Part shown: piece after piece, positions 1 to 36,354 of the stretch
Numbering within the stretch: the first letter of the stretch is position 1
How the letters are laid out: each line of letters opens with the position of its first letter
Source: Pseudomonadota bacterium
GTDB lineage: Bacteria; Pseudomonadota; Gammaproteobacteria; Burkholderiales; Burkholderiaceae_C
Length of the DNA stretch: 36,354 nucleotides
Direction: 5' to 3'
NCBI GenBank assembly: GCA_020161215.1
Contig: JAIUOM010000032.1
Coordinates: 1-36,354 of the forward strand
Position numbers and translations under genes: made by a program
The notes under the pieces: generated by a model
What the model saw: the letters and a program-made list of their open reading frames with translations, nothing else
What the model was told of the DNA's origin: nothing
Databases searched by the model: none

Positions 1-1381
1 ACACACAGATAGCCAGGAAGCCCCAGGCCACGCTGTTGAAGCCCTTGGCGATGTTCTCGGCGCCCAGGCTCGGGCCGATGGTGCGCTCCTCGATGATCTC
101 CATCGGCGCGGCCAGCGAGCCGGCGCGCAGCAGCAAGGCCAGGTCGTTGGCTTCCACCACCGACATGGCGCCCGAGATTTGGAAGCGGTTGCCCAGCTCG
201 GCCTGGATCACCGGCGCCGTCAGCACCTCGCCCTTGCCCTTCTCGAACAACACGATGGCCATGCGCTTTTTCATGTTCTCGCGGCTGATGTCGCGCATGA
301 TGCGGCCGCCCTTGGCGTCCACGGTCAGGTCCACCTTGGGCTGCTGGGTCTGTGAATCGAAGCCGGGCTGGGCGTCGGTCAGGCTTTCGCCGGTCAGGAT
401 GACCTGGCGCTTGACGATCACGGCGCGGCCGTCGCGCTCAAGAAACTTCTCGGAGCCGAAGGGCACCGGGCCGGTGCCGGTCTCGGCGGCGCGACCCTCG
501 GCGCTTTCGTCCACCAGGCGCATCTCCAGCGTGGCCGTGCGGCCCAGGATGTCCTTGGCCTTGGCCGTGTCCTGCACGCCCGGCAACTGCACCACCACGC
601 GGTCCAGGCCCTGCTGCTGAATCACCGGCTCGGCCACGCCCAGCTCGTTCACGCGGTTGTGCAAGGTGGTGATGTTCTGCTTGACGGCGTCGGTCTGCAC
701 TTTCTGCAAGGCCTGCGGCTTGAAGCTGGCCACCAGGCGCGGCTCGCCGCCGGTGGGCTCGGCCACCTCCAGGTCGGGCTGGGTGTCGGTCAGCACGCGG
801 CGCGCGGCCTCCAGGGTGGCGGCGTCGCGCGCACGCACCTCGATCGAGTTGCCCTCGCGCGTGATGCCGCCGTGGCGCACGTCTTTTTCGCGCAACGACA
901 CGCGGATGTCGCTGGCCAGCGTGTCCAGGCGCTTGGTGATGGCAGCGCGCATGTCCACCTGCAGCATGAAGTGCACGCCCCCGCGCAGGTCCAGCCCCAG
1001 GTACATCGGCTTGGCGTGCAGCGCGGTCAGCCAGGTCGGCGAGCGCGACACCAGGTTCAGCGCCACGATGTAGGCCGCGTCGCCCGGAGTGGGATTGAGC
1101 GCGTGCTCGATGGCGTCCTTGGCCTTGAGCTGCGTGTCGGTGGAGTCAAAGCGCGCCCGCACCGAGCCGCCTTCCAGCGCCAGCTGGCTGGACACCAGGT
1201 TGGCGCCCTTGAGCGCCTGCTCGACCCGCGCCAGCGTGCCGTCGTCCACCTTGGTGGTCACCTTGCCGGCCGACACCTGCACCGCCGGCGCCTCGCCGAA
1301 CAGGTTGGGCAGGGTGTAGATCACCGCCACCAGCAGGGTGATGGCGATGACGATGTATTTCCAGATCGGGTATCGGTTCAT
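1..1381 (-). CDS. secD: Protein translocase subunit SecD (5' part; 3' end outside window)
   Basis: SecD works with SecF and YajC at the SecYEG channel and uses the proton-motive force to help secreted proteins leave the translocon. The minus-strand reading from the ATG at 1381-1379 starts MNRYPIWKYIVIAITLLVAV, one N-terminal membrane helix. The periplasmic P1 region follows, with the family signature YLGLDLRGGVHFMLQVD, later VVQLPGVQDTAKAKDILG, and then the start of the C-terminal membrane domain. The frame stays open to base 1, so about 460 codons are present and the rest, including most of the C-terminal helices, is missing. It lies 94 nt downstream of yajC, the usual yajC-secD-secF order. 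Function is known for the family; identity is clear from the motifs. Confidence 0.96.
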   Translation of the reverse strand, partial: MNRYPIWKYIVIAITLLVAVIYTLPNLFGEAPAVQVSAGKVTTKVDDGTLARVEQALKGANLVSSQLALEGGSVRARFDSTDTQLKAKDAIEHALNPTPGDAAYIVALNLVSRSPTWLTALHAKPMYLGLDLRGGVHFMLQVDMRAAITKRLDTLASDIRVSLREKDVRHGGITREGNSIEVRARDAATLEAARRVLTDTQPDLEVAEPTGGEPRLVASFKPQALQKVQTDAVKQNITTLHNRVNELGVAEPVIQQQGLDRVVVQLPGVQDTAKAKDILGRTATLEMRLVDESAEGRAAETGTGPVPFGSEKFLERDGRAVIVKRQVILTGESLTDAQPGFDSQTQQPKVDLTVDAKGGRIMRDISRENMKKRMAIVLFEKGKGEVLTAPVIQAELGNRFQISGAMSVVEANDLALLLRAGSLAAPMEIIEERTIGPSLGAENIAKGFNSVAWGFLAICV

Positions 1382-1475
1382 GGCAAGTTGGGCAGTCGGG
1401 TGGCGGCGGGGGCGCCACAGCAAGCGGGACAGACGGGGCGCCCAGGCTGGCGCGCCCGCTGTGCGATTCGCCGCC

Positions 1476-1808
1476 TTACTTCAGGGTTCCCTTGGGCAAC
1501 ACCTGGACCACGGCGCTGCGCTGCATCTGCACCTCGACGCCGTTGGCGATCTGCAGGCCGATGTTGCCCTCGCCGATCGAGGTGACCTTGCCGATCAGCC
1601 CACCGGCGGTGGTGACCTCGTCGCCCTTGGCCAGGGCGTCGATCATGGCGCGGTGCTCTTTCTGCTTCTTCATCTGCGGCCGGATCATGATGAAATACAG
1701 CACCACGAACATCAGCACCAGCGGCAGCATGCTCATGAGCGAGGAGCCCATGTCACCGCCAGAAGCGGCGGCGGGGGCGGTCTGGGCAAAAGCGTTGGAG
1801 ATGAACAC
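1476..1808 (-). CDS. yajC: Preprotein translocase subunit YajC
   Basis: YajC is a small single-pass inner-membrane protein that associates with SecDF. The 110-residue product has one hydrophobic helix (about residues 28-45, LPLVLMFVVLYFIMIRPQ). The family's IRPQMKKQKEH stretch follows, then a small cytoplasmic domain with GDEVTTAGGLIGKV. Length and layout are normal for YajC. The start codon is GTG (1808-1806), supported by an AGGAG sequence about 8 nt upstream on the minus strand. It precedes secD in the same direction and is probably the first gene of that operon in this window. Confidence 0.96.
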   Translation of the reverse strand: MFISNAFAQTAPAAASGGDMGSSLMSMLPLVLMFVVLYFIMIRPQMKKQKEHRAMIDALAKGDEVTTAGGLIGKVTSIGEGNIGLQIANGVEVQMQRSAVVQVLPKGTLK

Positions 1809-1967
1809 CAGCGGAACTCCTGAAAACGAGGGGGAACGGAAGGCGCGCCACGGCTCGGGCGCACAGGGCCGCGCGGACGTTGCCGCCCACGCAAGGTAAC
1901 CGTATATTGTAAGTGGCGCCCCTTATTAGGGTTTATGAAGTTTCCGCGCCATTCCAGGAGAGCCTTC

Positions 1968-2639
1968 TTGAGCCAGCATTCCCACCCGCCAAGCGCCCCG
2001 GCGCAGGGGCACGACCACGAGCACAGCACCCTGGGCGAGATGGACCTGCGCGTGCGCGCCCTGGAAACCCTGCTCACCGCCAAGGGCTACCTCGACCCAG
2101 CCGCGCTCGACCGCATCATCGAGACCTACGAAACCCAGGTCGGCCCGCACAATGGCGCCCGCGTCGTCGCCAAGGCCTGGACCGAGCCGGCCTACGCCGA
2201 CTGGCTGCGCCGCGACGCCACCGCCGCCATCGCCTCGCTGGGCTACGCCGGCCGCCAGGGCGAACACCTGGTGGCCGTCGAGAACACCCCCGGGCAGCAC
2301 AACCTGGTGGTCTGCACCCTGTGCAGCTGCTACCCCTGGCCGGTGCTGGGCCTGCCGCCGGTCTGGTACAAAAGCGCGCCCTACCGCGCCAAGGCCGTCA
2401 TCGACCCGCGCGGCGTGCTGGCCGACTTTGGCGTCCGCCTGCCGGCCGACACCGCCATCCGCGTCTGGGATTCGACGGCCGAGATCCGCTACCTGGTCAT
2501 TCCCCTGCGCCCGCCGGGCACCGAGGGCTTGAGCCAGGACGCGCTGGCCGCCCTGGTCACCCGAGATGCCATGATCGGCACCGGTTTGGCCCTGGAACCC
2601 CCCGCCCAAGCAGCTGATCCCTCAGGAGTCGCGCCATGA
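1968..2639 (+). CDS. nthA: Nitrile hydratase alpha subunit, cobalt type
   Basis: The alpha subunit carries the metal centre that hydrates nitriles to amides in the cytoplasm. The metal-binding claw is visible as VCTLCSC (Cys116, Cys119, Ser120, Cys121 with this start). Threonine in CTLCSC is the mark of the Co(III) class; iron enzymes have serine there. Other family stretches are GARVVAKAW and the C-terminal RDAMIG. I chose TTG at 1968 because CCAGGAGAG ends 5 nt before it; it gives a His-rich N-terminus SQHSHPP typical of the family. An in-frame ATG at 1935 would add 11 residues and has only a weak AGGG upstream. The gene overlaps the beta gene by 4 nt. No amidase gene is adjacent. Confidence 0.93.
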
Positions 2640-3304
2640 ACGGCGTGCACGATATGGGTGGCCTGCAGGGCTTTGGCCCGGTGCGGCCCGAGCCGAACGA
2701 GACCCTCTTTCACGCCGACTGGGAAAAACGCGCCCTGGCCGTCACCCTGGCCATGGGCGCCAGCGGGCAGTGGAACCTGGACCTCTCGCGCGCCGCCCGC
2801 GAATCCCTGCCGCCCGCGCAGTACCTCGGCAGCAGCTACTACGGCATCTGGATCAGCGCGCTGGAAAAACTGCTGCTCGAACGCGGCCTGGTCAGCGAGG
2901 CCGAACTGGCCGGCCGCACCCCGCCCCAGCCCGGCCCCAGCCTGCGCGTGCTGCAGGGGCCCCAGGTCGATGGCGCCCTGGCCCGCGGCGCCTCCACCCA
3001 GCGCCCGGCCGCCAGCCCGGCCCGCTTTGCCACCGGGCAGCGCGTGCGCGCGCGCAACCTGCACCCGGCCGGCCACACCCGCCTGCCGCGCTACGTGCGC
3101 GGGCACCTGGGCACCGTCACGCTGGTGCACGGCGCCCACGTCTACCCCGATCGCCACGCCGCCCACACGCTGCCGCCCTTTGACGAAGCGCCGCAGTGGC
3201 TGTACACCGTCGTCTTCGACGGCCGTGAGCTGTGGGGCGAGGCCGCCGAAGCCGGCCTGCAGGTCAGCGTGGACGCCTGGGAACCCTATCTGGAGCCCGC
3301 ATGA
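2636..3304 (+). CDS. nthB: Nitrile hydratase beta subunit
   Basis: The beta subunit pairs with the alpha subunit to build the active heterodimer and shapes the substrate channel. The 222-residue product opens with the family signature [16 protein letters not shown] and contains [15 protein letters not shown] and [20 protein letters not shown]. It ends in the small barrel domain with [21 protein letters not shown]. The length is normal. Its ATG overlaps the alpha stop (ATGA-type), and its own stop overlaps the start of the accessory gene by 4 nt, so the three genes are tightly translationally coupled. The gene order alpha-beta-accessory is the one known for cobalt-type nitrile hydratases. Confidence 0.95.
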
Positions 3305-3708
3305 GCACCTCTTTCAGCGCCACCCTGGCCGACATCGCCCAGGCCTGCGGCAACGGCCTGCCCCTGCCGCCCGCCGCCGGCCCCGACACCGTGTTCGCCG
3401 AACCCTGGCAGGCCCACGCCTTCGCCATCACCGTGCAGCTGCACGCGCGTGGCCTGTTCAGCTGGCCGGACTGGGCGCAGGCGCTGAGCGACGAATTGAA
3501 AGCCGCCCAAGCCCGTGGCGAGCCCGACGACGGCACGCGCTACTACGACCACTGGCTGAACGCCCTGGAACAGCTGATCGTCGCCCGCGGCGCCGGCACC
3601 GCGGCGCAGATTCATGCGCTGGAACACGCCTGGGCGGACGCGGCGGCACGCACCCCGCACGGGGAGCCGATTGTGTTGGCGGAGGTCGATTCGCTACTTA
3701 TTTCGTAG
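3301..3708 (+). CDS. Nitrile hydratase accessory protein (activator, P14K-like)
   Basis: This 135-residue protein resembles the N-terminal half of nitrile hydratase beta subunits: EPWQAHAFAITVQLHARGLF matches the [13 protein letters not shown] region of beta, and YYDHWLNALEQLIVARG matches [17 protein letters not shown]. Such proteins act as metallochaperones or self-subunit-swapping partners that load cobalt into alpha. The ATG at 3301 overlaps the beta stop. The stop codon (3706-3708) lies inside a 17-bp palindromic repeat, so the last residues (SLLIS) are encoded by repeat sequence. A diverged second copy of the last 57 codons lies at 5637-5808 beyond the mobile-element region. Family identity is clear; the exact chaperone mechanism is inferred. 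Confidence 0.9.
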   Translation: MSTSFSATLADIAQACGNGLPLPPAAGPDTVFAEPWQAHAFAITVQLHARGLFSWPDWAQALSDELKAAQARGEPDDGTRYYDHWLNALEQLIVARGAGTAAQIHALEHAWADAAARTPHGEPIVLAEVDSLLIS

Positions 3709-3709
3709 C
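3693..3709. repeat. 17-bp palindrome, copy 1 (nitrile hydratase accessory stop)
   Basis: GCTAC-TTATTTC-GTAGC, with 5-bp arms and a 7-nt AT-rich loop. It contains the stop codon of the accessory gene at 3706-3708. Confidence 0.8.
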
Positions 3710-3849
3710 TGCTTTGGAAGTGTTGGCGCCGGCATGTGGCCGAAATGACCTGGATGTGCCTCATCCAAGCTCACGGGGCATGAAGTCTTGAGCCGGTTTG
3801 CCGCGGTCTTCGCCCGAAGTGCGCCGCAGATCGCGACCTGACATCGCGA

Positions 3850-4065
3850 TCAACGACGCGGCGCTGCCCCCGAGCCTTGTGCGGAGAGCAAGAAAATGGT
3901 GCTCCGACCCCGGTTTTTCAACCGCGCGACCCGCTGCTGCATCTCCGGCGGCAACGACTCCCAACTCGGTACCTGGCGCGGCGACTGGAACAGCGGCACC
4001 GGCAGCGTCTCGCCGGCGCGTGTTCGATGGATCCAGACCTCTTGATCGAACCATGGATGCCACGG
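3850..4065 (-). pseudogene. Remnant of a small mobile-element-associated protein (DUF5372-like, tentative)
   Basis: Read on the minus strand this part gives VRYPWHPWFDQEVWIHRTRAG, then PSWESLPPEMQQRVARLKN, and stops at 3850. The HPWHPWF..EV opening resembles DUF5372 proteins found beside transposases and recombinases, and the LPPE...RVARL part resembles other small IS-linked proteins. No start codon with a ribosome site is visible, because the upstream side runs straight into the 53-bp repeat and an IS3 tail. It is probably a broken gene. The family assignment is from memory of the motif and is uncertain. Confidence 0.35.
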
Positions 4066-4117
4066 GTAGCGCACGACCCTCGACTCGTTACTATGGGTGT
4101 TGCGTTGATGGCTTGTA
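4065..4117 (+). repeat. 53-bp inverted repeat, left arm
   Basis: It matches the reverse complement of 5589-5641 at every one of 53 positions; the next base (4118 versus 5588) differs. Its inner end codes for VDGLY of an IS3 transposase tail; its outer end runs into the minus-strand remnant at 3850-4065. Confidence 0.92.
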
Positions 4118-4259
4118 CAACCACTCGCGGCTACATTCGGCACTGGGTTACCTCAGCCCGATGCAGTTCGAACAACGCTGGTTGGCGGCGCAGCGCAAAT
4201 CTGCCGCTCGAGATCGGGCTATGCACTCCGGTTTTCAGGGGCAACCTCAGCGTTATTGA
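4104..4259 (+). pseudogene. IS3-family transposase, C-terminal fragment (left)
   Basis: The reading VDGLYNHSRLHSALGYLSP followed by MQFEQRWLAAQ is the C-terminus of the DDE integrase of IS3-family OrfB, whose usual form is YN..R.H..LGY.SP..FE. Only the last 52 codons or so are left; the catalytic D,D,E residues are gone. The fragment ends at the TGA at 4257-4259, 23 nt before the hydrolase start. Its first residues are encoded by the 53-bp inverted repeat. It differs in sequence from the tail at 5486-5602, so the two come from different IS3 elements. Confidence 0.8.
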
Positions 4260-4282
4260 GGAAACGTACAAGGAGATGTTCA

Positions 4283-5149
4283 ATGCGAAGAAGCAAAGTC
4301 TCGACGGGGCGGCGCAAGTTCCACCGCTGTTGCACTTTCGTGCTTAGAATTTTTGCAGTAATGATCCTGGCGACGTCTTTGCAAGCTGCGGACGAAACCA
4401 CGAACAAGGCCTCAGCACCGAGCGCATCAATGTACCGGAGCATCGCGGGTCGCGATCTACGGATCTTTCACTTTCCGCCTGCGGATTCTCCGGGTACTGC
4501 ACGCCCCGCGGTCCTTCTGGTGCAAGGCGGCGCATGGACACGTGGTAGCCCCGAGCAGCTTTACCGATCAGCGCGCTATTTTTCGGAAGCTGGCTTTGTC
4601 GCCACGGTTCTTGAGTACAGGCTAGCGGATGTAACGAACTCGCCGGTTGAATCGTTCTCTGACGTGTGCCATGCCCTCGCCTATATGAGAACCAATGCCG
4701 ACACGCTTGGTCTAGCGCCATCGCGGATTGCACTTTGGGGAATCTCATCGAGCGGCCAACTGACGGCGGCGACGGCGACGGTTGGTTGCGATTCTGCCGA
4801 CGGCAGCTCTGGCAACGGCGGCCCCGATGCGCTACTGCTTGTCTCGCCAGTGGTAGACGCTCTCTCGGACGGGCTGTTTCGTGACCTGATGAAAGGGCAC
4901 GGGAAGCCTTCCGCCTTCTCGCCAACACACACTTTGAAGAAACGCATTGTTCCCACATTCATCATGCAGGGCAACGCAGATCGAACCACTCCTATCGAGC
5001 GTAGCAAGGTGTTCTGCGATAGAGCACGCAACCTCGGGGGCAAGTGCGAGCTCGTAGCCTTGGACGGGCAAGGGCATGTGCTTGACAGGGTCGTCCGAGA
5101 TGAGGTGTTGGCCCGTCAGGCAGCCTTCCTTAGGGATCTTTGGCATTGA
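4283..5149 (+). CDS. Secreted alpha/beta-hydrolase (BD-FAE-like esterase)
   Basis: The product has 288 residues. It has a basic N-terminus and a hydrophobic segment ending ILATSLQAAD, which reads as a Sec signal peptide. The fold follows: an oxyanion strand VQGGAW (usual form HGGGW), a nucleophile region LWGISSSGQL with serine in the place of GxSAGG, an acid GNADRTTP and the catalytic histidine GQGHVL. This layout suits a carboxylesterase or lipase of the BD-FAE group; the substrate is unknown. The second glycine of the nucleophile elbow is serine, which is unusual. AAGGAG lies 7 nt before the ATG at 4283. A TTG at 4256 would overlap the transposase tail. The gene sits alone between inward-facing IS3 tails and is less GC-rich than its neighbours, so I infer it is acquired cargo. 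Confidence 0.82.
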   Translation: MRRSKVSTGRRKFHRCCTFVLRIFAVMILATSLQAADETTNKASAPSASMYRSIAGRDLRIFHFPPADSPGTARPAVLLVQGGAWTRGSPEQLYRSARYFSEAGFVATVLEYRLADVTNSPVESFSDVCHALAYMRTNADTLGLAPSRIALWGISSSGQLTAATATVGCDSADGSSGNGGPDALLLVSPVVDALSDGLFRDLMKGHGKPSAFSPTHTLKKRIVPTFIMQGNADRTTPIERSKVFCDRARNLGGKCELVALDGQGHVLDRVVRDEVLARQAAFLRDLWH

Positions 5150-5446
5150 CGAATTATCGCCAGGGACAAAGCTCATGCCCCCTTGAAGCGAGGCTGGCTC
5201 GGCATTTGGCCTGTAGAGCTTCGGGTGAAACAGCGCCGAGCGATCATTGCGCCTGACGAAGCCTTTTCCGGGGGGGGGGTGCTGTCCTATAGCACGCAGG
5301 CATTCGGGATCCGTGTTGCAGCCATGGATGCCTATGACCATGCGATCGAATTTGTCGATGTGGTGTCACGAGTCGTCGTAATCGGGCCACCTTAAGTAAG
5401 CACATACCGGCCAGTTGGCGCTTTGTCGAAGGGCATCTCGAAGGAC
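5150..5446. other. Non-coding stretch with a G10 tract
   Basis: No gene is recognised here. Both strands hold only short open frames without ribosome sites. The notable feature is a run of ten G at 5270-5279. The stretch ends where an IS3-type terminus (TGA at 5447) begins. Confidence 0.6.
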
Positions 5447-5602
5447 TGAGGTGCCCATCGAACTTCGCCTTCCAACAGGCCTTTCTCATGCCGCCTTGGA
5501 TTGTTGATCGACATGCTTGCTCGCCCAGTCCTCGAGGAACCGAATCGGCGAGCTGTAGCCCAGCGTGGAGTGGCGGCGACTCCGGTTATACAAGCCATCA
5601 AC
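5447..5602 (-). pseudogene. IS3-family transposase C-terminal fragment with right IS end
   Basis: On the minus strand 5602-5486 reads VDGLYNRSRRHSTLGY, then SSPIRFLEDWASKHVDQQ, and stops (TGA at 5488-5486). This is the C-terminus of an IS3-family OrfB transposase. The following 39 nt to 5447 look like the right terminus, ending in GGGCACCTCA; IS3-family ends terminate in TCA. The catalytic core is missing. The start side is cut at the 53-bp inverted repeat, exactly where the left fragment is cut. Orientation is opposite to the left fragment, so both point toward the hydrolase gene. Confidence 0.78.
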
Positions 5603-5641
5603 GCAACACCCATAGTAACGAGTCGAGGGTCGTGCGCTACC
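5589..5641 (-). repeat. 53-bp inverted repeat, right arm
   Basis: Perfect reverse complement of 4065-4117. Its outer end joins the duplicated nitrile hydratase accessory sequence at the shared heptamer GCGCTAC (5634-5640; also 3537-3543 in the intact gene). Confidence 0.92.
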
Positions 5642-5808
5642 ACTACACCCACTGGCTCAACGCGCTGGAAAAACTGATCGTCGCCCGCGGCGCCGGAACC
5701 GCCGAGCAGATCCACGCGCTCGAACATGCGTGGGCCGACGCGGCCGAGCGCACGCCACATGGTGCGCCGATTGCGTTGGGTGACGGCGATTTGCTGCGAA
5801 TTTTGTAG
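5637..5808 (+). pseudogene. 3' fragment of a second nitrile hydratase accessory gene
   Basis: The frame reads HYTHWLNALEKLIVARGAGT, then AEQIHALEHAWADAAERTPHG, ending GDGDLLRIL and TAG. It aligns residue for residue with the last 57 codons of the intact gene at 3301-3708, but with many substitutions, roughly four bases in five identical by eye. It has no start, no ribosome site and no upstream half, so it cannot be a working gene. Its stop codon lies inside a copy of the 17-bp palindrome at the same place as in the intact gene, so both copies descend from a sequence that already carried the repeat. Confidence 0.85.
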
Positions 5809-5809
5809 C
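5793..5809. repeat. 17-bp palindrome, copy 2 (accessory fragment stop)
   Basis: GCTGC-GAATTTT-GTAGC; one arm mismatch. It contains the stop codon TAG at 5806-5808 and is followed by CACTAG..CTAGCG half-repeats that look like an extension of the same repeat family. Confidence 0.65.
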
Positions 5810-5858
5810 TACTAACACTAGATCCACTAGCGCCAGCGCCTCAAAACACCGCTAAAAA

Positions 5859-8800
5859 TCAAGCCACCTGCTGCCCCTGCGGCGCGGCGCCTGGATTGCG
5901 CCACTGGCCCATCAGCTCGGTCCAGCGCGCACGTGCGGCCTTCAGGTTACGCTCCTTGACGTGGCCGTAGCCCTTGATCTGCTCGGGAATGCGCGCGATC
6001 TCGACGGCCTGGGCGTGCTTGTCGCTGCTGAGCAGGCCCAGCACTTCCTCGATGCTGGCGCGGTACTGCTGGATCAGGGCGCGCTCGGTCTGGCGCTCCT
6101 CGGTCTTGCCGAACAGATCCAGCGCGGTGCCGCGCAGGCCTTTCAGCTTGGCCAGCAGACGGAAGTTGCGCAGCATGCTGGGGCCGTACTTCTTCTTGAC
6201 CAGCTCGCCCTTGTCGTTGCGGTCGGCCGTCATGGGCGGCGCCAGGTGGTAGTTGAGGGTGAAATCGCCCTCGAACATACCCTCGATGCGCGCCACAAAG
6301 GCCGGGTCGCTGTGCAGGCGAGCGACTTCGTACTCGTCCTTGTAGGCCATCAGCTTGAACAGGCCGCGTGCCACGGCCTCGCTCAGGCTGGTCTTGCCGC
6401 CCAGCGGGCTTTCGGCCTGCTGCACCTTGGCCACGAAGGCGCGGTACTGCTCGGCGTAGGCGGCGTTCTGGTAGCCGGTGAGAAACTCCACGCGCCGCGC
6501 GATGATCGAGTCCAGCGTTTCGCGCTTCTTGAACTCGATCACCTGCGCGCCGCCGCCCGCGCCGGCCAGGGCTTTTTCGATCCGGCTGAAGTCGTGCGCG
6601 GCCTGGCGGCCCCACTCGAAGGCGGCCTTGTTGTTGTCGACCTGCACGTTGTTCAGCTCCATGGCGCGCAGCAGCGATTCGCGCGCCAGCGGCACCCAAC
6701 CCTTCTGCCAGGCGTAGCCCAGCAGCATCGGGTTGATGTACAGGGTGTCGCCCATCAGGCGGCCGGCCACGGCGTCGGCATCGAACATGCCCAACCCGCC
6801 CACCCCGACGGCGCGCGCGATATCGGACGCGCAGCGCTCGGCCGGGTTCTGCCAGTTGCCATCGCGCACGAAGGCGGCCGTGGGCGTGCCGTGCGAGTTG
6901 AGCGCCACGTGGGTGCGGCCCTCGCGCATGCGCAGCACGGTTTCCTTGTTGGCGGCGACGATGGGGTCGCAGCCGATGATCAGGTCGGCCGAGGCCATGC
7001 CCACGCGCGTGGTGCGGATGTCGTCCTGCGTGGCGCCGATCAGCACGTGGCTCCAGGTGGCGCCGCCTTTTTGCGCCAGGCCCGCCGCGTCCTGCGTGAC
7101 GATGCCCTTGCCTTCCATGTGCGCGGCCATGCCCAGCAGCTGGCCAATGGTGATGACGCCGGTGCCGCCCACGCCGGCCACCACGATGCCCCAGGCGCTG
7201 CCCGGCGCGGGGGCGTGCTGCGTCGGCTCGGGCAAGGGCCCCAGCTCAAACGGCGAAACGCCGGCCTGCGTCTTGGCCTTTTTCTTCAGCTGGCCGCCTT
7301 CCACGGTGATGAAGCTGGGGCAAAAGCCCTTCACGCAGCTGATGTCCTTGTTGCAGGTGCTCTGGTTGATGGTGCGCTTGCGGCCGAACTCGGTCTCCAG
7401 CGGCTCCACCGACAGGCAGTTGCTCTGCACGCTGCAGTCGCCGCAGCCTTCGCACACCAGCTCGTTGATGACCACGCGCACGGCCGGGTCGACCATCTTG
7501 CCGCGCTTGCGGCGGCGGCGCTTTTCGGTGGCGCAGGTCTGGTCGTAGATGATGACGGTGGTGCCCTTGATCTCGCGGAATTCGCGCTGCACGGCGTCCA
7601 GCTTGTCGCGGTGGTGGATGTCGATGCCGTCGGGCAGGCCCTTGGCGCGGGCGCCGTCGTACTTCTCGGGCTCGTCGGTGACGATGGTGATCTTGGCGGC
7701 GCCCTCGGCGCGCATGTTCTGCGCGATCTGCACCACCGACAGGCCTTCGGGCCGCTCGCCGATCTGCTGGCCACCGGTCATGGCCACGGCGTCGTTGTAG
7801 AGGATCTTGTAGGTGATGTTGACGCCGGCCGTGACGGCCTGGCGCACCGCCAGCGAGCCGCTGTGGTAGTAGGTGCCGTCGCCCAGGTTGGCGAACATGT
7901 GCTGGTCGGTGCTGAACGGCTGCTGCCCGACCCAGGGCACGCCCTCGCCGCCCATCTGCGTGAAGCCGACGGTGCTGCGGTCCATCCAGATGGTCATGAA
8001 GTGGCAGCCGATGCCGGCCATGGCACGGCTGCCCTCGGGCACGCGGGTGCTGGTGTTGTGCGGGCAGCCCGAGCAGAACCAGGGCAGGCGATCGGCGCCG
8101 CTGCCGGCCGCTTGCACGGTCTTGAGGGTGCGCTCGGAGGCGTCCAGCACGGCCAATTGGCGGTCCAGGCGCGCCTGCATGTCGCTGTCGATGCCCAGGC
8201 GGGTCAGGCGCTGGGCGATGGCGCGGGCGATCTGTGCCGGTGTCAGGTCGGCCGTGGCCGGCAGCAGCACGTTGGCCGTGGGGTTGGCGCGCGCCCATTC
8301 GCCGCCCGAGAAATCACCCGCCGCGCCTTCGTGGTACTTGCCCAGCACGTTGGGGCGCACGTCGGGGCGCCAGTTGTACAGCTCTTCCTTCAACTGGTAT
8401 TCGATGACCTGGCGTTTTTCTTCCACCACCAGGATCTCGCGCAGGCCGGTGGCGAATTCGCGTGTGATCTGCGCCTCCAGCGGCCACACCACGCCCACCT
8501 TGTGCAGGCGGATGCCAAGCTGCCGGCAGGCCGCCTCGTCCAGGCCCAGATCCAGCAGCGCCTGGCGCGTGTCGTTGAAAGCCTTGCCGCTGGCGATGAT
8601 GCCGAGCCGGTCGTTCGGGCCGGCGATGACGTCGTAGTTGAGCCGGTTGGCGCGCACGTAGGCCAGCGCGGCGTACCACTTGTAGTTGAACAGGCGCTCT
8701 TCCTGCGGCAGCGCGGCGTCGGGCCAGCGGATGTGCAGGCCGCCGGGCGGCATGTCGAAATCGGTCGGCAGCTGGATCTGCACCCGCTCCGGGTCGATCA

Positions 8801-9473
8801 TGGCCGTGGCGCTGGATTCGACGATCTCCTGGATCGTCTTCATGCTGGTCCACACACCGGCGTAGCGGCTCATGGCAAAGGCGTGGATGCCCAAGTCCAG
8901 AATTTCCTGCACCGAGGACGGGAAGAACACCGGCAGCCCGCAGGCCTTGAAGATGTGGTCGCTCTGGTGCGCGGCCGTGGAGCTTTTGGCCACGTGGTCG
9001 TCGCCGGCGATGGCGATCACGCCGCCCCACGGCGTGGTGCCGGCCATGTTGCCGTGCTTGAACACGTCCGAGCAACGATCGACGCCCGGGCCCTTGCCGT
9101 ACCAGATGCCGAACACGCCATCAAAGCGGTTGCTGCCCGGGGGCGCAAAGCCCAGTTGCTGCGTTCCCCACACGGCGGTGGCGGCCAGCTCCTCGTTCAC
9201 CCCCGGCTGAAACACGATGTTCTGCTGCTCCAGGTGCTTGCGCGCCGCCCACAGGGCCTGATCGTAGCCACCCAGCGGCGAGCCGCGGTAACCGCTGACG
9301 AAGCCGGCGGTGTTCTTGCCCACCAGCGCATCGCGCTGGCGCTGCAACATGGGCAGTTTGACCAGGGCCTGGATGCCGCTCATGAAGGCGCGGCCGTGGT
9401 CCAGGCTGTATTTGTCGTCCAGCGTGACGGTCTCAAGCGCCTTGCGGATGTGCTCGGGCAGGGGGGCATTCAT
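5859..9473 (-). CDS. Indolepyruvate ferredoxin oxidoreductase, fused alpha/beta (2-oxoacid:acceptor oxidoreductase)
   Basis: A 1204-residue cytoplasmic enzyme that oxidatively decarboxylates aryl-2-oxoacids such as indolepyruvate to the acyl-CoA, passing electrons to ferredoxin. Domains in order: N-terminal pyrimidine-binding domain (about 25-240, with GFVSGYRGSPLGGYD); a central thiamine-diphosphate domain (about 465-650, with CSGCPHNTSTRVPEGS and LGDGTYYHSG); an iron-sulfur segment (Cys674, 677, 680, 686, 707, 713, 718); the gamma domain (about 760-950, GVGGTGVITIGQLLG); and a C-terminal extension to the end. This long fused form is usual in beta- and alphaproteobacteria. It is divergent from an Lrp/AsnC gene with 175 bp between them, the common arrangement for aromatic amino acid breakdown. 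Confidence 0.93.
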   Translation of the reverse strand: MNAPLPEHIRKALETVTLDDKYSLDHGRAFMSGIQALVKLPMLQRQRDALVGKNTAGFVSGYRGSPLGGYDQALWAARKHLEQQNIVFQPGVNEELAATAVWGTQQLGFAPPGSNRFDGVFGIWYGKGPGVDRCSDVFKHGNMAGTTPWGGVIAIAGDDHVAKSSTAAHQSDHIFKACGLPVFFPSSVQEILDLGIHAFAMSRYAGVWTSMKTIQEIVESSATAMIDPERVQIQLPTDFDMPPGGLHIRWPDAALPQEERLFNYKWYAALAYVRANRLNYDVIAGPNDRLGIIASGKAFNDTRQALLDLGLDEAACRQLGIRLHKVGVVWPLEAQITREFATGLREILVVEEKRQVIEYQLKEELYNWRPDVRPNVLGKYHEGAAGDFSGGEWARANPTANVLLPATADLTPAQIARAIAQRLTRLGIDSDMQARLDRQLAVLDASERTLKTVQAAGSGADRLPWFCSGCPHNTSTRVPEGSRAMAGIGCHFMTIWMDRSTVGFTQMGGEGVPWVGQQPFSTDQHMFANLGDGTYYHSGSLAVRQAVTAGVNITYKILYNDAVAMTGGQQIGERPEGLSVVQIAQNMRAEGAAKITIVTDEPEKYDGARAKGLPDGIDIHHRDKLDAVQREFREIKGTTVIIYDQTCATEKRRRRKRGKMVDPAVRVVINELVCEGCGDCSVQSNCLSVEPLETEFGRKRTINQSTCNKDISCVKGFCPSFITVEGGQLKKKAKTQAGVSPFELGPLPEPTQHAPAPGSAWGIVVAGVGGTGVITIGQLLGMAAHMEGKGIVTQDAAGLAQKGGATWSHVLIGATQDDIRTTRVGMASADLIIGCDPIVAANKETVLRMREGRTHVALNSHGTPTAAFVRDGNWQNPAERCASDIARAVGVGGLGMFDADAVAGRLMGDTLYINPMLLGYAWQKGWVPLARESLLRAMELNNVQVDNNKAAFEWGRQAAHDFSRIEKALAGAGGGAQVIEFKKRETLDSIIARRVEFLTGYQNAAYAEQYRAFVAKVQQAESPLGGKTSLSEAVARGLFKLMAYKDEYEVARLHSDPAFVARIEGMFEGDFTLNYHLAPPMTADRNDKGELVKKKYGPSMLRNFRLLAKLKGLRGTALDLFGKTEERQTERALIQQYRASIEEVLGLLSSDKHAQAVEIARIPEQIKGYGHVKERNLKAARARWTELMGQWRNPGAAPQGQQVA

Positions 9474-9520
9474 CGGGCGTGTCTCCTATCCAACCGGCGT
9501 GGTCGGCCGGGGTGTGATCA

Positions 9521-9539
9521 CCTGGTTCACCTGACCAGG
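9521..9539. promoter_or_regulatory. Inverted repeat, possible operator between oxidoreductase and regulator
   Basis: CCTGGT-TCACCTG-ACCAGG is a perfect 6-bp inverted repeat with a 7-nt centre, 48 bp upstream of the oxidoreductase start. The divergent Lrp/AsnC regulator is the obvious candidate to bind here, but this is inference only. Confidence 0.35.
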
Positions 9540-9648
9540 CCAATTCTTCTCGATCGGCAAAGTGTAGGTCGCGGGCAGGGATATGTGTTTTCTTTGTGTG
9601 CCGGGAAAAGCCCCGTAAAGGAAAGAATATTTCTAAAATTGGCCCCTC

Positions 9649-10119
9649 ATGGAAACACTTGATGCGTACGACCGCGCCATCCTGCAGCAGTTGCAGGCCG
9701 ATGGCCGTTTGACGAACACCGAGCTTGCGCAGCGCGTGGGCCTGTCGGCCGCGCCCTGCTGGCGCCGCGTGCGTGCGCTGGAAAAGGCCGGCTACATCCG
9801 CGGCTACCGCGCCGAGATCGACCGCCACAAGATCGGCCTGGGCGTGCTGGCCTTCGTGCGGCTGGACGCGGCGCAGATCACCGGGGCCGAGCTGCGCCAG
9901 CTGGAAGACGCCATCCGCGCCATCCCCGAGGTGGTGAGCTGCCACTACATCAGCGGCGCCGGCACCTTCGAGCTGCAGGTGGTGGGCAAAGACCTGGAGC
10001 AATTCAGCCGCTTCACGCGCGAGGTGCTGATCCGGCTGCCCAACGTGAAGGACCTGCACACCAGCTTTTCCCTGGGCGAAGTGAAGGCGGGTGGCGCCTT
10101 GCCGATCAAGTTGAAGTAA
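9649..10119 (+). CDS. Lrp/AsnC family transcriptional regulator
   Basis: A 156-residue DNA-binding protein with an N-terminal winged helix-turn-helix (LDAYDRAILQQLQADGRL, NTELAQRVGLSAAPCWRRV) and a C-terminal RAM ligand-binding domain (about 65-150, ISGAGTFELQVVGKDL). Lrp/AsnC proteins sense amino acids or their oxo-acids as octamers. It is divergent from the indolepyruvate oxidoreductase, so I infer it controls that gene in response to an aromatic amino acid. No Shine-Dalgarno sequence lies before the ATG at 9649; a TAAAAT hexamer ends 9 nt before it, so the mRNA may be leaderless. Confidence 0.93.
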   Translation: METLDAYDRAILQQLQADGRLTNTELAQRVGLSAAPCWRRVRALEKAGYIRGYRAEIDRHKIGLGVLAFVRLDAAQITGAELRQLEDAIRAIPEVVSCHYISGAGTFELQVVGKDLEQFSRFTREVLIRLPNVKDLHTSFSLGEVKAGGALPIKLK

Positions 10120-10170
10120 GCATCTGGCGATGCGGACCGACTGGACGTTGAGCAAAAGCCACCACCACCA

Positions 10171-10200
10171 AAGAAAAGGGCGCCCGCGACGCAGGCGCCC
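10171..10200 (-). terminator. Rho-independent terminator of the PQQ dehydrogenase gene
   Basis: On the minus strand GGGCGCC-TGCGTCGCG-GGCGCCC (10200-10178) forms a 7-bp GC stem followed by TTTTCTTT. It lies 22 nt after the stop of the dehydrogenase and has the T-tract on the correct side for that gene. Confidence 0.8.
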
Positions 10201-10221
10201 CTCCAAACAACGATCCGACGC

Positions 10222-12366
10222 CTACCTGCCGTGGGTGATGTCCTTGATCACGTACGCCGAGACATTGGCGATGTCCTGTGCCGACAGTACGCTGTTGAAC
10301 GGCGGCATGGCCGCGCCGCCATTGGTGACGTGCTCCCGCACCACAGAAGGAATCTTGGCAGACGAGATGGTGGTGAGGTTGGGGCCCCCGTTGCCACCGG
10401 TGCCGGCTGCGCCGTGGCACATCGAGCAGTTCTGGGCAAATACCGTCTTCCCGGCAGCGGCGTTGCCGCTCAGTTGGGTGACGGGCGTGGGTGCGGCTTT
10501 CTCGCCCGCGTGAAGCAGGGCGTGTCCGCCTTTGCCCGGCGCCACGGGATTGAGCTTGCCGTCCAGCGAGAAGAGCCAGAGGTTGTCGCCGTGGGCCGTG
10601 GCCGCCAGCGCGTTGCCGCCGGCATAAAAGGCCACGTACTGCTTGCCCTTGTGCTGGAACACGGTGGCCGTGTTGTTGGCGCCCGCCCCCGTCTGGAACT
10701 TCCAGAGCTCCTTGCCGGTCGTGGCTTCGTAGGCGATCAGCTCGCCGTTGTTGGCGCCCACAAAGACCAGGTTGCCGGCGGTGACGACCGAGCCGGAGTA
10801 GCACGAGGTGGTGTAGCGCTTCTCCCAGGCCACTTTGCCCGTGACGACGTTGAACGCCACAAAGTAGCCCGAGCTGTGAAAGCCGTTGCCGATGGCCATG
10901 GTGGAGCCCGTGGCGGTGCCGGCAGCGCCGTCTGCGCCAACGGCCGGCTGCTCCTCGGTGTCCGAGGTCAGCCCGGCCACACTGTTTTGCCCGCACACAA
11001 AGAACAGGTTGTTGTTGGGGTCGTAGCTGGAGGGCGGCCAGTTGGTTCCGCCGGCCGGGCCTGGCGCCAACACCACCATGTCTTTCCAGAATGGCGTGAA
11101 GACCTGCTTGGCGACGATGGGGTTGTCCACCTTGGCGACCTTTTTGACGGCCTCGACCTGTTCGGGTGTCGGCACGTGGGTGGCGAAGGGCGGAATCGAG
11201 GGGACCGGCTGTGTCGGCGACGTTTTCTGGTGGGCGTTTTGCGGCACCGGGGTTTCCGGGATCGGGTAGATCGGCTTGCCGTTGGTGCGGTCCAGAAGAT
11301 AAAGCCAGCCGGTCTTGGCCGCTTCGCCAATGCCTTTGACCGCCTTGCCGTTGATGGTGGCGTCAAACAACACCGTCGGGCTGGGGGCGTCGTAGTCCCA
11401 GATGTCGTGGTGAACCAGCTGGTAGTGCCAGCGGTGCTTGCCGGTTTTCAGGTCCAGCGCGACGATGGACGACGCATAAAGGTTGTCGCCTTCGCGCCCG
11501 GAGCCGTCGTAGTCGGGCCCGGCGTTGCCGGTGGAGAAGTAGATCAGCCCGAGCTCCGGGTCGACCGAGGGCGTTTGCCAGACTGGGGCGCCGCCGTGCA
11601 GCCAGGCGTCACCGGTCTGGGGCCAGGTTTCGTGGCCGGGCTCGCCGGGACCGGGAATGGTGTAAAAACGCCAGATTTCCTCGCCGGTTTTGGCGTCAAA
11701 GGCCATCACGCGGCCACGAATACCGTATTCACCGCCCGCAGTGCCGATAATGATTTTATTATCGACATAAAGCGGCGCCGCCGTCAGGGAATAACCCTTT
11801 TTCCATTCTGCGGCCTGCGTGGTCCAGGCCACCTTGCCGGTTTGCTGATCAAGCGCGACCAGCTTGCCATCCAGCTGCCCAATATAAACTTTGCCGTCGC
11901 CCAGCGCAACACCGCGACTGAGCCAACCACAGCACACCGTGGAAATCGCATTATCAAGTTTGGCATTGTATTGCCAGAGGATTTTGCCGGTTTCCACGCT
12001 GACGGCGAACACATCGTCCGCTCCGGTGGGCACATAGATGACGCCGTTGTGCTCCAGCGGCTGCCCCTCGGCCGAGTACTTCATGGCCGTGCCCGAGCCC
12101 TTCAGGTGGGTGAGCCAGGCGCCCTTGAGCTGGCCGACGTTGCTGCTGTTGATCTCCTTGAGCGGGGAATAGCGCTGGTTTGTCAGCGAACCGCCGTTGG
12201 TGATCCAGTCGTCTTCCGGCGCCTGATTCAGTTGCTGCGCCGTGAACGCCGGGGCAGGCGTAATTTTAACTGGGGGTGTTTTAGGTTCTGCCGCCCAAGC
12301 CCCTGTTGAAAGCAAGCCGACGGTCAAAGCCAAACACATGAAAATCTTTTTTCTTACATGGCTCAT
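10222..12366 (-). CDS. PQQ-dependent quinohemoprotein alcohol dehydrogenase (methanol/ethanol family, fused cytochrome c)
   Basis: A 714-residue periplasmic enzyme that oxidises alcohols with pyrroloquinoline quinone and a covalent haem. A Sec signal peptide ends near GAWAAE (about 26). The eight-bladed propeller follows, with the adjacent-cysteine disulfide CC145-146 (STVCCGW) over PQQ and the catalytic aspartate region DIWDYDAP (321-328). A C-terminal cytochrome c domain has CSMCH at 647-651 and methionine 687 (AMPPF) as likely axial ligand. This is a type II single-chain layout; the alcohol is unknown. No pqq synthesis genes are near. Bases about 11700-12000 are noticeably more AT-rich than the rest of the gene. 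A 7-bp-stem terminator follows its stop. Confidence 0.93.
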   Translation of the reverse strand: MSHVRKKIFMCLALTVGLLSTGAWAAEPKTPPVKITPAPAFTAQQLNQAPEDDWITNGGSLTNQRYSPLKEINSSNVGQLKGAWLTHLKGSGTAMKYSAEGQPLEHNGVIYVPTGADDVFAVSVETGKILWQYNAKLDNAISTVCCGWLSRGVALGDGKVYIGQLDGKLVALDQQTGKVAWTTQAAEWKKGYSLTAAPLYVDNKIIIGTAGGEYGIRGRVMAFDAKTGEEIWRFYTIPGPGEPGHETWPQTGDAWLHGGAPVWQTPSVDPELGLIYFSTGNAGPDYDGSGREGDNLYASSIVALDLKTGKHRWHYQLVHHDIWDYDAPSPTVLFDATINGKAVKGIGEAAKTGWLYLLDRTNGKPIYPIPETPVPQNAHQKTSPTQPVPSIPPFATHVPTPEQVEAVKKVAKVDNPIVAKQVFTPFWKDMVVLAPGPAGGTNWPPSSYDPNNNLFFVCGQNSVAGLTSDTEEQPAVGADGAAGTATGSTMAIGNGFHSSGYFVAFNVVTGKVAWEKRYTTSCYSGSVVTAGNLVFVGANNGELIAYEATTGKELWKFQTGAGANNTATVFQHKGKQYVAFYAGGNALAATAHGDNLWLFSLDGKLNPVAPGKGGHALLHAGEKAAPTPVTQLSGNAAAGKTVFAQNCSMCHGAAGTGGNGGPNLTTISSAKIPSVVREHVTNGGAAMPPFNSVLSAQDIANVSAYVIKDITHGR

Positions 12367-12768
12367 TCGGTTTTCTTTCGCAAGGTTTTCAGAAGAAAAC
12401 GCATCCTACACATATTTTTTAGCCGCGTAGTTAGCGGACGCTCTCCATAGGAATAGCCAACGCAGTGGCCGCCGAGATAAAGCACCACATCCAGGTCCTG
12501 CCCACGGCGCACACTTGAAAAGCGCGCCTGATTTCAGCGCGGGCATGGCGTCGCTCCGGGGCCTGGCGGGTTCTGAAACACTTCAAAAAGAGGGCTGTCC
12601 ATCTCGAAGAACGCCAACCCTTTTGATTCGCCCAGGGCGCTCACCGATTCAGGCGCGCGCTGGGCGTAGGCGGGGTAGCGCGCGGCCAATCCCAGTGGGC
12701 AACAAAAAACCCCAAATGTCGGCGTGTAATTTCGCTGTTGCGCTACTATTTTTGTAGCTCAATATTGT
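12367..12768. other. 402-bp intergenic stretch
   Basis: No convincing gene. Near the dehydrogenase start lies the inverted repeat GTTTTC-AGAA-GAAAAC (12385-12400), in its probable leader. Near the other end is palindrome copy 3. Between them, one minus-strand frame stays open for about 60 codons with a protein-like reading (ALGESKGLAFFEMDSPLFEV) but has no start or ribosome site and is not recognised; it may be a gene relic. Confidence 0.5.
12742..12758. repeat. 17-bp palindrome, copy 3 (downstream of phoX-like gene)
   Basis: GCTAC-TATTTTT-GTAGC, a perfect palindrome with a T5 loop, 11 bp beyond the stop of the DUF839 phosphatase gene. Confidence 0.8.
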
Positions 12769-14727
12769 TTACAAAGCGATGCCGCTGGGTGCGCCCGTCA
12801 GGTAGCCCACCGAGGCGCCGTAGCGGTCCTTGTAGTTGGCGCGCACCAGCGGGTCGAGCGTGGGTTTGACGATGTCGTGCAGCGGGCTTTCCCAGTCGCC
12901 GGGGTGCTGGAAGTTGCTCATCACGTACGTCCAGCCGTTGAGGTGGGTCACGGCGTGCAGGCCCGTGGACTCGGCCCCCGCGGGGGTGGACAAAATGCGG
13001 CTGAGCGAGCCGGTGTCGACGTGGTACGCCCACAGAAAATTGTTGACGTGCAGGCCCGAGTCTTCACCGATGAAGAGCGTGCGCAGCTCTTCGGAGAACT
13101 TGAGGTTGTCGGGGTTGGCGATCTTGTCGGCATGGGCCAGGTTGCCCAGGGTGTCGGCCGTGGCCAGGTCCTCGCCCAGCAGGATGAACTGCGAGCGGGC
13201 GGGCACCCAGTCGCTGTCGATGGCGGCGCCGCTGCTGTCCTTCTGGCCGCCCGTCAGCTCATGCTGCAGCACGCCGCCAGCCTGGATGGCCTTGGGAAAG
13301 CTGACCCGGTGGGCCGCCACGTAGCCCGAGCCACCGACCACCATCGAGTCGCGGATGGCGGAGATGGCGGAGTACGCCTTTTTGTCCCGCACGTTGACGG
13401 TGGTGCCCTCCATCTTGGTGAAGGCCGTGCTGGCGCCCTTGAGCGCGGCGTAGCGGTGCGTCTCCAGGAACGCGGCGGCCTTCTCCTGGCCGGGCAGCAC
13501 CTTGACCCAGAGTTTTTTCTTGTTCAGCACGATGGGCGTGAAGCTGGCGTCGGCCGGGTCGGTGTTGCGCGAATCCATGATGTCGGTGGCGCGGATGCCG
13601 CCATCCACCAGCGCCTGGATCTCGGCGCTGCTGGCGTGGCCCAGCTTGATCCAGCTGATGGCGGCGTGGGTGCTGGCGTTCAGCTCGGCGGTGTATTTGG
13701 CGACGTACAGCGTGCCCGCGGACAAGTCCTTGGCCTTGTCGGCCACGAACATGAACAGCGCGCCGTTGGTGGCGTCGTCGCCCATCAGCGCGGTGCGCTG
13801 GTCGGGCATGACCTGGATCAGCTCCTTGGAGGTGCGGCCCAGACAGTAGTGCTTGCGGATGCTGCCGCTGCCGTCGGGGTTGACCGTCACCTCGGGCAGG
13901 TGGCCGTAGTCGTAAGGGTTGGCGGTGCTGGCGTTGCCGAACACATGGGTACTGAAGCCCTGCAGCATCTTGAGCGAGGTGCCGCTGGCGCCCTGGTCAA
14001 AGGCGTCGGGCTCGTACTCCTCGCTCGACAGGTGGGTGCCCCAGGGCGACAGGCTGGCGCCGCAGGTGATCCACAGGCCCTTGGCGGGTGCGGTGTCGAC
14101 ATTGAAGTACTTCACCAGGGTCAGTGCGCCGGTGTCGGGGTTCTGGTCCAGCGTCAGCACGGCGATGGGCGAGGACAGCAGGCCGTACATGCTGTCGCCC
14201 TTCAAGTTGCGCGAGGTGTACTCGAACTGCACCACGGCAAACACGGTGTGGCCCTTGACGCCGGGCACCTTGGCGCCCGGCACCGTGAGCAGCGAGGAGC
14301 CGTCGGGCGCGTCGGAGAAGAACTGGCGCGGCGTGGCGCCTGAGGTGTCCATGATCGGCTGGTGGCGGATGTCCACATAGCCCCCGGCCAGCACGGTGCC
14401 GCCAGCGCCGTCGGGCACTCGGTCGCCGGTCACAAAAAAGGGCTGGTAGGCCAGCTGGATGTCGCGCGTGCTCTGGTCGTCAAAGGTCAGCGTCATCACC
14501 GAGCCGGTGGTGGTGGTGGCCATGGCGGCGGCGTTGGCCAGCGTGGGTGCCGGCATGCTGCTGAAGCTGACGCTCTGGAACACGGGCACGGTGGATGAAT
14601 CACCGCCGCAGGCCGCCAGCGCGCTGGCGGCCGACACCGAGGAGGCCAAGGGCAGCAAGGGCGCACCGCTCAGCAGGGACAGCAGGCGGCGGCGGGAGAG
14701 CGAAGCAGGAGAGATGGGTAGGGCCAT
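12769..14727 (-). CDS. PhoX-family (DUF839) phosphatase, Tat-exported
   Basis: PhoX proteins are calcium/iron-dependent periplasmic alkaline phosphatases with a six-bladed propeller. The N-terminus MALPISPASLSRRRLLSLLS is a twin-arginine signal (SRRRLL) followed by a hydrophobic stretch up to ALAACGG. The body carries the family signature GASLSPWGTHLSSEEYEPDA, a metal-binding acidic loop, and later NPDNLKFSEELRTLFIGEDS. At 652 residues it is a normal length. An upstream in-frame ATG at 14763 adds 12 residues; neither start has a good ribosome site, and I preferred the one giving a standard Tat signal. I looked for a Pho box upstream and did not find one, so phosphate control is not supported by the sequence. 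Confidence 0.88.
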   Translation of the reverse strand: MALPISPASLSRRRLLSLLSGAPLLPLASSVSAASALAACGGDSSTVPVFQSVSFSSMPAPTLANAAAMATTTTGSVMTLTFDDQSTRDIQLAYQPFFVTGDRVPDGAGGTVLAGGYVDIRHQPIMDTSGATPRQFFSDAPDGSSLLTVPGAKVPGVKGHTVFAVVQFEYTSRNLKGDSMYGLLSSPIAVLTLDQNPDTGALTLVKYFNVDTAPAKGLWITCGASLSPWGTHLSSEEYEPDAFDQGASGTSLKMLQGFSTHVFGNASTANPYDYGHLPEVTVNPDGSGSIRKHYCLGRTSKELIQVMPDQRTALMGDDATNGALFMFVADKAKDLSAGTLYVAKYTAELNASTHAAISWIKLGHASSAEIQALVDGGIRATDIMDSRNTDPADASFTPIVLNKKKLWVKVLPGQEKAAAFLETHRYAALKGASTAFTKMEGTTVNVRDKKAYSAISAIRDSMVVGGSGYVAAHRVSFPKAIQAGGVLQHELTGGQKDSSGAAIDSDWVPARSQFILLGEDLATADTLGNLAHADKIANPDNLKFSEELRTLFIGEDSGLHVNNFLWAYHVDTGSLSRILSTPAGAESTGLHAVTHLNGWTYVMSNFQHPGDWESPLHDIVKPTLDPLVRANYKDRYGASVGYLTGAPSGIAL

Positions 14728-14834
14728 GATGAATCGAATGAGGGAAGAAACGCACCGGGTCATTGCCCGGCCAGCTCTGTCACTCTAGGCGGCCCCTGTG
14801 GCAGGGGCGTGACCATCCGATGTCAATTCCGTGA

Positions 14835-16010
14835 CTACTTAGGCCACAGCGCCCACAGCTTCAGCGGCTGCTTCAGGCGCCCGGCGAAGTCCCCCGCCTG
14901 CGGGCCCCAGCCGGCAAAGAAATCGGCGCGCACCGCACCCACAATGGCGCTGCCCGTGTCCTGCGCCAGCACCAGGCGCTGCAGGCTGACCACCGGGCCG
15001 CTGGAGGCCAGCCAGACCGGCGTGCCGTAGGGAATGCTTTGCGGATCGACCGCGATCGAGCGCCCCGGCGTCAGCGCCACGCCCTGCGCGCCGCGCGGGC
15101 CGAACTGGGCGTCCAGCGGGCTGAGCGGCTCTTCCTTGAAGAACACCATGCGCGGATTGCTCCACAAAAAATCCTGCACGCGGCCGGGGTTGGCGGCCAG
15201 CCAGGCCTTGATGCCGGGCCAGGTGGCGTCGCGGATGGCGCCCTGCTGCAACAGCCAGCTGCCGGGGCTGCGGTAGGGCTGGTCGTTGGTGGCGGCAAAG
15301 GCCAGCCGCACCACGCGCTGGCTGCCGTCGGCCTCGGTCACGCGCACCCGCCCGGAGCCCTGGATCTGCAGGATCAGCGCGTCCACCGGGTCGGCCAGCC
15401 AGGCCAGCTCGCTGCCGGCCAGCTGGGCACGCACCTCGGGCAGGGTCTCCATCTCCTGGCGCGTGTACCAGGGTTTGCGCTGACCCAGGGTGGCCGGCGG
15501 GCGGTAGATGGGCGCGCCAAAGCCAGGGCGCGCGCTGCGCGAGGCCTCGTACACGGGCTCGAAGTAGCTGGTCAGCAGGCCTTCGCCGCCTGGCGCGCCC
15601 AGGCCACCATGGGGCTCCACCCGGTAGGGCTGCAGGCGCGCGCGCATCCAGCCGCGCTGCTCTTGCGGCGTGCCCAGGGACAGGCGCCGCACCTCGCTGC
15701 ACAGGCTGGCGAAGGTGGGGCCGGGGCGCTCGCAGCTCTTGATCCAGGCGTTCCAGCCCTCGGCCAGGTTGTCGTCCTCGAAACCGGGCAGCTCGGCCCA
15801 GCGCACCGGCACCCAGCGGCTGCGCGCGCGCGGCAGCGCGGGGCCGAGCGGCGTGGCGTCGGCCACGTCGCCGGGCGGCGGTAGGGGCGACTCGGTGGGC
15901 GCTGCCGGGATGGCGGGAGCGGGTGTGGGGGCGGTGGTCGGCTTGTCGGCGCAGCTGGCCAGCATTCCTACAATCGCCGCCATGCCCAAGAACCGAAGTA
16001 CTCGTCTCAT
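14835..16010 (-). CDS. mltA: Membrane-bound lytic murein transglycosylase A
   Basis: MltA is an outer-membrane lipoprotein that cleaves the glycan strands of peptidoglycan, releasing 1,6-anhydro-muropeptides. The 391-residue product starts MRRVLRFLGMAAIVGMLASC, a lipoprotein signal with lipobox LASC. The MltA domain follows (GLLTSYFEPVYEAS; ADPVDALILQIQGSGRV) and then the 3D domain with the catalytic-region motif AQDTGSAIVGAVRADFFAGWG. An open frame continues upstream to 16505, but the lipoprotein signal fixes the start at 16010. That ATG directly abuts the ATG of the divergent small gene (CAT|ATG). Confidence 0.95.
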   Translation of the reverse strand: MRRVLRFLGMAAIVGMLASCADKPTTAPTPAPAIPAAPTESPLPPPGDVADATPLGPALPRARSRWVPVRWAELPGFEDDNLAEGWNAWIKSCERPGPTFASLCSEVRRLSLGTPQEQRGWMRARLQPYRVEPHGGLGAPGGEGLLTSYFEPVYEASRSARPGFGAPIYRPPATLGQRKPWYTRQEMETLPEVRAQLAGSELAWLADPVDALILQIQGSGRVRVTEADGSQRVVRLAFAATNDQPYRSPGSWLLQQGAIRDATWPGIKAWLAANPGRVQDFLWSNPRMVFFKEEPLSPLDAQFGPRGAQGVALTPGRSIAVDPQSIPYGTPVWLASSGPVVSLQRLVLAQDTGSAIVGAVRADFFAGWGPQAGDFAGRLKQPLKLWALWPK

Positions 16011-16202
16011 ATGACCGTGATTCTGCTGGAAGCGCTGGCCGCGCTCGTGCTGCTGCTGCTGATCGTCTGGTGGACCATGTTCTCCGGTCGCAAGAAAGGG
16101 GAATTGCCGGGCCAGCACGAGGACGCTGGTCCCACCCAGGCCCCCAAGCAAGACCCTGACACCCCGGCGCAGCCGCGTCGGCCCGACCCGGGCCAGCAGT
16201 GA
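16011..16202 (+). CDS. Small single-pass membrane protein, unknown
   Basis: Not recognised. The 63-residue product has one N-terminal membrane helix (LLEALAALVLLLLIVWWTMF, about residues 5-24), then a short basic stretch GRKKGE, then a low-complexity, proline- and glutamine-rich tail (PTQAPKQDPDTPAQPRRPD), probably cytoplasmic. It starts with no gap from mltA on the other strand and stops 2 nt before the convergent response regulator stop. Codon use is like its neighbours, so I think it is a real gene. A link to cell-wall work is only suggested by position. Confidence 0.65.
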   Translation: MTVILLEALAALVLLLLIVWWTMFSGRKKGELPGQHEDAGPTQAPKQDPDTPAQPRRPDPGQQ

Positions 16203-16204
16203 GC

Positions 16205-16831
16205 TTACTGCATTTTTTGTAGCTGATTGGCCAATGCAGCCGCCGACTTGACGTCCATTTTCTCGAATACGCGGGACCGGTGCACCTCCACCGTGCGCAC
16301 GCTGATGCCCAGCTCGTCGGCGATGCGCTTGTTGGGCTGGCCCTCGGCCACCAGGCGCATCACGTCGCGCTCGCGCTCGGTCAGCTCCTGCACGCGCGCC
16401 GTCAGCCCCCGCCGCACGTTGAGTTGCGCCACGCGCTCGTGCGACAGGGTCAGCGCCTGCACCACCCGGTCCACCAGGGCGTTGTCGGAGAAGGGTTTCT
16501 CGCAAAAATCAAAGGCGCCGCGCTTGACGGCATCGACCGCGGTGGCCACATCGGCGTGGCCGGTGAGGAAGATGACGGGCCAGGCGTGGGCCACGCCGGC
16601 GTCCAGCAGGCGATCAAACAGCGCCAGCCCGCTCATGCCGGGCATGCGCACGTCGAGCAGGATGCAACCGGGCTGATCGGGCTCCTCGGTGCCGACGGCG
16701 GACAGAAAATCCTCGGCGCTGGAAAAGCCGGCCGACAGCAGGCGCCGCGAGCGCAGCAGCCAGGCCATGGCCTCGCGCACGCTGGCGTCGTCGTCGATGA
16801 GGTAGACCGTGGCGTCACCGCTGGAGTGCAT
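16205..16831 (-). CDS. FixJ/NarL-type two-component response regulator (orphan)
   Basis: A 208-residue regulator. The receiver domain (about 8-120) has the acidic pair IDDD, the phosphoacceptor Asp60 in LLDVRMPG, threonine in FLTGHAD and lysine in FCEKPFS. A LuxR-type helix-turn-helix follows (about 140-205, LTERERDVMRLVAEGQPNKRIADELGIS in shorter pieces, then VEVHRSRVFEKM). This pattern is FixJ-like. No sensor kinase is adjacent, so its partner must lie elsewhere. The last codons and the stop overlap a copy of the 17-bp palindrome (16207-16223), which encodes the unusual tail LQKMQ. Confidence 0.93.
   Translation of the reverse strand: MHSSGDATVYLIDDDASVREAMAWLLRSRRLLSAGFSSAEDFLSAVGTEEPDQPGCILLDVRMPGMSGLALFDRLLDAGVAHAWPVIFLTGHADVATAVDAVKRGAFDFCEKPFSDNALVDRVVQALTLSHERVAQLNVRRGLTARVQELTERERDVMRLVAEGQPNKRIADELGISVRTVEVHRSRVFEKMDVKSAAALANQLQKMQ
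16207..16223. repeat. 17-bp palindrome, copy 4 (response regulator stop)
   Basis: ACTGC-ATTTTTT-GTAGC, degenerate on one arm. It overlaps the stop codon and last codons of the response regulator. Confidence 0.5.
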
Positions 16832-16840
16832 GGCGTGATT

Positions 16841-17332
16841 TTAGGTGGCCGCCGGGTCCACCGGCAGCGCCAGCCCCTCCTTGATTTCCTCCATCACCAC
16901 GTAGCTGTTGCTCTGCGCCGGCACCGGCACCTTGCGCAGGATTTGGCCCAGCAGGTCGCGGTATTCGCGCATCGCCGACAGGCGCGCCTTGACCAGGTAG
17001 TCAAACGGGCCGGACACCAGGTGGCATTCCAGCACGCGCGGCTCGTGCAGCAGCTCCTCGCGCATCTTCTGGAACACGTCGGCCGACTTGGACGACAAGG
17101 TCAGTTCGACGAACACCAGCAGCCCGCGCCCCAGCGCCTCGGGGTTCAGGCGCGCGTGGTAGCCCAGGATCACGCCGCCGCGCTCCAGCCGCCGCACGCG
17201 CTCGGCGCAGGGCGAGGTGGACAGGCCGATGCGCGAGGCCAGCTCGGTCAGGGTCAGGCGGCCGTCGCGCTGCAGTTCATCGAGGATTTTTCTGTCGATT
17301 CTGTCAATCTCAGTCATTTTCACTGTTAACAT
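16841..17332 (-). CDS. Lrp-type transcriptional regulator, probably of dadA
   Basis: A 163-residue Lrp/AsnC protein that is close in sequence to enterobacterial Lrp: IDRIDRKILDELQRDGRLTL, RIGLSTSPCAERVRRLERGG, LLVFVELTLSSKSADVF, CHLVSGPFDYLVKARL and SYVVMEEIKEG. The helix-turn-helix is at about 25-50 and the RAM domain at about 75-155. It is divergent from dadA with about 116 bp between the starts, as in many proteobacteria where an Lrp/DadR protein switches on D-alanine breakdown. The first ATG (17332) has a weak GGTGA 6 nt upstream; an alternative start is the ATG at 17317. Confidence 0.92.
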   Translation of the reverse strand: MLTVKMTEIDRIDRKILDELQRDGRLTLTELASRIGLSTSPCAERVRRLERGGVILGYHARLNPEALGRGLLVFVELTLSSKSADVFQKMREELLHEPRVLECHLVSGPFDYLVKARLSAMREYRDLLGQILRKVPVPAQSNSYVVMEEIKEGLALPVDPAAT

Positions 17333-17448
17333 TTTTATTCACCATGTTTTTAGCTGATTTTCAATCTTACCTCCAGCTATTTCGGTGATTTTTACGGCCC
17401 CTAGCTGCCTACACTTTCGTCATCTCCTGACTTCTTGAGGGCTTGGCC

Positions 17449-18771
17449 ATGAAAGTGATCGTTCTGGGCGGCGGCGTGATCGGCATCAGCACCGCTTATG
17501 CGCTGGCGCGCGGCGGCGCCGACGTCACCGTGATCGAGCGCCAGGAGGGCCCGGCGCTGGAAACCAGCTTTGCCAACGCCGGCCAGGTCTCGCCCGGCTA
17601 TTCCACGCCCTGGGCCGCACCCGGCATCCCGCTGAAAGCCATCAAGTGGCTGTTTCAGCGCCACGCGCCGCTGGCCATCCGCCCCGACGGCACGCTGCAC
17701 CAACTGCGCTGGATGGCGCAGATGCTGCGCAACTGCACCCAGGCGCGCTACGCCGTCAACAAAGAGCGCATGACCCGCGTGGCCGAATACAGCCGCGACT
17801 GCTTGCGCCAGTTGCGCCAGGACACCGGCATCGACTACGACCAGCGCACCCTGGGCACGCTGCAGGTTTTTCGCACCCACAAGCAGCTGCAGGCCGCGCA
17901 GCGCGACATCGCCGTGCTGGCCGAATGCGGCGTGCCGCACCGCCTGATCACCGGCACCGAGGGGCTGGCCGAGATCGAACCCGCGCTGGCCCACGCCAGC
18001 GGCCTGGTCGGCGGCCTGCACCTGCCCGGCGACGAAACCGGCGATTGCCAGCGCTTTTCCACCCAACTGGCCGAACGGGCCGGGGCGCTGGGTGTGCGGT
18101 TTCGCTTTGGCACCCGCATCGAACGCCTGGTGACCCGGGGGCGCAGCGTGAGCGGCGTGGCGGTGGTCACGCCAGAAGGGCAGCGCGAGGAGCTGAGCGC
18201 CGACCAGGTGGTGCTGGCGCTGGGCAGCTATTCGCGCCAGGTGCTGGCGCCGCTGGGCCTGAACTTGCCGGTGTACCCGGTGAAGGGCTATTCGCTCACC
18301 GCCGACCTGGTGGATGCCGAGCGCGCGCCACGCTCCACCGTGATGGACGAGACCTACAAGATCGCCCTGACCCGCCTGGGCGAGCGCCTGCGCGTGGGCG
18401 GCATGGCCGAGCTGGGCGGGTTTGACTTGGCGCTGGACCCACGCCGCCGCGCCACGCTGGAAATGGTGACCACCCAGCTGTTCGCCGGCGCCGCCGACCT
18501 GCCGGCCGCCAGCTTCTGGACCGGCCTGCGCCCCATGACGCCGGACGGCACGCCCATCCTGGGCCGCGCCCCCGGTTGGGACAACCTGCTGCTGGGCACC
18601 GGCCACGGCACCCTGGGCTGGACCATGGCGGCCGGCACCGGCCAGCTGCTGGCCGATGTGGCCCTGGGCCGCCCGACGGCCATCAGCCTGACAGGCCTGG
18701 GACTCGATCGCTACTCAAACAATAGCAATCAACCGAAATTCGGCGCCGGCAACCGGCCAATTCACGCCTGA
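17449..18771 (+). CDS. dadA: D-amino acid dehydrogenase
   Basis: DadA is a membrane-associated flavoenzyme that oxidises D-alanine and other D-amino acids to oxo-acids, feeding electrons to the respiratory chain. The FAD-binding motif is [20 protein letters not shown] at the N-terminus; [45 protein letters not shown] and [14 protein letters not shown] are all family stretches. GAGGG lies 8 nt before the ATG at 17449. The protein would be expected to end near LTGLGLDRY; here the frame runs through a 17-bp palindromic repeat (18710-18726) and adds the tail [18 protein letters not shown]. No alanine racemase gene is next to it. Confidence 0.95.
18710..18726. repeat. 17-bp palindrome, copy 5 (inside dadA tail)
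   Basis: GCTAC-TCAAACA-ATAGC (one G:T-type arm mismatch), inside the last 21 codons of dadA, where it encodes part of the non-conserved tail. Confidence 0.75.
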
Positions 18772-18885
18772 AACCTGAAAATTCGGGGCGGCCGACGGAC
18801 ATTTCGCACACACCGTCGGCCCGTGGCCCGGACGACGCCGCGTGAATCTGCGATCCTCTGGGGCTTGCTGTCCCCGGAGTCGAGT

Positions 18886-20091
18886 GTGCCCATGTGCCCC
18901 GCTGTTTCGCGCTTTCGCGCCCTGTCCCGTGTCCTGCCGGCCGTCCTGCTGACCACGACGCTCGTGGCCTGCGGCGGCGGCGGCGACGACCCCCCAGCCC
19001 CTGTCCCCGAGGTGCCGGCCACCGGCCCGGGCGCGCTGATTTCCAGCACCCCCGTCAACACGCTCAGCGCGCAGGCCATCACCACGGCCATGAGCGACCC
19101 CGACAGCAAGGTCCACGAGGGTCTGGCGCCGCGCTACGACGTCAGCTCCTGGCGCCTGGTCTACCAAACGACGGACAAGTACGGTTTGCCGGTGCAGGCC
19201 TCGGGCCTGGTCAGCGTGCCGGTGAAGGCCGCGGGCACGACCAGCCCGGTGCTGAGCTACCAGCACGCCACCGTGTTCCGCGACAACCAGGCGCCGAGCC
19301 TGAAGGTGGAGGCCGTGGAGCCGCCCATCGTGCTGGCGTCGCTGGGCTACGTGGTGGTGTCCGCCGACTACGTGGGCTTTGGCCAGTCCAGGGGCCAAGA
19401 CCACCCCTACCTGAACGCCACCCCGACCGCCCGCGCCGTGGTGGACATGCTGAGCGCCGCCCAGACCTGGCGCCGCCAGGCCGGCGTGGCCGACAACGGC
19501 CAGCTGTTCCTGGCCGGCTACTCGGAAGGCGGCTACGCCACCCTGGCGGCGCACCGCGCCATCCACCAGGACGGTGGCACGCTCAAGACACAGCTGATGG
19601 CCAGCGTGTCCGGCGCCGGCCCCTACGACCTGCTGGCCACGCTGGACAGCCAGTTGGACCGCGTGCGCAACCTGGCGCCCTGGCTGTCGCCCCTGATCGA
19701 CCCGGCCAACCTGAGCCGGCTGCCCGGCACGGTGCGCGACGAACTGCGCCGCCTGCTGGTGCGCCAGATGGTGCCGGACGACGCCGACGTAAGCTACCAA
19801 ACCCTGTTTCTGGACCGCTACCTGGCCGACCAGCGCGCGCTGATCGCGCTGGAGCACAGCGTGCACACCGGCTGGGCGCCCAGCGTGCCGGTGTACCTGT
19901 TCCACGGCCGCCAGGACCAGACCGTGCCCTACGCCGCCGCCACCTCGGCCCTGGCCGCGCTGCGCGCCGCCGGCGCCAGCAGCGTCAGCCTGACCGACTG
20001 CACCACGCCCGACTACGGCCACCTGGACTGCGTGCCGGAGTACTTTCGCTTCACGCTGGATCGGCTGGGGCGTCTGGCGCGTGATTTGTAA
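18886..20091 (+). CDS. Secreted lipase-like alpha/beta-hydrolase lipoprotein
   Basis: A lipoprotein signal peptide ends in LVACGGGGDD (lipobox LVAC). The body is an alpha/beta-hydrolase of the secretory lipase (LIP) type: VLSYQHATVFRDNQAP, VSADYVGFGQS, nucleophile AGYSEGGYATLAAHRA, acid FHGRQDQTVPYAAA and a catalytic histidine in DYGHLDC. Family members hydrolyse esters or triacylglycerols outside the cytoplasm; the substrate here is unknown. The start is GTG at 18886 (CGGAG 6 nt upstream) or ATG at 18892. The gene is convergent with the DJ-1/PfpI gene, and a 17-bp palindrome lies between the two stops. Confidence 0.87.
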   Translation: MPMCPAVSRFRALSRVLPAVLLTTTLVACGGGGDDPPAPVPEVPATGPGALISSTPVNTLSAQAITTAMSDPDSKVHEGLAPRYDVSSWRLVYQTTDKYGLPVQASGLVSVPVKAAGTTSPVLSYQHATVFRDNQAPSLKVEAVEPPIVLASLGYVVVSADYVGFGQSRGQDHPYLNATPTARAVVDMLSAAQTWRRQAGVADNGQLFLAGYSEGGYATLAAHRAIHQDGGTLKTQLMASVSGAGPYDLLATLDSQLDRVRNLAPWLSPLIDPANLSRLPGTVRDELRRLLVRQMVPDDADVSYQTLFLDRYLADQRALIALEHSVHTGWAPSVPVYLFHGRQDQTVPYAAATSALAALRAAGASSVSLTDCTTPDYGHLDCVPEYFRFTLDRLGRLARDL

Positions 20092-20110
20092 GGCGCAGCA
20101 AGCCAGGGAA

Positions 20111-20127
20111 GCTATCTAATAAATAGC
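20111..20127. repeat. 17-bp palindrome, copy 6 (between convergent stops)
   Basis: GCTAT-CTAATAA-ATAGC, perfect arms, 19 bp after the lipase-like gene and 14 bp after the convergent DJ-1/PfpI gene. No other terminator is visible between them. Confidence 0.82.
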
Positions 20128-20141
20128 GGCCACGCGAGGCG

Positions 20142-20774
20142 TCAGGCGGGCAACCCCGGCCGACAGTCGACGGCCGCCGGGGCGATGCACGCCATGGCCC
20201 GGGCCACGTAGGCCTCTTTCTCCCCCACCGGCGCGAAGTAGTGCAGCACCTCGCGCGCCGCTGCCTCGCCCTTCAAACGGGCGATAAACCAGGCCGCCAG
20301 GTAGGGCGCGGCCAGGCAGCCGCCGGCGGTGGCCAGATTGCCTTGGGCGATGAACGGTCGGTTCACCACCCGCACGCCGGCGGCCTGCACCCAGGGCTTG
20401 CTGGTCAGGTCGGTGCAGGCCGGCAGATCGCCCAGCAGGCCCAACTTGGCCAGCAAAAAAGTGCCGGAGCATTGCGCGGCGATGAGCTGGCGCGCGGGAT
20501 CCAGTTGCAGTTGCCCCATGAGGGCCGCATCGGCCGCCACCTCGCGCGTTTTCATGCCGCTGCCGATCAGCACCGCATCGGCCTGGCAGGCGGCGGGCAG
20601 GTCGATGTGGGCCTCCAGCGCCAGGCCGTTCATCGACGTCACGCGCGGCGTGGGGCTGGCGATGCTGACGCGCCAGTCGGCATCGCCCAGCAGGCGCAGC
20701 CGGCTGAGCATGCCGTAGGCGACGAGCGAATCCAGCTCGTTGAAACCCTCAAAGGTGAGGATGGCGACGTGCAT
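20142..20774 (-). CDS. DJ-1/PfpI family protein
   Basis: A 210-residue class I glutamine-amidotransferase-like protein. The N-terminus MHVAILTFEGFNELDSLVAYGML and the nucleophile elbow AAQCSGTFLLAKLGLL (cysteine in a tight turn) are typical of the DJ-1/PfpI group, whose members include proteases, glyoxalases, isonitrile hydratases and domains of AraC regulators. GSGMKTREV and NLATAGGCLAAPYLAAWFI are also family-like. It has no DNA-binding domain, so it is the stand-alone form. It lies 12 nt after the aminotransferase stop in the same direction and may be co-transcribed with it. The substrate cannot be told from sequence. Confidence 0.88.
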   Translation of the reverse strand: MHVAILTFEGFNELDSLVAYGMLSRLRLLGDADWRVSIASPTPRVTSMNGLALEAHIDLPAACQADAVLIGSGMKTREVAADAALMGQLQLDPARQLIAAQCSGTFLLAKLGLLGDLPACTDLTSKPWVQAAGVRVVNRPFIAQGNLATAGGCLAAPYLAAWFIARLKGEAAAREVLHYFAPVGEKEAYVARAMACIAPAAVDCRPGLPA

Positions 20775-20786
20775 GGAGGTGCGCGT

Positions 20787-22142
20787 TCAAGCCACCTCGC
20801 CCAGCGCCTCGCCGACGGCGGCGACCAGCCGGTCGAGTTCGGCCGGGGTGCTGATGAAGGGCGGCGCCAGCTGAATCGTGTCGGCGCCGTAGCGCACATA
20901 AAAGCCCTTCTTCCAGCAGGCCATGGCCACCTCGTAGGGGCGCTTGGCCGGCTCGCCGGGCACCGGCGCGATGGTCAGGCCGGCGGCCAGGCCGTAGTTG
21001 CGGATGTCCAGCACGTGGCGGGTGCCCTTCAGGCCATGCACGGCGGTCTCGAAATGCGGCGCCAGGGCCTTCACGCGGCCCACGCCGTCCTCCCGCTCCA
21101 GCAGGTCCAGCGCGGCCAGGCCGGCGGCGCAGGCCACCGGGTGGGCCGAGTAGGTGTAGCCGTGGGCGAACTCCAGCATGTAGTCCGGGCCGCCGGCGGC
21201 CATGAAGGTGTCGTAGAAGGCCTTGCCGGCCATCACCCCGCCCAGCGGCTGCACGCCATTGGTGATCTGCTTGGCAAAGGTCATCAGGTCGGGCGTGACG
21301 CCAAAGGCATGCGCGCCGGTCATGGCGCCGCAACGACCGAAGGCGGTGATGACCTCGTCGAAAATCAGCAGGATGTCGTGCTGGGTGCAGATCTCGCGCA
21401 GGCGCTGCAGGTAGCCCACCGGCGGCACCACCACGCCGCCGGAGCCGCTGAAGGGCTCGACGATGACGGCCGCGATATTGCTGGCGTCGTGCAGGGCGAT
21501 GATGTCCAGCAGCCGGTCGGCCAGCGCGCGGCCACCCTCGGTGGGCTGGCCCTTGGCGAAGGTGCCCGGCGCCGGCTGGGTGTGCGGCAGGTGGTCGGCG
21601 GCCACGCCCTGGCCGTAGAGCTTGCGGTTGGCGGCGATGCCGCCGACGCTGATGCCGCCGTAGTTGACGCCGTGGTAGCCCTTCTCGCGGCCCACCAGCA
21701 GGGTCTTGCCGGCCTGGCCCTTCAGGCGCCAGTAGGCGCGCGCCATCTTCAGCGCGGTGTCGGCGGCCTCGGAGCCGCTGCCACAGAAGAACACATGGTC
21801 CAGCCCGTCGACCGTCAGGCTTTTGAGGCGGTTGGCCAGCTCGAACGACAGCGGGTGGCCAAACTGGAACGCCGGCGCGTAGTCCAGCTGCGCGGCCTGC
21901 TTGCCCACGGCCTCGGCGATCTCGCGCCGGCCATGCCCTAAGCCCGTGCACCACAGGCCGGACAGGCCGTCGAACACCTGGCGGCCGTCGCCGTCGGTGA
22001 AGTAGGCGCCCTGGGCGCCGACGATCATGCGCGGATCGCGCTTGAACTGGCGGTTGCCGGTGAAGGGCATCCAGTGGGCGTCGAGCCAGGCGGCGTCGGT
22101 GCGCGGGGTGGCGGGGGCGGCGGCAACGGTGGTGGCGGTCAT
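20787..22142 (-). CDS. Omega-amino acid:pyruvate aminotransferase (class III)
   Basis: A 451-residue PLP enzyme of the class III aminotransferases, most like beta-alanine/omega-amino acid:pyruvate aminotransferase. Visible features: DAHWMPFTGNRQFKRDPRMI at the N-terminus, FCGSGSEAADTALKMARAYW (phosphate loop), GYHGVNYGGISVGGI, LIFDEVITAFGRCG (the PLP-ring aspartate) and the Schiff-base lysine in MTFAKQITNGVQPLGGVMAG. The start is ATG at 22142, with GAGGAG about 8 nt upstream; the longer open frame is not used. It is divergent from a LysR gene, which probably controls it. Substrate (beta-alanine, taurine or another omega-amine) is an inference from family resemblance. Confidence 0.93.
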   Translation of the reverse strand: MTATTVAAAPATPRTDAAWLDAHWMPFTGNRQFKRDPRMIVGAQGAYFTDGDGRQVFDGLSGLWCTGLGHGRREIAEAVGKQAAQLDYAPAFQFGHPLSFELANRLKSLTVDGLDHVFFCGSGSEAADTALKMARAYWRLKGQAGKTLLVGREKGYHGVNYGGISVGGIAANRKLYGQGVAADHLPHTQPAPGTFAKGQPTEGGRALADRLLDIIALHDASNIAAVIVEPFSGSGGVVVPPVGYLQRLREICTQHDILLIFDEVITAFGRCGAMTGAHAFGVTPDLMTFAKQITNGVQPLGGVMAGKAFYDTFMAAGGPDYMLEFAHGYTYSAHPVACAAGLAALDLLEREDGVGRVKALAPHFETAVHGLKGTRHVLDIRNYGLAAGLTIAPVPGEPAKRPYEVAMACWKKGFYVRYGADTIQLAPPFISTPAELDRLVAAVGEALGEVA

Positions 22143-22245
22143 GGGCGGTCTCCTCGATAGGGCGGTGGTGACGGTGAGTCGGGCCATTGTGCGGGGCTCG
22201 GTTAGCGTGTTAAATAAGCAAATATTCAAGTATGGTTGCCAAAAA

Positions 22246-23223
22246 ATGCAAGTAACCCCGGGGCCACGCGCACCGCGTGCCCGCGCCGTGCTGGGCCAGC
22301 TCAGCGACATGGACCTGCGCCTGCTGCAGGTGTTCAAGGCGGTGGTGGAATGCGGCGGATTTTCCGCCGCCGAGCTGGAGCTGAACATCGGCACCAGCAC
22401 CGTCAGCCGCCACGTCAAGGATCTGGAGACGCGGCTGGGCCTGCACCTGTGCCGGCGCGGACGCGCCGGCTTCGCGCTGACCGCCGAAGGCCAGCGCGTG
22501 TACGACGAAACCTTGCGCCTGCTGGCCGCGGTGGACGGTTTTCGCGCCGGCGTGGACGACATCCACGACCGCATGGGCGGCGCGCTGCACGTGGCGATGT
22601 TCGACAAGGTGGTCAGCAACCCGCAGGCGCACATCGACGCGGCCATCGCCGCCTTCGTGGCGCAGGCGCCAGACGTGCGCCTGCAACTGCACGTCGGCTC
22701 CATCCAGGACATCGAGCGCGGCGTCATCGACGGCGGCTTCGCCGTCGGCGTGATTCCCGAGCACCGCGCGTCGGCCAGCCTGCGCTACGACCGGCTGTTT
22801 GGCGAAACCATGTACCTGTACTGCGGTGCCGCGCACCCGCTGTTCGGCGCCACGCAGCAGGCGCTGGACTGGGCCGCGCTGCGCCGGCGCGGCGATTTCG
22901 CCGGCCTGGGCTACCACTCGCCGAACATGGCGCTGGCACACGGCCAGCGGCTGCCGCGCAAGGCCACCGGCTTCGAGCAGGAGGCCATCGCCACGCTGAT
23001 CCTGTCGGGGTGCTTTCTGGGCTTTTTGCCCGACCACTACGCGGCGCCGTTCGTGGGCGACGGACGCATGCGGGCGGTGGCGCCGGAGCGCCTGCGCTAC
23101 AGCTGCGACTTCGTCAGCCTGCTGCGGCACTCGCCACGCCCTTCGCGCGCGGCGCTGGCCTTTCACCAGGCCTTGCTCCAGGCGCATGCGGCGCGCGAGC
23201 CAACCCCACGCGGCGCAAGGTGA
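22246..23223 (+). CDS. LysR family transcriptional regulator
   Basis: A 325-residue regulator. The N-terminal helix-turn-helix is DMDLRLLQVFKAVVECGGFS, AAELELNIGTSTVSRHVKDL; the C-terminal part is a periplasmic-binding-protein-like effector domain (MGGALHVAMFDKVVSN, GFAVGVIPEH, ATLILSGCFLGFLPDH). The ATG at 22246 gives a short extension before the domain; no strong ribosome site is visible, and ATG 22309 would cut into the domain edge. It is divergent from the aminotransferase over about 100 bp that include the AT-rich stretch TAAATAAGCAAATATTCAAG, the likely operator region. The downstream flavin reductase and exporter genes may be in the same transcript. Confidence 0.92.
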   Translation: MQVTPGPRAPRARAVLGQLSDMDLRLLQVFKAVVECGGFSAAELELNIGTSTVSRHVKDLETRLGLHLCRRGRAGFALTAEGQRVYDETLRLLAAVDGFRAGVDDIHDRMGGALHVAMFDKVVSNPQAHIDAAIAAFVAQAPDVRLQLHVGSIQDIERGVIDGGFAVGVIPEHRASASLRYDRLFGETMYLYCGAAHPLFGATQQALDWAALRRRGDFAGLGYHSPNMALAHGQRLPRKATGFEQEAIATLILSGCFLGFLPDHYAAPFVGDGRMRAVAPERLRYSCDFVSLLRHSPRPSRAALAFHQALLQAHAAREPTPRGAR

Positions 23224-23276
23224 CGTCCCGCGCCGGACAGGCCCGGCGCAGCGCGTCGCTATGATCCCCGGGCACC

Positions 23277-23783
23277 ATGCTGATGCCCGCTCCAGCCTTC
23301 GACCCGCTGTTCTCCGCCCAGGAGTTCCGCGCCGCGCTGGGCCGTTTCGCCACCGGCGTCACCGTCGTGACCCTGCGTACGCCCGAGGGCGAGCATGTCG
23401 GCCTGACGGTGAATTCCTTCAGTTCGGTGTCGCTGGAGCCGCCGCTGGTGCTGTGGAGCCTGGCCCTGCGCTCGGCCTCGCTGCCGGCCTTTCGCGCCGC
23501 CAGCCACTACGCCATCAACGTGCTGGCGGCCGACCAGCAGGCGCTGGCCATGCAGTTCGCCTCCGGCGGCGACCGCTGGGCCGACGTGCCCTGGCGGCCA
23601 GGCCACACCGGCACGCCGCTGATCGAAGGCGCCGTGGCGCGCTTCGAATGCACCAACCGCAGCCGCTACGACGAAGGCGACCACGTCATCTTCGTCGGCC
23701 AGGTCGAGCACTGCGACCACCTCGACGACGGCGCGCCGCTGCTGTTCCACGGCGGCCGCTTCTACGCCGAACACCCGTTGTGA
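23277..23783 (+). CDS. Flavin reductase family protein
   Basis: A 168-residue protein of the HpaC/flavin reductase-like FMN-binding fold: FRAALGRFATGVTVVTLRTP, LTVNSFSSVSLEPPLVLWSL, HYAINVLAADQQALA, and a C-terminal HGGRFYAEHP. Such enzymes reduce FMN or FAD with NAD(P)H to feed two-component monooxygenases. No partner monooxygenase gene is in the window, so its user is unknown. It is 53 nt after the LysR gene and 28 nt before the exporter gene, all in the same direction. The start could also be the ATG at 23283. Confidence 0.9.
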   Translation: MLMPAPAFDPLFSAQEFRAALGRFATGVTVVTLRTPEGEHVGLTVNSFSSVSLEPPLVLWSLALRSASLPAFRAASHYAINVLAADQQALAMQFASGGDRWADVPWRPGHTGTPLIEGAVARFECTNRSRYDEGDHVIFVGQVEHCDHLDDGAPLLFHGGRFYAEHPL

Positions 23784-23811
23784 GCGCCGCCACGGAGCGT
23801 CCACCAGAGCG

Positions 23812-24729
23812 ATGATCGAGCGCAAGGACCACCTCGACGGCACGGCGTCGGCGATTCTGCTGGCCTGCTGTCTGTTCTGGGGCGTGCAGCAGGTGATGGT
23901 CAAGGCCACCTTGCCGGAACTGCCGGCGGTGTTCCAGGCCGCCGTGCGCTTCGTCGGCGCCACCCTGCTGCTGTGGCTGTGGTGCCGCTGGCGCGGTGTG
24001 CCGCTGATGGCACGCGATGGCTCGCTGGGCGCCGGGCTGCTGGCCGGCCTGTTGTTCGCGGGCGAATTCGCGGCCATGTACCTGGGCCTGAAGCACACCA
24101 CGGCGGCGCGTCTGACGGTGTTTCTCTACACCTCGCCGTTCTGGGTGGCGGTGCTGCTGCCGCTGTTCGTGCCGGCCGAGCGGCTGCGGCGCGGCCAGTG
24201 GCTGGGCCTGGCCTGCGCCTTCCTGGGCGTGGCGTTCGCGCTGCGCGAGGGTTTTTTGCAGCACGGCGGCGGCCTGACCTGGCGGGGCGATCTGCTCGGC
24301 CTGGCGGCCGGGGCGCTGTGGGGGCTGACCACCGTCACCATCCGCGCCACCTCGCTGGCCCGTGTCTCGCCCGAGAAGGCGCTGTTCTACCAGGTGGCGG
24401 TCAGTGCGCTGGTGCTGCCGCTGTTGTCGCTGGGGCTGGGCGAGCGCTGGGTGTGGGACTGGAGCGCCTTCGCCGTCGCCTCGATGGCGCTGCAGACCGG
24501 GGTGGGCGCGTTCGCCAGTTATCTGGCATGGATGTGGCTGCTGGTGCGCTACCCGGCCACCCGGATTTCAGCCTTCGTGTTCCTCACCCCGCTGTTCGCC
24601 CTGCTGGCCGGCGCGCTCTGGCTGGACGAGCCGATCACGCCCAGCCTGCTCATCGCGCTGGCCCTGGTGGCGGTGGGCATCGTGCTGGTGAACCGCCGCG
24701 CGCCAGCGCCCCCCCGGCCGGCGGGCTGA
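23812..24729 (+). CDS. EamA/DMT family transporter
   Basis: A 305-residue inner-membrane protein with about ten hydrophobic helices in two EamA halves (about 12-145 and 160-297), for example ASAILLACCLFWGVQQVMVK, LTVFLYTSPFWVAVLLPLF, LLGLAAGALWGLTTVTIRAT and FAVASMALQTGVGAFASYLAW. Drug/metabolite transporters of this type mostly export amino acids or small metabolites. The substrate is not visible from sequence; position after the LysR and flavin reductase genes suggests a shared function but does not prove it. Confidence 0.92.
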   Translation: MIERKDHLDGTASAILLACCLFWGVQQVMVKATLPELPAVFQAAVRFVGATLLLWLWCRWRGVPLMARDGSLGAGLLAGLLFAGEFAAMYLGLKHTTAARLTVFLYTSPFWVAVLLPLFVPAERLRRGQWLGLACAFLGVAFALREGFLQHGGGLTWRGDLLGLAAGALWGLTTVTIRATSLARVSPEKALFYQVAVSALVLPLLSLGLGERWVWDWSAFAVASMALQTGVGAFASYLAWMWLLVRYPATRISAFVFLTPLFALLAGALWLDEPITPSLLIALALVAVGIVLVNRRAPAPPRPAG

Positions 24730-24744
24730 GGGCCGCGGCGAGGC

Positions 24745-25083
24745 TCAGTTTCCGACGCGCTCGATGCGCGTGATCACCAGGGTGCCGCCCTCGTCGATGG
24801 CGACGAAGCGCACCTTGTCCCCCACCTTCAGACCGTTCAGCAGCGCGGGATCGCGCGCCACGAAGTCCATGGCCATGGCCGGCATGTTCAGGTGCGCGAT
24901 CTCGGCGTGCCGCACGGTCACGCGGCCATTGGCCAGATCGATGCGGCGCACCTCACCGATCGTGCGCGCCGGTGCCGCTGGTGACGCCGCGGACGCGGCC
25001 TCGACCGGCCGTGGCACCTGCTGTGCCAGTGCCGGCCCCATCATCCACAGCAGCGGCAGACACCACAGAATTTCTCGACGCAT
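24745..25083 (-). CDS. CusF-like periplasmic copper-binding protein
   Basis: A 112-residue protein with a signal peptide (WCLPLLWMMGPALAQ) and a CusF-type small barrel. The metal site region is RHAEIAHLNMPAMAMDF. By comparison with E. coli CusF (His36, Trp44, Met47, Met49), histidine and both methionines are kept but the capping tryptophan is replaced by methionine. CusF chaperones Cu(I)/Ag(I) in the periplasm to an efflux pump. The start at 25083 has AAGGAG 7 nt upstream. It is the last gene of the copper operon; no CusA/CusB pump gene is present in the window. Confidence 0.87.
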   Translation of the reverse strand: MRREILWCLPLLWMMGPALAQQVPRPVEAASAASPAAPARTIGEVRRIDLANGRVTVRHAEIAHLNMPAMAMDFVARDPALLNGLKVGDKVRFVAIDEGGTLVITRIERVGN

Positions 25084-25150
25084 GTTCCACTCCTTCTTCC
25101 AGCCGCTGACCGGCGCCGAACCATCTTCGCACGCCAGTTTTGGGTTTGGC

Positions 25151-25633
25151 TTACGCCCCTTTGTACGACTGGTAGACGCGGCTGTCGCCGCCGCGCCGCA
25201 CCAGCAGCACGTCGTAGGCATCCTGGCGGCCGCCGTACGCGGGGCCGTCCATGCCTGGCGAGCCGATCGGCATGCCGGGCACGGCCAGGCCCAGGGCCTG
25301 GGGTTTCTCGCGCAGCAGGCGCCGCACCTCACGCGCCGGCACGTGGCCCTCGACCACGTAGCCGCCCACCAGGGCCGTATGGCAAGAGGCGTAGCGCCGG
25401 TCCAGCCCCAGGCGCGCGCGCACGGCGTTGTTGCCGCTGTCGTGCGCGGTGACCTGGAAGCCGTTGGCCTGCATGTGCACGATCCAGTCCTGGCAGCAAC
25501 CGCAGCTGGCGTCTTTCCAGACTTCCAGCGGCGTGGTCAGGGGCGACTGCGCCAGCACCGGCACGGCCAGGGCCGCGCCCAACATGCTCAGGCCTTGCAA
25601 GGCCCGGCGACGGGTGGAAAAAATGGTGTGCAT
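25151..25633 (-). CDS. DUF411 family metal-binding protein
   Basis: A 160-residue exported protein. The signal begins STRRRALQGLSMLGAALAVP, which is twin-arginine-like. The DUF411 signature follows: LEVWKDASCGCCQDWIVHMQ with Cys44, Cys46 and Cys47, then NNAVRARLGLDRRYASCHTA and GYVVEGHVPAREVRRLL. DUF411 (CopG-like) proteins are found in copper and silver resistance clusters and are thought to bind Cu in the periplasm. GAAGGAG lies 6 nt before the ATG at 25633. It sits between the multicopper oxidase and the CusF-like gene, in the same direction. Confidence 0.9.
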   Translation of the reverse strand: MHTIFSTRRRALQGLSMLGAALAVPVLAQSPLTTPLEVWKDASCGCCQDWIVHMQANGFQVTAHDSGNNAVRARLGLDRRYASCHTALVGGYVVEGHVPAREVRRLLREKPQALGLAVPGMPIGSPGMDGPAYGGRQDAYDVLLVRRGGDSRVYQSYKGA

Positions 25634-25675
25634 GGTGAACTCCTTCAAAAAATAGAAATGACCCGTGGCGCGGGC

Positions 25676-27121
25676 TCAATGCCCGGCATGGCCGCCCGCG
25701 CCAGGCTTGCGCGCGCGCAACTCGGTCGGTTGGGGCGGTTGGCCCGGTGGCATGACGCTGCCCCCGGCCGCGCCCTGGCGCACGGGCTCGGGCAGTGGCG
25801 CGCCGACCTCGTGCGCGCGCGTACCGGGCGGGTGGGCGAACCAGCCGGGGTCGCGGTGGTCGCCGTGGGGCTGGTCACGCCGCACCTTGAGCACGCTGAA
25901 CATGCCGCCCATCTCGACGCTGCCGAAAGGCCCCTTGCCGGTCATCATCGGCAAGGTGTTGTCGGGCAGGGGCATGGGCATCTCGGCCATGTCGGCCATG
26001 CCGCGCTCGCCCATCACCATGTAGTCGGGGATCAGCTGGCCCATTTTGGCGGCGATGCCGCGGTGATCGACCCCGATCATGGTCGGCACGTCGTGGCCCA
26101 TGGCGTTCATGGTGTGGTGGCTCTTGTGGCAGTGGAAGGCCCAGTCGCCCTCCTCGTCGGCCACGAATTCCACCGCCCGCATTTGCCCGACAGCGATGTC
26201 GGTCGTGACCTCGGGCCAGCGGCTGCCGGGTGGCGTCCAGCCGCCGTCGGTGCCGGCGACGACGAACTCGTGCCCGTGCAGGTGGATGGGGTGGTTGGTC
26301 ATGGTCAGGTTGCCGACGCGGATGCGCACGCGGTCGCCGCGCCGCACGTTCAGACTGTCGATACCGGGAAACACGCGTGAGTTCCAGGCCCACAGGTTGA
26401 ATTCGGTCATGGTCATGATCTTCGGCGTGGCGCTGCCGGGCTCGATGTCGAAGGCGTTGAGCAGAAAGCAGAAGTCGCGCTGCACCGATTGGTAACCGGG
26501 CGTGCGCTTCGGGTCGCGCGGGTGCGTGATCCACATGCCGTGCATGCCCATCGCCATCTGCGTCATCTCATCCGCATGGGGGTGGTACATGAAGGTGCCG
26601 GGCCGGCGCGCCACGAACTCGTAGACAAAGGTCTTGCCCGGCTGGATGGCCGGCTGCGTGAGCCCACTGACACCGTCCATGCCATTGGGCAGGCGCTGGC
26701 CGTGCCAGTGGATGCTGGTGTGCTCGGGCAGGCGGTTGGTGACGTAGATGCGCACGCGGTCGCCCCCCACCACCTCGATGGTCGGGCCGGGCGACTGGCC
26801 GTTGTAGCCCCACAGGTGAGCCTTCATGCCCGGCGCCATCTCGCGCACCACGGGCTCGGCCACCAGGTGGAACTCCTTCACGCCGCCGTTCATGCGCCAG
26901 GGCAGGGTCCAGCCGTTGAGCGTGACCACCGGGTTGTAGGGTCGCCCGGTGCCCGGTTGCAGCGGCGCGGCGGTGGCGGCCGTGTCCTGCGACACCGCCT
27001 CGGGCACGGCGGCCAGGGCCACGCGGCTCACGGCGCTGGCGGCCACGGCGGTGCCGGCCAGCGCCGCGCCGCCCAGAAAGCGCCGGCGCGCGGCGCGAAG
27101 ATCGTCAGTGCGCTGCGGCAT
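25676..27121 (-). CDS. Multicopper oxidase, Tat-exported (copper resistance type)
   Basis: A 481-residue periplasmic oxidase. The N-terminus AARRRFLGGAALAGTAVAAS is a twin-arginine signal. All four copper motifs are intact: HWHG (138-141), HPH (180-182), HPIHLHGHEF (277-286) and HCHKSHHTMNAM (330-341), giving the type 1 and trinuclear sites. After the last site there is a methionine-rich stretch (MADMAEMPMPLPDN, VEMGGM) and a His-rich end (GAGGHAGH), which may bind Cu(I). Related enzymes oxidise Cu(I) to less toxic Cu(II). AGGAG lies 6 nt before the ATG. The start overlaps the end of the TolC-like gene by 17 nt, so the two are coupled. Confidence 0.93.
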   Translation of the reverse strand: MPQRTDDLRAARRRFLGGAALAGTAVAASAVSRVALAAVPEAVSQDTAATAAPLQPGTGRPYNPVVTLNGWTLPWRMNGGVKEFHLVAEPVVREMAPGMKAHLWGYNGQSPGPTIEVVGGDRVRIYVTNRLPEHTSIHWHGQRLPNGMDGVSGLTQPAIQPGKTFVYEFVARRPGTFMYHPHADEMTQMAMGMHGMWITHPRDPKRTPGYQSVQRDFCFLLNAFDIEPGSATPKIMTMTEFNLWAWNSRVFPGIDSLNVRRGDRVRIRVGNLTMTNHPIHLHGHEFVVAGTDGGWTPPGSRWPEVTTDIAVGQMRAVEFVADEEGDWAFHCHKSHHTMNAMGHDVPTMIGVDHRGIAAKMGQLIPDYMVMGERGMADMAEMPMPLPDNTLPMMTGKGPFGSVEMGGMFSVLKVRRDQPHGDHRDPGWFAHPPGTRAHEVGAPLPEPVRQGAAGGSVMPPGQPPQPTELRARKPGAGGHAGH

Positions 27122-28520
27122 CGCCAGCTCCTGTGTTGGTGGACGCGCTCAGCAGCGTGCCCGTGGGTTGGCCGATGAGGGAGGCTTGCAGCGCGGCGTC
27201 GGCTTGCCAGAACTGCTGCTGCGCGCCGATGGCGGCGATCACGCTCTGCACCTGCTCGCGGGCGTCCTGCAACAGCTCGAACACGCCGATCAGCATGCCG
27301 TTGTAGCGCAGCAGGTTTTCCTCCTGCATCAGCTGGCGCAGGGGAATCACCTCGCTCTGGTAGTGGTGCGCCACGTCCCAGGCGGTGCGGTAGGTGGCGT
27401 AGCTGTCCTGCAGCTGCGCGCCGGCGGTGCGGCGCACGGCCAGCAACTGGTTGGCGGCGGCCAGGGTCTGGGCGCTCATGGCGTCGCGCTGCACGTCGCC
27501 GAAGTCGAAGATCGGCAGGCGCACGCCCAGCTCCCAGCCGCGGCCGCTCTCGCGGTCGGCGTTGGCATCCGGCCAGACGCTCTTGCGCTTCAGGTCCAGC
27601 TCCACATCGATCAGGCTGGTGACGCGGCCCAGGCCTTGCGCGTGCGCGGACTGGTTGTAGCGGGCGCGCGCCAGGCGCACATCCAGGCGCGTGTCCAGCG
27701 CGGTCTGGTTGAGCGCCTGGGCCGCCAGTGGCGCCTTGGGCAGGTCGGGCAGGCGATCGGGCAGTTGCAGGCGCGCGGCCTGCGCGGCGTCCAGGCCCAG
27801 CAGGCGCACCAGCGCCGCACGCGCGCTGGCGGCCTGCTGCTCGGCCAGCGCCAGCTGGGTGGTGGCGTCGGCGTAAAAAAGCTGCTGGCGTGCGCGCGTC
27901 AGGCGGTTCCAGTTGCCCACGGCCTGCATGCGGCGCGCCAGCTCGGCGCTGACCTCGGCGCTGGTCTGCACCTGGCGGGCATAGCCCAGGCTTTGCTGCG
28001 CCGCGACGGCGCGCACCCAGGTCTGGCGCACCTGCGTGACCTGATCGACCGCGCTGGCCGTGAGCTGCACCTGGCTGGCGGCAATGCGCCGCTCGGCCTG
28101 CGCAGCGCGCGCGGGCAGGGTCAGCAACTCGAACAGGCCGAACGACAGGGTGCGCGTCAGTTCCAGCTCGGGGCCGCCGCGCATGCGCTCGAAGCTGAAC
28201 ATCGGGTTGGCCAGGCGGGCACTTTGCGCGGCGGTGGCGGCCTCGGCCCAGCGCTGGGCGATGGCGGCCTGCACCGCGGGGCTGCCGGCCAGCGCCAGCT
28301 GCACCGCCTGGGGCTGGCCCAGGGGCGCGGCCAGCAAGCGGTCAGCCGCGGCCTGTTGCTGGGCGCGCTGCTCGTCGGTGCGGGCCAGGGCCAGTTGCCC
28401 GCCGGTGAAGGCCGCGGCCTCCTGGTTGGTGGTGGCCAGTTGTTGGTCGATATCGACCGTCGCGCAGCCGGCCAGCGCAGCGGCAACCAGCAGGGCGGAA
28501 AGACGGAAGGCGCGCGTCAT
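27105..28520 (-). CDS. TolC family outer-membrane efflux lipoprotein
   Basis: A 471-residue protein with a lipoprotein signal (LSALLVAAALAGCATVDIDQ, lipobox LAGC) and long coiled-coil helices rich in Ala, Gln and Arg typical of TolC-fold outer-membrane channels (for example SAELARRMQAVGNWNRLTRA and TQLALAEQQAASARAALVRL). Such channels work with an inner-membrane pump and an adaptor. The copper context suggests a CusC/CzcC-like role, but no RND pump or adaptor gene is near. Its start overlaps the stop of the upstream gene by 4 nt (ATGA) and its end overlaps the multicopper oxidase start. Confidence 0.88.
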   Translation of the reverse strand: MTRAFRLSALLVAAALAGCATVDIDQQLATTNQEAAAFTGGQLALARTDEQRAQQQAAADRLLAAPLGQPQAVQLALAGSPAVQAAIAQRWAEAATAAQSARLANPMFSFERMRGGPELELTRTLSFGLFELLTLPARAAQAERRIAASQVQLTASAVDQVTQVRQTWVRAVAAQQSLGYARQVQTSAEVSAELARRMQAVGNWNRLTRARQQLFYADATTQLALAEQQAASARAALVRLLGLDAAQAARLQLPDRLPDLPKAPLAAQALNQTALDTRLDVRLARARYNQSAHAQGLGRVTSLIDVELDLKRKSVWPDANADRESGRGWELGVRLPIFDFGDVQRDAMSAQTLAAANQLLAVRRTAGAQLQDSYATYRTAWDVAHHYQSEVIPLRQLMQEENLLRYNGMLIGVFELLQDAREQVQSVIAAIGAQQQFWQADAALQASLIGQPTGTLLSASTNTGAGDAAAH

Positions 28521-28864
28521 CGGTGGCCCCCGTGCATGGAATGGTCGTGTGCCGGTGGTGCCGCCGGGCTCGGTGCGCTGCCCGAGGCAGGCGCGGCCGG
28601 CGCCTCAAGCGGCTGGCCCTGCGCCTCACGCGCGTAGGCGCGCCAGCCGCCGATGTGGCCCACGGTGTCGTTGGCCTGCCGCCACCCGATGGCTGGGGGA
28701 TCGGCGTGGGTGCGGTAGGCCTCGAAGGCCGAGCGGAACGCGGGCGCCGGCACTTCCGCCGACCTGGCCGGCGCGCCAGACACAGCCGCCTGGGCCAGGG
28801 CGCCGCCGGCGCCGCCAACGGCCGCCAGGCACGCGCAGGCCACGCGCATGAATCGTATGAACAT
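28517..28864 (-). CDS. Small exported protein with His-rich tail, unknown
   Basis: Not a recognised family. The 115-residue product has a signal peptide (VACACLAAVGGAGGALAQAA), a central motif-like stretch FRSAFEAYRTHADPPAIGWR, QANDTVGHIGGWRAYAREAQ, then a low-complexity Ala/Pro linker and the metal-binding-looking tail HDHSMHGGHR. AGGA lies about 7 nt upstream of the ATG at 28864. It overlaps the TolC-like gene by 4 nt, so it is translated with it. I infer a periplasmic copper-binding or adaptor-like role in this operon, mainly from the tail and from position. Confidence 0.72.
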   Translation of the reverse strand: MFIRFMRVACACLAAVGGAGGALAQAAVSGAPARSAEVPAPAFRSAFEAYRTHADPPAIGWRQANDTVGHIGGWRAYAREAQGQPLEAPAAPASGSAPSPAAPPAHDHSMHGGHR

Positions 28865-28961
28865 GAAAATCCTCGTTGAACCTCAATGACAGCGCCCCGT
28901 TCCGTGCTGGCAACGGCAGGCGCACCTGTGGCGGCCCGGTGCCGGGCCGCCTCTGGGAGGG

Positions 28962-29363
28962 TCAGCTTCGAGGGGGTTTGTCCCGCGCGGCAAGCTCGGC
29001 CGATAGGTAGCGGCTGCCCACGGACACCACGACGGCGCCGGCGCGCTCCGGCACGAACAGCAGCGACGGGCTCGGGCCGGCCATCGAGGCCCCCGCGCCG
29101 CACAGCGGCGCCTTGAGCACCAGGGTATCGTCCGGCGCGTCGGCCTGGGAAGCGTCGAGCACCGAAACCGCCACCGGGGCGGACCAGGCCGCGCCGTGCC
29201 CCGCCGCCTGGTGCGCGTGCGCCGACGCCTGGGCCACTGGCGCCATGGCCGCGTGTTGCCCCGGCGGGCAGCACACGGCCGCGCCCAACCCGGCCAGCCC
29301 CCGCAGGGGCAGGGCGATCAGGATCAACAGCGTCAGCCAGAGGCGCCAATGGGTGCGCGACAT
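28962..29363 (-). CDS. Small exported Cys/His protein heading the copper operon
   Basis: Not firmly recognised; it resembles small CzcI/CopL-like or DUF2946-like proteins of metal-resistance operons in general form. The 133-residue product has a signal or anchor helix (LWLTLLILIALPLRGLAGLG) followed at once by CCPPGQH and a His-bearing stretch HAHQAAGHG, with one more cysteine at APLCG. These are plausible metal ligands. It is the first gene of the operon. The ATG at 29363 has no Shine-Dalgarno sequence, and an extended -10 element lies only 8 nt before it. The gap of about 97 bp to the next gene shows no terminator with a T-tract. Confidence 0.68.
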   Translation of the reverse strand: MSRTHWRLWLTLLILIALPLRGLAGLGAAVCCPPGQHAAMAPVAQASAHAHQAAGHGAAWSAPVAVSVLDASQADAPDDTLVLKAPLCGAGASMAGPSPSLLFVPERAGAVVVSVGSRYLSAELAARDKPPRS

Positions 29364-29371
29364 AGGGCGGT

Positions 29372-29380
29372 TTTATAGCA
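29372..29380 (-). promoter_or_regulatory. Extended -10 element of the copper operon
   Basis: On the minus strand TGCTATAAA (29380-29372) matches an extended -10 (TGnTATAAT). It ends 8 nt before the ATG of the first operon gene, so transcription would begin at or next to the start codon. Confidence 0.5.
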
Positions 29381-29443
29381 CGCCAGCCCCCCTAGGGACC
29401 GCCCCATGGCCTTCTCTTCAGGGACAGGCCAGAATTGCCCTGA

Positions 29444-29472
29444 CTTGAAAGTCGAGAAGATGCCGTCATCTA
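29444..29472 (+). promoter_or_regulatory. Sigma-32 heat-shock promoter of cbpA-cbpM
   Basis: CTTGAAA (29444-29450) equals the sigma-32 -35 consensus. After 13 nt comes CGTCATCTA (29464-29472), which matches 7 of 9 positions of CCCCATnTA. Position 55 nt before a DnaJ-family gene and the correct spacing support the call. Confidence 0.7.
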
Positions 29473-29477
29473 AACTG

Positions 29478-29505
29478 GAGCAAACGGCTGCCCGGCTGTT
29501 TGCTC
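29478..29505 (+). promoter_or_regulatory. Inverted repeat in the cbpA leader
   Basis: GAGCAAAC (29478-29485) and GTTTGCTC (29498-29505) are perfect arms with a 12-nt centre; GC/GC inside the arms extends the pairing with one mismatch. It overlaps the expected transcription start and leader. It is not the CIRCE element. It could be a repressor operator or a temperature-sensitive hairpin close to the start codon. Confidence 0.55.
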
Positions 29506-29526
29506 TGTAGAAAGACATCACCCCCC

Positions 29527-30540
29527 ATGGAGTTCAAGGATTACTACCAGATCCTCGGCGTGGACAAGAGTGCCACCGCCGACGGTATCAAGAAGGCCTA
29601 CCGCAAGCTCGCCCGCCAATACCATCCCGACATCAGCAAGGAGGCCGACGCCGCACAGCGCATGGCGGAGATCAACGAGGCCAACGCGGTGCTCTCCGAC
29701 GCCGAGAAGCGCGCCGCCTACGACACGGTGGGCGCCCAAGCCTGGGCGCGGGGTGCGCGCTCGGGCGACGATGTGAGGCCGCCGCCGGGCTGGAACGCCG
29801 GTTACGAGTTCTCGGACAGTGGACCGGAAAACTTTCGCGCCAATTTCAGCGACGGGAACGGGGGCCATTTCAGCGAGTTCTTCGAGCAGATGTTCGGGCG
29901 TGCCCAGGCCGGCGAAGGCACCCGCGCGCGCGCGCGACGCGCCTACTCGGACCAGGGCGATGCACAGCCGCGCATGCGAGGCGAAGACCAGCACGCGCGC
30001 ATCGAGCTTGAGCTGATCGACGCCTGCCGCGGTGCCGAGCGCCAGATCAGCCTGCGTGGCGCCAAGCTGGACGCCAACGGGCACGTGGTGCCCGAGGAGC
30101 GCACGCTGCAGGTCAAGATTCCGCCCGGCGTCAAGGAAGGCCAGCTGATTCGGCTGGCCGGCCAGGGCGGCCCGGGCTACAACGGCGGCCCGGCCGGCGA
30201 CCTGCTGCTGGAGGTGCAGATCCGCCCCGACCCGCGCTGGCGTGTCGACGGCCGCGACGTGATCCAGCGGTTGCGCGTCGCGCCCTGGGAAGCGGCCCTG
30301 GGCGCCAGCGTCGAGATCGCCACACCCGACGGCAAGGCCGTGGAAGTCACCGTGCCCAGCGGCTCTGGCGCGGGGCGCAAGCTGCGCCTGAAGGGGCGAG
30401 GCATTCCCTCCAGCAACACCCCCGGCGATCTGTACCTGGAGCTGGAAATCGCCGTGCCCGGGGCCGTCACCCCCGAGCAGAACACCGCATGGGAAGCCTT
30501 GTCGGGCGCCTACCCCGGCTTTGATCCGCGCCGCGTATGA
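29527..30540 (+). CDS. cbpA: DnaJ-family co-chaperone CbpA (curved-DNA-binding protein)
   Basis: A 337-residue J-domain protein that stimulates DnaK and can bind curved DNA. The J domain is at about 4-68 (DYYQILGVDKSATADGIKKA, HPD at 33-35). A glycine/phenylalanine region follows, then the two beta-barrel C-terminal domains (IKEGQ-type region VKIPPGVKEGQLIRLAGQGG; GDLLLEVQIRPDPRW; GDLYLELEIAVP). There is no cysteine-rich zinc finger, which separates it from DnaJ proper. ATG at 29527; the leader holds a strong inverted repeat. The cbpM gene follows after 56 nt. Confidence 0.94.
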   Translation: MEFKDYYQILGVDKSATADGIKKAYRKLARQYHPDISKEADAAQRMAEINEANAVLSDAEKRAAYDTVGAQAWARGARSGDDVRPPPGWNAGYEFSDSGPENFRANFSDGNGGHFSEFFEQMFGRAQAGEGTRARARRAYSDQGDAQPRMRGEDQHARIELELIDACRGAERQISLRGAKLDANGHVVPEERTLQVKIPPGVKEGQLIRLAGQGGPGYNGGPAGDLLLEVQIRPDPRWRVDGRDVIQRLRVAPWEAALGASVEIATPDGKAVEVTVPSGSGAGRKLRLKGRGIPSSNTPGDLYLELEIAVPGAVTPEQNTAWEALSGAYPGFDPRRV

Positions 30541-30596
30541 ACCTTTCCATCGACTTCGTCTCAGTCCTATAAAAGCTAAAAAGGGAGAGTGCCGAT

Positions 30597-30920
30597 ATGA
30601 GCCCCACCACACCCACCCTGGTCCCTGCCGAACTGGTTGAACTGTTGGACGACGCCGCCCTGACGCTGCACGAGCTGGCGCAAGGCTGCAGCGTCACGCC
30701 TGAATGGGTCCATGTTCACGTGGAAGCCGGTGTGCTGATCCCCGCGCGGGGCTCGCAAGCCGCCGAATGGCGTTTTGCCATCGCCACGCTGACGCGCGCG
30801 CGCCGCATCGCCGAGCTGGAATACACCTACGACGCGGATCCGCAGCTGGCCGCACTGGCCACCGACCTGATGGAAGAAGTGGCGCAGCTGCGCCGCCAGC
30901 TGGTGTTGCTGGGCGGGTAG
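30597..30920 (+). CDS. cbpM: Chaperone modulator CbpM
   Basis: CbpM binds the J domain of CbpA and blocks its co-chaperone activity. The 107-residue product has a MerR-like helix-turn-helix fold (TLHELAQGCSVTPEWVHVHV) and a C-terminal helix (ALATDLMEEVAQLRRQLVLL), the usual CbpM layout, and it lies directly after cbpA. AGGGAG is about 9 nt before the ATG at 30597. Probably one transcript with cbpA, so the inhibitor is made with its target. Confidence 0.9.
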   Translation: MSPTTPTLVPAELVELLDDAALTLHELAQGCSVTPEWVHVHVEAGVLIPARGSQAAEWRFAIATLTRARRIAELEYTYDADPQLAALATDLMEEVAQLRRQLVLLGG

Positions 30921-30973
30921 TAGAGACAAATTGCACTGGAAAGACGGCCCGACGCCCTGGCAGCGCGGGTGCC

Positions 30974-31004
30974 CTGTCCCTTACGCGGGGACACGGAGGG
31001 ACAG
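30974..31004. terminator. Possible bidirectional hairpin between cbpM and the glycine-zipper gene
   Basis: TGTCCC-TTACGCG-GGGACA (30975-30993) is a perfect 6-bp stem; CTGTCCC can pair instead with GGGACAG at 30998-31004. The two flanking genes converge here. There is no clear T-tract, so termination is only suggested. Confidence 0.35.
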
Positions 31005-31018
31005 ATGCCGGCTTGGGT

Positions 31019-31840
31019 TTACCAGCCGTTGCCGATACTGACGCCCCAGCCCACGCCATGGTGGCGGCCCCAGCCGCTGCCCACCGACAGGCTGACGCCG
31101 ATCGGCACGCGGTACATCGGCGCGGGCGCCATCATCACCGGCGCCGCCGGGTAGGCGGCAGGCGCGTACACCGGTTGCGGGTAGGCCTGAGGGTAGGTTT
31201 GGGGATAGGCCTGCTGCGGGTAAGCCGAATACCCACCGCCATAGACCGGTTGCACCGGCGCGCGGACCACGCCGGCCGACTGCTCGCCAATGGCCGGCGG
31301 GATCGGGTAGGCCCCCATTTGAGGCATCGGCGCCGGGTAGGCCTGGGCCTGCGGGGCGCCGCCATAGGCGCCGTAGCCGCCATTGGGATCGCCGCCCGGA
31401 TAAGGCACCTGAACCCAGGCGCCGGGCGCCTGCGCGGTGCGCGTGCGGTATTGGCGCCCACCCCATTCGTAAGTGACGTCGTAGCCGGTCAGCTGGTTTT
31501 GGTAGCCGGTGGCGCAGTTGCCGCCGTAATAGCCGCCTTGCTGCGCCTCCACCGTGTTGCCCAGCAGCGCGCCGCCCAGGGCGCCCAGCATGGCGCCCGC
31601 GATGTGGCCCGCGCCCTTGCCGATCTGGCTGCCGATCAGGCCGCCGGTGAGGGCGCCAATGGCCGCGCCGCCGCCCGAGCTGCCCCGGCCAGGCGCGCAG
31701 GTGTTGACCGGCACCGCTTCGTAAACCGGCGCGGCGGCCAGCACACGGGCGTTGACCATGGCCTGGGCCTGGACGCCAGCGGCGCCCAGGGACAGCAAGG
31801 CCAGAACGGACAGACGGGTGGTGACAGCAGAGCGGTTCAT
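31019..31840 (-). CDS. Glycine-zipper 2TM-domain outer-membrane/surface protein
   Basis: A 273-residue exported protein. A signal peptide ends near GVQAQA. A glycine-zipper segment follows (about 57-95: SSGGGAAIGALTGGLIGSQI, GKGAGHIAGAMLGALGGALL), the hallmark of the 17-kDa surface antigen/SlyB-like group. Then a small conserved part (GYDVTYEWGGRQYRTRTAQA) and a long low-complexity region rich in Tyr, Pro, Ala and Gln, with repeats of the form YPQ(A/T). The C-terminus VGWGVSIGNGW is Gly/Trp-rich. Such proteins insert in the outer membrane or periplasmic face; a precise role is not known. It converges with cbpM and reads away from the acetoacetyl-CoA synthetase region. Confidence 0.82.
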   Translation of the reverse strand: MNRSAVTTRLSVLALLSLGAAGVQAQAMVNARVLAAAPVYEAVPVNTCAPGRGSSGGGAAIGALTGGLIGSQIGKGAGHIAGAMLGALGGALLGNTVEAQQGGYYGGNCATGYQNQLTGYDVTYEWGGRQYRTRTAQAPGAWVQVPYPGGDPNGGYGAYGGAPQAQAYPAPMPQMGAYPIPPAIGEQSAGVVRAPVQPVYGGGYSAYPQQAYPQTYPQAYPQPVYAPAAYPAAPVMMAPAPMYRVPIGVSLSVGSGWGRHHGVGWGVSIGNGW

Positions 31841-31865
31841 GGTGGTTCTTTCGGCAATCCAGATC

Positions 31866-31900
31866 GGGACGCGCCGCGCACGGGCGCCCCGCTTTTTTTT
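31866..31900 (+). terminator. Terminator-like hairpin with T8 on the plus strand
   Basis: GGG-AC-GCGCC, loop, GGCGC-CCC (31866-31890) folds into an 8-bp stem with a 2-nt bulge, followed by GC and eight T (31893-31900). It faces plus-strand transcripts, although no plus-strand gene ends here. Confidence 0.45.
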
Positions 31901-32023
31901 ACAACGCGGCCGCCGTGTCGATCGCCGACGGCCTTTACACGCGCTTCACAAATCCCGCTCCTGCCCGGCCATTGTGCCCGCCAGGCGCCACGCTGTCACG
32001 TTGGGCGGAATTTTCCCTATTTC

Positions 32024-32040
32024 ACTATCAATAACGTAGC
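32024..32040. repeat. 17-bp palindrome, copy 7 (downstream of acetoacetyl-CoA synthetase)
   Basis: ACTAT-CAATAAC-GTAGC, degenerate on one arm, 42 bp beyond the stop of the synthetase gene on its 3' side. Confidence 0.5.
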
Positions 32041-32082
32041 TTATCAGGCTGATTGGACGCCGGCTGTTGACCAAAAACACCT

Positions 32083-34257
32083 TCATTTCTGATCCGTGCG
32101 CCGGCGCGCGAACGCCTCGTACCAGGCCAGCACGCCCGGATTGGCCATGGCTTCCTTGTTGACCACCTTTTCCAGCGGCTGGCCCAGCAGCAGCTTCTTG
32201 ATCGGCAATTCCTGCTTCTTGCCGGACAGGGTGCGGGGGACTTCGGGCACCTGAAAGATGTCGTCGGGCACGAAGCGCGGGCTCAAGCTGACCCGGATGG
32301 CGTCCGACAGGCGCTTTTTCAGGCCCGCGTCCAGCTCCACTCCCGGGCGCAGCACCACGAACAGCGGCATGTAGCTGTCGCGGCCCAGGTATTCCAGATC
32401 GACCACCATCGAGTCGAGCACCTCGGGCAGGCCCTCGACCGCGCTGTAGATCTCGCTGGTGCCCATGCGCAGGCCGTGGCGGTTGATGGTGGCGTCGGAG
32501 CGCCCGTAGATCACGCACCATTCGCCTTGGCCCTGCTCGTCGCCGATGCGCAACCAATCGCCATGGCGCCACACCGGACCGGCGTCTGCCGGCAGGTCAC
32601 CGCCGCCGGGCTTGCGGCCGTGACCGGGCGGGTACATCTCGAAATAGCTGGCACGGTAGCGGGCACCATCGGGGTCGCCCACCAGGTACAGCGGCATCGA
32701 CGGGATGGGCTGGGTGCACACCAGCTCGCCGACCTGGCCCACGACAGGCGCGCCGGCATCGTTCCAGGCCTCCACGGCGGCGCCCAGCATGCGGCACTGC
32801 ATCAGCCCGGGCTGCTGCGGCAGCTCGCGGTTGCCACCGATGAACGCGCCGCAGAAGTCGGTGCCACCTGAGATATTGGCCCACCAGATGTCGCCCCCAC
32901 GCTCCACGGCTGCGCCTGTTGCGCTGCCCCCCGAGGGGGCCGCACCCGGCCTTGGGAGCGGCCCGACGCCCGGGTGGTCGCTCTCACGCCCTAGTGTTGC
33001 GCCGGACGCGATGCGCCGAAACTGATCATTCACCCACTGCTGCACCTCCGCCGCCAGCGGCGAGCCGGTGCTGCCCAGTGCCCGCACGCGCGACAAATCG
33101 CCGCACTGTGCCAAATCCAGCCCGGCCTTCATGCAGTTGGCGTAAAAGGCCGCGCCGGCGCCAAAGAAGCTGACCCGGTGGCGCGCCGCGAAGCGCCACA
33201 GCACGCCCCAGTCGGGCTGGTCCTTGCTGCCGCCGGGGCTGCCATCAAAGATGACGCAGGTGGTGCCACTCATCAGGCCCGCCAACTGCGCGTTCCACAT
33301 CACCCAGCCGGTCGAGCTGTACCAGTGGTAGCGCTCGCCGAAGGTCTCCGGCGCGTAGCTGCAACCGATGTCGTTGTGCAGGGCGCCGAGCATCATCATC
33401 ACCAAAATCATGCCGCCGTGCCCGTGCACGATGGGCTTGGGCAGGCCGGTGGTGCCGCTGGAGTACACCACCCACAGCGGATGATCGAAGGGCAGCCAGA
33501 GCGGCTCAAAGGCCTCGGTTTCGGCGTCATTTTGGGCGGTGGCCAGCGCGAAATCAAAGCTTTCAGCTATGATTTTTGATGTCCCCAGGTTGCGCTGCAA
33601 CAGCAGGTGGGTGACGCTGGGCAGCGCCGCGCGCAGGGCCTCGACCACGTCCAGGCGCTCCAGATCGCGCCCGGCCCAGGTCACGCCGTCGCAGGCGATC
33701 AGCACCTTGGGCTCAATCTGCTTGAAGCGGTCGAGCACGGCGCTCGTGCCCATGTCCGGCGCGCACACGCTCCACACCGCGCCAATGCTGGCGGTGGCCA
33801 GAAACGCCACCAGGGTCTCGGGAATGTTCGGCAGATAGGCCCCCACCCGGTCGCCGGGCTGCACACCCTGGGCCTTCAGGTGCAGGGCCAGCGCCGCCAC
33901 CTGGCGCCGCAGCTCGGGCCAGGACAGCTCGCGCGCCTGGCCTTTTTCGTTGTCGCTGACCACCGCCGGCAAGCCCGCCGCCTGCGCCGGCGCCACGTGC
34001 CGAAGCACCTGGCGCGCGTAATTGACTTGCGCGCCGGGAAACCACTCGGCACCCGGCATCACGTTCCTGGCCAGCACCGCACGGTGCGGGGTCGGCGACC
34101 GCACGTCGAAGTAATCCCAGATGCTTTGCCAAAAGGCGTCCAGATCGGTGACCGACCAACGCCACAACGCGTGGTAGTCGTCGAACGCCAGACCGCGCGT
34201 GTCGCGCAGCCAGTTCTGGTAGTGGCGGATGCGGGGCAGGGGCGAGGTCTTGCTCAT
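32083..34257 (-). CDS. Acetoacetyl-CoA synthetase (acetoacetate-CoA ligase) with repeat insertion
   Basis: A 724-residue adenylate-forming enzyme that activates acetoacetate to acetoacetyl-CoA in the cytoplasm, used in ketone body or PHB-related metabolism. Visible features: the N-terminal ACAS motif region (FWQSIWDYFDVRSPTPHRAV, MPGAEWFPGAQVNYA), the AMP motif YSSGTTGLPKPIVHGHGG (about 265-282), ISGGTDFCGAF and the C-terminal domain ending with the lysine motif SGKKQELPIKKLLLG. Residues 420-454 (bases 33000-32896) are an in-frame insertion of repeat DNA between RRIASG and GDIWWANISGG. A second repeat-like stretch lies at residues 226-240. The ATG at 34257 has no Shine-Dalgarno sequence. Confidence 0.9.
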   Translation of the reverse strand: MSKTSPLPRIRHYQNWLRDTRGLAFDDYHALWRWSVTDLDAFWQSIWDYFDVRSPTPHRAVLARNVMPGAEWFPGAQVNYARQVLRHVAPAQAAGLPAVVSDNEKGQARELSWPELRRQVAALALHLKAQGVQPGDRVGAYLPNIPETLVAFLATASIGAVWSVCAPDMGTSAVLDRFKQIEPKVLIACDGVTWAGRDLERLDVVEALRAALPSVTHLLLQRNLGTSKIIAESFDFALATAQNDAETEAFEPLWLPFDHPLWVVYSSGTTGLPKPIVHGHGGMILVMMMLGALHNDIGCSYAPETFGERYHWYSSTGWVMWNAQLAGLMSGTTCVIFDGSPGGSKDQPDWGVLWRFAARHRVSFFGAGAAFYANCMKAGLDLAQCGDLSRVRALGSTGSPLAAEVQQWVNDQFRRIASGATLGRESDHPGVGPLPRPGAAPSGGSATGAAVERGGDIWWANISGGTDFCGAFIGGNRELPQQPGLMQCRMLGAAVEAWNDAGAPVVGQVGELVCTQPIPSMPLYLVGDPDGARYRASYFEMYPPGHGRKPGGGDLPADAGPVWRHGDWLRIGDEQGQGEWCVIYGRSDATINRHGLRMGTSEIYSAVEGLPEVLDSMVVDLEYLGRDSYMPLFVVLRPGVELDAGLKKRLSDAIRVSLSPRFVPDDIFQVPEVPRTLSGKKQELPIKKLLLGQPLEKVVNKEAMANPGVLAWYEAFARRRTDQK
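32926..32964. repeat. Double-hairpin GC-rich repeat inside acetoacetyl-CoA synthetase
   Basis: Two overlapping palindromes: GCCCCC-CGA-GGGGGC (32926-32940) and GGGCCGC...GCGGCCC (32937-32943 with 32958-32964). This two-hairpin form is like a repeat I know from Comamonadaceae intergenic DNA; here it lies in frame within a coding sequence. Confidence 0.7.
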
Positions 34258-34264
34258 GCCGCCG

Positions 34265-34293
34265 ATTATTGGCCGACGGCCCCGACGAGGTCC
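34265..34293 (-). promoter_or_regulatory. Possible promoter of acetoacetyl-CoA synthetase
   Basis: On the minus strand TGGACC, 18 nt, AATAAT (34270-34265) gives a weak sigma-70-like pair. AATAAT ends 7 nt before the ATG, so the transcript would have almost no leader. Confidence 0.35.
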
Positions 34294-34390
34294 ATCGGCA
34301 GCAGATCGGACGCCGGGAACTCAAACGCCACCAGTGCAGCTCAGCGGCGCATCCCTGGGCCGGCCAAGCGGTGAACGACGGGTCAGCCGA

Positions 34391-35137
34391 TCAATCGAAC
34401 AACCGCCACACCATTTCCACCCCCGCCACCCACAAATCGTCCACCGACGTCGTGGTCACGTCGGTCTGGTGCCAGCGGTTTTGCTGCGCCTCGCGGCGGG
34501 CGCGTTCGCGGTCCCGCTCCAGGGTGATCAGCGCGTCGGCCAGATCGGCCGGGCGGGGGCCTTCCTGGGCACGGTGGCTTTGCTGGCCGTAGCCGGCCAG
34601 CGCGCGCTCCACCGCCTGCGGATCAAGCAGCGAGAACGCAGCGCGGCAGTACGGGCAGGCGTGGTCCTGGCGCAGATCGACCGGCGCGCCACAGCTGCCG
34701 CAATGGATCACGCGCACGCGCTCGGCCAGCGCCTCGACCTCGAGCGGGCTCAGCTGGCGCACGAAACCCTTTTCGATCATGAAGGACGAAAAGGTGGAAA
34801 AGCGCCCATGCCGCCGCGCACAGCGGTAGGTGATGTAGCGACCGGCGCGCACCATGTCGGAGCCCCGCGCCAGGGTGCTCCGGCAACGCGGGCAATTCAG
34901 CGCCTGCGCGAGGGGCGTTTGCGCGTCGTCGCGGTGCGCGTGCAGGATGCGAAACAGCTCGACCACGCCGGCCGGGGCCATGCGCTGGTTTTCGTTGCCG
35001 TCGAACCAGATGCCGTGGCAGGCGTGGCACAGATCCAGCTCCAGCGTGCCGCCCTGGTGGCTGGCGATCCGGTGCACGGCCATCGGCGCGCGGCAGGACG
35101 GGCAGGCGGTGGGCGCGGGGGCAAGTCGGTCAACCAT
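34391..35137 (-). CDS. Zinc-ribbon (TFIIB-type) domain protein, unknown role
   Basis: A 248-residue, probably cytoplasmic protein with several zinc-binding knuckles: CPSC...CHAC near the N-terminus with the zf-TFIIB signature LELDLCHACHGIWFDGNE, then CPRC, then CGSC...CPYC (about 145-170). A charged helical part follows (ALITLERDRERARREAQQN). No enzymatic motif is seen. Such proteins are common next to unrelated genes and have no firm function. It is divergent from rsmE, with about 57 bp between the starts. Confidence 0.8.
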   Translation of the reverse strand: MVDRLAPAPTACPSCRAPMAVHRIASHQGGTLELDLCHACHGIWFDGNENQRMAPAGVVELFRILHAHRDDAQTPLAQALNCPRCRSTLARGSDMVRAGRYITYRCARRHGRFSTFSSFMIEKGFVRQLSPLEVEALAERVRVIHCGSCGAPVDLRQDHACPYCRAAFSLLDPQAVERALAGYGQQSHRAQEGPRPADLADALITLERDRERARREAQQNRWHQTDVTTTSVDDLWVAGVEMVWRLFD

Positions 35138-35194
35138 GGTGGGCCGATGCTACCCCGGCCAAGGGACGTAACATCGGGCCCACCGCGCTTGCCC

Positions 35195-35920
35195 ATGCCC
35201 AGATTCCACGTTCCCCTGCCCTTGTCGCCCGGTGCCCGGCTTGAGCTGCCCGCGGGCGCCGCGCGCCACGTGCAGGTGCTGCGCCTGCAACCGGGCGCCT
35301 CGATCACGCTGTTCAACGGCGAAGGCGGCGAATGGACGGCCAGCGTCGCGCGCATGACGCGCAGCGCGGTCGAGGTGACGCTGCAGGCGCACGACGCGGT
35401 GGAGCGCGAAGCACCACGCGCGGTGCACCTGGCCGTGGCCCTGATGGCCGCCGAACGGCTGGACTGGCTGATTGAAAAGGCCACCGAGCTGGGCGCGGCC
35501 GGCTTCATCCCCCTGCTGGCCGAGCGCAGCAGCCTGCGCCTGACCGGCGAGCGCGCCGCGCGCAAGCTGGCGCACTGGCGGGCGGTGGCGGTGGCCGCCT
35601 GCGAGCAAAGTGGGCGCAACCGGGTGCCCGACGTGGCCGAACCGGTGGCGCTGCCCGACTGGCTGGCGGCTGGCCTCCCGCACACCGGCCCTTGCTGGAT
35701 GCTGGCGCTGGACGCCCCCAGCCAACCGCTGGCCGAAGCCGCCGCCGCCTGGCCCGCCGACGCGCCGCTGACCTTGTTGTCCGGCCCCGAGGGCGGCTTC
35801 AGCCCCCAGGAAGCGGCCGCCGCGCGCGCGGCCGGCTGCACCCCGGTGAGCCTGGGCGCTCGGGTGCTGCGCGCCGAAACCGCGCCGTTGGCGGCGCTGG
35901 CGACGGCGCTGCTGCGCTGA
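35195..35920 (+). CDS. rsmE: 16S rRNA (uracil(1498)-N(3))-methyltransferase RsmE
   Basis: RsmE methylates U1498 of 16S rRNA in the 30S subunit with S-adenosylmethionine. The 241-residue product has the N-terminal PUA-like domain (MPRFHVPLPLSPGARLELPA, HVQVLRLQPGASITLFNGEG) and the C-terminal SPOUT domain with the trefoil-knot motifs: ALMAAERLDWLIEKATELGA, CEQSGRNRVPDV, LLSGPEGGFSPQE and LGARVLRAETAPLAALA. Length is normal. The stop at 35918-35920 is followed 12 bp later by a 17-bp palindrome. Confidence 0.95.
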   Translation: MPRFHVPLPLSPGARLELPAGAARHVQVLRLQPGASITLFNGEGGEWTASVARMTRSAVEVTLQAHDAVEREAPRAVHLAVALMAAERLDWLIEKATELGAAGFIPLLAERSSLRLTGERAARKLAHWRAVAVAACEQSGRNRVPDVAEPVALPDWLAAGLPHTGPCWMLALDAPSQPLAEAAAAWPADAPLTLLSGPEGGFSPQEAAAARAAGCTPVSLGARVLRAETAPLAALATALLR

Positions 35921-35932
35921 AATCGCCAAAAT

Positions 35933-35949
35933 GCTATTATTTACATAGC
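35933..35949. repeat. 17-bp palindrome, copy 8 (downstream of rsmE)
   Basis: GCTAT-TATTTAC-ATAGC, perfect arms, 12 bp after the rsmE stop. Confidence 0.82.
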
Positions 35950-35965
35950 TTAATATCTAATATTG

Positions 35966-35988
35966 ACGCCGACATCAGGCGTATTTTT
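35966..35988 (+). terminator. Weak terminator-like hairpin after rsmE
   Basis: ACGCC-GACATCA-GGCGT followed by ATTTTT. The 5-bp stem with a T5 tract faces rsmE transcripts. Confidence 0.4.
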
Positions 35989-36120
35989 CTGCCCAACCGG
36001 GGCGATCGCGCGGCGGCGCATCCGGATTCCCGCCAGCCGCTTTAAGATGGCCCGACAGCGCCCTTGCGGCCGGCACGCCGCATCGCGCCCTTTTTCAGAA
36101 AATCCATCCGAGACCTTCCC

Positions 36121-36354
36121 ATGGCCCTACCCGCCCAGCTCAGCTTCTGGCACATCGTGCGTTTTTCCACCTTGGCGCTGTGCGTGGTGGGGTTGCTGCT
36201 CAGCCTGTTCTCGATGATCGCCTTCGGCCATGGCCTGCTGTGGTTTCTGCTGTTCGCGGCCCTGGTGGCCTTGGGTGTGCACGATCTGACGCAGCGCAAA
36301 CGCGCCATCCTGCGCAACTACCCGGTGCTGGGCCATCTGCGTTTTGTGCTGGAG
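36121..36354 (+). CDS. FMN-binding glutamate synthase family protein (5' part only)
   Basis: The first 78 codons start MALPAQLSFWHIVRFSTLAL. Two hydrophobic segments (about 14-32 and 36-49) are followed by HDLTQRKRAILRNYPVLGHLRFVLE. The RNYPVLGHLR stretch after a membrane hairpin is typical of the N-terminus of membrane-anchored proteins with a glutamate-synthase-like FMN domain. The catalytic domain is outside the window, so activity cannot be judged. The 200 bp before the gene hold palindrome copy 8 and a weak hairpin but no gene. Confidence 0.75.
   Translation, partial: MALPAQLSFWHIVRFSTLALCVVGLLLSLFSMIAFGHGLLWFLLFAALVALGVHDLTQRKRAILRNYPVLGHLRFVLE

Follow-up and report, generated by a model that had tools for sequence, protein, structure and literature searches.

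Strong uptake preferences for short DNA motifs are described in only two bacterial families in the available part of PMC7811141. According to the accessible sections of PMC7811141 and PMC3630211, such USS and DUS sequences evolve by point mutation, form dialects, are depleted in new DNA and in coding sequence, and are associated with AT-tracts and inverted pairs. In a 2017 survey, a spaced motif, ATAGCT(N)22CAAAAG, was reported with 125 copies in Polaromonas naphthalenivorans CJ2, and another, GCTTAT(N)5AAGCG, with 114 copies in Acidovorax ebreus TPSY; in the available text they are treated as separate, unexplained pairs, mostly intergenic, many of them between convergent genes and some in genes (PMC5217627). 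The BRE, a betaproteobacterial dispersed repeat of about 90 bp, also occurs in Comamonadaceae, as stated in the available part of PMC3110155.

The window, i.e. the whole stretch of 36,354 nucleotides that was analysed, had been annotated as containing eight palindromes of the type GCTAY-N7-RTAGC, all at the 3' ends of genes. All eight were recovered at their positions, each with the 5+7+5 layout, when up to two mismatches were allowed: five are exact (3693, 12742, 18710, 20111 and 35933), two have one mismatch (5793 and 32024), and one has two (16207). With at most one mismatch the window contains 10 palindromes, compared with 1.64 expected from shuffled sequence, and none of 100 shuffles reached 10; three of the 10 (31361, 33316 and 34577) had not been listed. 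The excess also held genome-wide, where 165 exact palindromes were found, compared with 30 for a reversed-letter control.

The palindrome is not itself the repeat unit. In seven of the eight cases it sits at the left end of a longer element of 69 bp, with scores from 34.6 to 63.2 bits, the exception being the palindrome at 20111 (Table 1). Only 26 of 142 element copies contain an exact palindrome, while 25 of the 29 exact palindromes of the sample fall within a copy, and the palindrome was therefore rejected as the unit. The location at 3' ends was verified for the seven element-linked palindromes, but it does not extend to an additional copy that lies deep inside a gene.

Table 1. Copies of the 69-bp element in the window, and one exact palindrome outside the element
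Feature	Position	Strand	Score and palindrome	Gene context
69-bp element copy	3689..3757	+	60.4 bits; palindrome 3693-3709	overlaps stop of ORF 3301-3708 (nitrile hydratase beta N-terminal-like, Pfam)
69-bp element copy	5789..5857	+	42.8 bits; palindrome arm GCTGC..GTAGC at 5793-5809	separated by 1 bp from 3' end of gene 5859-9473 (-)
69-bp element copy	12694..12762	-	52.2 bits; palindrome 12742-12758	6 bp past stop of PhoX-like gene 12769-14727 (-) (Pfam)
69-bp element copy	16203..16271	+	34.6 bits; two-mismatch palindrome 16207-16223	overlaps 3' end of response-regulator gene 16205-16831 (-) (Pfam)
69-bp element copy	18706..18774	+	50.8 bits; palindrome 18710-18726	overlaps last codons of DAO-family gene 17449-18771 (Pfam; dadA in the initial annotation)
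exact palindrome, no element copy	20111..20127	.	3.0 bits on one strand, -3.2 bits on the other	
69-bp element copy	32020..32088	+	56.8 bits; one-mismatch palindrome 32024-32040	at 3' end of AMP-binding enzyme gene 32083-34257 (-) (Pfam)
69-bp element copy	33518..33586	-	41.6 bits; first arm not palindromic; absent from the initial annotation	within gene 32083-34257 (-), the 3' end of which is about 1.4 kb away
69-bp element copy	35929..35997	+	63.2 bits; palindrome 35933-35949	8 bp past stop of RNA methyltransferase gene (PF04452) ending at 35920

The prediction of a dispersed element was borne out. At a threshold of at least 22 bits, 142 copies were present in 0.787 Mb of the genome from which the window stems (G000) and 251 copies in 0.8 Mb of a second genome of the same genus (G346); each scan with a column-permuted model, run at the EM threshold of 14 bits, yielded 0 to 3 matches. 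Extrapolation gives about 800 copies for the G000 genome. The first 20 G000 stretches sampled came from contigs known to have exact-palindrome matches, and exact palindromes are as dense in the whole sample (29 in 0.787 Mb) as they are genome-wide (165 in 4.52 Mb). Members of one family of the Burkholderiales, the named ones being Comamonadaceae, carry many hundreds of copies of the element per genome, and relatives of Polaromonas seem to harbor about a thousand.

Intergenic copies shun divergent gaps (15 versus 42.6 expected by length in G346, 7 versus 23.9 in G000) and prefer convergent gaps (60 versus 31.9 and 30 versus 14.6, respectively), in agreement with the annotated placement. In contrast to it, 43 of 142 copies in G000 and 55 of 251 in G346, i.e. 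22-30%, lie inside called genes; these numbers include copies that end no more than 10 bp from the end of a gene (a stricter count for G000 is 40 of 142) and are approximate, the genes having been called with a simple dicodon caller at coding shares of 0.90 and 0.81. No strand bias relative to genes was observed, with 85 tandem-gap copies oriented with and 90 against transcription, and with 27 in-gene copies on the same and 28 on the opposite strand in G346 (20 and 23 in G000). Even spacing was not found either: with close pairs merged and the copy-poor block B4 omitted the coefficient of variation was 1.29, compared with 0.86-0.93 in nulls, and it was 1.42 with all blocks. The chromosomal distribution of uptake-preferred sequences is likewise called uneven in the accessible part of PMC7811141.

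The element is sharply bounded at 69 bp and has an information content of about 50 bits, whereas about 13 bits would suffice to address its copy number. Two AT-rich nodes, the palindrome core at +8 and an AT-box at +51.5, have their centres about 43 bp apart and frame a 27-bp centre. The mean AT profile contains a weak component near 10.5-10.75 bp, which is about equal in strength to one near 23.5 bp. Inverted pairs re-use the nodes at 42-43 bp, the copies overlapping by node sharing, and a dyad-symmetric class of inverted pairs of 111-112 bp comprises 26 pairs.

In class-I copies of G346 (n = 173) all 35 position pairs that covaried above the null maximum were at most 3 bp apart, and in G000 copies (n = 125) all 25 top pairs were at most 2 bp apart. 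When both G346 classes were pooled, 12 pairs at least 4 bp apart exceeded the null, all at positions 37-47 except one at 16/45, but these vanished once the classes were separated. At the palindrome arms no stem covariation or compensatory changes were found and pairing was close to the expectation for independent columns; in G000, A.C or C.A combinations occurred in 49 of 142 copies at positions 0/16 and in 61 of 142 at positions 4/12. TTT and AAA are interchangeable within the G000 copies. As covariation is confined to distances of 1-3 bp and the arms pair like independent columns, the element is a double-stranded DNA site and not an RNA hairpin.

The AT-rich ends are common across genera, whereas most of the genomes sampled have different consensus sequences for the 27-bp centre. 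An identical frame with differing centres was found in seven genomes. G346 and G214 have a nearly identical centre, that of G218 is weak and derived from 24 copies only, and the models of G233 and G208 comprise 14 copies each. Via the common ends, the G000 model detected 127 places in G346 and the G346 model 71 in G000 (at least 22 bits). In 160 kb of G171 the excess of the frame was small: 16 frame matches were obtained, compared with 6, 10 and 12 in nulls, and 94 with a fitted model, compared with 56-69. By eye, a GC-rich inverted repeat is visible beside five of seven G171 palindromes, and perhaps it represents another dialect.

Orthologous loci were compared between the two congeneric genomes. 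From G000 to G346, the copy was retained at 14 of 15 tight loci, in the same orientation in all 14, and the 15th locus has an in-place match of 21.9 bits, just under the cut-off of 22 bits. At the 14 common loci, 13 of the G000 copies and all 14 G346 copies fit the dialect of their own genome better than the other, a fit that is partly built in because each genome's own model was used for detection. Starting from G346, 13 of 20 tight copies had a partner in G000. In four in-gene pairs both flanks were aligned in register, and in three of these the identity was 41-48% in the centre, 82-91% in the left node and 68-95% in the flanks. The fourth (L024:11881, 27 bits) has no fast centre, with 67% identity there and 95% on the right. 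Among six absences between the species, two in genes are gap-free, with an aligned stretch of unchanged length (39 bits and, for a weak copy, 23 bits), at least one is an indel (L123, two overlapping copies), and three are poorly aligned. Taken together, the tightly mapped copies are, with one exception, at the same place and in the same orientation, and yet nearly all are in the dialect of their own genome, which disfavors both insertion and RNA models.

The best-supported reading is that the element is an uptake-signal-like sequence subject to biased uptake and recombination, a tentative view that we hold at somewhat below an even chance. In this view the sites would be maintained by a DNA-recognition machine that acts in trans and whose preference for the centre is specific to each lineage, and they would be rewritten through substitution and recombination. 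DNA of the own dialect would be preferentially taken up and then recombined into the chromosome, and matching alleles would spread by molecular drive, including inside genes, as far as promoters and proteins tolerate the copies. The AT-tracts might bend or kink the DNA, and the centre might confer specificity. ComEC (PF03772) and ComP_DUS-type pilins (PF16732) are present in all 42 genomes examined, of which 20 had been chosen for being rich in the element or the palindrome and 22 for being poor in the palindrome (the ComEC match of G346 is split into three pieces). As they are found in element-poor and element-rich genomes alike, the competence genes do not discriminate and were discarded as an uninformative correlate. 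The excess information, a length above that of the 31-bp USS and a spacing no more even than random count against the uptake-signal reading, as do the incomplete reverse retention, the L024:11881 pair, the partly built-in dialect fit and a core/accessory contrast drawn from a single stretch of each kind.

The main rival is that the element is the site of a putative DNA-wrapping chromosomal protein, e.g. a nucleoid organiser, a topoisomerase target or a transcription roadblock, whose centre specificity has diverged between species with the sites co-evolving. This is a serious possibility, although a rather doubtful one: the double-stranded type of covariation, the interchangeable A/T-tracts, the weak component near 10.5-10.75 bp, the node distance that is re-used in inverted pairs and the enrichment in convergent gaps are all consistent with it, but hundreds of sites would have to switch dialect in step with the protein between congeners, and the share of in-gene copies would be costly for a purely functional site. 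It is improbable that the element is an old mobile repeat of the REP/REPIN or MITE type that was spread by a transposase and is now decaying. The high copy number, the roughly 50 bits per copy, the dyad-symmetric class and the L123 indel would fit such an origin. The genome also contains two Y1-transposase matches (PF01797) with one copy within 0.4 kb of each (29.4 and 38.0 bits; copies in general lie about one per 5.5 kb), and the standard deviation of pairwise identity exceeds that of column-shuffled copies (0.083 versus 0.055 in G346 with classes pooled, 0.073 versus 0.056 in G000; the highest identities are 0.83 and 0.84). Yet the consensus has changed in place at retained orthologous copies, positions at least 4 bp apart are not linked within a class, and two in-gene absences leave no alignment gap. 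An insertion element, and with it the suggested preferential insertion at gene ends, is thus disfavored.

The initial annotation had suggested a role at transcript ends, and an RNA element of this kind, either a terminator or an mRNA-protecting hairpin, is the least probable of the readings, indeed very unlikely. The enrichment at gene 3' ends and in convergent gaps would agree with it, inverted pairs could form long hairpins, and the segment 35966-35982 within the last copy of the window scans as a terminator-like hairpin (13 such sites compared with 9.4 expected in 17000-36354). An intrinsic terminator has a GC stem followed by a U-run, oriented with transcription; here the orientation is balanced and TTT and AAA interchange. 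The RNA hairpin was rejected on these two grounds together with the near independence of pairing at the arms, where A.C or C.A is common and compensatory changes are absent. In-gene copies occupy both strands, and no Rfam match at the gathering score was obtained in the window (five other loci gave tRNAs only).

If the uptake-signal reading were true, the roughly one thousand copies, respelled in place between congeners, would document in rich natural detail how a recognition machine and its genome-wide sites co-evolve, and the dialects might restrict gene flow from one species to another. If the element were instead a protein site, a family common in the environment would be expected to have a major, new protein that organises the chromosome.

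Similar to the DUS of Neisseriaceae and the USS of Pasteurellaceae, the element is present in hundreds to thousands of copies, has lineage dialects and probably evolves by point mutation; it is likewise found in genes and at gene ends, with AT-tract flanks and inverted pairs (PMC3630211 and PMC7811141, accessible sections). Fewer copies in newly acquired DNA may be a further likeness to the accounts available there, tested for the element with one stretch of each kind: a copy-free stretch matches 4 of 10 same-genus genomes and a stretch with six copies all 10. Host competence machinery (PF03772) is shared as well, including by element-poor genomes. In contrast, DUS and USS have a core of 9-10 bp (about 9-12 bp) within at most 31 bp, a short core that the element with its 69-bp boundaries and about 50 bits does not have. 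Its inverted pairs overlap via a common node, while DUS pairs do not overlap in the available description (PMC3630211), and its hosts, in which it is known here from sequence, belong to a different family. It is conceivable, and we propose it with caution, that many Comamonadaceae-type genera possess a third system of uptake signals, or of an equivalent self-recognition, which evolved independently and uses an unusually long 69-bp signal whose centre dialect changes between congeners at orthologous sites.

REP, BIME and REPIN sequences resemble the element in being dispersed, with an extragenic bias and inverted doublets (cf. PMC3116915). They differ in their conserved ssDNA or RNA hairpin, as the element pairs near independence without hairpin covariation, and it has no signature of copying within classes and changes its dialect in place. 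The BRE is set apart by its description rather than by sequence alignment: in the part of PMC3110155 available, full-length Bordetella copies have 75-91 bp and 69% GC, some are in tandem, and there are at most 29 per genome. A literature search revealed no published description of the element other than apparent fragments in PMC5217627, the available text of which does not contain the 69-bp unit, the dialects, the orthologous retention or the covariation typical of double-stranded DNA. The spacing of the CJ2 and TPSY motifs fits the frame of the element, at positions 12-17/40-45 and 24-29/35-39, respectively. Judged from this register, both are very likely fragments of the 69-bp element in two more dialects, and the element would account for two motifs left unexplained in that survey.

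The initial annotation had listed eight 17-bp palindromes in the window, all at 3′ ends of genes, and these were indeed found, five as exact GCTAY-N7-RTAGC matches, two with one mismatch and one with two. Ten sites with at most one mismatch were present in the window versus 1.64 expected, a number that was reached in none of 100 shuffles. In the complete genome of the window (G000, 4.52 Mb, 250 contigs) 165 exact palindromes were counted versus 30 for a letter-reversed control pattern. Among 200 scanned genomes of the order, none from outside the family had more than 22. Within the family the count was bimodal, i.e., about 47 of the 150 genomes in our own tally were above the control, with up to 708 palindromes, and most others had 0–20.

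Alignment of the sites revealed that conservation continues from the palindrome in one direction only and with fixed spacing. It spans approximately −4 to +64 relative to the palindrome and is at background level outward to −70 and +139, and thus the element has a length of 69 bp, and the palindrome is merely its left node (AT-rich end). The approximate G000 consensus is ttGCTnY-aAwTt-nATAGC-T-nntcrGGmwntnTnsrCGCCGrC-mwnnGsCnnwTTT..cyc..AA. An iterated weight matrix search of 61 pieces of G000 (786,560 bases, window included) yielded 149 copies, 142 of them with at least 22 bits. The exact palindrome occurred in 26 of these 142 copies, and 25 of the 29 exact palindromes of the sample were located within a copy. 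Of the eight sites listed for the window, seven scored as copies (34.6 to 63.2 bits), the site at 20111 was rejected with 3.0 bits, and one further copy was detected (see table). In 60 simulated windows no element score was as high as 5 bits. Both PF01797 (Y1 transposase) matches of G000 (stretches L065 and L066) have one copy each less than 0.4 kb away (29.4 and 38.0 bits), which is not striking at the general copy density.

Family genomes were searched with a model mixed from G000 and a second genome, G346, of which just the two ends were used, and the models were then re-estimated. The 69-bp frame was identical across the rescanned genomes, and the centres, i.e., the 27 bp between the nodes, are listed per genome in the table; according to database labels, G000, G214, G342, and G346 belong to one genus. 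The left end contained 17–23 bits, the right end 7–13 (G218: 4), and the centre 15–20 (G218: 9). In a further genome, G171, a different GC-rich dialect (genome-specific centre consensus) may accompany five of the seven palindromes. The own centre fitted better in 136 of 142 G000 copies and 249 of 251 G346 copies, partly by construction, as detection had used the own model. With the model of the other genome, 127 places in G346 and 71 in G000 were still detected at 22 bits or more, because the ends are common to both dialects. An extended pattern in the G000 dialect matched 22 stretches of the named genomes scanned, and every title was Polaromonas sp. or Comamonadaceae bacterium.

Genome-specific centres of the element, and other features of the window and the genomes
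Feature	Genome or stretch	Position or consensus	Remark
Further element copy	window	33518-33586	inside gene 32083-34257; window scoring
Fused protein, 1204 residues	window	5859-9473 (-)	TPP-binding, POR and DUF6537 domains; presumably indolepyruvate-ferredoxin-oxidoreductase-like architecture
Repeat, ~315 bp	L024	2084-2398	82-90% identical; many copies in genus genomes (several in G346; two more in G000, contigs C43 and C71)
ComEC (PF03772) match	G346, C1	3619011-3619842	three pieces, different frames
Centre	G346	TGCynGCGCytGnynGaCrrGCGCTGnAGGC	
Centre	G214	TGCTcGCGCTTGaynGACAAGCGC	close to G346
Centre	G342	TGCyyGCGCAgrTggnTsTAGGGCyrGaGGC	
Centre	G229	TrnTnAGGCAATAAATACGCCGGCTA	CGCCGGC common to G229 and G000
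Centre	G233	TGCTTGAGCAGTwttTnCATGGGC	14 copies
Centre	G208	TGCTTnsGCnGwnwaanAGGGCG	14 copies
Centre	G218		weaker; 24 copies

Both flanks of every copy were mapped from the sample of one genome to that of the other. In the direction G000 to G346, 22 copies could be mapped and 20 had a copy between the anchors; with tight anchors it was 14 of 15, all 14 in the same orientation. In the reverse direction 18 of 29 mapped copies had a partner (tight anchors: 13 of 20, 12 of them in the same orientation). At a density of 0.18–0.31 copies per kb, no more than about 15% of tight loci would have a partner by chance. A looser, earlier mapping had given a partner in 22 of 24 cases. The register through both flanks was kept in 4 of 17 aligned pairs, all four within called genes of G000. 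In three of these the left node was 82–91% identical, the centre 41–48%, and the flanks 68–95%; in the fourth, a weak copy of 27 bits at L024:11881, the centre was 67% and the right end 95% identical. Six absences in G000 were inspected: two were in conserved genes without any gap (G346 copies of 38.9 and 23.4 bits), one was an indel removing two overlapping copies, and three were poorly aligned. Taken together, the sites are retained, a number of them may be gained or lost through substitutions, and the spelling of the centre follows the genome in which it is located.

Among 30 close pairs in G346, 25 were inverted (+ then −) with an offset of 42 or 43 bp, or 26 once the two remaining blocks were included. 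They represent a second class, a dyad of 111–112 bp with its own centre, GATTTCAGAT..ATCTGAAATC (55 halves). This class was not seen in the G000 sample; there, two pairs have a common left node (−+ at 44 bp). Thus, the two nodes, 43 bp apart, behave as reusable contacts.

Positions relative to genes were analyzed with our own gene calls, and copies without a gene on one side (seven in G000, one in G346) were omitted from the gap counts. In G000, 30 intergenic copies were in convergent, 55 in tandem, and 7 in divergent gaps, where the gap lengths predict 14.6, 53.5, and 23.9 (p = 8e-7); the respective numbers for G346 were 60, 120, and 15 versus 31.9, 120.5, and 42.6 (p = 6e-10). Within tandem gaps, 38 of 55 G000 copies and 70 of 120 G346 copies were closer to the upstream stop than to the following start, the latter not being significant (p = 0.08). 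Inside called genes were 43 of 142 copies in G000 and 55 of 251 in G346 (including copies ending at most 10 bp from the gene end). The proposed location at 3′ ends therefore holds as a genuine tendency, for the most part one of avoiding promoters, but not strictly. The in-gene copies were on the same strand in 20 and the opposite strand in 23 cases in G000, and in 27 and 28 cases in G346.

A role of the RNA at transcript ends, which had also been proposed, was not borne out. Copies in tandem gene pairs were oriented with transcription in 85 cases and against it in 90. In 125 non-redundant G000 copies the strongest couplings were between neighbors (TTT with AAA at 51–53, TT with AA at 26–27), and the top 25 coupled pairs all had a distance of 1 or 2 bp. 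In G346 (173 class-I copies), 35 pairs exceeded the null maximum, all 1–3 bp apart; 12 further pairs at least 4 bp apart exceeded it when both G346 classes were pooled and were gone once the classes were separated. Pairing of the palindrome arms was about as predicted from independent columns (outer pair in G000: 0.62 versus 0.62), with a largest excess of 0.85 versus 0.78 for one G346 pair and some pairs below the prediction. Pairing in a possible central stem of G346 was likewise about as predicted from independent columns. Neighbor-only couplings, independence-level pairing, and balanced orientation make it very unlikely that the role is read from the RNA strand.

Together, the copies have the traits of sequence-specific sites in double-stranded DNA under a genome-wide, specificity-bearing force that also acts on coding DNA. 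Tentatively, the element could best be regarded as an uptake-signal-like sequence, and this force would then be biased DNA uptake plus recombination, as in Pasteurellaceae and Neisseriaceae. Several findings count against uptake: the element is long and has about 50 bits, of which only about 13 are needed for its copy number, the copy spacing is uneven, and competence genes are equally frequent in palindrome-rich and palindrome-poor genomes. In addition, the ComEC gene of G346 is broken or mis-sequenced (see table), and yet about 1,350 copies per genome are extrapolated for G346; the break, if real, would bear on the uptake reading. Somewhat less likely, the element is instead bound by a chromosomal protein that wraps DNA and whose specificity drifts. 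This would also account for the AT-blocks and nodes, but not easily for the in-gene copies.

A copy-free 20-kb stretch of G346 (L136) had a match in 4 of 10 same-genus genomes and a six-copy stretch in 10 of 10, one stretch of each kind being compared. Five ORFs were scanned in L136, among them topoisomerase and C5 DNA methylase genes, and based on these genes and the restricted matches the stretch resembles a mobile element that has integrated. At 1.50–1.60 Mb of contig C1 the 20-kb stretches L134, L136, L137, and L138 are without the element, and L135 among them has nine copies; L124–L126 are copy-poor as well (1, 0, and 2 copies).

A description of the whole 69-bp element was not found in the open-access literature, which the search covered. 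A 2017 survey lists two unexplained motif pairs and names Rhodoferax ferrireducens as the genome richest in motif pairs (PMC5217627). Polaromonas naphthalenivorans has 125 copies of ATAGCT(N)22CAAAAG, of which 101 are intergenic and 34 convergent; Acidovorax ebreus has 114 copies of GCTTAT(N)5AAGCG, with 44 convergent and 4 divergent. The spacings of the printed motifs fit the 69-bp frame. Uptake signal sequences (USS) are reported to evolve by point mutation and not by insertion; they contain AT-tracts and are rarer in coding sequence and in segments acquired recently (PMC7811141). DNA uptake sequences (DUS) occur in eight dialects and as inverted pairs at terminators (PMC3630211). The element resembles these uptake sequences in its dialects, its AT-tracts, and its inverted pairs.
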